The position numbers and the translations under genes were made by a program. Positions 1-64,000 of a stretch of 64,000 bases of DNA are shown here, piece by piece. The notes under the pieces were generated by a model. The model worked only from the letters and a program-made list of their open reading frames with translations. It did no database searches and had not been told where the DNA came from. The stretch comes from Corynebacterium jeikeium (GTDB taxonomy: Bacteria > Actinomycetota > Actinomycetes > Mycobacteriales > Mycobacteriaceae). Location of the stretch: the NCBI RefSeq assembly GCF_028609885.1, contig NZ_CP063195.1, positions 558,001 to 622,000 on the forward strand, given 5' to 3'. Within the stretch, counting starts at the first letter, position 1. Every line of letters starts with the position of its first letter.

Positions 1-204
1 ACCACCGCTTCGACATCGGAGCTATTTGGTAAAGGAGTATTAGCCTGGCTGTTCAACGCCGACCTCAATTCTTGGATCGTTGGCCAAGGCACAATGTGGG
101 GCCTGGCCAAGCGGTGTGCAAGGTACGTTTTCCACACTAACGATTGGGGTCTGGCTGGGCTACCACGGGGTTGGGGCAGCGCAGTGTTGAACCAGTGCAG
201 CAGC
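1..204. other. Left-edge spacer, no supported gene
   Basis: I see no gene I can support here. One plus-strand frame is open from the window edge to about 330, but it runs antisense into the AbgT-type gene and resembles nothing I recognise. In mycobacteria and many corynebacteria prfB precedes ftsE; no prfB sequence is visible here, so that neighbour is absent or displaced by the transporter gene. Confidence 0.4.
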
Positions 205-1827
205 CTACGGCGCCGGGTAGTCCATCGGCGTACCGGGGCCGAGCGGCAATCCGATCATCCACCAGAGTGCGAAGAACAGGAACCAGCCGACCAGCATGGC
301 GATGGAGTATGGCAGCGCCAGGGACATTAGCGTTCCGATGCCCGCCTTCTTGTAGTAGCGCTGCAAGAAGGTCAGGGCCAGGGCGAAGTACGGGCTCATC
401 GGGGTGATGATGTTCGAAGGAGAGTCGCCGATACGGAACAGCATCTGGGTGACCTCGGGGGAGAACCCGACGTACATGAACATCGGTACGACGATCGGCG
501 CCATAAGCGCCCACTGGGCGGAGCCAGAAGTAATGAAGAGGTTCACCAGCGCTACCAGGATCACAAAGGCGCCGAAGAGCAGCAGCGGTGGTAGATCGGC
601 CTTCTGCAGCAGCTCTGCGCCCTTAATGGCGGTCCAGGCGCCCAAGTTGGATGCCTTGAACCAGGCCAGGAACTGGGAGACTGCGAAAAACAGCACCATC
701 ATCGGCAGCAGGGTCTTCAACCCGCGTGCCATGAATTCCGGAACGTCGCTGGCCTTTGTAATGGACTTAATGCCCAGACCGTAGACCAGGCCGAGGATCA
801 GGAAGGCAGCGCCAATGGGCACGGCCACCGCGGTGATCAGGGGGCTGGACATCACCTCGCCGTTCTCGCCTTGGAGCGGCGAACCCGGAACAAACAGCAA
901 TGCAAAGTAGATGCCCGTCATGATTATGGCGACGAAAGCGGTGATCCCCAGTGCGCGTGCCTCGTCGCGCTCGAGCCTCAATGCGGCGGTGATCTTTTCC
1001 TGCGGTACGTCTCCAGCGAGCTCGTCATCGCCGTCGCGGCCGGTGTTGAAGGTGACCTCCGAGTAGTCGATCTCGTCGTGGTCCACCAACTCCTGGGTGC
1101 GCTTGTTCATGTACGCTTCCGTCAATACCGTGATGATCAGCGCCAACACGACCGCGCTGACGGCTACGAAGAAGTAGTTGGCTAGCGGCGAGACGAAGTA
1201 TTTATCGTCGACGATGTGGGCCGCCGAGGTGGAAATGCCACCCAACAGCACGTCGGTGATGTTCAGGACTAGCGAGGAGTTAAACCCGGCTGAGGATGCG
1301 GCAAAGGCCACCATTGCGCCAACGATCGGGGAGCGACCCACTGCGCGGAAGGACACTGCGCCTAGCGGAATGAGGATCACGTACACAGCGTCAGAGGCTA
1401 CGGAGCCCGTCACACCTGCCAGAGCCACAACAAAGGTCAGAAGTGTCGGCCCGACTCTAGAGACCGTTGCGCGCACTACCGCGCTGATTAGGCCAGAATG
1501 CTCGGCCACGGCCACGCCCAGCATGACCGTAATAATCAAGCCCAGCGGTGGGAAGGTGACGTAGTTGTCCACCACGCCGGAAAGGATCTCCTTGAGCCCA
1601 TCAGAACTCAGCAGGTTGACGATCTCTACCTTCTCGCCGTTTTCTGGGTTCGTGGCGCTGAGGCCAATCCTGTTGAAAATGAAACTGGAGACAAGGACTA
1701 GCCCGCCGAGGATGACGAATAGCCAGAACGGGTCGGGAAGTTTGTTGCCGACTTTCTCGATGAATCCGAGGAAGCCCCCGGGCTGATTGCTCTTTGTAGT
1801 TTCTTCTTTTGTCTGCGTATCGCTCAA
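205..1827 (-). CDS. AbgT-family transporter
   Basis: Multi-pass membrane transporter of the AbgT family (p-aminobenzoyl-glutamate uptake or antimetabolite export in characterised members). The N-terminus carries the family-like stretch FIEKVGNKLPDPFWLF, followed by about a dozen hydrophobic segments. Near the C-terminus is a motif resembling the family's conserved GDSPSNIITPMSPYF segment. I chose the TTG at 1827 (start MSDTQTKEE), preceded by a purine-rich AAGAGAGAAGAA stretch, because it places the start just before the conserved region. A longer in-frame extension to about 1953 has no recognisable sequence. The gene is divergent from ftsE. The substrate in this organism cannot be told from sequence; folate-related compounds or sulfonamide export are possibilities known for the family. 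Confidence 0.85.
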   Translation of the reverse strand: MSDTQTKEETTKSNQPGGFLGFIEKVGNKLPDPFWLFVILGGLVLVSSFIFNRIGLSATNPENGEKVEIVNLLSSDGLKEILSGVVDNYVTFPPLGLIITVMLGVAVAEHSGLISAVVRATVSRVGPTLLTFVVALAGVTGSVASDAVYVILIPLGAVSFRAVGRSPIVGAMVAFAASSAGFNSSLVLNITDVLLGGISTSAAHIVDDKYFVSPLANYFFVAVSAVVLALIITVLTEAYMNKRTQELVDHDEIDYSEVTFNTGRDGDDELAGDVPQEKITAALRLERDEARALGITAFVAIIMTGIYFALLFVPGSPLQGENGEVMSSPLITAVAVPIGAAFLILGLVYGLGIKSITKASDVPEFMARGLKTLLPMMVLFFAVSQFLAWFKASNLGAWTAIKGAELLQKADLPPLLLFGAFVILVALVNLFITSGSAQWALMAPIVVPMFMYVGFSPEVTQMLFRIGDSPSNIITPMSPYFALALTFLQRYYKKAGIGTLMSLALPYSIAMLVGWFLFFALWWMIGLPLGPGTPMDYPAP

Positions 1828-1830
1828 GGG

Positions 1831-1851
1831 TTCTTCTCTCTTGTTGACGCC
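1831..1851 (-). repeat. GGCGTC/A-rich motif copy 1
   Basis: Reads GGCGTCAACAAGAGAGAAGA on the minus strand. It lies at the 5' end of the AbgT-type gene, and its purine tail is in position to act as the ribosome binding site for the TTG start. Confidence 0.6.
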
Positions 1852-1990
1852 AAACGCCTTAATCGGGTTGGGTTGCGACTTTACATTCTGGGGTGCCGCG
1901 GGACAGCAGAAGCCCAGAATCAACGGAGCCGTACGAAGCCTCAGGAGTAACAACAGTCACTTTGGACTATCTTTGCCTCACTAGTTTCGC

Positions 1991-1996
1991 TACACT
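1991..1996 (+). promoter_or_regulatory. -10 element, leaderless ftsE
   Basis: TACACT lies 8 nt before the GTG at 2005. That spacing puts the transcript start at or next to the start codon, which suggests a leaderless mRNA. Confidence 0.5.
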
Positions 1997-2004
1997 GTGT
2001 GCTC

Positions 2005-2694
2005 GTGATCACCTTCGAAAACGTAACCAAGAGCTATTTGTCTTCCGGGCGGCCGGCCCTGGACAACATCACCCTGGACATTGAAAAGGGCGAGTTTGTC
2101 TTCCTCATCGGCCCGTCTGGCTCCGGTAAGTCCACGTTTCTGCAGCTCATCCTGCGCGAGGAAAAGCTGGATTCTGGAGACCTGCACGTCGCCGGCTACC
2201 ACGTGAACAAGATCAAGGGGCGGGATGTGCCGAAGCTGCGCCAGCGTATTGGCTATGTCTTCCAGGACTTCCGCCTGCTGCCGAAGAAGACCGTCTTCGA
2301 CAACGTTGCCTTCGCTCTCGAGGTTATCGGCAAGAAGCGCGCGGAAATCCAGCACTTGGTGCCTGCGGCATTGAAGACCGTTGGCCTCGACGGAAAGGAA
2401 AACCGCTTCCCGCACGAGCTGTCGGGTGGCGAACAACAGCGCGTGGCGATCGCGCGGGCGTCAGTAAATAAGCCTTTGGTCCTGCTGGCGGACGAGCCGA
2501 CAGGCAACCTGGACCCCGATACTTCATCTGAGATCATGATGCTGCTCAACCGCATTAACCAGAACGGTACGACCGTGGTGATGTCCACCCACGACGATGT
2601 GGCGGTGGACTCTATGCGTAAGCGCGTGATCGAGCTGTCGAAGGGCAAGCTTGTCCGCGATGACGAGCTCGGTATGTATGGCGTGGGCCACTAA
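2005..2694 (+). CDS. ftsE: Cell division ATP-binding protein FtsE
   Basis: ATPase of the FtsEX ABC-type complex, which couples septal ring events to peptidoglycan hydrolase activation at the inner face of the membrane. Visible motifs are Walker [10 protein letters not shown], signature [14 protein letters not shown], and Walker [13 protein letters not shown] followed by a switch histidine (STHDD). The length of 229 residues is usual for the family. I chose GTG 2005 ([11 protein letters not shown]) over the GTG two codons upstream because it matches known FtsE N-termini and because a TACACT -10 box ends 8 nt earlier. ftsX follows after a spacer of about 53 nt that contains 10-bp repeats. Confidence 0.95.
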
Positions 2695-2697
2695 TAC

Positions 2698-2737
2698 GGA
2701 ACAGTACGGATCAGTAAAGATCAGTAGGGAACAGTAG
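2698..2737 (+). repeat. 10-bp tandem repeat between ftsE and ftsX
   Basis: Four consecutive 10-mers (GGAACAGTAC, GGATCAGTAA, AGATCAGTAG, GGAACAGTAG) fill the spacer immediately before the ftsX ribosome binding region. The repeat lies outside both reading frames. Confidence 0.75.
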
Positions 2738-2747
2738 GGAAACATTA

Positions 2748-3650
2748 ATGAAGACCAACTTTGTGTTCCGCGAGGCGTTTTCGGGCCTGCGTCGCAACAT
2801 GACGATGACGATCGCCATGATCATCACCACCTCCATCGCGCTGGCGCTGCTGGCCACCGGCTTTCTGCTGAGCGCAATGACGGAGAGGACGAAGGACATC
2901 TACTTCGACCGCATTGAGGTGATGGTGCAGCTCGACGATAAGATTTCGAGCTCCGACCCAACGTGTGCCTCTCCGGAGTGCTCCGAGATCAAGCAGCAGT
3001 TGGAGGGCGACGAGGCGGTGAAGTCCGTGACCTTCCGTAACAAGGAGCAGTCCTACGAGCGCTTTGTGGAGTTGTTCGGCGAGTCCGATCCGCAGCTAGT
3101 GGAGCAGACGGAGAAGGATGCGCTGCCCGCCGCCTTCCACGTGCGCCTGGCCGACCCGGAGAACTCCGCGCCCATCGACGCGCTGCGGGACAATCCGGCG
3201 GTGACGAACATCGTGGATCAGGGCGACAACCTGGAGGCCGCGATGCGCAACCTGGACTCCATCCGCAACGCCTCCTTTATCGTGGCCGCAGTTCAGGCCA
3301 TCGCAGCGATCTTCCTGATCATGAACATGGTGCAGATCACCGCGTACTCGCGCCGCAGTGAGATCAGCATCATGCGCATGGTCGGCGCTTCGCGCTGGTA
3401 CACCCAGGCTCCGTTTGTCCTGGAGGCCATGATGGCCGCCCTGATCGGTGCGGTGCTGGCGGTTGGTGGCATGTTTGCCGCGAAGATCCTGGTGGTAGAC
3501 CGCGCCCTGAAGGCCGTGTACGACCAGCAGCTGGTGGCGCGCGTGACGAACAGCGACCTGTGGCTGGCCGCGCCGTTTGTGGTGCTGGTCGGCGTGGTCG
3601 TGGCAGCTATCACCGCGCAGGTCACCTTGCGCTGGTATGTGAAGAACTAG
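2748..3650 (+). CDS. ftsX: Cell division protein FtsX
   Basis: Membrane subunit of FtsEX. At 300 residues it shows the family layout: a cytoplasmic N-terminus, TM1 at about residues 20-42, an extracytoplasmic domain of about 130 residues that would contact a peptidoglycan hydrolase, then three TM segments in the C-terminal half. The extracytoplasmic part has a Cys pair (PTCASPEC, about residues 75-80), which could form a disulfide. The ATG at 2748 follows the repeat spacer, whose last unit (GTAGGGAA) supplies a modest Shine-Dalgarno. It is co-directional with ftsE and probably co-transcribed. Confidence 0.95.
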   Translation: MKTNFVFREAFSGLRRNMTMTIAMIITTSIALALLATGFLLSAMTERTKDIYFDRIEVMVQLDDKISSSDPTCASPECSEIKQQLEGDEAVKSVTFRNKEQSYERFVELFGESDPQLVEQTEKDALPAAFHVRLADPENSAPIDALRDNPAVTNIVDQGDNLEAAMRNLDSIRNASFIVAAVQAIAAIFLIMNMVQITAYSRRSEISIMRMVGASRWYTQAPFVLEAMMAALIGAVLAVGGMFAAKILVVDRALKAVYDQQLVARVTNSDLWLAAPFVVLVGVVVAAITAQVTLRWYVKN

Positions 3651-3662
3651 CACTGCGCCCTC

Positions 3663-3686
3663 GCTAAGCCAGCGCTGCTTAGCGCG
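3663..3686 (+). terminator. Hairpin after ftsX
   Basis: CGCTAAGC and GCTTAGCG arms are separated by 7 nt, followed by a short T run (ATTTTC) about 10 nt on. It is a probable weak terminator before the smpB promoter. Confidence 0.45.
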
Positions 3687-3720
3687 CTTAAGCATTTTCG
3701 CTCGAGGGAGCGCCCGGTGG

Positions 3721-3726
3721 TAGTGT
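3721..3726 (+). promoter_or_regulatory. -10 element, leaderless smpB
   Basis: TAGTGT ends 9 nt before the ATG at 3736, consistent with leaderless or near-leaderless transcription. Confidence 0.4.
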
Positions 3727-3735
3727 GTGGCTGTC

Positions 3736-4290
3736 ATGGCAGCAAAAAAGAGCACTCCCACCGATTCGGGGAAATCGAAGGGGAAAAAGAACAAGGCCCA
3801 GAAGGGCACAGGTCAGAAGGGGACTGGCCAGATCGTCGTTGCCACCAACCGCAAGGCGCGCCACGATTACCACATCATCGATACCTACGAGTGCGGTGTG
3901 GTGCTGGTGGGTACGGAAGTTAAATCTTTGCGGGAGGGCAAGGCTTCTCTTGTTGACGCCTACGCCACCATTGATGAAGGCGAGGTCTGGCTGCGCGGAC
4001 TTCATATCCCGGAGTACTCCATGGGGCACTGGACGAACCACAGCCCCCGCCGTACCCGCAAGCTGCTGTTGCACCGCCGGGAGATCGACTCGCTTATGGG
4101 CAAGGTACGCGACGGAAACAACACTTTGGTTCCGCTGCAGCTGTACTTCGTTGCCGGCAAGTTGAAGGTCGAGCTGGCGCTGGCGCGCGGTAAGCAGGAA
4201 TACGACAAGCGCCAGGACATCAAACGCCGTACAGAAGAGCGTGAGATCACGCGCGAGATGGGTCGGCGAATCAAGGGGATCCAGGGCTAG
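3736..4290 (+). CDS. smpB: SsrA-binding protein SmpB
   Basis: RNA-binding partner of tmRNA in trans-translation; it delivers tmRNA to stalled ribosomes. The conserved OB-fold core begins at IVVATNRKARHDYHI and contains TYECGVVLVGTEVKSLREGK and HIPEY. The C-terminal tail (KRQDIKRRTEEREITREM) is basic and would enter the mRNA channel. The 184-residue product has an N-terminal Lys/Gly-rich extension of about 30 residues beyond the usual core of about 155. A GTG at 3727 is an alternative start; I preferred ATG 3736 because of the -10 spacing. The tmRNA gene lies 1.1 kb downstream, after one intervening gene. Confidence 0.95.
   Translation: MAAKKSTPTDSGKSKGKKNKAQKGTGQKGTGQIVVATNRKARHDYHIIDTYECGVVLVGTEVKSLREGKASLVDAYATIDEGEVWLRGLHIPEYSMGHWTNHSPRRTRKLLLHRREIDSLMGKVRDGNNTLVPLQLYFVAGKLKVELALARGKQEYDKRQDIKRRTEEREITREMGRRIKGIQG
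3940..3960 (-). repeat. GGCGTC/A-rich motif copy 2
   Basis: Reads GGCGTCAACAAGAGAAGCCT on the minus strand. It lies inside smpB, in the codons for SLVDAY. Confidence 0.6.
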
Positions 4291-4342
4291 GGTGCGGTAA
4301 CGCATAGGGGACCTCTATTGAACGGGGGGGTTTGTGTTTTGA

Positions 4343-4348
4343 TACTTT
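4343..4348 (+). promoter_or_regulatory. -10 element, leaderless transcript
   Basis: TACTTT ends exactly 7 nt before the GTG at 4356. Confidence 0.45.
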
Positions 4349-4355
4349 CGGGCGT

Positions 4356-5315
4356 GTGAAAAATGACGACGTCGAGCATTGGTCCCTTAAGCATCCTGAG
4401 TTCGGGCTGCTTGAGCTCTTTATCGGCGAGCCGGATGCACTGCGGAGAATCGACCCGGACTTCCCCGCGTCCGATAAGAAAACTGACGCGGAAAACAGTG
4501 CCGCGCCGGAGGCGGAAGAGGTAACTGAAGATGCCGCGGGGGACGAGGGGGCGTCCACAAGAGAAGACAGCGAGAAGCTCCACAAGAAGCTGGCAGAGAA
4601 ACTAGACGACCTCGATAAGAACCGTCAGCTACTCGTGCGTCGCGACGGGGTAACGATCGCAAGGTACAAGAGCCTCGAGAATCAGAAGATTGACCTGGGT
4701 AAAAGCGAGGCGACCGTTAAGGCTGGAAAATATGGCGGTGAGATGACGCTCAGCGCGCCGTACCTGGGGTGGACCTCGAACTTCCTGGATAGCTGGATGA
4801 TCGAGGTTAAGGTGAAGGACGACGAGGGGGTGGTGGTCTTCGACCCGCCTGAAGGCTCGCGGGCGGCGAAACGCTGGGAGGCGATGGAGGAGTCGCCGTT
4901 CAAGCGCTGGTTCTTTCCCCTGATTACCGGGCTGGGGAAGGGCGGTTGGGCGCTGGCCGTGATCGTGCTGGGGCCGTTAGCTTCGCGATTGATCTCGTGG
5001 CTATTGAGCTTCGTGCCGGACTGGGATATCGATATCCCGTGGCCGGACATTAATCTTCCGTCGATCCCATGGCCGGACATTAACCTGCCTTCCATTCCGT
5101 GGCCGGAGATCAACCTTCCCTCGATTCCCTGGCCGGACTGGCACATGCCCGAATGGATGGAGCCGATTCTGCGCGTGGTGGAATTCATGGCGGATTACAG
5201 CAAGGTATGGGTGCCTGTGGTGATAGGCATTGCGGTCGGGCTAATGGCGGTGAAGAACAACAAGAAGTCCAAGGAGCGCAAGGCGAAGTGGCAAGAGGAG
5301 CAGAAGGATTCTTGA
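4356..5315 (+). CDS. Membrane protein with IPWPDINLPS repeats
   Basis: I do not recognise a family. The 319-residue product has an acidic low-complexity stretch (about residues 35-75), a beta-rich middle part, a hydrophobic segment (WALAVIVLGPLASRLISWLL), three tandem copies of the decapeptide IPWPDINLPS with a fourth degenerate unit, a second hydrophobic segment (VWVPVVIGIAVGLMAV) and a Lys-rich tail. The repeat would form a Pro/Trp-rich loop between two membrane spans. GTG 4356 is preferred because a TACTTT -10 box lies 7 nt upstream; TTG 4332 is an alternative. It sits between smpB and tmRNA with no obvious functional link to them. A motif copy (4550) lies in the acidic linker. Confidence 0.75.
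   Translation: MKNDDVEHWSLKHPEFGLLELFIGEPDALRRIDPDFPASDKKTDAENSAAPEAEEVTEDAAGDEGASTREDSEKLHKKLAEKLDDLDKNRQLLVRRDGVTIARYKSLENQKIDLGKSEATVKAGKYGGEMTLSAPYLGWTSNFLDSWMIEVKVKDDEGVVVFDPPEGSRAAKRWEAMEESPFKRWFFPLITGLGKGGWALAVIVLGPLASRLISWLLSFVPDWDIDIPWPDINLPSIPWPDINLPSIPWPEINLPSIPWPDWHMPEWMEPILRVVEFMADYSKVWVPVVIGIAVGLMAVKNNKKSKERKAKWQEEQKDS
4550..4570 (+). repeat. GGCGTC/A-rich motif copy 3
   Basis: GGCGTCCACAAGAGAAGACA, in the acidic low-complexity linker of the repeat membrane protein (reads GASTRED). Confidence 0.6.
5029..5142 (+). repeat. 30-bp tandem repeat, IPWPDINLPS units
   Basis: Three full 30-bp units plus a partial unit, in frame. Third-position differences (for example GATATCCCGTGG, GATCCCATGG, CATTCCGTGG) show that the repeat is old and conserved at protein level rather than a recent slippage product. 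Confidence 0.8.
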
Positions 5316-5382
5316 ATCAGCGCCACACGCGGGTGTAAGGTTAGATTTCCTGTTGTACAAGCGTTTCCGCAGCAGGAATCAC

Positions 5383-5762
5383 GGGGTCGACTTGGTTTCG
5401 ACTTTGTGCATTGAGCCAGGGGAAGCGTGCCGGTGAAGGCAGATGACCACCGATTTTAAGCGTCGCTGCGATTTTATAAGCGCCGAGAACACTCAGCGCG
5501 ACTACGCTCTCGCTGCCTAATTACAGCGACCGCGTGTCTGTCAGCCCGGGTATGTCCCTGACCCGGTAGCTGGCATCGACTTAAGGGACTTGCCGCACGG
5601 CTTTGTTGCTTGGGCCGTGTGGGACACCTTTCGAGCAACTGGGCCCATCATCCAGGCTGGTTCGTGAGCGCTGGAGGGTCGAGCAGAGGTCACGTGCGAA
5701 CTGCGCACGGAGAAGCCCTGGCGAGGTCGCAAAGGACCCGGGTTCAATTCCCGGCGGCTCCA
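5383..5762 (+). ncRNA. ssrA: Transfer-messenger RNA (tmRNA)
   Basis: tmRNA for trans-translation. The 5' GGGGTCG pairs with the 3' GGCTCC plus discriminator A, closing the acceptor stem. The 3' T-arm is GGGTTCAATTCCCG. The resume codon GCC at 5482 opens the tag reading frame AENTQRDYALAA, which ends at TAA 5518-5520; the ALAA end is the usual protease signal. CCA is not fully encoded (the genome reads CAG after the discriminator), so it would be added after transcription. A strong terminator follows at once. smpB lies upstream. Confidence 0.95.
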
Positions 5763-5774
5763 CAGAACGCATTT

Positions 5775-5802
5775 CCCCAGTTCAGAAATGAGCTGGGGTT
5801 TT
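5775..5802 (+). terminator. Terminator of tmRNA
   Basis: CCCCAGTTCA / TGAGCTGGGG stem (one G-U pair) with a GAAA loop, followed by TTTT. A closely similar CCCCAGCT hairpin ends the tRNA-Ala gene at 19041. Confidence 0.9.
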
Positions 5803-5812
5803 GTGTGTTCAA

Positions 5813-6271
5813 TTAACAAGCTGGAATTGGAATGCCATCCGCTTTCAGATATTTAGGGAGAAAGCCATAATGTGCCTCCCAAACATGGTGCTGGTTTAGT
5901 TTAGTGTGCAGGGGGGTACCAGTTGCGACCCTCCGATCTAGGGCAACCGCGTATCGTTCAGCGGCTAGCTTAGAAGTGAACGCCCCCACTAGTTCTGGAT
6001 CAAAATCGTCTGCTCTTCTTTCTTCCTCCTGGGCAGGTCCAGATCTGAAAACCAGAAAGATTACGTCGGACGGAAGTTTTCTGAGTAGGGTCCTATACCA
6101 GTCTTTAATGGTTACTTCTTCAATCCAGCAGCTGTACTTTTTTGATTCTACATATTCGGCCATTGCGTCTGCTTGTTTTCGATTACGTGCAACACCGACG
6201 AAGTCTTCTTGAAGAGTTTCCTTTTGGTGAGAGAAGAGTGCGAACGCGCTCGGGTAGGCAGCTTTAAGCAT
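5813..6271 (-). CDS. Hypothetical protein next to tmRNA
   Basis: I do not recognise this 152-residue protein. It is soluble, mixed charge, with no signal peptide or membrane segment. The motif FVGVARNRKQADAMAEYV near the start and FTSKLAAERYAVALDRRV later look like two alpha/beta segments. The ATG at 6271 has a good ribosome binding site (TGAGGAG, 7 nt spacing). The gene looks AT-richer than its neighbours and lies antiparallel just past the tmRNA 3' end, a site often used by integrating elements, so it may be acquired. I see no integrase or duplicated tmRNA end. The opposite-strand reading is less protein-like. Confidence 0.55.
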   Translation of the reverse strand: MLKAAYPSAFALFSHQKETLQEDFVGVARNRKQADAMAEYVESKKYSCWIEEVTIKDWYRTLLRKLPSDVIFLVFRSGPAQEEERRADDFDPELVGAFTSKLAAERYAVALDRRVATGTPLHTKLNQHHVWEAHYGFLPKYLKADGIPIPAC

Positions 6272-6386
6272 GGGGTCTCCTCAGGCTCTACAGGCAGCGC
6301 GAATTGCATGAGTATTGATAGCGGAATTATAGATTCCATCGTTGGAGGGGGTGGCTGAATCAAGGAGAGGGGTGGGGCTGATCGGT

Positions 6387-6392
6387 TAGACT
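6387..6392 (+). promoter_or_regulatory. -10 element, leaderless helicase gene
   Basis: TAGACT ends 7 nt before the ATG at 6400. Confidence 0.5.
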
Positions 6393-6399
6393 TGCCCGC

Positions 6400-9123
6400 A
6401 TGGCAGCGCCCGAGACACAACCGCAACCCAGCTGGCGCTTTGCCGGAACCTTCCGGCCGTACCAGCAGCGCATCCTCGAACGCTTCGACGACCTGAAGCA
6501 GGATCACCGCATCCACATCGTCGCCGCGCCCGGATCTGGCAAAACGATTCTCGGACTGGAACTCATCTGCCGCCTCGGCCAACCAGCCCTGATCCTGGCT
6601 CCCACCATCACCATCCGCGACCAGTGGATCGATCGTTTCGCATCACACTTTCAACACAACGGCGCATCGAACCCGCGGGGGTGGTGTTCCACCTCGCTGC
6701 ACAATCCAGCCTTCCTGACGGTCATCACCTACCAGGCGCTGTATTCCGCATACACCCAGGCGCTCGACGAGGAAACGGGGGAGGACTTCGCGGACCTTAA
6801 CATCCTGGACGCAGTCCGCGACATAGGTACGGTGTGCCTCGACGAAGCACACCATCTGCGATCCCAGTGGCACCGCGCCCTGACAGCCTTCATGAACCAG
6901 CTGGACCACCGAAAAGCAGAGCTCAACACCATCGCGCTGACGGCGACCCCGCCGTATGATTCCACCCCCAGCGAATGGCAACGCTACGAACAGCTGTGTG
7001 GCCCTATCGACGAGGAAATCTTCGCCCCGGAACTCGTGGCCGCCGGTAACCTGTGCCCGCATCAGGATTACGTCTACGTTACGAAGCCCAGCCAGGAAGA
7101 AGAGCAGGAAATAGCCGAGCTGCGCCGGCGTGGCAACGAAGTGTTGGTAGACCTGCAACGTCAGGGCATCTTGGCCCAATTGGCGGAGGATCTCGGCCGG
7201 CTCACGGACGAACAGTTACAGGTGGCCCTCGACGACGAGGAGAATTTCTACGCCCTCAAAATCCTTCTTGCCGCTGCTGGGTACCCGATTGCGCCGCATA
7301 TCCAGGCGATACTCAGCGAAAAGCGCCCTGAACTCGCCGGCGAGCTGGGGCTGCAGTTCGTCATCGACCATCCCGACTTCTTCCGCGCCAGCTCGTCGGT
7401 AGCCTCCGCTCTGCGGGCGAACAACCTGCTGAACAAGGGGAAGATCTCCGTCACGGGAGAGAAGAAAGTCAACCGCATCCTCACCCATTCCGCGGGCAAG
7501 ATCCGCGCCGTCAGTGACATTGCCGAAGAGGAAGTCTCCGCGATGTCCGAAAGCCTGCGCATGGTGATCCTCGCGGATTACGTCCAGCGGGATTACCTGT
7601 CCAGCGTGGGCAGTGACGATGCTCTGGTCCACGTGGGCGTCATCCCCATCTTCGAAGCATTGCGACGGCGCGTAGGCGGCACCGCAAGAATCGCCGCCAT
7701 CAGCGGCTCAGTGATCGTCATCCCGCGCACGGCGCTGGACGAGGTGAAACGCTTTGCAGAGGACCTCGATGGGGAAGTCACCGGCGCCAAGAACCTCAAC
7801 GATGAGTATGTGGAGGTGCGCTTTTCCGGTGGCACGCGGGTATCCGTGCCCGCCATCACCCGCGCTTTTCAAGATGGACTGTTCACGATCCTGGTGGGCA
7901 CCGCCGCGCTGCTGGGGGAGGGGTGGGATTCACCCTGCGCCAACGCGCTCATCATCGCCAGCTCCGTACGTGCGTTTATGCTGACCAACCAAATGCGTGG
8001 CCGGGTGATTCGGGTGGACCCCGCCGTCCCGGATAAGACCGCGAACATTTGGCACATCGCGACGTGCGAACCGAGCAAAGGTGCCGGGCGCGGAGCATGG
8101 CTCGACCAGTTGGCACAGAACGGGGCGCAAGCGCTGAACGTCGGTACAGGGGACTCGTTGGATGTGCTGGGCTCACACGACGTGCACTCGCTGCAGAAGC
8201 GCTTCGAGGCCTTCGTAGCGCCGCGCGCCGATGCGCCGGTAATCGAGAACGGCTTCGATCGCTGCTACGCAGAGCCACCCGTCCGCGCCTACCGCAGCAT
8301 CGATGCCGCCAACGGACAGATGCTGGCGCGAGCCTTCCGTCGAGACCTGATGCGCAACCAGTGGCTAGAGGCTCTAGACATGGGGAATGTGCCGGATGGT
8401 CAGCCCTACGAGATGCAGTTCCACATCGACGTTGAAAAGCCCGCATCGGCCGGGGTGGTGCCTTACCTGGACGTTATCCTGGGCTATATCTTCTTCCTCG
8501 CGGTCATGTTCGGCCTGGCAGTGGGGCGCGTCCTGCCGCACCTCCCGGTCGGGGGCCAATGGCTGGCGTTCGGGGTGCTTGCGCTGCTCGGCGGTGCGGC
8601 GGTACTGATGCGCACCCGGAAGGTCCAGCAACTGACGGATACCAGCAAGCGCCTGAAAGCCGAGGCCACGGCGCTGGTACGCACGCTGAGCGCCCTCGGC
8701 TTGATCGAAACCCGCAACCTCATGGCGATCGTCGACGAGGGCGCTATCGGGGCGAATGTGCGCCTGTCCGGCGGAACCTTCGCCGAAAGGAAGCTTTTTG
8801 CGGACGCCATAACTCAGTTATCTGGGGAGGTCCGCAACGCGCGCTACCTCATTGCGCCCGCGCATCAGGTCCGCATCCGCGGCATCTTTTGTGCCCAGTC
8901 GGTGCCCGACGTGCTCGGCACGCGTCGGGAGAACGTGGATGAGTTCTTGAACCAACTGCAACGCATGGGCTTGCCGATGCGGGCGGTGTATACCCGCAGC
9001 CAGGAGGGCCGGGAGTTCCTTCTGCAGGCGCGCAAGCTCAGCGGATCTAATATTGCAGCCCGCCTGGCAAGCCAGACGCGGCGCTACCAGAAGCAGTCAC
9101 CGTTGGAATTTCCTATTGTCTGA
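6400..9123 (+). CDS. SF2 helicase with C-terminal membrane hairpin
   Basis: Superfamily 2 DEAD/DEAH-type helicase or translocase of 907 residues. The RecA1 half has Walker A AAPGSGKT (residues 42-49), DEAH (about 148) and motif III TATPP. The RecA2 half has GTAALLGEGWDSP and motif VI QMRGRVIR (about 530). After the helicase core, two hydrophobic segments (about residues 687-708 and 715-733, LDVILGYIFFLAVMFGLAVG and WLAFGVLALLGGAAVL) form a likely membrane hairpin, followed by a charged C-terminal domain of about 170 residues with no family I recognise. This architecture would tether a nucleic-acid motor to the membrane, which is unusual. A defence or DNA-processing role is possible but not shown. 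The start is supported by a -10 box 7 nt upstream. Confidence 0.85.
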   Translation: MAAPETQPQPSWRFAGTFRPYQQRILERFDDLKQDHRIHIVAAPGSGKTILGLELICRLGQPALILAPTITIRDQWIDRFASHFQHNGASNPRGWCSTSLHNPAFLTVITYQALYSAYTQALDEETGEDFADLNILDAVRDIGTVCLDEAHHLRSQWHRALTAFMNQLDHRKAELNTIALTATPPYDSTPSEWQRYEQLCGPIDEEIFAPELVAAGNLCPHQDYVYVTKPSQEEEQEIAELRRRGNEVLVDLQRQGILAQLAEDLGRLTDEQLQVALDDEENFYALKILLAAAGYPIAPHIQAILSEKRPELAGELGLQFVIDHPDFFRASSSVASALRANNLLNKGKISVTGEKKVNRILTHSAGKIRAVSDIAEEEVSAMSESLRMVILADYVQRDYLSSVGSDDALVHVGVIPIFEALRRRVGGTARIAAISGSVIVIPRTALDEVKRFAEDLDGEVTGAKNLNDEYVEVRFSGGTRVSVPAITRAFQDGLFTILVGTAALLGEGWDSPCANALIIASSVRAFMLTNQMRGRVIRVDPAVPDKTANIWHIATCEPSKGAGRGAWLDQLAQNGAQALNVGTGDSLDVLGSHDVHSLQKRFEAFVAPRADAPVIENGFDRCYAEPPVRAYRSIDAANGQMLARAFRRDLMRNQWLEALDMGNVPDGQPYEMQFHIDVEKPASAGVVPYLDVILGYIFFLAVMFGLAVGRVLPHLPVGGQWLAFGVLALLGGAAVLMRTRKVQQLTDTSKRLKAEATALVRTLSALGLIETRNLMAIVDEGAIGANVRLSGGTFAERKLFADAITQLSGEVRNARYLIAPAHQVRIRGIFCAQSVPDVLGTRRENVDEFLNQLQRMGLPMRAVYTRSQEGREFLLQARKLSGSNIAARLASQTRRYQKQSPLEFPIV

Positions 9124-9133
9124 CCTCTCACAC

Positions 9134-9139
9134 TATTCT
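9134..9139 (+). promoter_or_regulatory. -10 element, leaderless antiporter gene
   Basis: TATTCT ends 7 nt before the ATG at 9147. The box lies 11 nt past the helicase stop codon. Confidence 0.5.
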
Positions 9140-9146
9140 AAGGTGC

Positions 9147-10502
9147 ATGAATGCAGTCCTAGTCGCCGTCGTCGTCATGCTGGCCCTCGCCCTGCTTCGG
9201 GTGCATGTGGTTCTGGCGCTTTTCATCGGAGCTATCGTCGGTGGTCTCCTCAGCGGCCTTGGCCTTGACGCCACGATGGTGGCCTTCCAGGAAGGCCTCT
9301 CCGGCGGCGCGAAAATCGCGCTGAGCTATGCCCTGCTTGGCGCCTTTGCGATGGCCGTCGCCAGCGCAGGGCTGCCCAAGCTTCTGGCGGACTCCCTGCT
9401 GGGGAAACTGGGCGTCACCAACGAAGAAACAAAGAGCCGCGCCGTCGCCGTAACGAAATGGTTGATGTTGGCCGGCATCCTCGCTATGGCCGTGATGAGT
9501 CAGAACCTCATCCCTGTGCACATCGCGTTCATTCCGCTGATCATCCCGCCGCTGCTGAGCGTGTTCAACAAGCTGCAGCTGGACCGCCGTCTGGTCACCT
9601 GTATCCTGACGTTCGGCCTGATCACCACGTACATGTGGATCCCGCTGGGCTTCGGCTCGATCTTCCTGAACGACATCCTGCTGGGCAACATCGACAACGC
9701 AGGCATGAACACCGATGGCATCAACGTGATGAAGGCCATGGGCATCCCGGCGCTGGGTATGTTCTGTGGTTTGCTGATCGCGGTCTTCATCACGTACCGC
9801 AAGCCGCGCGAGTACGAAGAACGCCCGATTGTGGAGGTCGAGACCGACCCGGACGGTGAGGTCTCCCGCTACAAGATCCTCGTCTCCGTCATCGCGATCA
9901 TCGCCACCTTCGCCGTGCAGGTCGTTATGCAGGCTATGGACATGGAGGCCGATTCGCTGCTGATCGGCGCTCTGGTGGGGCTGACGATCTTTATGGGCAC
10001 CGGCGCGGTCGATTGGAGGAAGGCGGACGATGTCTTCACCGCCGGTATGCGCATGATGGCCCTGATCGGCTTCATCATGATCACCGCCCAGGGCTTCGCC
10101 GCGGTCATGCAGGCCACCGGCGAGGTCGAGAGCCTGGTCAACACCTCCGCCGACCTGTTCGCGGGCAACAAGCCCGCCGCCGCCCTGGTGATGTTGTTGG
10201 TTGGCCTGGTGGTCACCATGGGCATCGGCTCGAGCTTCTCCACTCTGCCGATCGTCGCAACGATCTACGTGCCTTTGTGCGCATCGATGGGCTTCTCGCC
10301 GCTCGCCACCGTGGCGATTGTGGGTACTGCGGGTGCTCTGGGTGACGCCGGTTCCCCGGCCTCCGACTCGACCCTAGGCCCCACGTCGGGTCTGAACGCG
10401 GATGGCCAGCACGACCACATCCGGGATTCCGTGATCCCGACGTTCCTGCACTTTAATATTCCGCTGCTGATCGCCGGCTGGATCGCGGCGATGGTTCTGT
10501 AG
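9147..10502 (+). CDS. Na+/H+ antiporter (NhaC-like) family permease
   Basis: Polytopic inner-membrane transporter of 451 residues with about 11-12 hydrophobic segments. The N-terminus (LRVHVVLALFIGAIVGGLLSG) and the repeated GGAKIALSYALLGAFAMAVA-type segment are typical of the Na+/H+ antiporter family that includes B. subtilis YuiF. The C-terminal GDAGSPASDSTLGPTSGLNA motif is conserved there. Members have been linked to sodium or amino-acid transport, so the substrate is open. The gene has its own -10 box and probably its own leaderless transcript rather than riding on the helicase mRNA. A motif copy lies at 9411. Confidence 0.8.
   Translation: MNAVLVAVVVMLALALLRVHVVLALFIGAIVGGLLSGLGLDATMVAFQEGLSGGAKIALSYALLGAFAMAVASAGLPKLLADSLLGKLGVTNEETKSRAVAVTKWLMLAGILAMAVMSQNLIPVHIAFIPLIIPPLLSVFNKLQLDRRLVTCILTFGLITTYMWIPLGFGSIFLNDILLGNIDNAGMNTDGINVMKAMGIPALGMFCGLLIAVFITYRKPREYEERPIVEVETDPDGEVSRYKILVSVIAIIATFAVQVVMQAMDMEADSLLIGALVGLTIFMGTGAVDWRKADDVFTAGMRMMALIGFIMITAQGFAAVMQATGEVESLVNTSADLFAGNKPAAALVMLLVGLVVTMGIGSSFSTLPIVATIYVPLCASMGFSPLATVAIVGTAGALGDAGSPASDSTLGPTSGLNADGQHDHIRDSVIPTFLHFNIPLLIAGWIAAMVL
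9411..9431 (+). repeat. GGCGTC/A-rich motif copy 4
   Basis: GGCGTCACCAACGAAGAAAC, inside the antiporter gene in a predicted loop (GVTNEETKS). Confidence 0.6.
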
Positions 10503-10565
10503 CTGCTAGAACTCACCAGCAGGTAGGGCGTTGGGAAAACAGGGGAGCACCAGGGGGGAGGGGCG

Positions 10566-12119
10566 CTAGTAGCGCACAACCAGGTTGCGTGCGTCCGTCG
10601 GCCCCAGCAGGATCTCTGGCGCCAGGCCGAAGTTAGTCCAGCGGGTACGGCTCGCCCAGTCCAGCGCTTCTTCGCCCAGGTTGTGGCGGAAGTTCACGGC
10701 AATGCCGTCGGAGTAGAAGCGTAGCTGGGTGGCTCCGGTGGGCCAGTTTTTCGCCGCGGGGGTTTCCAGGAATACTGCGTGGGTATCGACGTCTGGCTTA
10801 TCTCGATGAGCGCGGTGAGTGTGGCCGGTCAGCACCAACTTCACGCCCGGCGCCGCTTGAATCATCTTCTGCAGTCTGATCAGATCCGGGTCACGCAGAA
10901 TAAAAGCAGGTCCGGCAGCGTTCGACCAGCCGGCCTCGCGCGTCATGGGGTGGTGCAGCATCAGCACGGTTGGCTTATTTGGGTCGCGGCGCAAGAAGCC
11001 TTCGATCTGGCGGAATTGCTGTGGCTCGATCCGCCCGCCAGACTTGTCCAGTTCCGTGGAATCAATGCCGATCACGCGCACGCCCGCGGGCTCTAGATCC
11101 ATCATCCAGGCCTGTTGTCGTGGCTCGAAAACGTCACCGAAGGGGTCGAAGTGTTCTTTGCCGTAGGGGGTGGCGGTTTCGTAACCGGAGGTGTCGTCGG
11201 CTTTGTGCGGCCGGTCGTGATTGCCACGGGTTACGCGCCATGTGCCGGAGAACGTATCCAACATTTCCTTGGCACGCCGTACCTCGGCCGGGCGGGCTTC
11301 ACTCGTGACATCGCCATTGACAAACAGGTGTGTAGCGCCACAATCCTCAGCGGTCTTAATGACCGCATCCAGGCACACCTCCGGGTAGGGTGCGGATTTC
11401 GGGTTGGGTACCGCCGGCGGTGGAAAGCCATCGAACCACAGGCCATCCTGAGCCTCACCCATGTGCACATCGTTCGCCACGACCACGGTCTGCAGTACCT
11501 CGCCGGACAATTTAGGCAAGGTGGTGAACTCTTTCTTCTTCTCCTGGAAATAGTTGTGTGTCGCGTTGGCTTCGATGCCGTGGGAGGAGGCGCTGAAGCG
11601 GTACTTGGTCTCCGGCTGTAGGCCTTCGATAGTCATGATGTGGAAGAAGGTGTTCTTCTCTGAGCGCACAATCTTCGTATCCTGCGGGTTATTTTCCGGC
11701 CATACGCGCAGCGTGCCTTCGGTCGGCATGCCCACAGGGCGCTCAGCGATGCTCACCTTTGCGTCCCACGTCAGCCAGCTAATCGTCACTGAATCCTCCG
11801 TAACAGTGACTACCTGCAGGTCACCGGCCAAAAAAGAACCGTTCGGCCCAGCGCCCTTGTGCCCCATAACCCAGCCGGTCTCGGAGCTGCCGATGTTGCT
11901 TGGGGTGAAGCTCGCCGACCCCGCCAAGTTTGGAGTGCTAGCGGATCCCAGGGCTGAACTCCCGGCCAACCCACTGCCCGCCAGGCCGGAACCGCCTGCG
12001 CCTGTGCCTGGTGCCGCACCGGCCTTCGCAAGCGGCCCCACCACGAAGGCTGCGGAACCGGCGCTGAAACCCAGCGCTTTGAAGAATCGGCGTCGAGAAA
12101 AAATACCTTTACTACCCAT
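10566..12119 (-). CDS. Tat-exported calcineurin-like metallophosphoesterase
   Basis: Secreted phosphoesterase of 517 residues. The N-terminus has a twin-arginine signal (SRRRFFKALG) followed by a hydrophobic stretch. A fibronectin-III-like domain (about residues 90-190, as in purple acid phosphatases) precedes the catalytic domain. Metal-binding motifs in order are NDVHMG, FVNGDVTS, GNHDRP, MLHHPM and GHTHRAH. Substrates of this class include phosphomonoesters, phosphodiesters and nucleotides. The ATG at 12119 is chosen because it gives the Tat signal directly and has a TACCCT -10 box 8 nt upstream; a longer frame reaches 12191. An Ala/Gly/Ser-rich linker follows the signal. Confidence 0.85.
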   Translation of the reverse strand: MGSKGIFSRRRFFKALGFSAGSAAFVVGPLAKAGAAPGTGAGGSGLAGSGLAGSSALGSASTPNLAGSASFTPSNIGSSETGWVMGHKGAGPNGSFLAGDLQVVTVTEDSVTISWLTWDAKVSIAERPVGMPTEGTLRVWPENNPQDTKIVRSEKNTFFHIMTIEGLQPETKYRFSASSHGIEANATHNYFQEKKKEFTTLPKLSGEVLQTVVVANDVHMGEAQDGLWFDGFPPPAVPNPKSAPYPEVCLDAVIKTAEDCGATHLFVNGDVTSEARPAEVRRAKEMLDTFSGTWRVTRGNHDRPHKADDTSGYETATPYGKEHFDPFGDVFEPRQQAWMMDLEPAGVRVIGIDSTELDKSGGRIEPQQFRQIEGFLRRDPNKPTVLMLHHPMTREAGWSNAAGPAFILRDPDLIRLQKMIQAAPGVKLVLTGHTHRAHRDKPDVDTHAVFLETPAAKNWPTGATQLRFYSDGIAVNFRHNLGEEALDWASRTRWTNFGLAPEILLGPTDARNLVVRY

Positions 12120-12127
12120 GAAGGCAA

Positions 12128-12133
12128 AGGGTA
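12128..12133 (-). promoter_or_regulatory. -10 element, leaderless phosphoesterase gene
   Basis: Minus-strand TACCCT ends 8 nt before the ATG at 12119. Confidence 0.4.
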
Positions 12134-12218
12134 AAAGGCGTGCGTGACCAGCAACCGGCCTAAAGGCAGCGGGTAGGGAAAGGCCGGGCAAATACTGGGT
12201 TAACGGCTAAGGCCGTAC

Positions 12219-13892
12219 CTAGTTAATCTTCTGCTCGTGGCCTACCCACGCTTCCTCGCGCAGTTCGTTCTTGCGAACCTTGCCCGTGGAGGTGCGGGGG
12301 AGTTCTTCGAGAATGCGTACGTCACGCGGCACCTTGTAGCCGGCGATGTGCGCGCGACAGTAGGCGATCACGGCTTCTTCCAAAGCGGACTCGTCTCCGC
12401 CGCGGGCCTCCGGGCGCAGGGTCACATAGGCACGCGGACGCTCGCCCCACTTCTCATCTGGTACGCCGATGACTGCACAGTCGGAGATGTCGGGATGGCT
12501 GATAACGGCCTGTTCGACCTCGATGGTGGATATGTTTTCGCCGCCGGAAACCACCACGTCCTTGGCTCGATCCATCAGCTGGATATAGCCGTTGGGGTGC
12601 ATTACTCCGAGGTCGCCGGTGTGGAACCAGCCGCCACGGAAGGCATGCGCGGTGGCCTCTTCGTCCTTGAAGTAGCCGGCCATGATGCCGTTGCCGGTCA
12701 AGATAATCTCGCCCAGGGTCGCACCGTCGGCGGGCACGTCTACCAGTGCTTCGTCTAGGTGTTCGGTCGGCTCGATCACGCGCACGTCCTCGTTGGTAAC
12801 GGAGGCCACGCCTTGCCGGGCTTTCAGAACCGCGCGACGACGAACCGTCATGTCCGCCCACTCGGGCTGCGCCTCGCAGACGGTGAAAGGCCCGTAGCTC
12901 TCGGTCAGACCATATACGTGGGTGACCTCCACGCCGATGTTTTCGCAGCGAGTGATAGTCGTAGGGCTCGGCGGCGCACCAGCGGTGGTAACGCGCAGAT
13001 TGGTCACACGGCGCTTGTTCTCGTCATCTACCAGCGTGTTGAGCACGGCCGGAGCGCCGCACATGGCGGTCACGCCCTCGGTACGGATCAGCTCCCACAT
13101 CTCCGGGCCACGCACCGCGCGCAGAGCCACCTGTGTAGCGCTGACGGCCATCGCCGCCCAGCCTGTGCACCAGCCGGAGCAGTGGAACATCGGCAGCGTC
13201 CACAGGTACACGGTGTCGTGGCTGAAGTGCTGTGTGTGCGCCTGCCCCAGTGCGTTCAGGTATGCGCCGCGGTGGGTGTAGATCACGCCCTTCGGCTTTC
13301 CAGTGGTGCCGGAAGTGTAGTTGATCGCAATAGTCTCGTTCTCATCGTGCACGCGGTAGGGCAGTGGCTCTTCGTCACGGTGCCCGGCCAGGTAGTCGCT
13401 AAATGTTGTTACTAGTGACGCCCCCTGCGCGTCAGTTTCTCCCTTTTCCACCTGGGGTTCTACGCCTTCTTTGTCGGCGATGTACACCGCACGGCGAAGG
13501 TTTCGCTCGCCACTAGCGAGGATGGGATCGATCAGTTCCTTCTCGCCGACGAGGACGTTGATGGAGGAGTGGTCGAGGATGTAGTTAACTTCCTTGGGTG
13601 CAAGGCGGGTGTTGATTGGTACCGTCACTGCATTAGCCAGCGGCACGGCGAACTGGGCAAGCAAGGCTTCGTAACTGTTCGCAGCGAGGATGCCCACGCG
13701 GTCGCCCTCGGCCACGTGGTCGGCGATGAGGGCGTGGGCGAAGGCCTGAGCGTCTTCGTTAAACTCCGCGAAGGTGATGCGCCGTGGTCCGTCGACTGCG
13801 GCGATCTTGTTGGGGTGAACCTGCGCGGAGCGTTGGAGGAAGCGCAGGGGTGTCAGGGGAGCATTCAGGCCATGCTGCGATGCGAAAGTCAT
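12219..13892 (-). CDS. Fatty acyl-CoA synthetase (AMP-forming)
   Basis: ANL-superfamily ligase of 557 residues that activates a carboxylic acid, most likely a fatty acid, to an acyl-CoA through an acyl-AMP. Motifs are the P-loop [13 protein letters not shown]5-like [42 protein letters not shown] and the C-terminal catalytic lysine in [10 protein letters not shown]. It resembles mycobacterial FadD-type medium/long-chain ligases. In a lipophilic corynebacterium that depends on host fatty acids, such enzymes would feed lipid assembly, but that is inference. Its promoter is back to back with that of the lipoprotein gene at 13968. Confidence 0.88.
13402..13422 (-). repeat. GGCGTC/A-rich motif copy 5
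   Basis: GGCGTCACTAGTAACAACAT on the minus strand, inside the acyl-CoA synthetase gene (reads GASLVTT), in a loop region of the N-terminal domain. Confidence 0.55.
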
Positions 13893-13899
13893 GACCGAG

Positions 13900-13905
13900 A
13901 CTGTA
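13900..13905 (-). promoter_or_regulatory. -10 element, leaderless acyl-CoA synthetase gene
   Basis: Minus-strand TACAGT ends 7 nt before the ATG at 13892. Confidence 0.5.
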
Positions 13906-13953
13906 ATTCAGATCACTAAAATCTGTGGGAGCTTTGCGGAAATTGAGTTTTGT

Positions 13954-13959
13954 TACGGT
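13954..13959 (+). promoter_or_regulatory. -10 element, leaderless lipoprotein gene
   Basis: TACGGT ends 8 nt before the ATG at 13968. Together with the minus-strand box at 13900 it forms a compact divergent promoter pair. Confidence 0.45.
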
Positions 13960-13967
13960 GGAATGCG

Positions 13968-14585
13968 ATGAGGTATTTAACGTTCACTAAGGAAACTGCA
14001 GGTTCGCAAATCAGCCGCCCCGTTTCACGCATAGCTCGCTGTAGCGCCGCAGTAGTAGTGGCGGCTGCGCTGGGGATCTCAGTCGCCGCCTGCTCGTCCA
14101 AGGATTCCGACGACGGCGCCACGGACAAGGAAACCGTGACCACCACGGTGCAGGAAAGCGCCGAGGCTTCCGGTTCCTCTGAAGAGTCTGAGCAGCCCCG
14201 GGATACTCAGAAAGCTCCCGCGCAGCAAAGCCCGGGCAGCAAGCTCCACAAGATCTCCGTAGACGGGAAGGCTGTGGATACCAAGCTGCTTTCCCCTGTA
14301 CGCTGCGAGCTGGGCGAAGACGATGGACGCGAGGTACTTGAGGTCGACTTCGGCAAGGACGATGATGACCGTAACGAGCTGGACATCGATATCTACACCG
14401 ATCAGCCAGCCCTAGACTCACTGGAGTTCGAGTACCAGGGTGTGGAGTACGAGATCGACGACGAGCATGCCGTCTCGGCCACGGTCAAGCGCCAAGGCGA
14501 CAAGTATGTTGTCGAAGGAACTCCGGTGGAGGACGACTCGCACCGCACGATCGCCCTATCCGTGGAGTTCACCTGCGCCAGCTAA
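13968..14585 (+). CDS. Putative lipoprotein
   Basis: Exported lipoprotein of 205 residues. The N-terminus has a basic region, a hydrophobic core (AAVVVAAALGISVAA) and a lipobox-like VAAC, so Cys would be acylated and membrane-anchored. A Ser/Glu/Thr-rich linker (about residues 48-90) leads to an acidic C-terminal domain of about 110 residues with one Cys pair (VRCELG and FTCAS), which could form a disulfide. I recognise no family. Two conserved Cys and a beta-rich pattern suggest a small extracellular domain of the kind common in corynebacterial lipoproteins. Confidence 0.75.
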   Translation: MRYLTFTKETAGSQISRPVSRIARCSAAVVVAAALGISVAACSSKDSDDGATDKETVTTTVQESAEASGSSEESEQPRDTQKAPAQQSPGSKLHKISVDGKAVDTKLLSPVRCELGEDDGREVLEVDFGKDDDDRNELDIDIYTDQPALDSLEFEYQGVEYEIDDEHAVSATVKRQGDKYVVEGTPVEDDSHRTIALSVEFTCAS

Positions 14586-14591
14586 TGGCGG

Positions 14592-14613
14592 CGTTATAGC
14601 CCGCTGGCTATAG
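14592..14613. terminator. Hairpin between convergent genes
   Basis: CGTTATAGCC and GGCTATAGCG arms with a CGCT loop, lying between the lipoprotein gene and the convergent symporter gene and overlapping the latter's stop codon. There is no long T run, so termination strength is uncertain. Confidence 0.45.
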
Positions 14614-16053
14614 CGCGCTGCGCCAGGGGTTCTTGGTATCCACCAAGAACTTCTCCACATCCTCCGGACGCGCCCGCAAGGTTGGATCGAAGTCCAGGTA
14701 TGCCTTAGTCTCCCGGGCGATGAGCCCGGAGAGGATCAGCAAGCCCACCAGATTCGGCAGCGCCATCAGGCCGTTGGCGATGTCTGCAAAAGTCCAGGCC
14801 AGACCGATCTCCGTGGTGGCTCCGACGAACACCACGCAAGTGAACAGCATGCGGTAGGGCAGGGAAGCCCAGGAGCCGAAGGCGCGTTCCGCGTTGCGTT
14901 CGCCGTAGTAGGACCAACCCAGAATCGTGGAAAAGGCGAAGAACACGATGGAGAGGGAGACGATGGTGCCGCCCCACTCCGAGCCGATGCCCTTGCTAAA
15001 GGCCTGGGCGGTCATGTTTGCCGCATTCTCCTCACCGGTGTCCCACACGCCGGTGGTAACGATCACCAGGCCGGTCATGGTCACCACGATGATCGTGTCG
15101 ATAAACGTCTGGGTCATGGAAACCAGGCCCTGGCGCACCGGGTGAGTGGTCTTCGCTGCAGCCGCTGCAATTGCCGCCGAGCCCATGCCGGACTCGTTAG
15201 AGAAGATGCCGCGAGCCACACCCATCTGCATAGCCAGCATGATGCCGGAGCCTACGAATCCACCGGTGGCAGAGGTTCCCGAGAAGGCGTCATTAAAGAT
15301 AAGTCCCAGAGCATTCGGGATGTCGCCAGCGTGCAAAGCCAAGACCACAAAGCCGCCGCCGATGTAGATAAGAATCATCAGTGGAACGAAGGCGGAGGTC
15401 ACCCTGCCGATCGAACCAATGCCGCCGAGAAGAACCGCGCCGACCAGTACGAACATCACCGCGCCGGTGACGGTGGGGCTGACGTCGAACGTGTCCTCCA
15501 GGCCCGCGGCTACGGCATTACCCTGCGTCAGGTTGCCGATGCCAAAGGAGGCGATGATGGCCGCGATGGTGAAGAACCACGCTAGGAACGTGCCCAGGCC
15601 ACCCGGGATACCTCGCGATAGATAGCGCTGCGGGCCACCGGAGACATTGCCCTTGGAATCGGCCACGCGGAAGCGCACGCCCAGGAAGGCCTCCGAGTAC
15701 TTGGAGGCCATACCCACCAGTCCGGTGATCCACATCCAGAAGAGCGCGCCGGGACCACCGATGGAGATGGCGGTGGCCACACCGACAATGTTGCCTACGC
15801 CGACCGTCGCGGCCAGCGCAGTAGTGAGGGCCTGGTACTGGGTGATGTCGCCGTCGCCGCCCTCATCGTCCCGGTCGATAAGCCCGTGGCGCAGGGCGAC
15901 GAATAGTTTGCGGAATTGCACGCCACCAAGGCGGATCGTTAGCCACAGACCAGTGAGTAGCAGTAATGGGATCAAGAGCCATTGGCTCCAGATGAACTGG
16001 TCGATCTTGTCCAGATTGTTTTGTAGGGATTCGGCGAAGGAAACGTCTTGCAT
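14608..16053 (-). CDS. Sodium:alanine/glycine symporter (AGCS family)
   Basis: Membrane symporter of 481 residues that imports small amino acids (alanine or glycine) with sodium. Family signatures are WLLIPLLLLTGLWLTIRLGG near the N-terminus, ALAATVGVGNIVGVATAI, ARGIFSNESGMGSAAIAAAA and FAFSTILGWSYYGERNAE. About 10-11 TM segments are visible. The ATG at 16053 gives the usual N-terminus; a TAACCT box 9 nt upstream may serve a near-leaderless transcript. A good motif copy lies inside the gene at 15286. Confidence 0.9.
   Translation of the reverse strand: MQDVSFAESLQNNLDKIDQFIWSQWLLIPLLLLTGLWLTIRLGGVQFRKLFVALRHGLIDRDDEGGDGDITQYQALTTALAATVGVGNIVGVATAISIGGPGALFWMWITGLVGMASKYSEAFLGVRFRVADSKGNVSGGPQRYLSRGIPGGLGTFLAWFFTIAAIIASFGIGNLTQGNAVAAGLEDTFDVSPTVTGAVMFVLVGAVLLGGIGSIGRVTSAFVPLMILIYIGGGFVVLALHAGDIPNALGLIFNDAFSGTSATGGFVGSGIMLAMQMGVARGIFSNESGMGSAAIAAAAAKTTHPVRQGLVSMTQTFIDTIIVVTMTGLVIVTTGVWDTGEENAANMTAQAFSKGIGSEWGGTIVSLSIVFFAFSTILGWSYYGERNAERAFGSWASLPYRMLFTCVVFVGATTEIGLAWTFADIANGLMALPNLVGLLILSGLIARETKAYLDFDPTLRARPEDVEKFLVDTKNPWRSAL
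15286..15306 (+). repeat. GGCGTC/A-rich motif copy 6
   Basis: GGCGTCATTAAAGATAAGTC on the plus strand, inside the minus-strand symporter gene. Confidence 0.6.
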
Positions 16054-16258
16054 GGACTACAGAGGTTACGCCTGTAAATAAGAGAGGAAGAAGAATTTAG
16101 CGAAATTCGCGGAGGGTGTTTGCTGTGGCCAAGTATTCAAAGAGCAGCGGCAGGGGGCGTTAAAAGGGCGGTGTAGCACTGAAAAACCTGCCGGAATCGG
16201 GCACGATAAATGGTGAGTAGCAAGAAAATGCTTTCAGGCACCGACCGAAGGAATCATC

Positions 16259-17914
16259 ATGCACCCACGTGCTGGCCAGCCCGCCACCCCCGACGACCTC
16301 ACCGACATCCCAGCCCTCCTGGAGGCTTACTCCGCCACGGTTCCGAATCTGGCTGACCCAGGCCAGCGCGTGAGCTTCGGTACCTCCGGTCACCGTGGCA
16401 GCGCTTTCGATGGGGCCTTCAACGAGGCACACATCCTGGCCACCACCCAGGCCATCGTTGACTACCGTCGCGAGCAGGGAATCAACGGCCCGGTTTTCAT
16501 CGGCCGTGACCCGCACGCGCTTTCCGAACCGGCCGAGGCTACCGCACTGGAGGTTCTGGCTGGCAACCAGGTGACCGTGAAGGTAGACCAAGAGCGCGGG
16601 TTTGTACCCACCCCCTCGATCAGCTTCGCCATCCTGGAGTACAACAAGCAGTTGCCCGGCGGCCCAGAGGGCACCGACGCAGGTCGAGCCGACGGCATTG
16701 TTGTCACCCCCTCCCACAACCCACCGCGTGACGGTGGCTTCAAGTACAACCCGCCAACCGGCGGTCCGGCGGATACCGATGCCACTAGCTGGATCGCCCG
16801 CCGCGCCAACGAGTACCTGGATGCGGATCTGTCTGGCGTGCAGCGCTCCACCTCCACTGAACTGGTGGAAAACCACAATTACCTGGGCAATTACGTTGCT
16901 GCGCTGCCGGAGGTCATCGACATTGAGGCCATTCGTAGCGCGGGCGTGCGCATCGGCGCCGACCCGATGGGTGGCGCCTCCGTTGCCTATTGGGAGCGCA
17001 TCGCCGACGTACACGGCCTGGACCTCACGGTCGTCAACCCCACCATCGACCCGGCCTTCGGGTTCATGACCTTGGACTCCGACGGCAAGATCCGCATGGA
17101 TTGCTCTTCGCCGTCCGCGATGGCCTCTCTGGTCGACGCTGTTGTAGGCGCCGGTGGGGCTTCCTATGACATCGCTACTGGTAATGACGCCGATTCCGAC
17201 CGCCATGGAATCGTCACCCCAGATGCAGGCCTGATGAACCCGAACCACTACCTCGCTGTCGCTATCGAGTATCTGTTTAGCCACCGCGAGAACTGGCCGC
17301 AGGATGCCGCCGTGGGTAAGACCCTGGTCAGCTCCTCCATGATCGACCGCGTGGTGGCCCGCATGGGGCGCAAGCTGATGGAGGTTCCGGTTGGGTTCAA
17401 GTGGTTCGTGCCGGGGCTGGTCAACGGATCCGTGGGCTTTGGTGGAGAAGAATCGGCAGGTGCTTCCTTCCTTCGCCACAACGGGCAGGTCTGGTCTACC
17501 GATAAGGACGGTATTATCGCTGACCTGTTGGCGTCCGAAATCAAGGCAACGACCGGCAAGAGCCCGTCGGAGCGCTATAAGGAGCTAGCCGCGGAGCTCG
17601 GCGCCCCGCAGTACAAGCGCATCGACGCACCGGCCGATCGTGAGCAGAAGGAGCGCCTGAAGAAGCTCAGCGCTGACGACGTGGAGGCTACAGAGCTGGC
17701 GGGTGAGAAGATCGAAGCGATCCTTACCGAGGCGCCGGGCAACGGTGCGGCCATCGGTGGGGTGAAGGTAACTACCGCAAATGCCTGGTTCGCCGCGCGC
17801 CCGAGTGGCACGGAGGACAAGTACAAGATCTACGCGGAGTCCTTCAACGGCGCTGAGCACCTGGACCAGGTGCTGGAGGAGGCGCAGGTTGTTGTGGACG
17901 GCGTGCTCGGATAG
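16259..17914 (+). CDS. pgm: Phosphoglucomutase (alpha-D-glucose specific)
   Basis: Interconverts glucose 1-phosphate and glucose 6-phosphate, linking glycolysis to glycogen, trehalose and cell wall sugar synthesis. The 551-residue protein has the metal loop GNDADSDRHG, the sugar-binding loop GGEESAGASF and the phosphate-binding RPSGTEDKYKIY. The active-site serine loop is TPSHNPPRDGGFKYN; FGTSGHRGS is the N-terminal phosphate-binding segment typical of this subgroup. The ATG at 16259 follows GAAGGAATCATC, giving a modest Shine-Dalgarno. The upstream spacer contains GGGGGCGTTAAAAG, a one-mismatch relative of the dispersed motif. Confidence 0.95.
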   Translation: MHPRAGQPATPDDLTDIPALLEAYSATVPNLADPGQRVSFGTSGHRGSAFDGAFNEAHILATTQAIVDYRREQGINGPVFIGRDPHALSEPAEATALEVLAGNQVTVKVDQERGFVPTPSISFAILEYNKQLPGGPEGTDAGRADGIVVTPSHNPPRDGGFKYNPPTGGPADTDATSWIARRANEYLDADLSGVQRSTSTELVENHNYLGNYVAALPEVIDIEAIRSAGVRIGADPMGGASVAYWERIADVHGLDLTVVNPTIDPAFGFMTLDSDGKIRMDCSSPSAMASLVDAVVGAGGASYDIATGNDADSDRHGIVTPDAGLMNPNHYLAVAIEYLFSHRENWPQDAAVGKTLVSSSMIDRVVARMGRKLMEVPVGFKWFVPGLVNGSVGFGGEESAGASFLRHNGQVWSTDKDGIIADLLASEIKATTGKSPSERYKELAAELGAPQYKRIDAPADREQKERLKKLSADDVEATELAGEKIEAILTEAPGNGAAIGGVKVTTANAWFAARPSGTEDKYKIYAESFNGAEHLDQVLEEAQVVVDGVLG

Positions 17915-17941
17915 ATCCCCGGCCGCCCCAAGCCATTCACG

Positions 17942-17963
17942 GCGGGGGTTTGGCGAACCCCCG
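17942..17963 (+). terminator. Hairpin after pgm
   Basis: GCGGGGGTT and AACCCCCGC arms with a short loop, 27 nt after the pgm stop. It has no T run but a strong stem. Confidence 0.45.
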
Positions 17964-18093
17964 CTAGCCGCCGTTAACAGCGCGGTTTACTGCAGGTAAG
18001 CGTATTATCACGGGGTCAATTCAGGGTTTTGCCAGACTTCTGCGATAGTGTCTTGCCTTAGTAGACACTTCATCATCTTGAAAGGAACGCTCA

Positions 18094-18840
18094 GTGAGCC
18101 AGAAGATCAAGGCCCCTAACGCTTCTAAAGGGGGCAATGGCTTCCTGTGGGGAATCATTGCGATCCTCGTCATCGCGGCCGTGGCCATCGGTTTTATCGT
18201 GTACAACAACCAGCAGCACAAGGTCGATAACATCAGCCTGCCTAATGACAAGGTGAAGGTGAAGATGACGGCCGAGGACGCTACCGTCACCTTGGAGTCT
18301 GAGGACGCTGGGGACGATGTGCCGGTCGTCGAGGTTTTCGAGGACTTTAGCTGCCACTACTGCGCGCAGCTGGAGACTGCCTCTAGCGCCGACGTGAAGC
18401 AGGCGCTGGAAGACGGCAAGCTGAAGGTGAAGTTCCGCTTCTTGAACTTCCTGGACCGTGGCGACGAGTCCGGCCCTTCCACTCGCGGAGCAGCTACCGC
18501 TTGGGCAGTAGCTAAGAGTGGCAATGTGGACGCATTCTGGAACATTCACCGTCTGATGATGGACGAGCAGTCCACTGTCACCCGCCAGTGGGACTGGGAT
18601 GACCTCGCCAATGCTGCAGAGAAGATGGGTGCGGACGACGGAGTGGTCGACAATATCCGCAACGAGTCCGTCAAGGACGAGGGCGCGAAGATCTCTCGTA
18701 CGAACAATAAAGAGGTCGAAAAGCGCGAGGGCAAGGTCTCCTCGCCGCTGCTGTACAAGGACGGCAAGCGGTTCGATCCGCCGGTGAACTCGGACGAGAG
18801 TCTGGGCTCCTGGGTCCCGGTTGCGCTGGAAGGAAAGTAA
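18094..18840 (+). CDS. Membrane-anchored DsbA-like thioredoxin-fold protein
   Basis: Thiol:disulfide oxidoreductase of 248 residues. One N-terminal TM anchor (FLWGIIAILVIAAVAIGFIV, about residues 17-36) leaves a DsbA-type domain outside the membrane with active site CHYC (about residues 87-90) in FEDFSCHYC. It would introduce disulfides into exported proteins. The GTG at 18094 has a good AAAGGAA ribosome binding site. The VKOR-type gene that could re-oxidise it lies just downstream beyond tRNA-Ala. Confidence 0.88.
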   Translation: MSQKIKAPNASKGGNGFLWGIIAILVIAAVAIGFIVYNNQQHKVDNISLPNDKVKVKMTAEDATVTLESEDAGDDVPVVEVFEDFSCHYCAQLETASSADVKQALEDGKLKVKFRFLNFLDRGDESGPSTRGAATAWAVAKSGNVDAFWNIHRLMMDEQSTVTRQWDWDDLANAAEKMGADDGVVDNIRNESVKDEGAKISRTNNKEVEKREGKVSSPLLYKDGKRFDPPVNSDESLGSWVPVALEGK

Positions 18841-18955
18841 AACCTTACCCCCAGCGCCGACCTGGCGATTTGGAGAACTCAATTCCAGTGTTGTAGTTTT
18901 AAGTCCGTTCGCTTCGCAGGGATAACCCGCAATAGGGGATCTCTTGAGTAGCAAC

Positions 18956-19028
18956 GGGGCTATGGCGCAGCTGGTAGCGCACCACACTGGCAGTGTGGGG
19001 GTCACGGGTTCGAATCCCGTTAGCTCCA
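18956..19028 (+). tRNA. tRNA-Ala (GGC)
   Basis: 73-nt cloverleaf: acceptor GGGGCTA / TAGCTCC plus discriminator A, D-arm GCGC...GCGC, anticodon stem CCACA/TGTGG with loop CTGGCAG (anticodon GGC), T-arm ACGGG-TTCGAAT-CCCGT. CCA is not encoded. A terminator follows after 12 nt. Confidence 0.95.
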
Positions 19029-19040
19029 CAGAACAGACAA

Positions 19041-19069
19041 CCCCAGCTTGGTTACGAGCTGGGGTTTTT
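19041..19069 (+). terminator. Terminator of tRNA-Ala
   Basis: CCCCAGCT / AGCTGGGG stem, 8-nt loop, TTTTT tail. Nearly the same stem ends tmRNA. Confidence 0.92.
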
Positions 19070-19158
19070 CGCGTGCTACGCTTGATTCATTGCTTCCCTG
19101 TGCCACCGACTCACCCTGCGCCAGAAACAGATTGTTTGGGGGTGGGGTCGGGCGTGAG

Positions 19159-19179
19159 GGCGTCAGAAAAACAAAGAGA
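19159..19179 (+). repeat. GGCGTC/A-rich motif copy 7
   Basis: GGCGTCAGAAAAACAAAGAG, intergenic. Its purine-rich tail ends about 9 nt before the VKOR start codon and may double as its ribosome binding site. Confidence 0.6.
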
Positions 19180-19187
19180 GTGAGCAC

Positions 19188-19757
19188 ATGAACGGTCTTG
19201 GGGCGACGAAGCGCTTCGGCTTCACCTTCCTGGTGTTGTCCACGGTCGGGCTGATTTTCTCCGCGCTGATTATGCACGACAAACTGCAGTTGGCGCTGAA
19301 TCCCGACTTCCAGCCTGCCTGCACTATCAACGAGGTGATCTCGTGTACCGATGTGATGGCTTCGGATCAGGCGTCTGTGTTCGGATTCGCGAATCCATTC
19401 ATCGGGCTAATCGGCTTCCCCGTGACGATGACCCTCGGCGTGATGTTGATCGTCGGCGCCAAGCTGCCTCGTTGGATGTGGTACTGCGTACTCGCCGGAC
19501 TGGCGCTAGGTGTTGTGTTCGTGCATTGGCTGGCCTACGCCGCGATTTACCAGATTGGCGCGCTGTGCCCCTACTGCATGGTCGTGTGGGCGGCGACCCT
19601 GCCGATGTTCGTGATGACGTTGGTGCACTTCCTGCGCGAGCAGCGACGCGAAGCGGGAGAGGATGTCCCGCACTCTGCGCTGGGGATGCCACTGCTGGTT
19701 GTTATCGCCTGGTTCCTGGCGTTTACCGCGCTGATCTTGGATCAGTTCGTTTTCTAG
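19188..19757 (+). CDS. Vitamin K epoxide reductase (VKOR) family protein
   Basis: Membrane quinone-linked oxidoreductase of 189 residues that would regenerate oxidised DsbA-like proteins. It has about four TM helices, the loop cysteines in ACTINEVISC (about residues 44-53), and the CxxC redox motif LCPYC (about residues 127-130) at a membrane edge. Actinobacteria commonly use VKOR instead of DsbB. Together with the CHYC protein upstream it makes a complete disulfide-forming pair, split here by tRNA-Ala. The ATG at 19188 is preceded by an AAGAGAGTGAG purine tract that belongs to a motif copy. Confidence 0.9.
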   Translation: MNGLGATKRFGFTFLVLSTVGLIFSALIMHDKLQLALNPDFQPACTINEVISCTDVMASDQASVFGFANPFIGLIGFPVTMTLGVMLIVGAKLPRWMWYCVLAGLALGVVFVHWLAYAAIYQIGALCPYCMVVWAATLPMFVMTLVHFLREQRREAGEDVPHSALGMPLLVVIAWFLAFTALILDQFVF

Positions 19758-19764
19758 CTAGTTC

Positions 19765-19819
19765 GCGCGCCACCAGCTTTCGTGCGGCGCTGCTACTGTG
19801 CGCGCCACCAGCTTTCGTG
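19765..19819. repeat. Tandem duplication at the nadE 3' end
   Basis: The 20-mer GCGCGCCACCAGCTTTCGTG occurs at 19765 and again at 19800, a 35-bp period. The second copy is the nadE C-terminal coding sequence; the first lies just past its stop. Confidence 0.85.
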
Positions 19820-20734
19820 TGGCGCGACCGGCAGGTGCCGCTTGTGGCGCGAACGGAACCACAGCTTCTCGATGTGGTCTGCGACCTGCGGGTCGATGTC
19901 GGCCGCGCCGTTGGTGCTCTCTAGGTAATCGTCCAGCTGTGCATATGTCACCCCCAGTGCTGCCTCGTCGGGGAGTGCGGGGCGGTCTTCCTCCAGGTCA
20001 GCGGTGGGAACCTTCTGCCACGTGCTGTCCGGGGCACCGAGGTGCCGCAGCAGTGCCGCCCCCTGCCGCTTCGTGAGCCCAGCCAACGGCACCAGATCCG
20101 CCGCGCCGTCGCCGTGCTTGGTGTAGAAACCGGTGATTGCCTCCGCGGCGTGGTCCGTGCCGACGACCAGCCCACCTAGTTCCCCCGCCAACGCATACTG
20201 CGCGATCATGCGCTCGCGCGCTTTGATGTTGCCCTTGTTGAAGTCGCCAACCTGTGCGATGTTGAGGGCCTCGCTGGTCGCGCGCGCCGATGCGTCGGTT
20301 GCTTCCTTGATGTTTACGGTGACACCCATACTCGGCTCGATAAACTTCAGCGCCACCTGCGCGTCGTCCTCGTCTGCTTGAACTCCGTACGGCAGCCGCA
20401 CGGCGCAGAAACGGTAGGGCTGTTCTTGCCCTGCCTGCCCAGTGTGGGCAGTCTGCTGGTTGAGGCGCTCGACGGCCAGCTGGCATAGCCTTCCGGCGAG
20501 AGTGGAGTCTTGGCCCCCCGAGATGCCCAGCACCAGGGTGCGCACGCCCGTGGTTTGCAGGTAGTCGGTAATGAACTGCACGCGGTGCTCGACTTCCGCG
20601 GCCGGGTCGATGGTGGGACGCACTCCCAGCTCTGCGACGATGCGTGCGTGCAACGGCCGCGCGCTGGTCGGTTGGCTGGGGGAGTTGTCGGCGGAGGTGG
20701 GGTTCTGGTTTGGCTGGTAGGCAGAAGAGCTCAT
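19793..20734 (-). CDS. nadE: NAD+ synthetase (ammonia-dependent)
   Basis: Converts nicotinic acid adenine dinucleotide to NAD+ using ATP and ammonia. The 313-residue protein has the PP-loop SGGQDST (residues 72-78) and later [20 protein letters not shown]. There is no N-terminal glutaminase domain, so it is the short NH3-type form. The ATG at 20734 is preferred to an upstream in-frame start near 20869 because it has a TAGCAT -10 box 7 nt upstream and begins a sensible N-terminus. Pro/Ser/Asn-rich residues precede the conserved core. The last 35 bp are duplicated just beyond the stop codon. Confidence 0.93.
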
Positions 20735-20741
20735 GGGATTG

Positions 20742-20747
20742 ATGCTA
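20742..20747 (-). promoter_or_regulatory. -10 element, leaderless nadE
   Basis: Minus-strand TAGCAT ends 7 nt before the ATG at 20734. Confidence 0.5.
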
Positions 20748-20939
20748 ACCCGGTAGGTGGCGTGCGTGCTGGTTCCGCCCGGATGCGCCCCGGGTAGGCT
20801 GCTTGCACTCATTTGGTTTTGAGGGAGTGGGTGGGTAAACTCATCGTTTGTGTTTGTGCCGGGCGGCATAAACGGGTCTTAGCCTGTTAGCCTGTACTGC
20901 CTGGCGATGTAAGAAAGTCGATGAGGAAAGGAGCGCCCG

Positions 20940-21062
20940 ATGAAGGTCCGCAAGTCCCTTCGGTCGCTGAAGAACAAGCCGGGCGCTCAGGTCGTTCGTC
21001 GCCGCGGTAAGGTCTACGTGATCAACAAGAAGGATCCCCGCTTCAAGGCTCGCCAGGGCTAA
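20940..21062 (+). CDS. rpmJ: 50S ribosomal protein L36, cysteine-free type
   Basis: A 40-residue basic protein beginning [15 protein letters not shown] and ending [11 protein letters not shown], which is the L36 fold sequence. The zinc-binding cysteines found in the C+ form are absent, so this is the C- paralogue that in several bacteria is made under zinc limitation. The AAAGGAG ribosome binding site is well placed. A strong terminator follows. I see no convincing Zur operator upstream. Confidence 0.93.
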
Positions 21063-21083
21063 GAACCGCTTGGGTTCCACCTT

Positions 21084-21134
21084 CCCCCGCCTCCTTTTCG
21101 GTGTTGTTTACACCGTGGAGGCGGGGGATTTTTC
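21084..21134 (+). terminator. Terminator of rpmJ
   Basis: CCCCCGCCTCC pairs with GGAGGCGGGGG around an inner CGGTG/CACCG stem, followed by ATTTTT. Confidence 0.92.
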
Positions 21135-21229
21135 GTGCAAAATCTGGGCTTTGAAATTACAAGCATGTTTTTCATGTGGCTAGATGTAGTGGTGGGAAAA
21201 TCCGCCACCTGCGAATACGCAAGATGTAA

Positions 21230-21245
21230 CTACTATATATTGTGC
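21230..21245 (+). promoter_or_regulatory. NrdR box 1 upstream of nrdH
   Basis: CTACTATATATTGTGC matches the NrdR consensus (ACACWATATATWGTGT) at about 13 of 16 positions. It starts 32 bp from box 2, the helical phasing known for paired NrdR boxes. Confidence 0.75.
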
Positions 21246-21261
21246 TCTGGCTTTTAACCTG

Positions 21262-21277
21262 CCCCAAAATGTTGTGT
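21262..21277 (+). promoter_or_regulatory. NrdR box 2 upstream of nrdH
   Basis: CCCCAAAATGTTGTGT matches the NrdR consensus at about 12 of 16 positions. With box 1 it would repress nrdHIE when dATP/ATP-loaded NrdR is bound. Confidence 0.65.
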
Positions 21278-21417
21278 TTTAGCGGTTGTCTTACACGCTT
21301 GTGATGTGTAGTCTTAAGCAAGTCAATGAGGGGCACGGTTCGCCAGCGCCCTGCCTGACGAACGCTTGCTAAAACCAACACCGATAGCGCCCACAAACCA
21401 GGAGAATGACAGCCACC

Positions 21418-21648
21418 ATGATCACCGTCTACACCAAGCCCGCATGTGTTCAGTGCAATGCCACCAAGAAGGCCCTCGACAAGGCTGGTCTGGAATACGA
21501 GCTTGTGGACATCAGCCTTGACGACGAGGCTCGTGACTACGTCATGGCGCTGGGCCACCTGCAGGCTCCCGTGGTCGTCGCTGGCGAGGATCACTGGTCC
21601 GGCTTCCGCCCGGATCGCATCCGCTCCCTGACCGCTAAGGCCGCTTAA
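21418..21648 (+). CDS. nrdH: Glutaredoxin-like NrdH
   Basis: Small redox protein that supplies electrons to class Ib ribonucleotide reductase. The N-terminus MITVYTKPACVQCNATKKAL has the CVQC active site, and WSGFRPDRI near the end is the NrdH signature. I placed the start at ATG 21418, which matches the family N-terminus; ATG 21406 would add four residues. The AGGAG box sits awkwardly between the two, 13 and 1 nt away. First gene of the nrdH-nrdI-nrdE group behind two NrdR-like boxes. Confidence 0.93.
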   Translation: MITVYTKPACVQCNATKKALDKAGLEYELVDISLDDEARDYVMALGHLQAPVVVAGEDHWSGFRPDRIRSLTAKAA

Positions 21649-21724
21649 CCCTCGCGTGCCGTTCCGCCTTCACCCTCCCAGGTGGGAGCTATTTTTGCGC
21701 GTGCCACTGTCTGAATGAGGCTCA

Positions 21725-22168
21725 ATGCTAATCACGTATTTTTCCTCCACGACGGAGAACACCCACCGCTTCGTGCGCAAGCTCGGGCTGCCTTCCTCTC
21801 GCATCCCATTGAAGCGTAATGACGCCCCACTGCTCGTCGACCAACCGCATGTATTGGTCGTACCGACATACGGCGGGGGAGCGGGGATGACGGGTGACTA
21901 TTCTCGACCAGTTCCAAAGCAGGTGATCAAGTTCCTCAACGTGGAGCAAAACCGCAAGTGGCTGCGCGGGGTGATTGGCGCAGGGAACATCAACTTCGGG
22001 TCGGACTTCGCCAAGGCTGGCGAGGTGATCTCCGCCAAATGCCAGGTGCCGTACCTGTACCGCTTCGAACTGATGGGCACGGAGGAGGATGTCCACCGAG
22101 TGCGCGAGGGGCTAGCCGAGTTCGAGGCCTCTCTGCGGCACGAGGGCCGGTGGAACCTAGCGAGCTGA
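21725..22168 (+). CDS. nrdI: Flavodoxin-like NrdI
   Basis: FMN protein that oxidises the dimanganese centre of NrdF. The 147-residue product starts [17 protein letters not shown], the flavin phosphate-binding loop, and contains VPTYGGGAG and [18 protein letters not shown], all typical NrdI signatures. It lies 76 nt after nrdH and 140 nt before nrdE in the same direction, and is probably co-transcribed. Confidence 0.95.
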
Positions 22169-22308
22169 CATGGCAAGTGTGAAGCGGAGAATAGAACAAC
22201 TGCTTTGCACCCGCCCCGCACATGTCCGGGGCACTGATTAGAATCGAAACGAATGCACGAGCGCGCGGCATTGTACTTAGCGCGAGTTTTTGAGGAGAAC
22301 ACATACAC

Positions 22309-24471
22309 ATGACTGGCACCGAGCTTGGCAAGACCGTTCAGGAGCCCGTTGACCAGCGGGAGCAGCTGGATTATCACGCTCTGAACGCGATGTTGAACCT
22401 GTACAACGATGCAGGGGAGATCCAGTTCGACAAGGATCGCGAGGCTGCAAACCAGTACTTCCTGCAGCATGTCAACCAGAACACCGTTTACTTCCACGAT
22501 CTGGAAGAAAAGGTTAAGTACCTGGTGGACAACGAGTACTACGACCCCGAGGTGCTGGATCAGTACGAGTTCAGCTTTGTGAAGTCCCTGTTTAAGCAGG
22601 CCTACGCGAAGAAGTTCCGCTTCCAGTCGTTCCTGGGTGCGTACAAGTACTACACCTCCTACACACTGAAGACCTTCGACGGTCGCCGTTACCTGGAGCG
22701 TTTCGAGGACCGCGTGTGCATGGTTGCATTGGGGCTGGCGGCGGGGGATACCGAGTTGGCGTCCAACCTGGTCGACGAGATCATGGACGGCCGCTTCCAG
22801 CCTGCAACGCCAACCTTCCTCAACATCGGCAAGAAGCAGCGCGGTGAGCCGGTTTCGTGCTTCCTGCTGCGCATCGAGGACAACATGGAGTCCATCGGCC
22901 GCTCCATCAACTCCGCGCTGCAGCTATCCAAGCGCGGCGGTGGCGTGGCTCTACTGCTGTCGAATGTGCGAGAAGCCGGCGCGCCAATTAAGCACATCGA
23001 GAACCAGTCCTCCGGCGTAATCCCCGTGATGAAGCTGCTGGAAGATGCCTTCAGCTACGCCAACCAGCTGGGCGCCCGCCAAGGTGCCGGTGCGGTTTAC
23101 CTGCACGCTCACCACCCGGACATCCTGCGATTCCTGGATACCAAGCGCGAGAACGCGGATGAGAAGATCCGCATCAAGACCCTCTCGCTGGGCGTGGTGA
23201 TTCCGGACATCACCTTCGAACTGGCCAAGCGCAACGACGACATGTACCTGTTCAGCCCGTACGACGTTGAGCGCGTGTACGGCAAGCCGTTCGCCGATGT
23301 CTCCGTCACCGAGCACTACGAGGAGATGGTGGAGGATCCGCGCATCCGCAAGTCCAAGATCAACGCGCGTGCATTCTTCCAGACTCTGGCGGAGATCCAG
23401 TTCGAGTCGGGCTACCCGTACATCATGTTTGAGGACACGGTGAACAAGGCCAACCCGATCGAGGGACGCATTACCCACTCCAACTTGTGCTCCGAGATTC
23501 TGCAGGTCTCCACCCCGTCGGAGTTCAATGCTGACCTGTCGTACAAGCAGATCGGTGACGATATTTCTTGCAACCTGGGCTCGATGAATATTGCGAAGGC
23601 GATGGATTCGGAGGACTTCTCCAAGACCATCGAGACCGCCATCCGTGGCCTGACCGCCGTGGCGGACCAGACCTCCATCGACTCCGTGCCTTCGGTGCGT
23701 CAGGGTAACGACAACTCCCACGCCATCGGCCTGGGCCAGATGAACCTGCACGGATTCCTGGGGCGTGAGCACATCCACTACGGTTCCGAAGAGGCGCTGG
23801 ACTTCACCAACGCCTACTTTGCGACCGTGATGTATGAGGCGTTGAAGGCTTCCAACAAGATCGCCCAGGAGCGCGGGGAGAAGTTCCACAACTTCGAAAA
23901 CTCCCAGTACGCCACCGGAGAGTTCTTCGACCGCTACGATCCGGCCGAGTTCGCCCCCAAGACGGAGCGCGTGCGCCAGATCTTCGGCAACTCCAGCATT
24001 CAGGTGCCCACCGCGCAGGATTGGCAGCAGTTGAAGGAAGCTGTGCAGGCCCACGGCCTGTACAACCGAAACCTGCAGGCTATCCCGCCGACGGGTTCGA
24101 TCTCCTACATCAACAACTCCACGTCCTCGATTCACCCGATCGCCTCCAAGATTGAGATCCGCAAGGAGGGCAAGATTGGCCGCGTGTACTACCCGGCTCC
24201 GTACATGACGAACGAGAACCTGGAGTACTACGAGGACGCCTACGAGATCGGCTACGAAAAGATCATCGACACCTATGCTGTGGCCACGAAGTACGTGGAC
24301 CAGGGCTTGTCGCTGACCCTGTTCTTCAAGGACACCGCCACCACGCGCGACATCAACCGCGCGCAGATCTACGCATGGCGTAAGGGGATCAAGACGATCT
24401 ACTACATCCGCCTCCGCCAGACTGCGCTGACCGGCACGGAGGTCGAGGGCTGCGTAAGCTGCATGCTCTAA
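22309..24471 (+). CDS. nrdE: Class Ib ribonucleotide reductase alpha subunit
   Basis: Catalytic subunit reducing ribonucleoside diphosphates. The 720-residue protein contains [20 protein letters not shown], the active-site NLCSEI and CNLGSMNIA segments, and the C-terminal redox pair GCVSCML that NrdH reduces. The N-terminal ATP-cone of class Ia enzymes is absent, as expected for class Ib. The ATG at 22309 follows TGAGGAGAACACATACAC. A bidirectional terminator separates it from the convergent ferritin gene. Confidence 0.97.
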
Positions 24472-24533
24472 GTGGGGGAGTGGCTGGAAGGTAGCGGTCA
24501 GGCTAGTGGCCTGACCAGCCTCCAATGAATATG

Positions 24534-24570
24534 AAAAAGCCGACCGGGAAGGATTCCCGGCCGGCTTTTT
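24534..24570. terminator. Bidirectional terminator nrdE/ftn
   Basis: AAAAAGCCG...CCGGGAA / TTCCCGG...CGGCTTTTT is nearly perfectly symmetrical, with T runs on both strands, between convergent genes. Confidence 0.93.
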
Positions 24571-24605
24571 GTCTTTGGCCGTTGAGTGGCGGCCTTTATT
24601 GGCTA

Positions 24606-25094
24606 TTAGCGGTTACCCAGCTCCGCGTCGATGCGCAGCAGGCCGGAACCATCGTTGCCCACCAGCTTGATGCGGTCGATAATGGCGCTAACGGTAGCCT
24701 CCTCCTCGATCTGCTCCTCCAGGAAGAAGTTCAGCAGGTTGCGGGAATCAATGTCGCCAACCTCGTCAGCGGTCTTCACCAGCTCGCGGATCAGGGCGGA
24801 GACCTTACGCTCGTGCTCGAGGGAAGCCTCGAAGGCATCCAGTGGAGTGGAGATCTTCAGGGAAGGCATCTCTACAGTCTCGATATCCACGCGTGCGTCA
24901 CGGTCCAGTAGGTGCTGCGCGAACTTCTGCGCGTGCTCGCGCTCCTCGTCTGCCTGTGCCTGCATCCAGCTGCTCATGCCGTCGAAGGAGAGGCGGTCCA
25001 GCTCATAAGCCAGCTGCGTGTAGACCAGTGCAGCCTGGTGCTCGGCGGTGACCTGTTCGTTCAATTGCTTTTGAAACTTCTCGTTGATTTCCAT
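24606..25094 (-). CDS. ftn: Ferritin
   Basis: Iron-storage protein that oxidises and mineralises iron in a 24-subunit shell. The 162-residue protein has ferroxidase residues in EHQAALVYTQLAYEL, DEEREHAQKFAQHL and the EEQIEEEATV segment. A GNR tail ends it. Its position beside nrdE and nrdF, whose products use metal centres, is shared with other corynebacteria. The promoter lies in the 341-bp divergent spacer shared with nrdF, which has a half DtxR-like site (25203). Confidence 0.95.
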   Translation of the reverse strand: MEINEKFQKQLNEQVTAEHQAALVYTQLAYELDRLSFDGMSSWMQAQADEEREHAQKFAQHLLDRDARVDIETVEMPSLKISTPLDAFEASLEHERKVSALIRELVKTADEVGDIDSRNLLNFFLEEQIEEEATVSAIIDRIKLVGNDGSGLLRIDAELGNR

Positions 25095-25183
25095 GCCGCT
25101 TAACGTACCCAGGGTTCATCCAATCGGCTAGCAAACGCAGGCTATCCTTATATTATCAATGCAGGTCAGAGCACATCGCTTAG

Positions 25184-26431
<1,248 letters not shown>

Positions 26432-26503
26432 ATAGCACCCCCGAAAACGTGGAGTCTGCTAGCTGAGCACTGTGCACGGCTATTGAAATGCGCGTTAACG
26501 GGA

Positions 26504-26509
26504 TACTAT
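26504..26509 (+). promoter_or_regulatory. -10 candidate of ctaD
   Basis: TACTAT with a TTGAAA about 15 bp upstream. It implies an untranslated leader of about 155 nt containing a GGGTCGG/CCGACCC hairpin at 26530-26555. Confidence 0.45.
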
Positions 26510-26670
26510 GTAAGCATTCTGCGTCTGTTCGGGTCGGTTGTTGACGAGGCCGACCCAGCGGGAACAGGGTAGAGGAAACATTCTTTTGGGTGACCGGCTC
26601 AAAGAATCCTGTGGGTTGCTTAAGGCTCGCAAGAGGAAAAGGGCAGGTCACGCGTAGTCAGGAGGAACTA

Positions 26671-28368
26671 ATGACCGCAGTAGCGCCTAGGGAAAGCCAT
26701 GAGGTTTCCCCGGCTCGGCCTGCGCCTTTCGGTGAGGCACCGCGTGGCAGCCTCGCATGGAAGATGCTGACCACGACCGACCACAAGCTCCTGGGCATCA
26801 TGTACCTAATCATGTCCTTCACCTTCTTCATGATTGGTGGCTTGATGGCCCTGCTGATCCGTATCGAGCTCTTCGAGCCGGGTCAGCAATTCCTGTCCAA
26901 CGAGCAGTTCAACCAGCTGTTCACAATGCACGGCACGATCATGCTGCTGCTGTACGGCTCCCCGATGGTGTTCGGTTTCGCGAACTACATCCTGCCGCTG
27001 CAGATCGGCGCGCCTGACGTGGCCTTCCCCCGTCTGAATGCCTTCGGCTTCTGGATGACCACCGCCGGTGGTGTCGTTATGCTGCTCGGCTTCCTGACCC
27101 CGGGTGGTGCTGCTGACTTCGGTTGGACCATGTACATGCCGCTGGCAGACGCTACGCACTCTCCGGGTGTGGGCTCTGAGCTGTGGATCCTGGGCGTCGG
27201 CGTTGGTGGTATCGGTACCATCGCTTCCGCTGTGAACATGATCACCACCATCCTGTGCCTGCGCGCACCGGGTATGACCATGTTCCGCATGCCGATCTTC
27301 ACCTGGAACATCCTGGTTACCTCTCTGCTGGTTCTGCTGATCTTCCCGCTGCTGACCGCTGCAGCCCTGGGTGTCTTCTACGACCGCAAGCTGGGTGGCC
27401 ACATCTACGACGCCGGCAACGGCGGCGCTATCCTGTGGCAGCACCTGTTCTGGTTCTTCGGCCACCCTGAGGTTTACGTCCTGGCACTGCCGTTCTTCGG
27501 CATCGTGTCCGAGGTCTTCCCGGTGTTCTCCCGCAAGCCGATGTTCGGCTACGTCGGCCTGGTGTTCGCAACCCTGTCGATTGCCGCGCTGTCCATGGCT
27601 GTGTGGGCGCACCACATGTTCGTGACCGGCGCTGTTATGCTGCCGTTCTTCTCCTTCATGACGTTCCTGATCGGTGTGCCGACCGGTATGAAGTTCTTCA
27701 ACTGGCTGGGCACGATGTGGAAGGGCCGTTTGACCTTCGAGACTCCGATGACCTTCGCCATCGGCTTCTACGCCACCTTCCTCTTCGGTGGTCTGACCGG
27801 TGTCATGCTGGCATCCCCGGCGCTGGACTTCCAGGTCTCGGATTCCTACTTCGTGGTTGCTCACTTCCACTACACGCTGTTCGGTACCGTGACCTACGCC
27901 TCCTTCGCTGGCATCTACTTCTGGTTCCCGAAGATGACCGGTCGCATGCTGGACGAGAAGCTGGGCAAGATCCACTTCTGGCTGGTTACCATCGGCTTCC
28001 ACACCACCTTCCTGGTGCAGCACTGGCTGGGCAACATGGGTATGCCACGTCGTTACGCTGATTACCTGCCGACGGATGGTTTCACCACCCTGAACCAGGT
28101 CTCCACGATTGGTGCCTGCATCCTGGCGATCTCCATGATTCCGTTCCTGTGGAACGTCTTTAAGTCCTACCGCTACGGCGAGGTCGTCACTGTTGATGAC
28201 CCGTGGGGCTACGGAAACTCCCTGGAGTGGGCAACCTCTTGCCCGCCGCCGCGCCACAACTTCAACTCCATGCCTCGCATCCGCTCCGAGCGCCCGGCGT
28301 TCGAGCTGCACCACCCGCACATGGTCAAGCGCATGCGCGACGAGGCTCACGTTGGTCGCCACTTCTAA
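26671..28368 (+). CDS. ctaD: Cytochrome c oxidase subunit I (aa3 type)
   Basis: Catalytic heme-copper subunit of the terminal oxidase. The 565-residue protein has 12 TM segments and the heme/copper motifs [27 protein letters not shown] (with the His-Tyr pair), WAHHMFVTG and [11 protein letters not shown]. The ATG at 26671 follows CAGGAGGAACTA, a strong ribosome binding site; an upstream in-frame ATG at 26590 falls in the leader. Isolation from subunits II and III is normal in corynebacteria. The stop codon touches a motif copy. Confidence 0.97.
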
Positions 28369-28388
28369 GCGCACTTTCTAGTGACGCC
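28368..28388 (-). repeat. GGCGTC/A-rich motif copy 10
   Basis: GGCGTCACTAGAAAGTGCGC on the minus strand, starting at the last base of the ctaD stop codon. Confidence 0.5.
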
Positions 28389-28445
28389 CCCTCACCCGGC
28401 CACTGCCCAGCGCAGTCGCTAGGTGCCTGGCGGCTGACCCGGTCT

Positions 28446-28483
28446 TAAAATCCACACCTCAACTACGCGAGGTGTGGATTTTT
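28446..28483. terminator. Terminator after ctaD
   Basis: AAAATCCACACCTC / GAGGTGTGGATTTT stem with an 8-nt loop and a T run. It is symmetrical enough to work in both directions. Confidence 0.93.
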
Positions 28484-28905
28484 GCATTTGCGGGGGAACA
28501 GGGTCGGGAGCCCTGGCGGGGGAGCTGGGCGGGGAAGAGCTTGCATGCCGGCCGCCGGCCTGGCTGTGCCGAGGGGCGGCCCGCCGCGCCGGCAGTCGGC
28601 TGGTGGGGCCCGGATTTTCCCGGAATGTCGTTAGATCGGGAATCTGTTTAATAGGAGTTGTTCGCAATAAGTGAAAGTACAGGTCAGGAGCTTGTGGAAA
28701 ATGCAGGGTCCGATTTTGCTTACACAGAATCCCGATTCAACGACATTAGGCCGATTGTGGGCGGCGCAAGACAAGGGGGGGAGGCAGCTGGGTGGTGGCC
28801 GTGGGTAGATAGCGACGGTGACCAGTAGGTAACGCGGGGGAACAGGAATGGGGGCTCCCGAGTTTCAGTTATCACTTCTTGCGGGGAAGTGGGACAATAT
28901 AGCCC
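28484..28905. other. Non-coding spacer before serB
   Basis: 422 bp without a supportable gene. The left part is very GC-rich. The middle holds an inverted-repeat element (28624-28747), and the right end holds the serB promoter region, with a weak GACAAT -10 candidate at 28893-28898, 7 nt before the GTG start. Confidence 0.6.
28624..28747. repeat. Inverted-repeat element A (MITE-like)
   Basis: 24-bp arms (28624-28647 and 28724-28747, 21 of 24 pairing) enclose 76 bp. Ends are AATGTC and GACATT. It shares CAGAATCCCGA and a GGTCAGRAGCT segment with element B at 63304, which suggests a small family of non-coding mobile elements. Confidence 0.55.
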
Positions 28906-30288
28906 GTGACTACCTCTGATAACGCCAACAACTCCAACGCTTCCGCCGACCAGCCCGCTGCTGCCCAGCCCACCGCTGCCCAACCTGCTGCTGCCCAGCA
29001 CGCAGCCGGCCCAGCCAATGACCCGCACTTCGAGACTGCGCTCGAGGACACGCTGCAGGAAGGCCTCGCCCCCAGCGTCATTACCGTTACCGGACCCGAC
29101 CGTCCCGGTGTATCTGCGGCCTTTTTCCGCGTATTGTCCTCCTACGGGGTACAACTTCTCGACATTGAGCAGTCGGTCTTCCGGGGGAAGTTGTCGCTGG
29201 CCGCTCTAGTGGGCGTCGGACAGGAAGACCTTGAACCGCTAGGCGAGGGGCTCAAAGAAACCCTGGCTTCCTACGGCATGCGCGTCAGCGTCGAGGCAGA
29301 CGATAACCTTTCCAGCACCCGTCCGCACTCCACGCACGTGATGGTTGTGCTCGGCCGTCCGCTGACCGCGACGCACATTTCCCGTATCGGCCAGACCCTG
29401 GCCGACTACGGTGCGAATATCGACACGATCACCGGCATCGCGGATTACCCGGTCACCGGCCTGGAGCTAAACCTGACTGTCGCCAACCCAGCACCCGGCG
29501 GCGGCGTGCCGCTGCGCAAAGCACTTGCGACCCTTACCTCAGAGGTTGGCGTGGACATCGCCATCGAGCGTGCGGGCCTGGCCCGCCGGGCAAAGCGTCT
29601 CATTTGCTTTGACGTAGACTCCACCCTCATCCAGCACGAGGTTATCGAAATGCTGGCGGCCTACGCCGGCCGTGAGGAAGAGGTTGCCGCCGTCACCGAG
29701 CGCGCCATGCGCGGCGAGCTGGACTTCGCCGAATCCCTGCACGAGCGTGTGAAGGCTCTCGCCGGCCTGGACGCTGCAGTAGTGGAGAAGGTCGCCCACG
29801 ACATTCAATTGACCCCCGGCGCTCGTACCACCATCCGCACCCTGAAGCGCCTGGGCTACAAGGCTGGTGTTGTTTCTGGTGGATTCATCCAGGTCATCGA
29901 GCCACTTGCCCGCGAACTGGATCTCGACTTCGCCCGTGCGAATACTCTGGAGATTGTGGACGGCAAGCTCACCGGCCGCGTAATCGGCCCGGTCATCGAC
30001 CGTCAGGCTAAGGCTGAAAGCCTCAAGGAGTTCGCTTGGTCCAACGGCATCCAGCTGAACCAGACTGTCGCCGTCGGTGACGGCGCAAACGACATCGATA
30101 TGCTCTCGACGGCTGGTCTAGGCATCGCTTTCAACGCGAAGCCCGCTCTCAAGGAGATCGCGGACGCCTCTGTGAACTACCCCTTCCTGGACCAGGTGCT
30201 GTTCATTCTGGGCATTTCTCGCCACGAGATTGAGGACGCCGACCTCCGCGACGGCACCTACCGTCGAGTGCCGATCGCCGAAGACTAA
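28906..30288 (+). CDS. serB: Phosphoserine phosphatase SerB
   Basis: Last step of serine synthesis, dephosphorylating phosphoserine. After an Ala/Gln/Pro-rich N-terminal tail (about residues 1-35), two ACT-like domains (VITVTGPDRPGVSAAF and HVMVVLGRPLTA) precede the HAD phosphatase with CFDVDSTLIQHEVIEMLA (catalytic Asp pair), VVSGGFIQ and VGDGANDIDML. The length of 460 residues suits the two-ACT actinobacterial type, where serine may act as an allosteric ligand. The start is GTG 28906. Confidence 0.94.
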   Translation: MTTSDNANNSNASADQPAAAQPTAAQPAAAQHAAGPANDPHFETALEDTLQEGLAPSVITVTGPDRPGVSAAFFRVLSSYGVQLLDIEQSVFRGKLSLAALVGVGQEDLEPLGEGLKETLASYGMRVSVEADDNLSSTRPHSTHVMVVLGRPLTATHISRIGQTLADYGANIDTITGIADYPVTGLELNLTVANPAPGGGVPLRKALATLTSEVGVDIAIERAGLARRAKRLICFDVDSTLIQHEVIEMLAAYAGREEEVAAVTERAMRGELDFAESLHERVKALAGLDAAVVEKVAHDIQLTPGARTTIRTLKRLGYKAGVVSGGFIQVIEPLARELDLDFARANTLEIVDGKLTGRVIGPVIDRQAKAESLKEFAWSNGIQLNQTVAVGDGANDIDMLSTAGLGIAFNAKPALKEIADASVNYPFLDQVLFILGISRHEIEDADLRDGTYRRVPIAED

Positions 30289-30320
30289 CTGGCGCGCCCC
30301 ACCTCTTAGGCCCGCGCGCC

Positions 30321-31898
30321 TTAAATCGAGCGCTCGCGGTCGCGAAGCTCGCGGCGCAGGATCTTACCCGTGGAGGACTTCGGAATGCCCTGCACGAACT
30401 CAACGATGCGGATCTTCTTGTAGGGCGCCACGCGCTCGGCCACGAAGTCCATCACCTGCTGCTCGTTGAGGCTAGAACCCCGCTGGGCCACAACAAACGC
30501 CTTCGGTAGCTCTTCGCCATCGGAGGCGCGGTGCACGCCGATCACGGCTGCGTCGGCAATCTCCGGGTGGCTCAGCAGTACGGCCTCCAGCTCTGCGGGT
30601 GGAACCTGGTAGCCCTTGTACTTGATCAGCTCCTTCAGGCGATCCACGATGTGGACATTACCCTCCGGGTCACTGTTCGCTAGGTCTCCGGTGCGCAGCC
30701 AGCCGTCGCCCGGCAGCGCCTCGGCGGTCTGCTCTGGCTTGTTCAGGTAGCCGGCCATAATCTGCGGGCCGCGAACCCACAACTCGCCGACCTCGGATAC
30801 GCCCTCGCTGGGCAGCGGGATTTCCTCCAGGGTCTCCGGGTCCACCAGCTTGCTCTCGGTGTTGGCGCAGGGCTTGCCGATGGAGCCGCGGTTGATGTCC
30901 TTGGAGACGTTCGCATGCGCCAGCGGAGAGGTCTCGGTCAGTCCATAGCCCTGCTGCACGTGGATTCCCAGGCGCTTCTCCAGCGCCAGGGCCAGATCCT
31001 CATCCAATGTCGCGGCACCACTGAACACTCCGCGCATGTTCGATAGGTCGTAATTATCCACCATCGGGTGCTTCGCCAGCTGTACGGCGATCGGCGGGGC
31101 GATCAGCGTGAAGTTCACCTCAAATTTCTGGTGGTGCTCCAGGAAACTCTGCAGCTCGAAGCGCGGCACCACAACCAGTTCTGCGCGCTGCGCCAGCGCC
31201 AGGTTCACTAGCGCGGTCAGACCATAGATGTGGAAGAACGGAAGTACCGCGTACACCGTATCGTCCCGGCGGAGCAGATCGATGTCCTGGCCCTGCTGCA
31301 CATTGGACACCAGCTGGCGGTGCATCAGGCGCACTCCCTTTGGCAGGCCGGTGGTGCCGGAGGAGTAGGGGAGTACCGCTAGGTCCTCGTCCGGGTTGAT
31401 CTCCACTGCGGGGGCTGTGCGGCGCTCCGCCATGATCTGTTGCATCCCCTTGGAAGTATCCAGGAATACGATGTTCTCTTCTGCGATGCCTGCATCCTTA
31501 GCACCCTGAGACGAGGCGTCACCAAGCGCAGCAACAGTAAGCAGCATCTTCGCGCCAGAGTCCTCAATCTGCGCAGTCACGGTCTCCGGTGTGGACAGCA
31601 ACGAAATTGGCGAGGCAACAGCACCGATTCGCCACAGGCCGTAGGCAGCGACGATGAAATTCAACGAATTGGGTAGATGCAGTGCCACCACATCGCCCTT
31701 TTCGATGCCCTTGGCGGCCAGCCAGCCTGCGGTGGACTCGATGTAGTTCTGCAGCTGCGCGAAGGTTGTTTCGGAGCCGTCGGCGATGTCGATGACGGCG
31801 ACGCGGTCTTCTTCTTCCGTGGTGAGATTGCCGAAGACGTAGTCGTAGAGACCCAGCGGGCTGAGTTCGATGTCCGGGCGATCGCTCTTGATGGGCAT
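30321..31898 (-). CDS. Acyl-CoA synthetase / 4-coumarate-CoA ligase-like
   Basis: ANL-family ligase of 525 residues forming an acyl-adenylate and then an acyl-CoA. Motifs are LPYSSGTTGLPKGVRLMHRQ, GYGLTETSPLAH, GWLRTGDLANSDPEGNVHIV, DRLKELIKYKGYQVPPAELE and the catalytic lysine in PKSSTGKILRREL. Arrangement and length are like plant-type 4-coumarate ligases and bacterial medium-chain ligases; the substrate is not determinable. The ATG at 31898 follows GGATAGGAGCCC. It is convergent with serB. Confidence 0.88.
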   Translation of the reverse strand: MPIKSDRPDIELSPLGLYDYVFGNLTTEEEDRVAVIDIADGSETTFAQLQNYIESTAGWLAAKGIEKGDVVALHLPNSLNFIVAAYGLWRIGAVASPISLLSTPETVTAQIEDSGAKMLLTVAALGDASSQGAKDAGIAEENIVFLDTSKGMQQIMAERRTAPAVEINPDEDLAVLPYSSGTTGLPKGVRLMHRQLVSNVQQGQDIDLLRRDDTVYAVLPFFHIYGLTALVNLALAQRAELVVVPRFELQSFLEHHQKFEVNFTLIAPPIAVQLAKHPMVDNYDLSNMRGVFSGAATLDEDLALALEKRLGIHVQQGYGLTETSPLAHANVSKDINRGSIGKPCANTESKLVDPETLEEIPLPSEGVSEVGELWVRGPQIMAGYLNKPEQTAEALPGDGWLRTGDLANSDPEGNVHIVDRLKELIKYKGYQVPPAELEAVLLSHPEIADAAVIGVHRASDGEELPKAFVVAQRGSSLNEQQVMDFVAERVAPYKKIRIVEFVQGIPKSSTGKILRRELRDRERSI

Positions 31899-32220
31899 TG
31901 CGTCGGGCTCCTATCCGTTCGCGGTTGTTTTGCCTCCACTGTAGTCTGCATGAGCTACGCCTGACATTACTTTTTATGTTTTGCGTCCCTAAGCTCCCGG
32001 TGCTGCGAACCAGTGTTAGTTAACGGGCTATTCATTCCACCCTTTCTATTGAACTGCATAGCTAATCGGGCATAATCTCTTAAAGTAATTCTTCTATTAC
32101 TCGCGGGAACCTTCGCCGCCTCGCGTGCATTACACAACTGTCCTGAAGCAGGTTTTAGTGGTTCATCTGCTTCAGTGCGTTCTTTGTTGTTTTGCGGATG
32201 CTGGCGGAAGGAGGTGAACG
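31899..32220. other. Divergent spacer with sigma-operon promoter
   Basis: 322 bp. A vegetative-type promoter lies at 32049-32076, leaving a leader of about 140 nt before the ATG at 32221. The spacer is AT-richer than its surroundings. No small gene is convincing. Confidence 0.6.
32049..32076 (+). promoter_or_regulatory. Promoter of the acidic protein / sigma operon
   Basis: TTGAAC (-35), 16-bp spacer, CATAAT (-10), each one or two mismatches from the vegetative consensus. Confidence 0.6.
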
Positions 32221-32766
32221 ATGAGCACGAAGAGTGATTCGATCGAAAACGGAGGACACATGGCTGGCCCGTCCGCTGACACCCAAGCAGACGCACCAAT
32301 TCTTCCCCCACTGGAGGAACTGTTCGGCAACGAAGCGCAGGATCTGGACGACTTGTTTAACGCAATGTTCGACGTTGCCGTTGATCCGAACACCGAGATG
32401 CCCGAGGGAGAACTGATTCCCGACCTCGATTCCTTCCCGGAGGAAATTGCGGAAGCCCCTTCGGCAGATGAGGCTTCACATGAGGTCGACCTAGCGGACC
32501 TCGATGATTCTGGTTCTTTGACTGGTGACGCCACCTCGGCGGAGGATCTCCCCACTGATGCTTCGGGCGATGCCGCGGATACCGGCGCGGCAGAGCACGA
32601 GGATCTGGACGAGCTGGAAGGCTCTGACGACCTGAATGACCTCGCGGACCCTGCTGCAGACCTCGCGGACCCTGCTGCGGATGTCGCGGACTACGGCGAG
32701 GATGATTATGGTCACGACTACGGCGATGATCACCCAGATGATCTGACTGACCTCAGCGGAATGTAA
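32221..32766 (+). CDS. Highly acidic protein upstream of ECF sigma factor
   Basis: I do not recognise this 181-residue protein. It is rich in Asp, Glu and Ala with almost no Lys or Arg after residue 12, has no signal peptide or membrane segment, and contains near-repeats of DLADPAADLADPAAD and a DYG-rich tail. A near-perfect Shine-Dalgarno (AAGGAGGTGA) supports ATG 32221; ATG 32260 is an internal alternative. It ends 13 nt before the sigma gene, so the two are an operon. By position it could be a sigma-binding partner, but it has none of the zinc or membrane features of known anti-sigma factors. Disordered throughout is likely. Confidence 0.7.
   Translation: MSTKSDSIENGGHMAGPSADTQADAPILPPLEELFGNEAQDLDDLFNAMFDVAVDPNTEMPEGELIPDLDSFPEEIAEAPSADEASHEVDLADLDDSGSLTGDATSAEDLPTDASGDAADTGAAEHEDLDELEGSDDLNDLADPAADLADPAADVADYGEDDYGHDYGDDHPDDLTDLSGM
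32512..32532 (-). repeat. GGCGTC/A-rich motif copy 11
   Basis: GGCGTCACCAGTCAAAGAAC on the minus strand, in the disordered part of the acidic protein gene. Confidence 0.55.
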
Positions 32767-32779
32767 GGGGGAGTCAGAA

Positions 32780-33355
32780 GTGTCTAACGGATCTAACACC
32801 CCACGGAAAGAACTCACCCGCGAAGAAGAGCGCGACCTGCTGGCCAAAGCCCATAAGGGCGACCAGCAGGCTTTCGCGCGTCTAGCGCGCCAGGCATGGG
32901 GCCGGATGTTCTCGGTCTGCCTCTCCATCACGGGCAACCGTGCTGACGCGGAGGATGCGCTGCAGAATGCTTTGACCTCCGCGTGGAAGAACATTGAGAA
33001 GTTCGATGGGCGCGCCCGGTTCTCCACCTGGGCCTACCGTATTGCTTCCAATGCGGCGCTGCAGATCGTGCGCTCCCGCCGGGAAGTACCGGAAGAGGAC
33101 GCGGGTGTGGACGAGATTGCACAAACCCCGGAAGTTGGCTCGCAGGTCACCTCGGCAATGGTCGTGCGTCAGGCGCTAGCGCAGCTGCCGGATGATTTCC
33201 GTGAAGTCATCGTCCTGCGAGAATACACGGGCATGAGTTACCAGGACATCGCCGCCCACCAGGGGATTCCCATTCAAACGGTGAAGTCCCGCATCAATCG
33301 CGCGCGTGCGAAGCTGAAGGCAGCACTGGTGGAAGCTGGCGTCACAAGTGCATAA
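32780..33355 (+). CDS. ECF-type RNA polymerase sigma factor
   Basis: Extracytoplasmic-function sigma factor of 191 residues. Region 2 is visible as AHKGDQQAFARLARQ...AEDALQNALTSAWKNIEKFDGRARFSTWAY, and region 4 as LPDDFREVIVLREYTGMSYQDIAAHQGIPIQTVKSRINRAR. It is GTG-started at 32780 with AAGGGGGAG upstream. No conventional membrane or ZAS anti-sigma gene follows; the only operon partner is the acidic protein. The divergent/convergent neighbours (Hsp70-like and dynamin-like genes) are candidate targets by proximity only. The C-terminus carries a motif copy. Confidence 0.92.
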   Translation: MSNGSNTPRKELTREEERDLLAKAHKGDQQAFARLARQAWGRMFSVCLSITGNRADAEDALQNALTSAWKNIEKFDGRARFSTWAYRIASNAALQIVRSRREVPEEDAGVDEIAQTPEVGSQVTSAMVVRQALAQLPDDFREVIVLREYTGMSYQDIAAHQGIPIQTVKSRINRARAKLKAALVEAGVTSA

Positions 33356-33358
33356 AGA
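33338..33358 (+). repeat. GGCGTC/A-rich motif copy 12
   Basis: GGCGTCACAAGTGCATAAAG, spanning the last codons and stop of the sigma factor gene. Confidence 0.55.
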
Positions 33359-33395
33359 ATAAGACCCAGCCCCACAGGGAAGAGTCCCACAGCAA

Positions 33396-33446
33396 AGAGC
33401 CCCACACCATCGAGCAGTTCGTTCTCCGCTCGGTGGGTGGGGCTCT
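33396..33446. terminator. Terminator between sigma gene and hsp70-like gene
   Basis: AGAGCCCCACACC...CGAG pairs with CTCGG...GGTGGGGCTCT around an 11-nt loop, between convergent genes. Confidence 0.75.
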
Positions 33447-33486
33447 AACTTGTGTCTAAAGGCGCAGGGGTTGTTGCTGAAGTTCT

Positions 33487-35583
33487 TTAGTCCTGCGGCA
33501 TCAGGTTGTAGAACTTCAACATCTCGATGGCCTCTTCTTTGGTGCTTTCAGGCTTGCCGGTGGACAGAACGACGAACTTTTTGTCGGGGTACCACACCGT
33601 CACGTTCGGGCTGGCGAAGTTGGCGCTGGGGTAGAAGATGATCTCCGGCCAACCGTTGCCGGCTTCCTGGATAGTCTGGCCCTTGATGGAAGAGTTCTTT
33701 CCGTGGTCGTAGATCTTCTGTGCATCATCGCCAGACTGCGTGTAGCGGAAGTTGTTGTAGATGAACTCTTCCTTGTGGTCCTCTAGGGAGTCGCGGCTGG
33801 GCAGGCAGGAGTACATGTCGATATCCAAGCCATCGTAGGCAGCGCCGGTGAAACTTGCCTTATCTGGATCTGTGTCGCAGCTATCGATGCGGTTGTAGAA
33901 GCCCGTCGGAGCGTAGTCCTTGACCTCCGGGAATATGGAAGCCAGCGGCTTGTACATATCCGACTCGTAAGGCTCCCGCGACGGACTATAGGGACTGGCC
34001 TCGGTGAATGGCGGGTTTCCGCCACTGCCGTTGCCACCGCCACCGTTGCCGCCGCCACCGTTGTCATCGCCGCCGTTCAATGTGACGAAGCCGATGGCCA
34101 CCACTACTGCGAGGACGGCAACGCAAGCCGTGACAATTACTGGGGTGTTGGACTTCTTCGGCTTCGAGGAGCTTGTTGCGTGGGGACTAGCGAAGTTGCT
34201 AGCACCGTATGCATTAGCTGAGCTGGGCACGAAGGCGGCAGTCTGCGGGGAAGCATTGTAGGATTGCGACCCCTGGTTCTGTCCCTGGCCCGCGCGCGGC
34301 ATGCCGGGTGGAGTCGCCGGGCCGGTTTGGCCAGGCTGACCGGACCGACTTGCAGCGGAGGCTGCCCCGGCACCCAGACCAGCGCCGGCGGCACCGGCGG
34401 CACCAGCGGCAGCGGCACTGCCGGAACTTGCACCACCGGGGCGCGAACCTGCCCCTTGAGACCCGTTCAGGCCACCGGTGAATCCGCGCAGAGTTGCGGC
34501 CAGCGCACCGCGGCTCACCACAGTCTTCGGGTCGTCGAGCGTCATGACGGTGCCGACCTCACCCAGTCGGTCCTGCACGAACGGAATGCGCGACGATCCG
34601 CCGGTCATGTAGATCGGGGTCTTTGTGGAATCGACGCCCGCCTGCGTCAGCGCCGCGCGGGTCAGCTCAACTCCGCGCATGATCGACTGCTCAATAACGT
34701 TATTGAACTCATCGCGGGTGATCAGAAGGTCGGTTTCTCCGTGGGGAGTGGAGACGCTGATAGTGGCCGAAGACGTATCCGACAGGATTTCTTTGGCCTC
34801 CCGAATGCTGGATTCCAGCGCGTGCACCGTGGTGATGGGCGCGGAGCGAACGAAGTCCGCTAGGTCGGGGTCGTCGTGCTCCAGCTGATCCAAAACCCAG
34901 CGGTACAGCAAGTTATCGATGGTGCGCCCACCCAGGCTGTTATCGCCCTTGGCGGCCACGACCTCAAAGTTGCCGTCTCCCTTTGCACGCAGCACTGCGA
35001 TATCCAGGGTGCCGCCACCGAAGTCGAACACTGCGACGTGCGAACCGGACTGCACGGACTGCTGAGAAGCATAGTGGATAGCAGCTGCGCGTGGCTCGGA
35101 CAGTACACGTAGGTTCTGCTCTGGCACTCCAGCGGCGACGGCGCTACGCTTCAGCTGCTCTACGGAGTGCGCCGACCACGCTTCAGGGTGAGTCAGCGTA
35201 ACCGTCTCGGGGTCATGGTTGGCGTGCTGTGCCTTACCGGAGCGCAGCACGGTGGCGATCACGGAACCGACGACCTTCGTCAACGGCAGGTTGCGGCCAG
35301 CCAGCTGCACTTCGTCGTGGTCGATGTAGCGCTTGGGGCTCAGCAGCAGCCGGGAGGGATCGCGGCGGCCACGGGCCAGGGCGGAATCGCCGTTGAGCAG
35401 CGTAGGCTCGTCGTCGCTGGCAGCGTGTGTGCCGTGCGGAGCATCTAGGAACACAGCCGAAGGCATGATGTTGGAGCGGTGTGTCAACGCAAGGGCGGAG
35501 ATCGCCCTACCCATGGGGCTCTGGTGGGCGGCAGCCGTATTCGAGGTACCGAAGTCGACCGCCAGATGCCATGCGTTAGTCAT
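33487..35583 (-). CDS. Membrane-spanning Hsp70-like ATPase
   Basis: 698-residue protein with a DnaK-type actin-fold ATPase domain at the N-terminus: phosphate 1 loop VDFGTSNTAAA, phosphate 2 VFDFGGGTLDIAV, and adenosine motif YMTGGSSRIPFVQ. The DnaK substrate-binding domain is missing. Instead an Ala/Gly/Ser/Pro/Gln-rich linker of about 100 residues leads to one TM helix (about residues 480-500), a GGGGN-type spacer and an extracytoplasmic domain of about 170 residues with two cysteines (DSCDTD and YSCLPS). It is the last gene of a three-gene minus-strand run with two dynamin-like GTPases. The ATG at 35583 follows CAGGAGCTGTAC. It would couple cytosolic ATP binding to an outside domain; this role is inferred. 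Confidence 0.85.
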   Translation of the reverse strand: MTNAWHLAVDFGTSNTAAAHQSPMGRAISALALTHRSNIMPSAVFLDAPHGTHAASDDEPTLLNGDSALARGRRDPSRLLLSPKRYIDHDEVQLAGRNLPLTKVVGSVIATVLRSGKAQHANHDPETVTLTHPEAWSAHSVEQLKRSAVAAGVPEQNLRVLSEPRAAAIHYASQQSVQSGSHVAVFDFGGGTLDIAVLRAKGDGNFEVVAAKGDNSLGGRTIDNLLYRWVLDQLEHDDPDLADFVRSAPITTVHALESSIREAKEILSDTSSATISVSTPHGETDLLITRDEFNNVIEQSIMRGVELTRAALTQAGVDSTKTPIYMTGGSSRIPFVQDRLGEVGTVMTLDDPKTVVSRGALAATLRGFTGGLNGSQGAGSRPGGASSGSAAAAGAAGAAGAGLGAGAASAASRSGQPGQTGPATPPGMPRAGQGQNQGSQSYNASPQTAAFVPSSANAYGASNFASPHATSSSKPKKSNTPVIVTACVAVLAVVVAIGFVTLNGGDDNGGGGNGGGGNGSGGNPPFTEASPYSPSREPYESDMYKPLASIFPEVKDYAPTGFYNRIDSCDTDPDKASFTGAAYDGLDIDMYSCLPSRDSLEDHKEEFIYNNFRYTQSGDDAQKIYDHGKNSSIKGQTIQEAGNGWPEIIFYPSANFASPNVTVWYPDKKFVVLSTGKPESTKEEAIEMLKFYNLMPQD

Positions 35584-35667
35584 TTAAAGTACAGCTCCTG
35601 ACAAGACATAAGTATTTAATAGCGTTTAAGGCATAAGTAGCTTACACTCTAGCGGCTTGGTTGGCCT

Positions 35668-37140
35668 TTAGTGCGTAGCTTGGAGAGCCGATTGGAAAGA
35701 ACCCAAGAGACGTTCGCGAGCTTCATCCTCTGCGGCGGACAGTGGGGACATCGACATTTGCTGCATCTCAGCGATTTTATCCTCCAACGCTTGGCGGATT
35801 TGCTCCACCGGAGTATCGCGCGGCAGGTTTACAGTCTCTGCCGGGTGCCCAGCCGTCACGGCGGAGCGCAGCAGCGGCAGCAAGCGCGAATCCGGGGTGG
35901 AGGCGTAGGTGTTGCGGTAGCTGCGGTATAGCATCACAAAGTGCATGCCCGGCTGCGCCAGTGTCACCGATTGCACCCAGCGCACGTGCTGCATGTCCGG
36001 ATGGTTGGAGGCCAGGTCGTCCAGCACGTCCAGCATTCGGGCAGCGCGTTGCAGTACGGCGAAGTAGGTGATGTCGCCGGTCAGCAGGTGAACCAGTTCC
36101 GAGACCCCGGAAGTCTCCACCATCCACTTAACCAGCGCCGGCGCTCCGCCCTCGGCGGCGATGCGGCGCCCGGCAAACACACCGTATTCGCCCATGACGT
36201 CCAGCAGGTCATCGCGGATGTTGGCGCTGCACTCCGGCACGATCTCCCGCGGATCCTCCGCCTCCAACAAGTCCAGCAGGCCTTCGCGGTCCAGGTGCGC
36301 CAGTGCACTCAGGTTGCGGGCCACCTCGCCGGTGACCTTACCCGTTAGAGCGGATTCGGCCATCAAGCCGGAGAGTGGAATGGTGCGCTGCACAGTGCTC
36401 ATCAGTCGCTTCTGAATACTCTCGGCGTGCTGGCGGGCGTGCTGCAATGGATCGATAGGGCCAAATGCGCCGGAGCCGAAAGAGTCCGCTCTGGAGAGGA
36501 TGCCGACGGTATTTAGGGGCGTCATTCCCAATTGGGAGAGGAACTGCTTCTCGTCCTCGCGCGGGGCAGAGTCCGACAGGAAGACAAGGCAGTCGGCCCA
36601 ACCGCTGGCACGACGAGTGTCCTTCTGGCCGTCGACGAGTACGCGACGGGTGCGCTCCTCGTTCTCGACGGTCAAGGTGGCAGTACCGGGGGTATCGATC
36701 AACGTGAGTTCCTGCAGGCGCCGGTTGGGCAGGAACTGGTCCACGAAGTCCACCTGGTTCACCGGCACGGTCAGGCTATTCAGCGGGCCATTGTTCAGCG
36801 GCACGCGGATGACTTGCCCGTCGGTGGTGTGGATCTCGGCGCGGGCGGGTGCACCGTTGTGGTACATGCTCACCGCCATGGTGCACTCCAGGGCGCCTGT
36901 CGCGGCAATGAGGTTCTCCGTTAGTGCGTTGACCAGGGTGGACTTTCCGGATTTCAGGCGGCCGACCACTGCCACGCGCGGTGGGCGGGTGACCATGAGG
37001 CGCAGCTGTTCTGCGTGCCTCGCCAGGTCCGGCGAACCCCCACTCAAGGCATCAACGGCCTGGGTAAGAAGTAGCGTCAGGTCAGAGACGCGCTGGCTCA
37101 AATGCGCCGAGGCTGACTGGATCTGATTTCCCTGCTCCAT
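35668..37140 (-). CDS. Dynamin-like GTPase, IniC-like
   Basis: 490-residue GTPase with P-loop VVGRLKSGKSTLV (residues 58-70), DxxG-type LIDTPGTATLT and a later LSRADSFGS that stands for the N/TKxD base-recognition motif. Its length and its place directly after a 620-residue relative match the mycobacterial IniA-IniC pair (640 and 493 residues), which remodels membranes under cell-wall stress. The start codon ATG follows the upstream stop TAA with no gap, so translation is coupled. The hsp70-like gene follows after 84 nt. The G4 motif is degenerate, suggesting nucleotide handling differs from canonical dynamins. Confidence 0.85.
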   Translation of the reverse strand: MEQGNQIQSASAHLSQRVSDLTLLLTQAVDALSGGSPDLARHAEQLRLMVTRPPRVAVVGRLKSGKSTLVNALTENLIAATGALECTMAVSMYHNGAPARAEIHTTDGQVIRVPLNNGPLNSLTVPVNQVDFVDQFLPNRRLQELTLIDTPGTATLTVENEERTRRVLVDGQKDTRRASGWADCLVFLSDSAPREDEKQFLSQLGMTPLNTVGILSRADSFGSGAFGPIDPLQHARQHAESIQKRLMSTVQRTIPLSGLMAESALTGKVTGEVARNLSALAHLDREGLLDLLEAEDPREIVPECSANIRDDLLDVMGEYGVFAGRRIAAEGGAPALVKWMVETSGVSELVHLLTGDITYFAVLQRAARMLDVLDDLASNHPDMQHVRWVQSVTLAQPGMHFVMLYRSYRNTYASTPDSRLLPLLRSAVTAGHPAETVNLPRDTPVEQIRQALEDKIAEMQQMSMSPLSAAEDEARERLLGSFQSALQATH

Positions 37141-39003
37141 TTACATCCCCGCCTTCGCGTGTTCCGCCATGCTTGCTGCGCCACGCCGAGTGCGTTTCAG
37201 CGCCGCCAGGTGCCCATCCAGTTCTTCGATGGTCTGGTTCACGATCTCCAGGTTCTTCTTCAGCCTGTTGATGGTCTGTTTGCGCTGTGCCTCGGATTCG
37301 CGGGCGATCTTCTGTGCGGATTCGATCTTGGACTGCAGGTTGCGCTGCTCCTGGCGGATTGCGGAGCGGTGGCGCAGCAGGATTTCCGTCCTACCGGTGG
37401 TGATCGCAATGTCGATCATGCGATTGATGGAGGTGCGGGTGGTCGCAATAGTCTCGCGGAGCCAGATAAGTAGGTGTTGCTTGCCGTTGCGCATTGCTCG
37501 GTAGCCCATGTTCACGCCGATCCAAGCCGCTGCGGCCACAGGGGCGAAGGGGATTACTACAGTCAGGGCGCCCGCGCCGACAATGCCCATCGTGAGCATC
37601 GACGGATCCACCAACCCAGTAGTCTTCTTCTCCACGTCGTGGCTGAGGGCGCTCGGCGGAGCCAGTGCAGCGAAGATCTGTTGCTGTACCTGATCCACCA
37701 TGTCCTGGCGCCCCTGGAACAGCTGTGCGGCACGGGCGGTTACCTCACTGACCATGGCCATCACCATCTGCTCCATGATCTGGCGCAGCTCGATCTCAAT
37801 TTGGCTGGTGAACACCTGTGGCTTGCTGCGCAACACGCGCATGCCTTCGCCGTTGATGCGGTTAGTCCAGCGCGTCTTTACGTCCGTCAGCGCCTCGTCC
37901 ATCGCCGCGGAGACCTTGTTGCGGCTCAACTGGATGTCGCGCATGAACAGCTGTTCCCACTCGCTGGTGGCATCGCGGAACGCCTCGAGCTTGCGCTTCT
38001 CTGCTTCGAGCTCGCCGACTGCATCGCTGGTCTTGTCGTAGAGCTTGATGTCCCGCTCGATATCGGTGGTGATCGTGTGCATCGTCGACTTGGCGATCTC
38101 CAGTGCGGTCACCGTGCCGAGGTTGCCCGGCGAGTTCACGTGGTCGATGATCTGTTGGCGCAGCTCGGCGATGCCGCATCGTTGCTCGATCTGTGCTCTT
38201 TTTTCTGGTGACGCCGATTCTGCCGCGTCTAATGCCCGCAACGAAGACACTCCAATGACCGGGATGTCCAAACCGAGGTGTTCTGCGATGAGGCGCTGGT
38301 CGTCGGCGACGATGGAGCGCCAGCGCCGCACGTTCTTGTCTGTTTTGGTGACGGCCACGATCACGCTGCCGACCTGCTCGCGAGCGCGACGGAGAATATC
38401 CATCTCCGGGGCGGTGATCGGGGTGGAGGCATCGCAAACCATGAGCAGCACGCCGGCATTGCGAGCCTCCGCCAGGGAGGCTGCAACTGCGTGCTCGTCC
38501 AGGCCGCCCACGCCCGGAGTGTCGATGATGGTCACCTTGCCCATGCCGGAGTAAGGAACCAGCAGCTCGGCGGCGCTGGGCAGAGAGGCTACTTCCTTGC
38601 TGTCCTTCGGCGCACGGTTGATGGCGTCCACGGCTTCTTGGGTGACCCAGTTCTTAAGATCCTCAGGCTCGATCGGGTCGTACTCCGTGCCCCGCACCAG
38701 GCGCGCCAGCACGGGTTGGTCCGGATCCTGGTCGGGTTCCGTGTGGATGCGGATGGGGGCGCTGGTGGCGGTGATGACGTCCACCGGCAGCAGGTCGCGC
38801 CGACCGACTAGAGCGTTGATGAGGGAGGACTTTCCACGCTTTACCTCGCCGATGATGACCACTGCGGAGGTGCGGTACTTCGCATTCACGAGGTTTTGCA
38901 CGCGATCCGCGGCATCGTGCATTTTGTATTTTCTGGCGATGGTGGCCCCGCGTTCGACGCTTGCCTGGGGGGATCGGCCCGCAGCGTTGGGGTAGGGGGT
39001 CAC
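37141..39003 (-). CDS. Dynamin-like GTPase, IniA-like
   Basis: 620-residue bacterial dynamin-like protein. P-loop IGEVKRGKSSLINAL (residues 51-65), switch IIDTPGVGGLDEHAV, base-recognition VTKTDKN, then long helical stalk segments and a hydrophobic region (about residues 468-500) that could insert in the membrane like the IniA lipid-interaction loop. The GTG at 39003 is chosen (MTPYPNAAGRS) with AAAGGCG upstream; an in-frame extension to 39054 has no support. First gene of the iniA-iniC-hsp70-like run, divergent from the Asp-repeat gene. A motif copy lies in a variable loop at 38195. Confidence 0.85.
   Translation of the reverse strand: MTPYPNAAGRSPQASVERGATIARKYKMHDAADRVQNLVNAKYRTSAVVIIGEVKRGKSSLINALVGRRDLLPVDVITATSAPIRIHTEPDQDPDQPVLARLVRGTEYDPIEPEDLKNWVTQEAVDAINRAPKDSKEVASLPSAAELLVPYSGMGKVTIIDTPGVGGLDEHAVAASLAEARNAGVLLMVCDASTPITAPEMDILRRAREQVGSVIVAVTKTDKNVRRWRSIVADDQRLIAEHLGLDIPVIGVSSLRALDAAESASPEKRAQIEQRCGIAELRQQIIDHVNSPGNLGTVTALEIAKSTMHTITTDIERDIKLYDKTSDAVGELEAEKRKLEAFRDATSEWEQLFMRDIQLSRNKVSAAMDEALTDVKTRWTNRINGEGMRVLRSKPQVFTSQIEIELRQIMEQMVMAMVSEVTARAAQLFQGRQDMVDQVQQQIFAALAPPSALSHDVEKKTTGLVDPSMLTMGIVGAGALTVVIPFAPVAAAAWIGVNMGYRAMRNGKQHLLIWLRETIATTRTSINRMIDIAITTGRTEILLRHRSAIRQEQRNLQSKIESAQKIARESEAQRKQTINRLKKNLEIVNQTIEELDGHLAALKRTRRGAASMAEHAKAGM
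38195..38215 (-). repeat. GGCGTC/A-rich motif copy 13
   Basis: GGCGTCACCAGAAAAAAGAG on the minus strand, inside the IniA-like gene in a variable loop (SASPEKRAQ). Confidence 0.65.
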
Positions 39004-39336
39004 GGTGGGTATCGCCTTTCTGTGTAGTGCCCGGTTAATGCGCGGCGAGCGCACGGTAGTGCTCGGTAGTGCGCGAATGCCATTCTAGTATGCCGATAAA
39101 TAGGTTTTTCGGAAGTGCAGTGTGAACCTCGTGTGTGCTTTCACCCCCGGAACTGCTTTCGGGATTCAATTATCAGAAATGTCTTTTTACTAGGGAGTTT
39201 GTGGGTTTTGGGGCGAGGGGGCGTCCATAATAAATACCCCCAAGGAACAACTTGTAGGGGAGGGGCATTCAATAACTGACAGGCAGCCAGGAAGAGCCTG
39301 AAGGATACTAAGAAGAACACTGAAAGGGAGTACACA
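39004..39336. other. Divergent spacer iniA-like / Asp-repeat gene
   Basis: 333 bp. Contains one motif copy (39220), a CCCGG-actgctttc-GGG hairpin near 39146, several AT-rich -10-like blocks (for example TAGTAT near 39090) and the AAAGGGAG ribosome binding site of the Asp-repeat gene. No small gene is convincing. Confidence 0.5.
39220..39240 (+). repeat. GGCGTC/A-rich motif copy 14
   Basis: GGCGTCCATAATAAATACCC, intergenic, 97 bp before the Asp-repeat gene start. Confidence 0.55.
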
Positions 39337-40617
39337 ATGTCCAACGAGAACCTGAACAACGGAAACACCGGCAACAACAACGGCCTCACCACCAACGACA
39401 ACGCGGGCGCCCAGGATCACTCCCTGGGTCGCTGGGACGTACTGGACGCAAACGGCAACATGGTCCAGGGCAACATCGTCGGCGCACAGGACACCAACGG
39501 CGACGGTAAGGAAGATGCATTCCAGGTAGATATCAACGGCGACGGACGCCCGGACGGCACGGTCTACGACAAGGATGGCGACAAGGTGACTGACCGCGCG
39601 GAGATGGACTACGACCAGGACGGCATCGTCGATACGGTCTACGAGGACATCGACCGAGACGGAGTGATCGACCACATGTCGGTAGACACCACCAACGACG
39701 GCAAGCTGGACACCAAGGCCACCGACTACGACGGCGACGGTGTGACCGACAACGTGAAGATCGACTCCAACGGTGACGGCAACCACGACGTGACCGCCTA
39801 CGACTTCGATGGCGATGGCAAGGTCGATAGCGTTGCCTACGACACCGACGGCGATGGGATCTCCGACTACTCCGAGTTCGACCACGACGAAAACGGCGTT
39901 GTAGACGGCACCAGCGGCGAGGTTCCGCCGTCTGCAGCTCAGCAGGCGGTGGGTGAGGGCATCTGGGGTTCCCAGTCCCAGAACGCAGCACCCCAGAACG
40001 CTGCACCCCAGAACGCAGCACCCCAGACTGAGGCTCCGGCTGCTGCAGCCCCTGCAGCTGAGGCTCCGGCTGAGGACAAGCCACAGGACAAGCCAGAAGC
40101 GCGCACCGAGGACACTGAGGCCGCTGAGGGCAAGGCAGAGGCGCCGGCCGAAGCTCCGGCAGAAGAGGCAGCTCCGCAGGGCGGCACGGACGCAGACCTG
40201 CAGTCCGCAGGCGCAGGCAACGCAGCCCCGAACGGCGGCGAGTACGTGGACCTGGATGGCGACGGCCTGGCAGACGGTGTCGCTTATGACACCAATAACG
40301 ACGGCCAGATCGACGCACTCGAGATCGACACCACCGGCGACAACCAGACGGACACCGTCTTCGTGGACACCGATGGCGACGGCCAGGTTGACGAGCGCCA
40401 CGTGGATACCGACGCTGACGGCTTCACCGACGAGGCTCTGCTGGATACCGACTTCGACGGCATCGGCGACACCAAGGTGCACGACTACGACAACGACGGC
40501 GTGTACGAGTCCTCCGAGGAGACCTACACCGAGGACGTCGCTCCGACCTTCGACGACCTGCTGGGCGGAGCTGGCGACAGCGCAGCCGCTGGCAACGACG
40601 GCGCGGACCTGGCCTAA
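39337..40617 (+). CDS. 13-residue Asp-repeat protein (likely Ca2+-binding)
   Basis: 426-residue very acidic protein. Two blocks of tandem 13-residue units of the form DxDxDGxxDxxxx (for example DYDGDGVTDNVKI, DFDGDGKVDSVAY, DTDGDGISDYSEF) flank an Ala/Pro/Glu/Gln-rich linker (about residues 205-300). I count about ten units in the first block and seven in the second. The DxDxDG pattern is that of calcium loops in thrombospondin type 3 and EF-hand-like repeats. No signal peptide, lipobox, sorting signal or TM segment is present; the N-terminus is Asn/Gly-rich. It is divergent from the IniA-like operon, the position iniB has in mycobacteria, but it does not resemble IniB. Function unknown. Confidence 0.8.
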   Translation: MSNENLNNGNTGNNNGLTTNDNAGAQDHSLGRWDVLDANGNMVQGNIVGAQDTNGDGKEDAFQVDINGDGRPDGTVYDKDGDKVTDRAEMDYDQDGIVDTVYEDIDRDGVIDHMSVDTTNDGKLDTKATDYDGDGVTDNVKIDSNGDGNHDVTAYDFDGDGKVDSVAYDTDGDGISDYSEFDHDENGVVDGTSGEVPPSAAQQAVGEGIWGSQSQNAAPQNAAPQNAAPQTEAPAAAAPAAEAPAEDKPQDKPEARTEDTEAAEGKAEAPAEAPAEEAAPQGGTDADLQSAGAGNAAPNGGEYVDLDGDGLADGVAYDTNNDGQIDALEIDTTGDNQTDTVFVDTDGDGQVDERHVDTDADGFTDEALLDTDFDGIGDTKVHDYDNDGVYESSEETYTEDVAPTFDDLLGGAGDSAAAGNDGADLA

Positions 40618-40659
40618 GGCCTAGCCCCCCGGCCTCAGGTCCGGGCCTTGCCCCCGGCC

Positions 40660-42702
40660 CTAAGCTTCAACCAGGCGACGCAGTGCACCCCGCACTGTGT
40701 CGCCATTTTCCGTGTACCAGAAGTCCGGCATCGAACGGCGAATGTAGCTGCCGTAGCGCTTCGTGGCCAGCCGCTGATCCAGCACCGCCACCACGCCCCG
40801 GTCGTCCACGGAACGCAGCAGGCGCCCCGCGCCCTGCGCCATCAGCAGCGCCGCGTGGTTCGCAGCCACCTCCATGAACCCGCTGCCGCCGCGCTGGTCG
40901 GCGGCCTCCTGCCGGGCTTGCTGCAGCGGGTCGTCGGGACGGGGGAAGGGGATGCGGTCGATGATCACCAGAGAAAGCGACTTGCCCGGCACGTCCACGC
41001 CTTGCCACAGCCCGAGGGTGCCGAAGAGGCAGGCGGACTGGTTCTTGCGGAACTTCTCCACCAGCGTGGACATGGAGTCTTCGCCCTGCAGCAGAATCTC
41101 GTAGGGCACCACCGTGCGCAGCTGCTCGGCCATGTCCTCGGCCGCGCGCCGGGAGCTGAATAGCCCCAGGGTGCGCCCGCCGGCGGCGTTGATCAGCCGG
41201 GCGGTTTCGTCCACGGAGGCGTCGCTGGCGCGATCCCGCCCGGGCGGGGGCAGATGCCGGGCGACGTAGAGGATGCCGTGGGTGCGCGCGTCGAAGGGCG
41301 TGCCGGCATCCAGCGTGGGGGTGCTCTTCGGCAGCCCCCAGCAGCTGAGCATGGAGGTGAACTTGCCGCCCAGCGCCAGCGTCGCCGAGGTCAGGATCAC
41401 CGTGTTCCGGCCGAATAGTCGCTGGCGCAGCAGGTCGGCAACGCTCAAGGGGGCGACCCGTACCACGTGCTTCGGCGCGCGCGGACCGGAGTCTGCGGTG
41501 TACCAGATGACGTCCTCGCCGAGCAGGTCCTCGTCATCCGCACTGGTACCCTCACCCACGCGCGAAGCGTTGAGGATGCGCACGCACGTATCGTTGAGTT
41601 CTTCGGTGGCCACGATCACCGCCAGGCGCTCGGCGACCTTCTTTGAATCATTCGCAAACTCGGAGGCGGGTATGCCGCTGACCTGCCGGTTCGTCTTCCA
41701 CGCTGCGTCCCTTAGAGCAGCGAGCGGCACCTGTAGTGCCTCGGGTACGCCGGTCCAGCGCCCCTCGATGCCGGTGCCGAAGCGGTCGTTGTTTCTGGAC
41801 GCCGCCGCCTCCGCCTTCAACGCCTCCGTCCACCTGTCGCCTGCTTCGGCCAGCTCGTCCCCAGCAGCGTCTGCGCCGGAGACGGCCAGCTTCGCGGCGC
41901 GTTTGGCCAGCACGGCAATGGCGGTGGGGGATAGTTCTGCGGTGGCGACGGAGGTGATGCGATCCTCCAGCTCGTGGGCCTCGTCTACGATCACTGTGTC
42001 GTGCTCCGGCAAGACTGGGGCGTCCACAAGAGCATCGATGGCAAGCAGGGCATGGTTGGTGACGACAACGTCGGCGTCCGCGGCGTGGGCACGGGCGCGT
42101 TCGGCGAAGCACTGCTCGCCGAAGGGGCAGCGGGTAGCGCCGAGGCACTCGCGGGAGGACACGCTGACCTGGCGCCACGCGCGATCGCTGACGCCCTGGG
42201 GGAGGTTATCGCGGTCGCCGTCCTCGGTTTCGCCGGCCCATTCGTGTAGGCGGGCGACTTGGGCGCCGGTGGCGGAGAGTTGGGAGGGATCCAGGAGGGA
42301 CTCTTCGGCCTCTTCCACGCCGCTTTCGGTCTGCGCGTTTTGCACCTTGTTGAGGCAGACGTAGTTGCCGCGGCCTTTTTGGATTGCGAACTCGAGGGGG
42401 CGGGGCAGCTCCGGTTCGAGGGCCTTGGCCAGGCGCGGTAGGTCGCGCTCCACCAGCTGGCGTTGCAGGGCGATGGTCGCGGTGGAGACGATGACGGGGT
42501 AGTCGGAATCCATGGCCGCGGCAATACTGGGGATCAGGTAGGCCAGGGATTTACCCGTGCCGGTGCCGGCCTGGACGGCCAGGTGGTGTTCTTTGTCAAT
42601 GGCCTCGGCCACGGCCTTGGCCATCTTCTGTTGGCCGGGGCGCGGGGCACCGCCGAGGTCGTTGACGGCGAGGCTGAGGAGGTCGAGGACGTTGGAGCTC
42701 AT
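40660..42702 (-). CDS. dinG: DinG/XPD-family ATP-dependent DNA helicase
   Basis: 680-residue SF2 helicase of the iron-sulfur XPD/DinG class, 5'-3' polarity in studied members, acting on R-loops, forks or repair intermediates. Walker A QAGTGTGKSLAY, DEAH in VIVDEAHELED, and iron-sulfur cysteines YVCLNK, ECLGATRC and GEQC between motifs Ia and II. Motif VI is QGAGRLLRS. Adjacent to and co-oriented with pncB, the same order as Rv1329c-Rv1330c. Two motif copies lie inside. Confidence 0.92.
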   Translation of the reverse strand: MSSNVLDLLSLAVNDLGGAPRPGQQKMAKAVAEAIDKEHHLAVQAGTGTGKSLAYLIPSIAAAMDSDYPVIVSTATIALQRQLVERDLPRLAKALEPELPRPLEFAIQKGRGNYVCLNKVQNAQTESGVEEAEESLLDPSQLSATGAQVARLHEWAGETEDGDRDNLPQGVSDRAWRQVSVSSRECLGATRCPFGEQCFAERARAHAADADVVVTNHALLAIDALVDAPVLPEHDTVIVDEAHELEDRITSVATAELSPTAIAVLAKRAAKLAVSGADAAGDELAEAGDRWTEALKAEAAASRNNDRFGTGIEGRWTGVPEALQVPLAALRDAAWKTNRQVSGIPASEFANDSKKVAERLAVIVATEELNDTCVRILNASRVGEGTSADDEDLLGEDVIWYTADSGPRAPKHVVRVAPLSVADLLRQRLFGRNTVILTSATLALGGKFTSMLSCWGLPKSTPTLDAGTPFDARTHGILYVARHLPPPGRDRASDASVDETARLINAAGGRTLGLFSSRRAAEDMAEQLRTVVPYEILLQGEDSMSTLVEKFRKNQSACLFGTLGLWQGVDVPGKSLSLVIIDRIPFPRPDDPLQQARQEAADQRGGSGFMEVAANHAALLMAQGAGRLLRSVDDRGVVAVLDQRLATKRYGSYIRRSMPDFWYTENGDTVRGALRRLVEA
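41783..41803 (-). repeat. GGCGTC/A-rich motif copy 15
   Basis: GGCGTCCAGAAACAACGACC on the minus strand, inside dinG (reads AASRNNDR), in a variable loop. Confidence 0.55.
42019..42039 (+). repeat. GGCGTC/A-rich motif copy 16
   Basis: GGCGTCCACAAGAGCATCGA on the plus strand inside dinG. The first 14 bases equal those of copy 3. Confidence 0.55.
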
Positions 42703-42738
42703 ACGAAACTGTGCGAACCTTTGCGAAACTTCTAGGCC

Positions 42739-44055
42739 TTAAATGCGGCTGATATGGCGCACCTGCAGGGCGGGCTCGTCGCGGGTGAGAGCCAGGCCTT
42801 CCCAGGGCAGGCAAACTAGCTGCTTGGCGCAGTGCTCGCGGGATTCCTCGAGGGTGGGCAGGCCGTCCACGAGCTCGCCGTCGCGCACCATGGGGATGGT
42901 CAGCTGGGTGCTTTTCAGCCCTTCGGCCTGGGGCAGTTCCGCACCCAAGGGGAAGGTGACTTCCTCGACGGCCGTGCCGGAGGGGCGGCTAAAGCGGGCG
43001 GCATCCTTCGCCCCGCCGAGGCTGGCCTTGCCTCGGGAACGCTTGGCGACGGGCACGCCGTCTACCTCCACGAGCTTGTAGACCAGCCCCGCGGTGGGCG
43101 CCCCGGAGCCGGTAACGACGGAGGTGCCCACGCCGAAGGAATCCACCGGCTCGCTGCGCAAGGCGGCGATGGAGAACTCGTCCATGTCGGAGGAGACCAC
43201 GATCTTGGTGTTCTTTGCCCCCAAGGAATCCAGCTGGTCGCGCACCCGGCGGGTCAGCACGCCCAAATCGCCGGAGTCGATGCGCACGGCTCCCAGTTCC
43301 GTGCCGCCGGCGGCAACGGCGTTTTCCACGCCTTGAGTGATGTCGTAGGTATCCACCAACAGGGTGGTGTCTGTTCCCAGGGCGGCGATCTGAGCCTTGA
43401 AGGCTGCGAGCTCGTCGGGGGTGCCGTCCGGGCGGGTGTGCAGCAGGGTCCAGGCGTGGGCTGCGGTTCCGGAGGCCGGAATGCCGTAGCGCTGCGCGGC
43501 CTCCATGTTGGAGGTAGCGACGAACCCGGCCAGGTAGGCGGCCCGGGCGGAGGTGACGGCGGCGTATTCGTGGGTGCGGCGTGCACCCATGTCGATGATG
43601 GGACGGTCACCTGCGGCGGTGACCATGCGGGCGGCGGCACTAGCCACGGCGGAGTCCATGTTCAGGATCGAAAGGATCACCGTCTCCAGAATCACGCACT
43701 CGCCGAAGGTGCCCCGAACCGTCAGGACGGGGGAGTGGGGGAAGTACAGCTCGCCTTCGCGGTAGCCGTCGATTTGTCCGGAGAAGCGGAAGTTGCGCAG
43801 GTATTCCAGGGTTTCGTCCCGCAGGAAGTCGATGCGATCCAGCTGCTGGTCGGTAAATACGAAATCGCGCACGGCCTGCAGTACGCGGGCGGTGCCGGCG
43901 ATCACACCGTAGCGGCGCTCGTTGGGCAGGCGGCGGGTGAACACCTCGAAGGTGCAGGCGCGGTCGACAGTGCCGTCGAGGATCGCGGCCTCGAGCATGG
44001 TGAGTTCGTATTTGTCCGTAAGAAGTGCGGAGGAGCGGGTGTTGTTTTCGTTCAC
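42739..44055 (-). CDS. pncB: Nicotinate phosphoribosyltransferase
   Basis: Makes nicotinate mononucleotide from nicotinate and PRPP in NAD salvage. The 438-residue protein has [11 protein letters not shown] at the N-terminus, [29 protein letters not shown] and the phosphate-binding [13 protein letters not shown]. The GTG at 44055 (MNENNTRSS) is preferred because a TAGCAT -10 box lies 7 nt upstream; longer in-frame starts overlap clpS. Divergent from clpS, the conserved actinobacterial arrangement. nadE elsewhere in the window acts later in the same pathway. Confidence 0.95.
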
Positions 44056-44062
44056 CCGCTCC

Positions 44063-44068
44063 ATGCTA
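44063..44068 (-). promoter_or_regulatory. -10 element, leaderless pncB
   Basis: Minus-strand TAGCAT ends 7 nt before the GTG at 44055. Confidence 0.5.
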
Positions 44069-44114
44069 GTCCACGCCCCACCACGGACCCGGCAGCGAAG
44101 ATGGCCGATGTGGG

Positions 44115-44120
44115 TATTCT
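44115..44120 (+). promoter_or_regulatory. -10 element, leaderless clpS
   Basis: TATTCT ends 7 nt before the ATG at 44128, the same box and spacing as at 9134. Confidence 0.55.
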
Positions 44121-44127
44121 GGAAAGC

Positions 44128-44433
44128 ATGACTTCCCCAGCCGCTCCCGCTGCCACCCCTGTAGCGGACAAACTGCCAGAAACACTGACGGAGCCCAACC
44201 TGCCGTGGATGTGCATCTGTTGGGATGATCCGGTGAACTTGATGAGCTACGTGACGTACGTCTTCCAAACCGTACTGGGCTATTCGCGCAAGCGCGCCAC
44301 GGAGCTGATGATGCAGGTCCACACTGAGGGTAAGGCCGTGGTGAGCTCGGGTGAGCGCGACAAGGTTGAAGGGGATGTGAAGAAGCTGCAGACCGCCGGG
44401 CTATGGGCGACGATGCAGCGGGCGGACGGGTAG
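44128..44433 (+). CDS. clpS: Clp protease adaptor ClpS
   Basis: N-degron adaptor that delivers substrates to ClpC/ClpP. 101 residues with the family core [21 protein letters not shown] and [26 protein letters not shown], containing the ligand-pocket Asp and the His of the MQVH segment. The stop codon overlaps a motif copy whose purine tail precedes the DUF2017 gene. First gene of the clpS-DUF2017-P1 peptidase-murI run. Confidence 0.96.
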
Positions 44434-44453
44434 GCGTCAATAAAGAAAGAAGG
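44433..44453 (+). repeat. GGCGTC/A-rich motif copy 17
   Basis: GGCGTCAATAAAGAAAGAAG, beginning in the clpS stop codon. The AAGAAGGAA continuation is the ribosome binding site of the next gene. Confidence 0.65.
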
Positions 44454-44460
44454 AACGAAC

Positions 44461-45030
44461 ATGCAGCCGTGGACGAAGAAGAACAGCCTGCTGCGCGGGA
44501 CTCGCTTTAATACGCAGCTGGAGCCGCTCGAGCGCGAGATGTTGGGGGATTCGGCGGTGGCCGTCTCCGACAAGCTGATGGAGCGCGCGCGGACCGCCCC
44601 GAAGGACGAGCTGGCGGAGATGACGGGCATGGCCAGCGGGCATGCCGATGCGCCGAAGGATCCGGGGCTGGCGCGGCTGCTGCCGAGCTTCTTCCGCGAG
44701 GGGGACGAGGAAGTCGACGGCGATGCGGCGCTGACTCGCCAGCTGAACGAGACGGACATCATCAAGACGAAGCTGACGAACCTGCGCTTTGTGGTGGACT
44801 ACCTGGGGCCTAATGGTTCGGTGAATGTTTCGCTGACGCAGGACGAGGTTCACCCGTGGCTGAGCGCGATCAACGACATTCGCCTGTACCACTCCGCGCA
44901 GTACGAGGAGTTCAAGAAGGAGCTCCTCGAGGGGGATGAGAATTCCGACCAAGCGACGGCGGCGCAGAATTACCTGGATTGGTTGGGCTACCACCAGGAC
45001 AGTCTTTTGTCGGCGATGATGGGTGAATAA
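44461..45030 (+). CDS. DUF2017 family protein
   Basis: 189-residue cytoplasmic protein of the actinobacterial DUF2017 family, found next to clpS in most genomes (Rv1332 position). It has no catalytic motif I can name; the C-terminal EVHPWLSAINDIRLYHSAQYEEFK and NYLDWLGYHQDSLLSAMM segments are the conserved ones. Function unknown; context suggests a link to ClpS-dependent proteolysis. Its TAA overlaps the ATG of the next gene. Confidence 0.88.
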   Translation: MQPWTKKNSLLRGTRFNTQLEPLEREMLGDSAVAVSDKLMERARTAPKDELAEMTGMASGHADAPKDPGLARLLPSFFREGDEEVDGDAALTRQLNETDIIKTKLTNLRFVVDYLGPNGSVNVSLTQDEVHPWLSAINDIRLYHSAQYEEFKKELLEGDENSDQATAAQNYLDWLGYHQDSLLSAMMGE

Positions 45031-46214
45031 TGAGCATAGAGCTGTTCGGCTGCCAGCCGGGGCCTGCGAATTCTCTGGCCGACGTGGCGGGTATTGGCGT
45101 GGGGCACGCGGTGTGCGAGGACGGCGCGGGGGATTCGGGCGTGACCATGATCGTCGCCCCGAAATCCGCCACTGCCAGCGTGGACGTACGTGGTGGTGGG
45201 CCGGGCACACGCGAGACGGATCTTCTGGCGCCGCACAACACGGTGCAGTCCGTGCACGCTATTGGTCTGTGCGGTGGTTCTGCTTTTGGTCTTGACGCCC
45301 TCACGGGGGCAATGGCCGAACTGGAGAGTAGGAGGATCGGCTTCCCTGTGTTGGGGCCGGAACACCCGGATAAGTTGGTGCCGATCGTGCCGGGAGCCGT
45401 GATTTTTGATCTGCTGCTGGGGCGCTGGGATTCGCGGCCGGATGCGGCCACGGGAGCATCAGCGACGGCGGCGGCGCTGGATGCTGTGGTTGGAAACGAG
45501 GCAAGCTGCGCGGCTGAGCGGGGCGCTGCAAAGCAGAGGGGCTCAGGGCAGGCGGCGCTGAACGGCAACGTCGGCGCGGGGCTGGGAGCCTCGGCTGGCG
45601 CGCTGAAGGGTGGCTTTGGTCAGGCCAGCGTCGTATTCCCCGAAGGCACCCCGCTGGCTGGGGTGACTGTTGCCGTGGGCATTGTAGTGAACCCGCAGGG
45701 TGCGGTTTTCGATCCGGCAACCGGCCTGCCGTGGGGCCTCGCCGCCGAGCTGGACGGGGAGTTTGCCAGATACGGACTGGCCGATGGCCTGGTTGATGGT
45801 GAGCCGCTGGGGGCTGAGGGCGTCAATAGATTAAAGAGCAAGAACGTGCTCGGCACGAAGATCACGGCGGACATGCTGGCGCCGAAGCTCAACACGACGA
45901 TCGGGGTGGTGGCGACCGACGCGCCGCTGACGAAGGCGCAGGCTAAGAGGCTGGCGCTGGCGGGGCATGACGGGATCGCACGGGCGATTCGGCCGGCGCA
46001 CATGCCGATGGATGGGGACACGCTGTTTGCGATGGGGACAGGGGAACATGGTTCGGGGGCTACTGGAGTTGAGAGGGGCGTCGATGATATTGGCATGAGC
46101 CTGCTTTCGGCGGTCGCGGCTAACACGGTGGAGCGGGCGATTGTGCATGCTGTGCTGGCGGCGGAATCGGTTTTCGGTGTGCCGAGCTGGCGCGACGTAG
46201 TGAAGGAGATGTAG
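45030..46214 (+). CDS. P1 family N-terminal-nucleophile peptidase
   Basis: DmpA/NylC-type (peptidase S58/P1) enzyme of 394 residues, Rv1333 position. Members self-cleave and hydrolyse small amides or N-terminal peptides. The DGDTLFAMGTG segment (about residue 328) carries the likely nucleophile Thr, and LNGNVGAGLGASAGAL is the conserved glycine-rich part. The start overlaps the previous stop (TAATG), so the genes are translationally coupled. Two motif copies lie inside. Substrate unknown. Confidence 0.85.
   Translation: MSIELFGCQPGPANSLADVAGIGVGHAVCEDGAGDSGVTMIVAPKSATASVDVRGGGPGTRETDLLAPHNTVQSVHAIGLCGGSAFGLDALTGAMAELESRRIGFPVLGPEHPDKLVPIVPGAVIFDLLLGRWDSRPDAATGASATAAALDAVVGNEASCAAERGAAKQRGSGQAALNGNVGAGLGASAGALKGGFGQASVVFPEGTPLAGVTVAVGIVVNPQGAVFDPATGLPWGLAAELDGEFARYGLADGLVDGEPLGAEGVNRLKSKNVLGTKITADMLAPKLNTTIGVVATDAPLTKAQAKRLALAGHDGIARAIRPAHMPMDGDTLFAMGTGEHGSGATGVERGVDDIGMSLLSAVAANTVERAIVHAVLAAESVFGVPSWRDVVKEM
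45279..45299 (-). repeat. GGCGTC/A-rich motif copy 18
   Basis: GGCGTCAAGACCAAAAGCAG on the minus strand, inside the P1 peptidase gene (sense reading FGLDALT). Confidence 0.6.
45819..45839 (+). repeat. GGCGTC/A-rich motif copy 19
   Basis: GGCGTCAATAGATTAAAGAG, inside the P1 peptidase gene (GVNRLKSK), in a loop before the catalytic part. This is the last copy before a 9.5-kb stretch without any. Confidence 0.65.
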
Positions 46215-46229
46215 TGAAAGGTGAGGACC

Positions 46230-47087
46230 GTGGCTGAATCTTCTGAGGCTGTTGAGATAGGCGTTCGGGTGGAACAGGCAAACAATGCGCCGATCGGAGT
46301 GTTTGATTCGGGCGTGGGCGGGCTGACGGTGGCGCGCGCCATTGTGGATCAGCTGCCGCACGAGAACCTGGTGTATATCGGGGACACGGCCAATTCGCCC
46401 TATGGGGACAAGCCGCTGGCGCGGGTACGTGAGCTTTCGATTGGGATTGCGGACACCCTGGCGGAGCGTGGCTGCAAGATGATTGTGGTGGCGTGCAACT
46501 CTGCCTCGTCGGCGTTTATTCGCGATGCGCGGGAGAGGTATTCCATTCCGGTGGTTGAGGTGATCCTGCCTGCGGTGCGGCGCGCGGCGGCGGCAACCCG
46601 CAACGGCAAGATCGGTGTGATCGGCACCCAGGCGACGGTGAGCAGTAGGTCGTATCAGGATCTTTTCGCGGCGATTCCGGGGGTTGAGGCGTATGCGCAG
46701 GCCTGCCCGCAGTTCGTGCCCTTTGTGGAGCGTGGCATGACTAGCGGGCGGCAGCTGATGGGGTTGGCGGAGAACTATCTGGCGCCGTTGAAGGCCGAGG
46801 GGGTGGATACCGTGGTGCTCGGGTGCACACACTATCCGCTGCTGGCCGGGGTGGTGCAGCTGGTGATGGGGGAGGACGTCACGCTGATTAATAGCGCGGA
46901 GGAAACGGCGAAGACTGTATATCGCACGCTGGCGGAGCAGGATCTGCTGGCGGATGAAGATCCGGGGCGGGCGGTGGACCTTTCCTTCGAATCAACTGGC
47001 GACCCGCAGAGGTTCGCGAAGCTGGCTGGGAGGTTCCTGGGGCCGGCGATTAGCTCCGTGTCTCAGATTCCGGAGATGGTGCGCTAG
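46230..47087 (+). CDS. murI: Glutamate racemase
   Basis: Makes D-glutamate for peptidoglycan. 285 residues with [17 protein letters not shown] (Asp/Ser), catalytic Cys in VVACNSASS and second Cys in [10 protein letters not shown]. The GTG at 46230 has GAAAGGTGAGG just upstream; GTG 46221 is an alternative. Last gene of the clpS run. In mycobacteria the next gene is the MBL phosphodiesterase; here an IS and a giant surface protein intervene. Confidence 0.95.
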
Positions 47088-47199
47088 CGTTTAATGTTTT
47101 CTTATGTGGGGTGCCCAGGGGGGTGTCCCTATGTTTTTGTCAAGCGTTAGGCCGATGTTGACGAGAACAGTCTTGGGAGTAGGTTCTTAGGCGTGCCTA

Positions 47200-47229
47200 G
47201 GAGCCGACCAGCGTGTGCTGGTCGGCTCC
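47200..47229. terminator. Strong hairpin downstream of transposase
   Basis: GGAGCCGACCAGC / GCTGGTCGGCTCC perfect 13-bp stem with a 4-nt loop, 12 nt past the transposase stop. It would block read-through into or out of the element. Confidence 0.7.
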
Positions 47230-47240
47230 GTCTTTGGGCT

Positions 47241-48452
47241 TTATGCGGCGACGGGGCGTGGCGGGATCTCGCGGAAGAACTCCTTGTTTTTCAGCATCGC
47301 GTAGATGACATTGCATCGGCGTCGTGCCAGGCAGATGACTGCTGCGTTGTGGCGTTTTCCTTCAGCGCGTTTGCGTTCGTAATACTGCCGTGACGGTTCG
47401 TGGCTGCGGATAACCGCGAATGCGGAGTAGAACAAGGCATTTTTCAGTCGTTTATTGCCTGACCGTGCTGGGAACTCACCTCTGATCGACGAACCTGATC
47501 GTCTAGTGACGGGCGCTATTCCAGCATAAGCAGCTAAGTGGCCAGCACTATCGAAGTCGGAGCCATCACCGATCGCAAGAAGGATCTGCGCTGCGGTCTT
47601 GATGCCGACTCCGGGCATACTCATCAAGACCTCACAAAGAGGGAAATCAGCGAGCATCTCTTCAACCTGTTCAGCGATGGTGTTTCGTTGCTCTTTGAGG
47701 GCCTTGATGTTTGCAGCCAGTTGAGGAATTACTAACTCGGCGGCATCGCTTCCAGGCACGGTGACTGATTGAGCTTTCAGTGCTGCAAAAATGTCGTCTA
47801 CCAGCGGGGTGGGGTCTTTACGTGTGTGCTTGATCATCCAGTTCAACACTCGTTGGTATCCGGCTCTTTTTAGCCCCTGCGGTCCCTTGTAATGAATCAA
47901 TAAATCCAGGATCGGCGTGCGAGTCAGGGTGCTACCAGCAAAAACTCGTTCCAGGCTGGGATAGATCTGGGTGAGGATACTGCGAAGTCGATTGACCGTG
48001 CGAGTGCAATCGCGGGCGATGTCATCATCGAAGCCGGACAGCATCTTTAGGGCGGAAAGTACCTCATCATTGCGGTCGACGGCACGTAGCGTGTGGGGCA
48101 TTGTGCGGGCGGTGTCAGCGATGATGAATGCGTCGCGTTTGTCTGTTTTTGCACGCCCCGGATAGAGATCTGCAGCTTTGCGCATCGCAAGACCTGGCAG
48201 GTATCCGACTTCGCAACCGCAGTCCCGGGCTACAGCAATTGGTAGTGCGCCGATGGTGTTGGGTTGGTCGACGATCACGAGCACGGTGCCAAGCTCCTGA
48301 AGCTGGTGAAAAACGCCTGCTAGTTCGGATTCGAGTTGGGGCAACGGTTTGTCGAAGACCTTGTTGCCATCACGGTCTAGGGCGCAGGCGTGGTGTTCAG
48401 ATTTGCCGACGTCTAGGCCGAGGAATATGTCGATGGAATGCTCCGGAGACAT
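47241..48452 (-). CDS. IS110-family (DEDD) transposase
   Basis: 403 residues, apparently intact. The RuvC-like N-terminal DEDD domain begins FLGLDVGKSEHHA and includes GRAKTDKRDAFIIADTA. The C-terminal Tnp domain has MPGVGIKTAAQILLAIGD and GIAPVTRRSGSSIRG, with the serine expected to be the second nucleophile. Enzymes of this family are guided by a bridge RNA transcribed from the element's non-coding end. The ATG at 48452 follows TAGGAGCTCATC. Confidence 0.93.
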   Translation of the reverse strand: MSPEHSIDIFLGLDVGKSEHHACALDRDGNKVFDKPLPQLESELAGVFHQLQELGTVLVIVDQPNTIGALPIAVARDCGCEVGYLPGLAMRKAADLYPGRAKTDKRDAFIIADTARTMPHTLRAVDRNDEVLSALKMLSGFDDDIARDCTRTVNRLRSILTQIYPSLERVFAGSTLTRTPILDLLIHYKGPQGLKRAGYQRVLNWMIKHTRKDPTPLVDDIFAALKAQSVTVPGSDAAELVIPQLAANIKALKEQRNTIAEQVEEMLADFPLCEVLMSMPGVGIKTAAQILLAIGDGSDFDSAGHLAAYAGIAPVTRRSGSSIRGEFPARSGNKRLKNALFYSAFAVIRSHEPSRQYYERKRAEGKRHNAAVICLARRRCNVIYAMLKNKEFFREIPPRPVAA

Positions 48453-48469
48453 GATGAGCTCCTAGAAAA

Positions 48470-48672
48470 CGAGATGGGTATGGCGTTGATCCAGTCGCTG
48501 GCGTCATGACCTTCGTTGCAAGCACCCACGTTACAAAGAGACCTAGTTTGAAACTGGCCGTGTCCCTATCAGCTGTCATCGAAAGTCCTGGCACCCGGCG
48601 GCAACACCCCCCGGATTATGGAAACTACAGGGCAAGTAAGCCATACCGGGACCAGCGACTATCCCCATTATC
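48470..48672 (-). ncRNA. Candidate bridge RNA region of the IS110 element
   Basis: About 200 bp of non-coding sequence upstream of the transposase, the location of bridge RNA in IS110-group elements. It contains an internal GTGTCCCTATCAG that repeats the element end sequence, as a donor-recognition loop would, and several short inverted repeats. No transcript or fold was computed. Confidence 0.35.
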
Positions 48673-48680
48673 AGGGACAC

Positions 48681-48883
48681 TCACAAGGTAACGGGTGGTT
48701 CTTGTGGGACCATTTTTCTGGTTGAACTTGAACCGTTAGCGCGGTTAAACTATTTGCGTACTCTTAGGCTGTTTTTCACTTATTGAACTGAGTTTTAGTG
48801 AGTTTTCAGCCTTTAGTAAGCGCCTGGTCTGCTGGGGATCTGACAAGAGGTAGGCGCACTTTAGCTTCAGGAAGGACTGAGGG
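48681..48883. other. Adhesin promoter region
   Basis: Contains TTGAAC (48722) 18 bp before TAAACT (48746), a plausible promoter giving a leader of about 130 nt, and the ribosome binding site AGGAAGGA before the ATG at 48884. The IS ends close to this promoter. Confidence 0.45.
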
Positions 48884-51800
48884 ATGAACTCCTCTAAGAA
48901 CAAGGTTTCACGGCGGAATGCCCGTACTGGCGTTGCTGCACTGTCCGCCATCACTCTCGCGCTGGGTTCACTCAGCATCTTTGCTCCCAATGATTTCGCG
49001 CCCGAGGCCACCGCAGCCACGTTCACTGGCGGTATCCGAGACAAGTCCGGCGCGGTGGAGAAGGACGCACAGAAGGCCTCCGACCTGCCGGCCGGTTCGT
49101 GTGTTGTCTCGGAGAACGCTCCGCAGGGCAGCCAGGCTGGTTTCAGCTGGAATACCTCTGAGCCGTCTGCGACCAGCCCCTCGAAAACTCGGTGGGGTCT
49201 GAGCGTCTCCTTTGATAACTCGAAGGATCGCACATTCGCCGATTGGTACTTCACCAATACGGGGAACCTTGGCGCACTCTTGGATACCGGCGAGGTGCCT
49301 TCCATGGAGGCCGGCCAGACCTTCCTTGACAAGAGCGTCACTCACAAGGCCGACGAAAGCATCGTCATTGATGGTGCTCGCGCACAACGAAACCTGAATC
49401 TCAACGCAGAGATGACCGAGGAGGAGGTCAAGCAGTTCGCTTCGGCCACTGCCGACAATCCCGTGCGCTACGCCTGGCAGAGCAATTACAAGAAGGACAA
49501 TCCTTCGGGCCTGAGAGCCACGCAAGGTCCCAGCTTGGCATTCAGCGCTACTGTAAACCCGTGGCCGAGCGAGAACATCGAATGTAACCCGATCACGGTG
49601 TCGTGGGAGAACTTTGAGAAGCACGTTATCGTCCCTGGTGAGCAAACTAAGGTCGGTAAGGTCAACGTTCCTGCTGTGCAGAACGGCGGCACTGACGACT
49701 CTATGTCCCGCATGGTTGTGGAGGCCTACGACGGCAACGGCCAGTTCATCGGCACCACGGACCCGGCAGTCTCCGGCGGTACACAGAACCTGCGTATCGA
49801 CGAAGATGGCAATATCTTCTTCACCTGGCCGGAGTACCGCGGTACTGACTTGGCGACCGACAAGAACGTCAGCTTCTCCGTTCTGGCGAAGCCGCGTACC
49901 GTTGACCAACTCCAGGCCGCTGCTCACCACAACACCGGCGGCGAAGACGGCAGTGCCTTCGACAGCTCCAACTCGCTGGATCGCTACAACAAGGCGAACG
50001 TCATCGACTCCAAGGCGTTCTCCCTGGACGACACCGAGTACCACTCTCCGAAGTACGACAAGACGGACGCGTCGATCATCTCCGGTGTCGACAGCGCTAC
50101 CGGCCCACTTGCTACCGAGCCCCAGAAGGTCACCTTCACCCAGACCCCGGACCTGATCAAGGACCTGGCAAAGAAGAAGGGGGATAACGGCTACGAGGCC
50201 AAGGTTGAGCTGGATGAGAAGTACGTCTACGACGGCTGGACCGTCGAGATGGACGAGAACTACAACGTCACTGTCACCGCTCCGGAAAACCCGAAGCCGG
50301 GTAGCTTTGCGCGTCCGAAGATCACCGTCGAGTACTCCAACGGCTCTACCGATGAGCTTGAGCTGTTCGTGGTTGTTGACCCGAACAATACCCAGGTCAC
50401 TGACCTGGTGCGTCCGGGCCTATCCAAGGGAAAGCTGAATGAGGACATCACCGCACAGGTGGGCACCAAGTCCATCATGAAGGGCCACAAGCCGGTTCAC
50501 CCGGCCAAGTTCGAGGTCGACCCGTCCACTGTGCCGGACGGCTGGACCGTGACCGTTGATGAGACCGGCAAGGTCACCGCGAAGGCGGATGACACCGTGG
50601 CGCCGGGCAGTATCATCACTCCGAAGGTGAAGGCCACCTACCCGGATGGCACCACCGATGAGATCGAGACCCAGTTCCAGGCGATCGTCGATATCAAGAT
50701 CCCGACCTACGACACGGTGGCGAACAAGCCGAACGCGAAGGTCAGCCTGACTCCCAAGCTTCCTGAGCGCGGCCTGAGCGGCAACACGAGCGATGAGGCC
50801 CCGAAGCGCTACACCTTCAAGGACGGTAAGACCGAGTACACCCACACGGATGATAGCGGCACGTGGACCGTCAAGATCGACGAGAACACTGGCAAGATCA
50901 CCACGACGATTCCAAAGACCGCTCCTGAGGGCTACATCCTCGATATTCCGGTGCTCGCCTACTACGACAACGCTGACAAGCCGCAGGAGGTCAAGGGCAC
51001 CGTCGTCGTGCTGAAGAGCAACGTCGCTCCCGTGTACGAGGTGCAGACCACCGGCCCGAACCAGGCCGTGAACCACAACGTTCAGGACGCCCCTAAGGAT
51101 TCGAAGTTCTCGTTCGGCAAGGATGAGAACGACCAACCGATCACCGAGCAGGAAGTTGACGGCTGGAAGTATAAGGTTGACCCGAATACCGGTGTCGTCA
51201 CTTCCACTCCGCCAGCAGATGCCAAGCCGGGTGACCAGAAGACTGTTACCGTCACCGTCGAAGCCCCGGACGGGTCGACTTCGGTGGTTCCCGTCACCAC
51301 TGTGGTGAAGCTGACCAATAAATGGGAAGCGGAGCCCTCCTACCCGGTACAAACGGTATACCCGGGCGAGACCGCCACGCTGCCAGTCGCTCTCAACAAG
51401 CCGGAGAACATCAACGTCGCGAAGGACAACCCGTACAAGCTGGGTGAAGTCCCTGCCGGTTGGAAGGCCACCATTGATGACAATGGTCAGATCACCGCGA
51501 CCGCGCCGGAGACCGCGAAGCCGGGCGACAAGATTGACGTTCCGGTCATCGTGACCTACGAGGACGGATCGAAGGACAACACGACCGCTACCGTGAACGT
51601 CATCGACGTCCCGAAGCGTGAGGTTCCGTTCAAGGTCGAGTACAAGTACGACGACACCATCCCTGCCGGCACCTACAAGGTTGAGACCACGGGTGTTCCT
51701 GGCGCGGAGAAGATGAAGAAGGACGGTACCTGGGAACGCACCAAGGAGCCGGTCAACGAGGTCGTCGTCGTCGGCACCAAGCCTGCCGAGAGCGCCAAGG

Positions 51801-54775
51801 ACGTTACGTGGAAGGTGCCAATCCCGTACCCGACTGAGGTTCGCGAGAACCCGGACCTGAAACCTGGTGAAACCCGGGTTGTCCAGGAAGGTGAGAACGG
51901 CGAGAAGACCTACACCGCTAAGTTCACCGCCAAGGGCGACAAGGCCGAGGTAGTCGAGGAAGAGACCACTAAGGAACCGGTCAAGCGCATCGTCGAATAT
52001 GGTCCGGGTCTGGCTCCGAGCGAGCTGGTGACCAAGACCGAGAAGCCGATTCCGTTCGAAACTGAGGTTGAGTTTGATCCCAACCTGCCGGCCGGCGAGA
52101 AGGTCGTCGACCAGAAGGGTGAGCTCGGTACTGAGGTGGTGACCTCTACGCAGAAGCTTGTCGACGGTAAGCCCTCCGGCGACCCGACTGTGACCACCGA
52201 GCGCACGAAGGAACCGACGACAGAGAAGATCCGCGTCGGAACCAAGACCACCGGTGAGAACACCGAGACCTACAAGGCTGAGGCACCGTACAAGGTCGTC
52301 GTAAAGTACGACCCGAATATGCCTGCTGGTGAGTCGAAGGTGACTACCAAGGGTGAGCCGGGTGAGAAGACGGTGACGGTTAAGCGCGACATCGTGAACT
52401 CCAAGCCGGGCGATCCCAAGATCACCCAAGAGATCACCAAGCAGCCTGTCGACGAAGTCATCACCGTTGGCACCAAGCCGTCTGAGGTCTCTGAGAAGGT
52501 TATGTGGACCGCTCAGGTTCCGTTCGATGTTGAGACCCGTCCGAACCCGGAGTTGAAGCCGGGTGAGATCAAGGTTGTTCAGAAGGGTGTGCCGGGTGAG
52601 AAGACCTACACCGCGGACTTCACCGCGAAGGGCGACCAGGCAACGGTGACCCCGGAGGAGAAGCAGACCAAGGCTCCTGTCAACGAGATCATTGAGTACG
52701 GCCCTGCGGCCGAGGACACTTCTGTGGTGACCAAGGTTGAGAAGCCGGTTCCGTTCGAGACCGAGATCGTCTTCGACGACACCCTCGCAGAGGGTGAGCA
52801 GGTTGTGGACCAGCAGGGTGAGCTGGGTACCGAGGTTGTCACCTCTACCCAGAAGATCAAGGACGGCAAGCCAGACGGCGAGCCGACCGTGACCACTGAG
52901 CAGACGAAGGCGCCGAAGAACGCTAAGATTCGCGTTGGCACTAAGACCACCGGTGAGACCACAAAGACAGTCGAGGCCCAGATTCCGTTCGGGGTGAAGA
53001 TTGAGTTCGACCCGAACATGCCTGCTGGCTCCTCCGAAACTGTCACCGAAGGCAAGCCGGGCAAGAAGACGATCACTGTGACTCAGAAGGTCACTAACTC
53101 CCAGCCGGATGGTGAGGCCACCGTTGAGGAGAAGGTCATCGAAGAGCCAGTTGATCAGGTAATCAAGGTCGGTACAAAGCCATCGGAGGCTAACGAGAAG
53201 GTCACTTGGACTGCTGAGATTCCGTTCAAGGTCGTAACCCGTCCGAATCCGGAGTTGAAGCCGGGTGAGATCAGGGTCGTCCAGAAGGGCGTTCCGGGTG
53301 AGAAAACTTACACGGCTGACTTCACCGCTAAGGGCGACCAGGCAACGGTCACCCCTGAGGAGAAGCAGACCAAGGATCCAGTCGACGAGATCATCGAGTA
53401 CGGCCCGGCAGCTAAGGACACCACTGTGGTGACCAAGGTTGAAAAGCCGGTTCCGTTCGAGACCGAGATCATCTTCGATGACACTCTGGCAGAGGGCGAG
53501 CAGGTTGTGGACCAGCGGGGCGAGCTTGGTACCGAGGTTGTGACCTCCACTCAGAAGATTGTGGACGGCAAGCCTTCAGGCGACCCGACCGTGACCACTG
53601 AGCGCACAAAGGAACCGGTTAAGCAGATCATCCGCGTCGGTACGAAGCCGGAAGAGACCAAGCCGGTTTCTACGAAGGTCGAGTGGACCGAGATGACCCC
53701 ATTCGAGACCGAGATCCGCGTGAACCCTGAGCTGCAGCCTGGCGAAACCAAGGTTTTGCAGGAGGGTACGCCTGGTGAGATCAAGCACACAGTCAATGTG
53801 ACTGTGAATAACGGTGAGGTAAGCAAGGAAGAGTCTTCTGAGGAGATCAGCAAGCCTTCGCCGCGCATCATCGAGGTTGGCCCGGCAGAGAACCAGACCG
53901 AGCTGACGGACAAGCACACCGAGGAGATTCCGTACGAGACCATTGTTGAGCCCGACCCGAACCTCGAAGCCGGCAAGGTTGAAGAGGATCAGCCTGGTGT
54001 CGTTGGTGAGAAGGAAGTTTCCAAGACCTGGAAGCTTGTAAACGGTGAGCCTGTTGGCGAGCCGGAGACCTCCGAGACGATCACGAAGGAAAAGCAGGAT
54101 CGTAAGATCCGCGTCGGCACCAAGTGCAACTGCGAGACCCCTGAGGATCCGGATAACCCGGATAACCCCGGCAACCCGGACAACCCGGATAACCCCGACA
54201 ACCCGGATAACCCCGACAACCCGGATAACCCCGACAACCCGGATAACCCCGACAACCCGGATAACCCGAAGGATCCGGAGAATCCGACCGACCCGGATAA
54301 CCCGAACGACCCGGATAACCCGAAGGATCCGGAGAATCCGACCGACCCGGACAACCCGAAGGATCCGAACAAGCCTGGCGGTTCCACTGGTTCGGTGACC
54401 CCGAAGCCGAGCCTGCCTGGCATCATCGGTTCCCTAGGAATCGGCGGGGCCATCGTGGGTAGCGGATCTCACGGTTCCACCCCGAAGCCGGACTCCAAGC
54501 AGCCGGGTACCCCGGGCAATCCGGGCAACGCAGACAAGCCGGGCACCCCTGGCAAGTCCAGCACCCCGAGCCAGCCGGGCTCCAAGGGCGGCACGTCCAC
54601 CGGCAGCTCCGCAAGCAGCGGAAGCTCCAGCTCTCAGAAGCAGGTTGATAGCCCGCGGATGAGCACCCTGGCCTCCACCGGCGCGAACGTGCTCGGCGTG
54701 TTCGCAGTCGGCCTGGCGCTGATCATCGGCGCCATCCCGCTGCTGCGCCGCCGCCGCGAAGAAGGCGAGGCCTAA
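48884..54775 (+). CDS. Giant G5-repeat, LAxTG-anchored surface protein
   Basis: 1963-residue cell-wall adhesin candidate. The order is: signal peptide (1 to about 44, ending APEATAA); N-terminal beta-rich domain (45 to about 390); four to five Rib/YPDG-like domains (about 395-905) with YPDGTTDEI, YEDGSKDNT and similar endings; eleven G5-like repeats of about 78 residues (about 911-1750); an Asp-Asn-Pro repeat stalk (about 1754-1830); a Gly/Ser/Pro spacer; and the sorting signal LASTG (about 1928) with hydrophobic segment and RRRREEGEA tail. G5 domains in staphylococcal Aap mediate zinc-dependent intercellular adhesion. LAxTG suggests a class E type sortase; none is in the window. ATG 48884 has AGGAAGGA upstream. 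Confidence 0.9.
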   Translation: MNSSKNKVSRRNARTGVAALSAITLALGSLSIFAPNDFAPEATAATFTGGIRDKSGAVEKDAQKASDLPAGSCVVSENAPQGSQAGFSWNTSEPSATSPSKTRWGLSVSFDNSKDRTFADWYFTNTGNLGALLDTGEVPSMEAGQTFLDKSVTHKADESIVIDGARAQRNLNLNAEMTEEEVKQFASATADNPVRYAWQSNYKKDNPSGLRATQGPSLAFSATVNPWPSENIECNPITVSWENFEKHVIVPGEQTKVGKVNVPAVQNGGTDDSMSRMVVEAYDGNGQFIGTTDPAVSGGTQNLRIDEDGNIFFTWPEYRGTDLATDKNVSFSVLAKPRTVDQLQAAAHHNTGGEDGSAFDSSNSLDRYNKANVIDSKAFSLDDTEYHSPKYDKTDASIISGVDSATGPLATEPQKVTFTQTPDLIKDLAKKKGDNGYEAKVELDEKYVYDGWTVEMDENYNVTVTAPENPKPGSFARPKITVEYSNGSTDELELFVVVDPNNTQVTDLVRPGLSKGKLNEDITAQVGTKSIMKGHKPVHPAKFEVDPSTVPDGWTVTVDETGKVTAKADDTVAPGSIITPKVKATYPDGTTDEIETQFQAIVDIKIPTYDTVANKPNAKVSLTPKLPERGLSGNTSDEAPKRYTFKDGKTEYTHTDDSGTWTVKIDENTGKITTTIPKTAPEGYILDIPVLAYYDNADKPQEVKGTVVVLKSNVAPVYEVQTTGPNQAVNHNVQDAPKDSKFSFGKDENDQPITEQEVDGWKYKVDPNTGVVTSTPPADAKPGDQKTVTVTVEAPDGSTSVVPVTTVVKLTNKWEAEPSYPVQTVYPGETATLPVALNKPENINVAKDNPYKLGEVPAGWKATIDDNGQITATAPETAKPGDKIDVPVIVTYEDGSKDNTTATVNVIDVPKREVPFKVEYKYDDTIPAGTYKVETTGVPGAEKMKKDGTWERTKEPVNEVVVVGTKPAESAKDVTWKVPIPYPTEVRENPDLKPGETRVVQEGENGEKTYTAKFTAKGDKAEVVEEETTKEPVKRIVEYGPGLAPSELVTKTEKPIPFETEVEFDPNLPAGEKVVDQKGELGTEVVTSTQKLVDGKPSGDPTVTTERTKEPTTEKIRVGTKTTGENTETYKAEAPYKVVVKYDPNMPAGESKVTTKGEPGEKTVTVKRDIVNSKPGDPKITQEITKQPVDEVITVGTKPSEVSEKVMWTAQVPFDVETRPNPELKPGEIKVVQKGVPGEKTYTADFTAKGDQATVTPEEKQTKAPVNEIIEYGPAAEDTSVVTKVEKPVPFETEIVFDDTLAEGEQVVDQQGELGTEVVTSTQKIKDGKPDGEPTVTTEQTKAPKNAKIRVGTKTTGETTKTVEAQIPFGVKIEFDPNMPAGSSETVTEGKPGKKTITVTQKVTNSQPDGEATVEEKVIEEPVDQVIKVGTKPSEANEKVTWTAEIPFKVVTRPNPELKPGEIRVVQKGVPGEKTYTADFTAKGDQATVTPEEKQTKDPVDEIIEYGPAAKDTTVVTKVEKPVPFETEIIFDDTLAEGEQVVDQRGELGTEVVTSTQKIVDGKPSGDPTVTTERTKEPVKQIIRVGTKPEETKPVSTKVEWTEMTPFETEIRVNPELQPGETKVLQEGTPGEIKHTVNVTVNNGEVSKEESSEEISKPSPRIIEVGPAENQTELTDKHTEEIPYETIVEPDPNLEAGKVEEDQPGVVGEKEVSKTWKLVNGEPVGEPETSETITKEKQDRKIRVGTKCNCETPEDPDNPDNPGNPDNPDNPDNPDNPDNPDNPDNPDNPDNPDNPKDPENPTDPDNPNDPDNPKDPENPTDPDNPKDPNKPGGSTGSVTPKPSLPGIIGSLGIGGAIVGSGSHGSTPKPDSKQPGTPGNPGNADKPGTPGKSSTPSQPGSKGGTSTGSSASSGSSSSQKQVDSPRMSTLASTGANVLGVFAVGLALIIGAIPLLRRRREEGEA
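51617..54130 (+). repeat. Eleven G5 repeats with 702-bp super-repeat
   Basis: Repeats fall into three alternating types (A: RPNPELKPGE; B: VEKPVPFETE; C: FDPNMPAG). The order is one divergent unit, then ABC ABC AB AB. Equivalent A units at 52537 and 53239 are 702 bp (234 residues) apart and nearly identical, which shows recent segmental duplication. Confidence 0.85.
54144..54370 (+). repeat. DNP stalk, 9/18-bp slippage-prone repeat
   Basis: Tandem GATAACCCCGACAACCCG (18 bp, two Asp-Asn-Pro triplets) repeated four to five times, then a 45-bp-scale block repeated (KDPENPTDPDNP). Lengths are multiples of 9 bp, so changes stay in frame. Confidence 0.9.
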
Positions 54776-54836
54776 CCGCCACTAGCGTTCAGCGCTAGCG
54801 CCTAGCGGAACAGCCAGTCCCGGCTAGTACCGCGAA

Positions 54837-54876
54837 CGAAAGGGCGACCACCAACACAACGGTGGTCGCCCTTTCG
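54837..54876 (+). terminator. Terminator after surface protein gene
   Basis: CGAAAGGGCGACCACC / GGTGGTCGCCCTTTCG stem with an 8-nt loop, 61 nt past the stop. Confidence 0.85.
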
Positions 54877-54912
54877 CACATTTGCCACCGCTTCGTGGCA
54901 GAATGACAACTT

Positions 54913-55719
54913 ATGGAACTGGTAGTGCTGGGATGCTCCGGAAGCGTCGAAGGGCCCGATAGCGCCGCATCGGGATACATCGTCCGCGACACAACCACGG
55001 CCAACCCCGACCTCCTCCTCGACTGCGGCCCCGGCGTACTCAGCGCCATGCAACGCGCAGAGGACATCGACCCCTCCGCCTGCCACGTCGCCTTCAGTCA
55101 CATGCACGCCGACCACTGCCTAGACTTCCCCTCGCTACTCGTCTGGCGCCGGTTCCACCCCACAGCCTCCTCCACTCAACGCCACCAACTACTCGGCCCC
55201 GCTATCGCCCACCGCCACCTCTCCGCCGCTGGCGCCGACGCACCCGAGCGCCCCGACGACTTCACCGACACCTTCGACATCAACGTCTATAAGGTAGGCG
55301 AGGGTCTTTTTGACGCCACCACGTACCCAGCCCACCCCATCGGCCCATTCACCCTCTACGCCGCCACCGCCGTACACCCCACAGAGGCCTACCTGCTGCG
55401 CGTGGAAGACAACGCAGGTAACTCCCTGGTGTACTCCGGGGACACCGCCTGGACCGACAACCTGGCCCACATCGCAGCGGGAGCAGACGTATTCCTCTGC
55501 GAAGCCACCTGGGGCGAAAATGCAGAAGGCCAGCCCAGCGGCATGCATATCTCCGGCGAAGACGCAGGCCGTGCAGCACAGGCAGCAGGCGTGGGCAAGC
55601 TCGTGCTCACCCACATCCCACCGTGGGGCGATGCAGACGCAGCGGTCCGCGGCGCCGCCCGCCACTACGACGGTGAGATCCTCGTCGCCCGCCCCGGCAT
55701 GCGCATAACTGTCAGTTAG
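54913..55719 (+). CDS. MBL-fold hydrolase, Rv1339-type phosphodiesterase-like
   Basis: 268-residue metallo-beta-lactamase-fold enzyme with SHMHADHCLD (HxHxDH), YSGDTAWTD and LTHIPPW metal motifs. Position before rph and rdgB matches Rv1339, reported as an atypical class II cAMP phosphodiesterase; activity here is inferred from orthology. In related genomes murI precedes it directly; here the IS and surface protein genes lie between. The start ATG 54913 gives MELVVLGCSGS, the normal family N-terminus. Confidence 0.88.
   Translation: MELVVLGCSGSVEGPDSAASGYIVRDTTTANPDLLLDCGPGVLSAMQRAEDIDPSACHVAFSHMHADHCLDFPSLLVWRRFHPTASSTQRHQLLGPAIAHRHLSAAGADAPERPDDFTDTFDINVYKVGEGLFDATTYPAHPIGPFTLYAATAVHPTEAYLLRVEDNAGNSLVYSGDTAWTDNLAHIAAGADVFLCEATWGENAEGQPSGMHISGEDAGRAAQAAGVGKLVLTHIPPWGDADAAVRGAARHYDGEILVARPGMRITVS
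55297..55317 (-). repeat. GGCGTC/A-rich motif copy 20
   Basis: GGCGTCAAAAAGACCCTCGC on the minus strand, inside the MBL-fold gene (sense reading GLFDATT). Confidence 0.5.
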
Positions 55720-55801
55720 GCACTTAACCATCGTCTAGGCGCCACAGCGCCAGGAAACCGATTGCGCAAGCATCGGCGGGTAGCCCGTCCGGGGCGACTA
55801 G

Positions 55802-55807
55802 TAAACT
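55802..55807 (+). promoter_or_regulatory. -10 element, leaderless rph
   Basis: TAAACT ends 8 nt before the ATG at 55816. Confidence 0.45.
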
Positions 55808-55815
55808 TAAGCCCC

Positions 55816-56586
55816 ATGACGGAAACAAACGTAGAAAACACCTCCAACGCAGGCAGCAACTTCACCCGCGCTGACGGGCGCGCCACCAACGAGCTGCGCC
55901 CGGTGCGCATCACCCGCGGGTTCACCAGCAACCCCGCAGGCAGCGTGCTGGTGGAATTCGGCAACACCCGCGTGATGTGCACCGCCAGCGTGGAAGAGGG
56001 CGTGCCACGCTTCAAGAAGGATTCCGGCGAAGGCTGGCTGACCGCTGAGTACGCGATGCTGCCGGCCTCCACTCACGAGCGCATGCCGCGCGAATCCATG
56101 AAGGGCAAGGTCAAAGGGCGTACCCAGGAGATCTCCCGCCTCGTCGGCCGCGCGCTGCGCGCCGCCGTGGACCTGAAGGAACTGGGGGAGAACACCGTCA
56201 ACATCGACTGCGACGTTCTGCAGGCCGACGGCGGCACCCGCACCGCAGCCATCACCGGCGCCTACGTGGCTCTGGCTGATGCGCTGGCCGTGCTGCAAGC
56301 TAGGGGCGTCGTACCAGGGCAACCGCTACGAGCACCCGTCGCCGCAGTATCCGTGGGCATCATCGACGGCGTGCCGTGCCTCGACCTGCCGTATGAAGAA
56401 GACTCGCGGGCGGACGTGGACATGAACGTGGCGATGACGGCCGAGGGACGCTTTGTAGAAATCCAGGGAACCGGAGAGAACGCGGAGTTCACTCGCGAGG
56501 AACTAAACACCCTGCTGGATCTGGCCGAAGGCGGCCTGCGTGAGCTCATCGAAGCGCAGCGGGCGGCGCTGGCGCAGGAACTCTAG
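55816..56586 (+). CDS. rph: Ribonuclease PH
   Basis: Phosphorolytic 3'-5' exoribonuclease that trims tRNA 3' ends. 256 residues with [36 protein letters not shown] and the phosphate-site region [14 protein letters not shown]. The N-terminus has an Asn/Thr-rich extension of about 20 residues. ATG 55816 is supported by the -10 spacing. rdgB follows after 41 nt, as in most actinobacteria. Confidence 0.95.
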
Positions 56587-56627
56587 ATCAGCAGAAGCAA
56601 ACGCGACAAGAGAAGGGGAGTAGCACC

Positions 56628-57281
56628 GTGCGGGTACTGGTGGCATCAAGGAACAAGAAGAAGTTGGCGGAGCTGAACCGCATGCTCGAAGCGGCGAACG
56701 TGACCGGCATCGAGCTCGTCGGACTGGGGGACGTGCCGGAATACCCGGAGACCCCGGAGACCGGCGCGACGTTCGTGGACAACGCGCGGATTAAGACCAA
56801 CGACGGCGTGCGCCACACTGGCCTGCCGACGATCGCCGATGATTCCGGGCTGGCCGTCGACGCGCTGAATGGCATGCCGGGTGTGCTGAGCGCCCGGTGG
56901 TCCGGCGGCCACGGCGACGACAAGGCCAATAACGACCTGTTGCTGGCGCAGATGGGGGACGTGCCGGACGAGCGGCGCGGGGCGCACTTCGTATCCTCCT
57001 GTGTGCTGCAGCTGCCCGCAGAAGTCGCGGCAGAACGCGGCATGGAGACCGAGTACGCAGTGGAAGGGCGTTGGTACGGCCGAGTACTGCACGCTGAGCA
57101 GGGCGAGGGTGGCTTCGGCTACGACCCCCTGTTCGCCCCTGACGAGCTACCGGAAGGCCAGGAAGATCAGCTGGCGGGTAAGTCCGCAGGCGAGCTGACG
57201 GCGGAGCAGAAGGATGCCGTTTCCCACCGTGGCAAGGCCCTGCGCCAGCTGGTGGAGATCCTGGCGCAACTAGCGGATTAA
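56628..57281 (+). CDS. rdgB: dITP/XTP pyrophosphatase (RdgB/HAM1)
   Basis: House-cleaning enzyme that removes non-canonical purine nucleotides. 217 residues with VLVASRNKKKLAEL, the catalytic FVDNARIK, ADDSGLAVDALNGMPGVLSAR, GFGYDPLFAP and SHRGKALRQL. GTG start at 56628 with AGAAGGGGAG upstream. The insertion between DPLFAP and the C-terminal motif is slightly longer than in E. coli RdgB. Confidence 0.94.
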   Translation: MRVLVASRNKKKLAELNRMLEAANVTGIELVGLGDVPEYPETPETGATFVDNARIKTNDGVRHTGLPTIADDSGLAVDALNGMPGVLSARWSGGHGDDKANNDLLLAQMGDVPDERRGAHFVSSCVLQLPAEVAAERGMETEYAVEGRWYGRVLHAEQGEGGFGYDPLFAPDELPEGQEDQLAGKSAGELTAEQKDAVSHRGKALRQLVEILAQLAD

Positions 57282-57459
57282 TGTGGCAGGGCTGGCGCCC
57301 AGCACGCCTCTAAGCACGGTACCCAGCGCACCGCCCTGTATGCGTGTCAGTGCGCCGCAGAGTTAGGCGCCGGGCGTATGCAACCCACGTATGATGGGGC
57401 AAGGTACAAGCTCAAACGTGTAACCCGCAGAACAACAAACCAGCGAAAGGATTCCCCGC

Positions 57460-58854
57460 GTGACCGCCCCCGGCACAGACAGCGACCAGGCCACTTTTAG
57501 CCCCACAAGCCCCAGCGGCATCGTGGCCGGGTCGCAGGCCGACCTCAGCTGGATGGAAGACGTGTACAAGTTCTTCCACCAGCACCCCGAACTCTCGGGA
57601 GCGGAGGAAGTCACCGCGCAGCGGATCGCTAAAGAACTAGAAAACTTCCCGGAGTGGGAAGTCACCACGAACATCGGCGGCTACGGCATCACCGCCGTGC
57701 TGGAAAACGGCGACGGGCCGACAGTGCTGATGCGCGCCGACTTCGACGGCCTGCCCGTCGCGGAGAAAACCGGCGTGGACTACGCCTCTACCTACTCGCA
57801 GCTCAACGCATCCGGCGAGCGCGTGGCAACGATGCACGCCTGCGGCCACGACCAGCACACCACCAGCCTGCTGGGAGCCATGCGCATCCTGACCGAAGAG
57901 CGCGCCCGCTGGTCCGGCACGGTGGTGGCACTGTTCCAGCCGGCCGAAGAGGCGTCCATCGGCGCGCACAAGATGGTCTCCGACGGTTTGGGCGGCATCA
58001 TCCCCCGACCCGACGTCTGCCTGGCGCAACACATCGTCGCCGGTCCGGCGGGCCAGGTGTACTCCGCACCCGGCCCGGTGATGACGTCCTCCACCACCAT
58101 CGAAATCACCCTCCACGGCCGCGGCGCCCACGCCTCCATGCCGCACCGTTCTGTAGACCCGGTGGTGCTGGCGGCCTCGACGGTGATGAAGCTGCAGACG
58201 ATCGTCTCCCGCGAAGTCCCGCCGAATAAGTTCGCGGTGATCACCGTTGCCTCGGTGGAGGCCGGCAAGGCGAACAACGTGATCCCCGACTCCGCGAAGA
58301 TCTCCCTATCCTGCCGCTTCTACGACGAAGAGCTGCGCCAGAAGTGCGTGGATGCCATCAAGCGTGTGGTGCGCGCTGAGGCGCTGGCCGCGGGTGCCGA
58401 CCGCGAGCCGGATTTCAAGTTCGTTGGTTTGCTGGGCGCAACCGACAACGCCCCGGAGGTCTACGACGTTGTCCGCCCCCACTTCGACAGCACCTTCGGC
58501 GAGGATTCCCTAGAGATGGAACCCTGGACCGCCTCCGAGGACTTCTCCGTGATCCCGAAGTCCTTCGGCTGCCCCTACATGCTCTGGACCATCGGCATCA
58601 CCCCGCGCCGCCAGTGGCAGCGCGCCGAGTCCGCCGGGCGGTTGGACATCGACATCCCCACCAACCACAACCCGGGCTTCCTGCCGGATCTATCCACCCT
58701 GCAGGTCTCCACGCGCGCGGCGGCTGTCGCGATCCTGGCCTGCCTGCAATCCGAGTGGGAGAAGCCGGAGGTCGAGCCACACGCAATGGGCGCGCCCGTG
58801 CCTACTGACGAGGAGATCGACGCAGTCGCCGTCGAGACCTCGCTGGTCGAGTAG
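57460..58854 (+). CDS. M20 family amidohydrolase
   Basis: Zinc peptidase-family amidohydrolase of 464 residues, of the N-acyl-amino-acid or hippurate hydrolase type. Motifs are HACGHDQHTTSLLGA, QPAEEASIGAHKMV, CLAQHI and the dimerisation-domain segment HGRGAHASMPHRSVDP. GTG start at 57460 with GAAAGGA. A TATGAT -10 box about 70 nt upstream is likely. Skin corynebacteria use enzymes of this class on N-acyl-glutamine sweat precursors, but this family is broad and I cannot assign that substrate. Confidence 0.85.
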   Translation: MTAPGTDSDQATFSPTSPSGIVAGSQADLSWMEDVYKFFHQHPELSGAEEVTAQRIAKELENFPEWEVTTNIGGYGITAVLENGDGPTVLMRADFDGLPVAEKTGVDYASTYSQLNASGERVATMHACGHDQHTTSLLGAMRILTEERARWSGTVVALFQPAEEASIGAHKMVSDGLGGIIPRPDVCLAQHIVAGPAGQVYSAPGPVMTSSTTIEITLHGRGAHASMPHRSVDPVVLAASTVMKLQTIVSREVPPNKFAVITVASVEAGKANNVIPDSAKISLSCRFYDEELRQKCVDAIKRVVRAEALAAGADREPDFKFVGLLGATDNAPEVYDVVRPHFDSTFGEDSLEMEPWTASEDFSVIPKSFGCPYMLWTIGITPRRQWQRAESAGRLDIDIPTNHNPGFLPDLSTLQVSTRAAAVAILACLQSEWEKPEVEPHAMGAPVPTDEEIDAVAVETSLVE

Positions 58855-58916
58855 CCACGCCGCTGCGCTCAGCGTTCGGCGCCGCGCCGCATCAGCTCTG
58901 CTGCCAGCGCGCGCTG

Positions 58917-59282
58917 CTAGTCCAGCTGGAACGCGGCCTTAACTTCGTCGCGGCGCCTCTTCTCCACAATGAAGCTCAAGAAAGGCACCACGCCCGCCAG
59001 CATCGTGGTAACCCACTTAGATGGCTCCCAACGCGCCTTCGTACCCAGATCCAGGCAGGAAATCACGTACACCATAAACACCAAGCCGTGCGCCGGGCCG
59101 ATGTAGCTAAACCACTCCGGCGCGTTCTCACTGCCCAGGATCAGATACTTAACAATCATCTCCACCAGCAGAATCAGCAGCCAAATACCCGTCACCACCG
59201 CCGCCACGGAGTAAAACTTCAGCGACTTCGCCACGCGCGCCCGGCGTTCCGGGTGGATCGCAGGGGTCTGCTCGTTGGTCAT
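58917..59282 (-). CDS. DUF3817 family membrane protein
   Basis: 121-residue protein with three hydrophobic segments (VAAVVTGIWLLILLVEMIV, GPAHGLVFMVYVISC, TTMLAGVVPFLSFIVE) and the family motif GPAHG. Conserved in actinobacteria beside the next membrane gene (Rv1342c/Rv1343c neighbourhood). Function unknown. It starts 3 nt after the upstream gene ends, so the two are an operon. Confidence 0.85.
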   Translation of the reverse strand: MTNEQTPAIHPERRARVAKSLKFYSVAAVVTGIWLLILLVEMIVKYLILGSENAPEWFSYIGPAHGLVFMVYVISCLDLGTKARWEPSKWVTTMLAGVVPFLSFIVEKRRRDEVKAAFQLD

Positions 59283-59285
59283 TGC

Positions 59286-59729
59286 TTAGTGCCCTTTCTG
59301 GTCGTTGTTCTCGCGCTCTTTATTTTTGGACGCCCTCATGCGCGCCCGCTCGCGCCTATCATCCACCCAAATGTCCTCAGTCTCTTCGGCATGCTCTTCG
59401 GCCTGCAGAAAGTCCTCCGGCACCTCGGTCATTTCATCGGTCGGCAGGGTAGGGGCTGCTGGGGATTCGTCTCCCAGCAGGCGCTCCTTTTCGTATTGGA
59501 TGTACTTGCGGTACGCCACGACGAAGAAGATGCCGAAGATCGGCCACTGGATGGCATAGCCCAGGTTCTGGAAGCTACCGCCGTTGGACTGCCAGCGATC
59601 CCACTGCCACCACGCCAGCAGGAGGGTGGCGATGACCGCCAGGACTAGAAAGATGATCTGGATGATGCGAACGCGCAGCGGAAACGGGTGGGCAGGTGCC
59701 TTACCGTCATTGTCTGAGTGTTCGTTCAC
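59286..59729 (-). CDS. Conserved actinobacterial membrane protein
   Basis: 147 residues, two TM helices (about residues 21-40 and 60-74) around a WWQWDRWQSNGGSFQNLGYA motif, followed by an acidic cytoplasmic tail and a basic C-terminus (RRERARMRASKNKERE). The W-rich motif is conserved in homologues next to DUF3817 genes; function unknown. The C-terminal ASKNKE is encoded by a motif copy, so the tail may vary between species for that reason. Confidence 0.8.
   Translation of the reverse strand: MNEHSDNDGKAPAHPFPLRVRIIQIIFLVLAVIATLLLAWWQWDRWQSNGGSFQNLGYAIQWPIFGIFFVVAYRKYIQYEKERLLGDESPAAPTLPTDEMTEVPEDFLQAEEHAEETEDIWVDDRRERARMRASKNKERENNDQKGH
59314..59334 (-). repeat. GGCGTC/A-rich motif copy 21
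   Basis: GGCGTCCAAAAATAAAGAGC on the minus strand, in the C-terminal tail of the membrane protein gene (RASKNKE). Confidence 0.65.
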
Positions 59730-59806
59730 ACTGCAACATTCTACCTGTACTGCCTTTTGCGCCTAATTTCTTTTCATGCGGGGTCGCTTGGTAGCATGAA
59801 AGGGGA

Positions 59807-59830
59807 AACGCGGTTGTCCGCGTTCTTTTT
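59807..59830 (+). terminator. Terminator-like hairpin abutting tRNA-Leu
   Basis: AACGCGG / CCGCGTT stem, TTGT loop and a CTTTTT tail ending exactly one base before the tRNA. A TAGCAT -10 candidate (59792-59797) upstream would place this hairpin inside the pre-tRNA leader. Confidence 0.7.
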
Positions 59831-59912
<82 letters not shown>

Positions 59913-59919
59913 CAGATTT

Positions 59920-60411
59920 TTAGAGCTCCTTGGCGATGCGCGCGACGTGGCCGGTGGCCTTTACGTTGTACTTCGCCACGGCGATCTTGCCTTCCTCGTC
60001 AATAACGAACGTGGAGCGGATCACGCCCTGCACGACCTTCCCGTAGTTTTTCTTCTCTCCGAATGCGCCATAGCTTTCCATGACCGACTTGTCGGCGTCC
60101 GAAAGAAGGGGGAAGGTCAGCTCGTACTTATCGCGGAACTTCTCCAGAGCCTCCACCTTGTCTGGAGAGATGCCAACCACGTCCACGCCCTGGCCGTTAA
60201 GCTTGGTGAGGGAATCGCGGAAGTCGCAGGCCTCGGTGGTGCAGCCGGGAGTATCGGCCTTGGGGTAGAAGTACACGATGACCTTGCGGCCCGCGTAGTC
60301 CGCCAGGCTCACATTCTTGCCGGAATCGCTCGGCAGGTTGAACTCCGGTGCCTTGTCTCCGACCTCAAGACGGATGGGCTGGTTTGCGGGGGTGTTGCTG
60401 TTATCAGTCAT
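59920..60411 (-). CDS. bcp: Thioredoxin-dependent peroxiredoxin (Bcp/PrxQ)
   Basis: Reduces peroxides with thioredoxin. 163 residues; the peroxidatic Cys is in KADTPGCTTEACDF, with the resolving Cys five residues later, the PrxQ pattern. LGDKAPEF-type start and GVIRSTFVIDEEGKI are family features. The ATG at 60411 has a TAGGGT -10 box 7 nt upstream and is preferred over an in-frame extension to 60450. Confidence 0.95.
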   Translation of the reverse strand: MTDNSNTPANQPIRLEVGDKAPEFNLPSDSGKNVSLADYAGRKVIVYFYPKADTPGCTTEACDFRDSLTKLNGQGVDVVGISPDKVEALEKFRDKYELTFPLLSDADKSVMESYGAFGEKKNYGKVVQGVIRSTFVIDEEGKIAVAKYNVKATGHVARIAKEL

Positions 60412-60418
60412 GCATCCC

Positions 60419-60424
60419 ACCCTA
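60419..60424 (-). promoter_or_regulatory. -10 element, leaderless bcp
   Basis: Minus-strand TAGGGT ends 7 nt before the ATG at 60411. Confidence 0.45.
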
Positions 60425-60499
60425 GCGAAAGCGCCGTCGGGTGCGATCATTTACAATGTTCAGGTAGCACTTAAACGTTCGAATAAGGGAGAAACTTCC

Positions 60500-60778
60500 G
60501 TGGCCCGTAGCATCGATGCCATCCAGCGCGACATTGAACGCACCCGCAACCAGCTGGGACGGACGCTGGAGGAGCTGTCCGTCCGTGCGGATCCGAAGAA
60601 CCTGGCGGATGACGCTCGCGGCCAGGCCGTGAACACCCTCAAGGAGCCGAAGGTGCAGATGGTCATCGGCGGCGTAGTCGCCGGTGTTGTCCTGCTGACC
60701 GCCCTGGCCGTCGGCTCCAAGCGCAAGGAAAAGAAGCAGATCAAGGAAATCCAGCGCCTGCTGGCCGCTACCCGCTAA
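60500..60778 (+). CDS. DUF3618 family membrane protein
   Basis: 92-residue protein: an N-terminal helix with RDIERTRNQLGRTLEELSVRADPK, typical of DUF3618, one TM segment (MVIGGVVAGVVLLTALAV) and a basic tail. Found near bcp in many actinobacteria. Function unknown. GTG start with AAGGGAGAAAC upstream; a TACAAT -10 box lies about 45 nt before it. Confidence 0.85.
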   Translation: MARSIDAIQRDIERTRNQLGRTLEELSVRADPKNLADDARGQAVNTLKEPKVQMVIGGVVAGVVLLTALAVGSKRKEKKQIKEIQRLLAATR

Positions 60779-60788
60779 GCCGGTAGCG

Positions 60789-61946
60789 TTGCCACAACTG
60801 GCACTACCCAGCCCCGCGAAGCTGGCCACTCTGGCTCTGCTGACCGTCCTGTCGATCGCCGCAGGTTTCGCCTGCGAGGCGGTGGGAGTCCCCGCCGCCT
60901 GGATCTTTTCCTTCCTGATCGTCTTCGGTATCTATGCCATCTTCAGCGACCGCCAGGTCAGCCCACCCAAAAAGGCGATGATCCCCTCCCAGGTGATCAT
61001 CGCCCTTTTGTGTTCCTCGCCCCTGACCACCATCGATTTCGGCACCATTGTTTCCTATGCCGGGCCGACGGCCATGTCGCTGATCGTCACGCTGGCGGTC
61101 TGCCTACTGGCCTCCTGGCTGCTGGTGCGCATTCACCGGGTTGGTCCGGCCACGTCGGTGCTGGCCACGCTTGCAGGCGGCGCCAGCGCGATGGTGATGC
61201 TCTCCCGAGAGCTCAATGCGGACACGCGCTTTGTCACCCTCACCCAATACCTGCGCGTATCCATTATCGTCCTCACGCTCCCCGGGCTGGTCACGCTGCT
61301 CGGCCGCGTCGAAGGCGGTGAGGCAGATGCGGCCGAGAGGGCGTCAACAGGAAAAGAAAGCCTCCTCGACGGCCTGCAGACGAACTGGCAGGGCATAGTA
61401 GGCGCGGTGGTCGTGGGGCTGGCCGTGTGGGCGTTTACGAGGCTGACGGCGCGGTGGTTCAGCATCAGCTCGCCCTACCTGCTGCTGAGTATTGCCTTCG
61501 CCATGATCGGCGTGATGGTGTTTGGCGTGCCGCACGAGTTCATCGCACCGAACGGATTGCTGGAGAAGCTGGCGTACGCGCTCGTCGGCGTGCAGGCCGG
61601 CGGCACCCTGACGAAGGGCGCGCTGCGGCAATTCGTGAAGGCCCTGCCAGTGATCCTGGGCGTGATTGCCCTGATGATCGCCAGCTCTATCGGCACTGCC
61701 TTCGCCATCGCGGGCCTGTGGGACTTTAAGGTTCTGGACGCCTACCTCGCCACCGTGCCGGGCGGAATCTACGCCGTTCTTGCATTTGCGCACGACGCTG
61801 GCAGCCAGCCGATCGTCACGGTCATTCAAGTGATGCGCATGATCGCCATGCTGGTGGTGGGCGCTTACGCGCCGCAGATCATCCGGTGGGTGTTCGGCGC
61901 GGGCGCGGCCGACGGGCGGCCGGAGCCGCGCGAAACGCAGCGCTAG
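60789..61946 (+). CDS. AbrB/ammonia monooxygenase-like membrane protein
   Basis: 385-residue polytopic protein of the AbrB (PF05145) family, annotated in other genomes as ammonia monooxygenase or putative transporter; no enzymatic role is shown by sequence. The two-fold repeat of SLIVTLAVCLLASWLLVR...TSVLATLAGGASAMVML and the later VPGGIYAVLAFAHDAG is the family signature. TTG start at 60789, 10 nt after DUF3618, so an operon is likely. The cytoplasmic linker between the halves holds a motif copy. Confidence 0.8.
   Translation: MPQLALPSPAKLATLALLTVLSIAAGFACEAVGVPAAWIFSFLIVFGIYAIFSDRQVSPPKKAMIPSQVIIALLCSSPLTTIDFGTIVSYAGPTAMSLIVTLAVCLLASWLLVRIHRVGPATSVLATLAGGASAMVMLSRELNADTRFVTLTQYLRVSIIVLTLPGLVTLLGRVEGGEADAAERASTGKESLLDGLQTNWQGIVGAVVVGLAVWAFTRLTARWFSISSPYLLLSIAFAMIGVMVFGVPHEFIAPNGLLEKLAYALVGVQAGGTLTKGALRQFVKALPVILGVIALMIASSIGTAFAIAGLWDFKVLDAYLATVPGGIYAVLAFAHDAGSQPIVTVIQVMRMIAMLVVGAYAPQIIRWVFGAGAADGRPEPRETQR
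61340..61360 (+). repeat. GGCGTC/A-rich motif copy 22
   Basis: GGCGTCAACAGGAAAAGAAA, in the inter-domain linker of the AbrB-family gene (ERASTGKES). Confidence 0.65.
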
Positions 61947-61996
61947 CGGGCTGCCGTTAGGGGAGCGCCAGGGGAGCAGGCCTGATGGCCTAGTGG

Positions 61997-63067
61997 TTAG
62001 GGCTGGGCGGGGGAGAGTGAGGCGGCGTCCGCAAGAATCTCCATCGACCGCAGCGACTCGGCCGTCGACGGCGACTGCAGCGACACCATGAGCTCGTCGG
62101 CTTGAGCGTGCGTGCGGAACTCCTCGAGGTATCGGCGGACAACATCCCCCGTGCCGACGGCGGAGTAGCGCAACATATCCAGGATCTGCTGGCCGGCGGG
62201 GGAATCGATGAGCATGTCCAGTTCCTCTTCCGTCAGACTGCGGCCCCGGCCGGCCATGACGCGCACGCGGGTACGACAGACCTGGCGGAACTGCTCCTCG
62301 GCCTCCTCCTGGGTGTCGGCGGCGGTGACGTTGACCGCGGCGATGACATAGGGCTCCGGGTGGCGCTCCGAGGGGTTGTAGTTATCGCGGTACACCTGCA
62401 CCGCCTGCGTGAGGGCGGCCGGAGCGAAGTGGCTGGCGAAGCTGTACGGCAGGCCCAGGTGCGCGGCCAGCTGCGCGCCGAACAGGGAGGAGCCGAGGAT
62501 GTACAGCGGTACCTTCGTGCCCATGCCCGGCACGGCCTCCACGCCGGGGATCTTGGAGGTGCCGTTCAGGTAGCCGTAGAGCTCGGCGACGTCTTGCGGG
62601 AATGTCTCTGCGGCGGAAGGCTCGCGGCGCAGGGCACGCAAGGTCATCTGGTCGGTGCCGGGGGCGCGGCCGAGGCCCAGGTCGATGCGGCCGGGGTGCA
62701 GCTCCGCGAGGGTGCCGAACTGCTCGGCGATGACCAGCGGGGCGTGGTTAGGGAGCATGACGCCACCCGCGCCCAGGTTAATAGTGGAAGTCTTCGCCGC
62801 GATGTGAGCGATGAGGACCGCGGGGGAGGAGCTGGCGATGGACTTCATATTGTGGTGCTCGGAGTACCAGATGCGCTCGAATCCGAGCTTTTCGGCCTGC
62901 TGGGCCCACTGGACGGAGCGGTCGAAGGCGTCTGCGGGGCGTTCGCCCTTGAAGACGGTGGCGAAGTCGAGGAGGCTCAGTGGGGCGAGGGAGCTTGCTG
63001 GGCTTTCCTCGTTCGCTGGGGTGTTGTCGTTCGCCTGGGAGCTTCCGTTCGCCGTCGTGTCCGTCAT
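61997..63067 (-). CDS. Luciferase-like flavin monooxygenase
   Basis: 356-residue LLM-class oxidoreductase of the MsnO8 group using reduced FMN. After a Ser/Asn/Pro-rich N-terminal tail come LSLLDFATVFKGERPADAF, WYSEHHNMKSIASSSPAVL, GGVMLPNHAPLVIAEQFG and RIDLGLGRAPGTD, all family signatures. ATG 63067 (MTDTTANGS) is preferred, with AGGAGG 18 nt upstream; a longer frame reaches 63109. Substrate unknown. Confidence 0.88.
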   Translation of the reverse strand: MTDTTANGSSQANDNTPANEESPASSLAPLSLLDFATVFKGERPADAFDRSVQWAQQAEKLGFERIWYSEHHNMKSIASSSPAVLIAHIAAKTSTINLGAGGVMLPNHAPLVIAEQFGTLAELHPGRIDLGLGRAPGTDQMTLRALRREPSAAETFPQDVAELYGYLNGTSKIPGVEAVPGMGTKVPLYILGSSLFGAQLAAHLGLPYSFASHFAPAALTQAVQVYRDNYNPSERHPEPYVIAAVNVTAADTQEEAEEQFRQVCRTRVRVMAGRGRSLTEEELDMLIDSPAGQQILDMLRYSAVGTGDVVRRYLEEFRTHAQADELMVSLQSPSTAESLRSMEILADAASLSPAQP

Positions 63068-63303
63068 GGTGGGGTTGATGCCTCCTGTTTGGGGTTTGCG
63101 GGCCTGCACTGCTTTCGGCGCTGAGTGACTTACGTTGTCGGTGCGCTTGCGTTCTTAACTAACGACAACCGCGCTGACAGGGCGAATATTCCCGTTGGGG
63201 GAGGAGTGCATGTTCCGGTTGGGTGGGGAGGAGCGGCGCGAGAGGGTCGATTCCGGCGGAAACTACCCCGCAGCGGCCGACGATCGCCTGGCATCGGAGG
63301 GCA

Positions 63304-63417
63304 AATGTCCCAAATCTTCCACTCTACTTTTATAACCATTCTGTTTGCGCTGGTCAGAAGCTCTTGACGGAACCGTCAAATCGCCCAGAATCCCGAAAGT
63401 GGAAGATTTGGGACATT
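63304..63417. repeat. Inverted-repeat element B (MITE-like)
   Basis: Perfect 20-bp arms AATGTCCCAAATCTTCCACT (63304-63323) and its complement (63398-63417) enclose 74 bp, which include the palindrome TTGACGG-AA-CCGTCAA (63364-63379). Related to element A at 28624. It overlaps the 3' end of the next gene and supplies its C-terminal codons. Confidence 0.6.
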
Positions 63418-64000
63418 CGGCTCTTTAACCGTTTCCATAGCGGATACCGGGCAGGTGGCTTCACTTTGTACCCTTGCTGTTCCAAGAGCTTGATGGCAAG
63501 GTCCGGGTTCTTGCGGATCACGGTCTCCGCCTGTTTTGACAGGTATCGGTTTCTGCCTCGTTCTATGTGCTGTTGCCAACCGTCATGCGTCTGCGCATTG
63601 AATTCGTTGGCAAGAAGCTCAATCACATCTTCAAGGCAGACGCGAAAACGCTCATCTCCCATCGGATAATGAATATCTTGCTGTTGAGCCGCGGCATCAT
63701 AATTTCCTGCTCTAGCAAGTAAGAGACCAAGGGGGACTGAGTCGGAATGAAACTGGAAGTGGCTGGCAGGCTTGTTACGAGAATTTCTGTCGTACTCGAA
63801 GCGAACTATCGGGCGATACTTTTGGCCAGACTGGTACTGAACTTTGAAGGTGCTTGACTCTATCGCCAGATGTTTCTTTGTTGAATTAGTGCATAGGCGG
63901 AATTCGCAGGCTAACTGCAGCTTGTTACTTTTCGAGCTGCCAATCTCAAGCTGTTTCGAGCGTTTGATTACCGCCCTAAGCGTTTCCCTGTTGATCTCGA
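63354..64000 (-). CDS. Unidentified protein, cut by window end
   Basis: At least 215 residues, open to the window edge on the minus strand, so the N-terminus is missing. I do not recognise a family. The middle has VRFEYDRNSRNKPASHFQFH and the C-terminal half is charged and helical (ERGRNRYLSKQAETVIRKNP, DLAIKLLEQQGYKV). There are no membrane segments. Base composition is clearly AT-richer than the flanking LLM gene, suggesting transfer. The last about 20 codons lie inside inverted-repeat element B, so the natural C-terminus may have been replaced. An internal ATG at 63662 could be read as a short gene, but the upstream frame is open and protein-like. Confidence 0.6.
   Translation of the reverse strand, partial: EINRETLRAVIKRSKQLEIGSSKSNKLQLACEFRLCTNSTKKHLAIESSTFKVQYQSGQKYRPIVRFEYDRNSRNKPASHFQFHSDSVPLGLLLARAGNYDAAAQQQDIHYPMGDERFRVCLEDVIELLANEFNAQTHDGWQQHIERGRNRYLSKQAETVIRKNPDLAIKLLEQQGYKVKPPARYPLWKRLKSRMSQIFHFRDSGRFDGSVKSF

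Follow-up and report, generated by a model that had tools for sequence, protein, structure and literature searches.

A GGCGTC motif with an A-rich tail in Corynebacterium jeikeium, a probable DNA uptake sequence with dialects across the genus

The chromosome of Corynebacterium jeikeium carries, on both strands, a dispersed motif made of the core GGCGTC followed by an A-rich tail, and this motif belongs, as one dialect, to a family that spans the genus. We consider it probable (roughly 60%) that the motif serves as a DNA uptake sequence, recognised by the Tad-pilus/ComEA/ComEC machinery and propagated via biased uptake and recombination. We favour this reading because the copy number, strand symmetry, combination of core and A-rich tail, presence both in and between genes, spacing, in-place evolution and dialects all resemble those of the uptake sequences of Neisseria (DUS) and Haemophilus (USS), with which the earlier note on this DNA had compared it. 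The motif was analyzed in a stretch of 64,000 nt (the window), and the motif-level work on the home genome covered 464 kb of its 2.52 Mb (21 stretches, an 18% sample). Genes were called by an in-house script and not by a published caller.

Motif copies in the window

The 22 cores listed in the earlier note are all GGCGTC at the positions and on the strands it gave, 11 per strand. Its hand count of A-rich flanks was reproduced exactly, as 19 of the 22 have at least 7 A within the next 15 nt, and a G precedes the core in 13, in line with its remark that this is usual. Among all 59 occurrences of GGCGTC in the window, 22 have such a flank, compared with 9 of the 577 occurrences of eight control hexamers. 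Searching the window for GGGCGTCAAYAARARAAG with up to 3 mismatches returned 10 matches vs 0.14 expected. The consensus of the weight matrix, GKK-GGCGTC-AnnAAnAAARR, joins the core to the A-rich tail; it is non-palindromic, long and graded, and tolerates variation in the tail. At the cut-off of 11.5 bits, where about 10% of sites are expected to be false positives, the matrix found 37 sites in the window, covering 21 of the 22 cores listed earlier and missing only core 33338. The sites are given below with strand, core position and score; "new" marks copies absent from the earlier list.

1835..1852, minus, motif copy, core 1846, 23.4 bits
2456..2473, plus, weak motif copy, new, core 2457, 13.8 bits
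3944..3961, minus, motif copy, core 3955, 20.7 bits
4549..4566, plus, motif copy, core 4550, 22.4 bits
8792..8809, minus, weak motif copy, new, core 8803, 12.8 bits
9410..9427, plus, motif copy, core 9411, 19.6 bits
12088..12105, plus, motif copy, new, core 12089, 16.0 bits
13406..13423, minus, motif copy, core 13417, 20.4 bits
15285..15302, plus, motif copy, core 15286, 17.0 bits
17175..17192, minus, motif copy, new, core 17186, 15.9 bits
17529..17546, plus, motif copy, new, core 17530, 19.2 bits
19158..19175, plus, intergenic motif copy, core 19159, 20.8 bits
21810..21827, minus, weak motif copy, new, core 21821, 13.8 bits
25236..25253, minus, intergenic motif copy, divergent pair with 25292, core 25247, 21.7 bits
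25291..25308, plus, intergenic motif copy, core 25292, 25.4 bits
25790..25807, minus, weak motif copy, new, core AGCGTC at 25801, 14.7 bits
25818..25835, minus, weak motif copy, new, core 25829, 12.0 bits
28372..28389, minus, intergenic motif copy, core 28383, 16.8 bits
30224..30241, minus, weak motif copy, new, core 30235, 12.9 bits
31514..31531, plus, motif copy, new, core 31515, 16.0 bits
32516..32533, minus, motif copy, core 32527, 19.9 bits
33337..33354, plus, copy of the earlier note, below the cut-off, core 33338, 10.0 bits
38199..38216, minus, motif copy, core 38210, 19.7 bits
38339..38356, minus, motif copy, new, core GCCGTC at 38350, 16.1 bits
39219..39236, plus, intergenic motif copy, core 39220, 21.5 bits
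41787..41804, minus, motif copy, core 41798, 17.6 bits
42018..42035, plus, motif copy, core 42019, 18.0 bits
44432..44449, plus, intergenic motif copy, core 44433, 22.6 bits
45283..45300, minus, motif copy, core 45294, 21.2 bits
45818..45835, plus, motif copy, core 45819, 19.7 bits
48141..48158, minus, weak copy within an IS110 transposase gene, new, core GGCGTG at 48152, 13.1 bits
48877..54274, no strand, motif desert covering most of a large adhesin gene, sequence unaligned to the stretches retrieved for relative G146
55301..55318, minus, motif copy, core 55312, 17.7 bits
56641..56658, plus, weak motif copy, new, core GGCATC at 56642, 12.7 bits
59318..59335, minus, motif copy, core 59329, 21.5 bits
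60093..60110, plus, motif copy, new, core 60094, 16.9 bits
61339..61356, plus, motif copy, core 61340, 24.1 bits
61726..61743, minus, motif copy, new, core 61737, 15.1 bits
62023..62040, plus, motif copy, new, core 62024, 16.5 bits

The matrix scan placed no site of at least 11.5 bits between 48152 and 55312, an interval that spans the adhesin-gene desert.

Abundance, strand and spacing on the chromosome

A scan of the whole 2.52 Mb genome, set beforehand as the refuting test, found 246 matches with at most 3 mismatches to the consensus (123 on each strand), against 14 (3 and 11) for a reversed-pattern control, which is far from a shuffled frequency. In the 464 kb sample the matrix identified 263 sites vs 24 in the control, which extrapolates to about 1,300 genome-wide. 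The hexamer GGCGTC by itself occurs there 472 times on both strands, with about 495 expected from base composition, and the earlier statement that the bare hexamer is no more frequent than composition predicts therefore holds. Each of the 21 stretches carries 3-8 sites per 10 kb. Density is 5.9 per 10 kb in intergenic and 5.6 in coding DNA, while strong sites (at least 20 bits) reach 2.8 intergenic vs 1.5 coding. Spacing is more even than random: the coefficient of variation of the gaps is 0.75 vs 0.96, and none of 1000 randomisations matched this evenness at 11.5 bits (P 0.003 at 14 bits and P 0.014 at 16 bits; in bins of 5 kb, three thresholds gave P 0.007, 0.08 and 0.015). Close inverted pairs are not enriched, as gaps below 60 nt in any orientation number 4 (3 of them inverted) vs 8.3 expected.

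Even spacing and coverage of all 21 stretches would also suit an architectural site, that is, one bound by a cytoplasmic chromosome-organising protein (a nucleoid-associated protein, condensin loader or nucleoid-occlusion factor) whose binding selects regular spacing chromosome-wide. We regard this explanation as rather unlikely, since no ori-ter gradient is visible across the 21 sampled stretches, there is no strand bias and the consensus is not a palindrome. Sites of the SlmA, Noc or parS type were rejected, the motif being neither palindromic nor regional. Chi, KOPS, matS, SlmA and Noc sites are, like the motif, short chromosomal tags with a single protein reader; they are strand-biased, domain-restricted or palindromic, and the motif has no strand bias, domain restriction or palindromy.

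An asymmetric motif with about 1,300 copies could likewise be a Chi-type recombination hotspot, read by a RecBCD-like or AdnAB-like nuclease, and a change of dialect could track the enzyme. In E. coli, Chi favours the leading strand. The 263 sites divide 132 to 131 between leading and lagging strands, with no such bias, and on this ground a Chi site was rejected; the recombinational repair system is missing from Corynebacterium according to the title of a 2003 paper cited in the available part of PMC1193525. We consider a Chi-type hotspot improbable.

Codon usage and composition as a source of the signal

Because the reversed-pattern control ignores codon bias, we also shuffled synonymous codons, in the home genome and in stretches of 13 relatives; the earlier note had called for a codon-preserving control of this kind. 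At 16 bits or more, the shuffled home sequence retained 9.9 sites (mean of 20 shuffles) vs 158 in the real one, which places the signal in the DNA itself. The frames had left room for a side effect of protein motifs, base composition or codon usage: both GACGCC (Asp-Ala) and GGCGTC (Gly-Val) lie mostly in frame 0, and weak GGCGTC is likewise mostly antisense (95 of 174). Set against this are the shuffle, an intergenic density equal to that in coding DNA, and cores that are kept above both control hexamers and weak GGCGTC (next section); we rejected this explanation and give it practically no weight. The claim that genic copies often share a reading frame encoding Ala-Ser stood in part. Sense frame 2, which gives Ala-Ser, accounts for 31 of the 263 sites; antisense frame 0 is the most frequent (119), followed by sense frame 0 (48).

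Other ways of scoring the motif were abandoned. A two-component EM left free moved towards an AT-rich mixture, and the motif stayed invisible to maximal-order Markov k-mer scores, even in the home genome. With a Markov null, seeded matrices broke down in several relatives or picked up codon periodicity instead, and they gave way to the scoring of words against synonymous shuffles.

Evolution of the sites in relatives

Among sites aligned with a relative at 87% identity, the core is intact in 27 of 29, compared with 201 of 393 control hexamers (Fisher 3e-6) and 11 of 17 weak GGCGTC cores. At 74% identity 6 of 15 cores are kept, a small sample in which positions turn over. In the 14 rows listed for relatives G131 and G146, also a small sample, sites differ by substitutions only. 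Two cores were lost in G146, one of them at an intergenic site where four positions mismatch or are gapped. The A-rich tail lacks letter-by-letter conservation: in three relatives its identity is near the identity of the flanks (0.925 vs 0.946, 0.912 vs 0.916 and 0.906 vs 0.886) and lower in a fourth, G240 (0.590, under 0.684 for the flanks). At 14 bits or more, strain-variable DNA holds 0.85 sites per 10 kb vs 4.84 (P 0.03; 84 kb, of which 11.8 kb unaligned), a weak depletion with P from 0.03 to 0.05 depending on the threshold.

Dialects across Corynebacterium

Of 242 Corynebacterium genomes, 173 show enrichment of the word CGTCGAYAAGCRAA, on both strands alike (13,407 vs 13,531 matches among the 173), and its enrichment is absent in 149 genomes of the order from outside Corynebacterium. 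In one genome of 3,309,401 bp (G118) it has 132 and 145 copies on the two strands vs 0 and 3 in the control. Forms of GGCGTC with an A tail are enriched in 18 further genomes; their counts were compared in 80 of the 242, namely all 69 without CGTCGAYAAGCRAA enrichment and 11 others. The CATC dialect, GNCATCGAYAAGC, is enriched in another 13, which were chosen by eye and judged by the same enrichment rule. The three patterns combined make 204 of the 242 genomes positive. The remaining 38 have none of the three, and four of them (G071, G243, G166 and G233) were looked at more closely.

Species differ from one another in hundreds of copies at once, by one shared base (CGTC vs CATC) or in the tail. 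The strong conservation of the core would suit a chromosome-organising protein, but such a shared change in hundreds of copies is easier to obtain by drive than by one-by-one selection. A genome-wide tag that is rarer in strain-variable DNA could also label self for a restriction-like or BREX-like system, of defence or modification, which would leave DNA bearing the tag untouched. Known modification enzymes have fixed recognition sites; the motif is long and graded with a variable tail, and 204 positive genomes of 242 are a poor fit to patchy defence islands, which makes a defence mark very improbable.

Comparison with known systems

Under the uptake reading, about 1,300 tags would label both strands of the chromosome, and these would be bound by a DNA receptor at the cell surface, part of the Tad (Flp) pilus/ComEA/ComEC machinery, leading to preferential import of own-kind DNA. 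Imported fragments carrying the tag would recombine into the chromosome, and this bias would let tags build up by point mutation where genes tolerate them. If the preference of the receptor shifted, the whole genome would slowly follow, giving rise to dialects. From the motif and the genes present we infer the import, the preference for the tag, its reader protein and the drive that would keep the copies.

The Corynebacterium tag would work like the Neisseria DUS and Haemophilus USS and be a separate case. The Neisseriaceae DUS likewise form thousands of short tags, many of them intragenic, with dialects a few bases apart between related species (PMC3630211 and PMC12616744, both in part), and ComP, a type IV minor pilin, acts as their receptor (PMC12616744, in part). 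Corynebacterium differs in being an unrelated taxon with a Tad/Flp pilus as the putative uptake machinery, and in that close inverted pairs, common among DUS, are not enriched. The USS has a GC-rich inner core and AT-tracts, 1,465 core copies in a relatively even distribution, evolves by point mutation and is rare in newly acquired DNA, according to the available sections of PMC7811141; the motif resembles it in its GC-rich core and AT-rich flank, copy number, evenness and evolution by point mutation, and differs in having another core and a single, one-sided A-rich tail. Membership of either family proper was ruled out by the host, Corynebacterium, and by the core, GGCGTC vs CTG or GCGG (PMC12616744, in part).

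According to the part of PMC12616744 available, only two Gram-negative families are known to discriminate in uptake by short motifs, and we found no report of a comparable self label in Gram-positive bacteria in the literature searched. We lean, slightly more cautiously than for the uptake reading itself, towards an independently evolved self-DNA recognition in Corynebacterium, in which Tad-pilus import would read the tag in at least 3 dialects across more than 200 species and would partition gene exchange within the genus. This would be a third, independent case, in Actinomycetota, suggesting that tag-biased uptake and molecular drive recur; it would directly predict that Corynebacterium, the industrial C. 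glutamicum included, undergoes natural transformation, and would let one tell from sequence which species can exchange chromosomal genes. Were the function something other than uptake, there would still be a dialect-forming chromosome mark, present in nearly the whole genus, to explain.

Competence machinery

The check for comEA, comEC and pilus genes proposed in the earlier note found them: at the level of genes, comEA, comEC, dprA and the Tad pilus genes are present in this Corynebacterium. The transformation of Micrococcus luteus requires comEC and the tad genes of the Flp pilus, and its comEA, comEC, dprA and tad genes make it the likeness for such machinery (PMC4322843, in part); as a difference, the term 'uptake sequence' is absent from the available part of PMC4322843. 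In the literature searched we found no report of natural transformation of Corynebacterium.

The suggestion of an uptake sequence fared best of the readings tested, by virtue of copy number, strand symmetry, spacing, dialects and com/tad genes. It gained nothing on two points: the pilin-like neighbours gave no receptor candidate (a crude rule parsed 15 of 29 loci, not all of them in the right frame), and the motif did not co-vary with competence genes among the 242 genomes, the machinery being near-universal in the genus. In chosen genomes we found comEA in 27 of 27, the Tad ATPase in 22 of 22, the Flp-like DUF4244 in 29 of 29 and the dprA family in 12 of 12. A comEC match is present in 241 of the 242 genomes, including each of the 38 without a known pattern, G214 being the one without a match. 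A link between loss of comEC and motif-poor genomes, hinted at by G214 and by G166 (a stop inside comEC, 4 motif matches), was dropped because G214 still carries 58 copies of the CATC dialect. Three genomes, G001, G072 and G255, have two comEC matches each, with no consistent relation of comEC to the motif overall, and their 102, 26 and 228 motif matches passed the enrichment rule.

Motif and copy number in the home genome

All 22 GGCGTC cores that a model reading the sequence by eye had listed in an earlier note were found where it had placed them. With up to 3 mismatches allowed, the pattern GGGCGTCAAYAARARAAG gave 10 matches in the window against 0.14 in shuffles, and the excess extends beyond the window: a scan of the complete home genome (GCF_028609885.1, 2,524,840 bp) at the same tolerance returned 123 matches on the forward and 123 on the reverse strand, the equal orientation that the note had described, compared with 3 and 11 for the reversed pattern. 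A weight matrix was iterated on 464 kb, comprising the window and twenty 20 kb stretches of the home genome, and converged on G-K-K-GGCGTC-A-n-n-A-A-n-A-A-A-R-R. At the working cut-off of 11.5 bits this matrix identified 263 sites in the sample versus 24 to 25 when the null was an order-4 Markov model, which scales up to approximately 1,300 genuine sites per genome.

The motif signal is carried at the DNA level. In 20 rounds of shuffling, in which synonymous codons were exchanged within genes and bases between genes (the earlier note had proposed codon-preserving controls), a mean of 52 sites was obtained versus 263 real sites at 11.5 bits, 9.9 versus 158 at 16 bits and 4.5 versus 126 at 18 bits. 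Using gene calls made by our own method, the 263 sites were placed as 134 antisense, 88 sense, 38 intergenic and 3 at gene edges; the antisense excess probably reflects codon usage, since weak GGCGTC occurrences show the same excess (95 of 174 antisense). Intergenic DNA held 5.9 sites per 10 kb and genes held 5.6; for the strongest sites the values were 2.8 and 1.5, a nearly twofold difference.

Distribution along the chromosome

Site density lay between 3 and 8 per 10 kb in every one of the 21 stretches sampled, and the leading and lagging strands carried 132 and 131 sites, respectively, with the origin taken as the contig start and the terminus at about 1.15 Mb by coarse GC skew. The sites are spaced more evenly than random (gap CV 0.75 vs 0.96; at 11.5 bits 0 of 1000 randomisations were as even, and at 14 and 16 bits P was 0.003 and 0.014), and the evenness of counts in 5 kb bins gave P values of 0.007, 0.08 and 0.015. 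Such spacing also fits the main rival explanation, that these are chromosome-organising sites.

The widest gap between sites in the window runs from 48152 to 55312, and the features of this region are:

47241-48452, IS110-family transposase gene, adjoining the adhesin gene
48884-54775, G5/Rib adhesin gene of 1,963 residues, within the widest gap

Eleven G5 matches were found in the surface protein, along with a putative adhesin domain and long Rib domains. The adhesin/IS110 stretch, which lacks strong motif copies, is mostly unaligned to the fetched stretches of the related genome G146. Over 84 kb, sites of at least 14 bits occurred at 0.85 per 10 kb in DNA unaligned to G146 versus 4.84 in aligned DNA (1 vs 35 sites, P = 0.03); two further cut-offs gave P = 0.04 and 0.05. 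A scarcity of the motif in acquired DNA is weakly supported.

Conservation and turnover in relatives

Judged on its ComEC, the home organism groups with C. jeikeium and its relatives: five loci labelled C. jeikeium or Corynebacterium sp. match the protein at 72 to 89% identity, and a sixth Corynebacterium locus matches at 53%. Window sites of at least 14 bits were aligned to each relative, with hexamers and weak GGCGTC occurrences as controls. In G146 (87% identity) the whole core was kept at 27 of 29 sites, versus 201 of 393 control hexamers (Fisher P = 3e-6) and 11 of 17 weak GGCGTC. The core was kept at 20 of 21 sites in both G131 (controls 230/322, P = 0.02) and G204 (186/288), and at 6 of 15 in G240 (74% identity; 36/217, P = 0.03). 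Differences in 14 site rows of G131 and G146 were substitutions, for example one core base in G146. Because the tail is conserved no better than its flanks, its A-richness rather than its exact letters seems to matter. Motif positions turn over with their number held, as one pattern counted 335 copies in G240 and 349 in the home genome.

Dialects in the genus and beyond

A looser pattern, GGCGTCRNNAADAARRR with at most 1 mismatch, occurs 349 times in the home genome; the counts for eleven other Corynebacterium genomes range from 174 to 346, against 1 to 11 control matches per strand in those twelve.

Dialect words from samples of 71-100 kb per genome, with synonymous shuffles as the reference for scoring (n, unfixed position)
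G061, G114, G259: CGTCGATAAGC forms
G006: GGCATCGnCAAGC
G033, G180: GGCGTCG + A
G071: CGCGGCGTCAT
G243 (GC-rich): GGCGTCCnnC
G066, G010: TGGCGTCG, weak
G214: GCATCGnnAG, weak
G233, G166: no convincing word

Most of these words share one register, (GG)C(G/A)TC(R)nnAA; in G259 a CGTCGA-AAGC core is joined to an A-rich tail, and the G243 word is off register beyond the core. In G243 (L136-L140, 68% GC) GGCGTCC..C stands threefold over the shuffle level (93 vs 29), perhaps a GC-adapted dialect.

Enrichment was defined as at least 20 matches and at least 4 times (control+1). By this rule 173 of 242 Corynebacterium genomes are enriched for CGTCGAYAAGCRAA with at most 1 mismatch (13,407 forward and 13,531 reverse matches vs 427 control matches in those 173). 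Of the 69 genomes lacking that enrichment, 18 are enriched for the GGCGTC form, and of the 51 then left, 13 are enriched for exact GNCATCGAYAAGC. None of the three patterns is enriched in 38 of the 242, two of which (G071, G243) have their own word. The rest of the order, sampled in 149 genomes, shows no enrichment of CGTCGAYAAGCRAA (maximum 14 matches per genome), and 24 genomes from other families have the home-dialect pattern at close to background level (highest 17 vs 8 control, in G058).

Competence and Tad machinery

The competence and pilus genes to which the earlier note had pointed are present in the home genome:

comEA, with SLBB and HHH domains, followed by comEC (PF03772)
tad locus, TadA, a T2SSF protein and a DUF4244 pilin with a Flp-type processing motif
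tad locus, small protein whose N-terminus is pilin-like, without a Pfam match
tad locus, TadE/G-like protein, match at the cut-off

By eye, the gene after comEC looks like holA; the protein preceding TadA is TadZ-like by position only, with a ParA match below the cut-off. At L182 (8237-9420), two small pilin-like proteins adjoin the DUF4244 Flp-like pilin and are a possible place to seek a candidate DNA receptor. In the TadE/G-like one, two Cys lie 17 positions apart, a pair that inspection by eye also picked out in 13 of the 15 relatives parsed.

comEC was found in 241 of 242 Corynebacterium genomes and, among chosen genomes, comEA in 27/27 (26 above cut-off), the Tad ATPase in 22/22 (21 above cut-off), DUF4244 in 29/29 and the dprA family in 12/12. 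The machinery is near-universal in the genus; therefore its presence or absence cannot tie it to the motif. The 90%-complete assembly G214 gave no comEC match, reflecting either incomplete assembly or recent loss; it does have tad genes, dprA-family genes and 58 copies of the CATC dialect. In-frame TGA codons lie within the comEC match of G166 (G166:C1:543012-543797) and the comEA match of G066 (L081). According to an excerpt of PMC4322843, transformation of Micrococcus luteus needs comparable comEC and tad genes.

Interpretation

As described in part of PMC7811141, uptake signal sequences combine a core with AT-tracts, arise by point mutation, are spread relatively evenly and are scarce in newly acquired DNA; our motif likewise has a core with an A-rich tail, an even spread and substitutions in place. 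Uptake-sequence dialects are described in an excerpt of PMC3630211. The likeness to DNA uptake sequences drawn in the earlier note held for the sequence-based hallmarks tested, with two exceptions: close inverted motif pairs showed no enrichment, and the signal for scarcity in recently acquired DNA is weak. Because of these hallmarks we favour, at a probability of roughly 60%, a DNA uptake sequence, whose copies would be kept by biased import of tagged DNA through a putative receptor, together with recombination.

AAGCG is common to the genus-wide form CGTCGATAAGCGAA and the uptake signal sequence of Actinobacillus, ACAAGCGGT (from an excerpt of PMC12616744), probably by coincidence. Among the literature matches listed for uptake sequences, competence and the motif letters, which leave most subscription journals outside, none reported the motif for Corynebacterium; for three Corynebacterium species, the portion of a spaced-motif survey consulted (PMC5217627) gives CRISPR pairs only. 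Window positions 5383-5765, between called genes, match part of a Tsukamurella plasmid at 75% identity; no gene is listed in that plasmid region, and the stretch possibly encodes a structured RNA.
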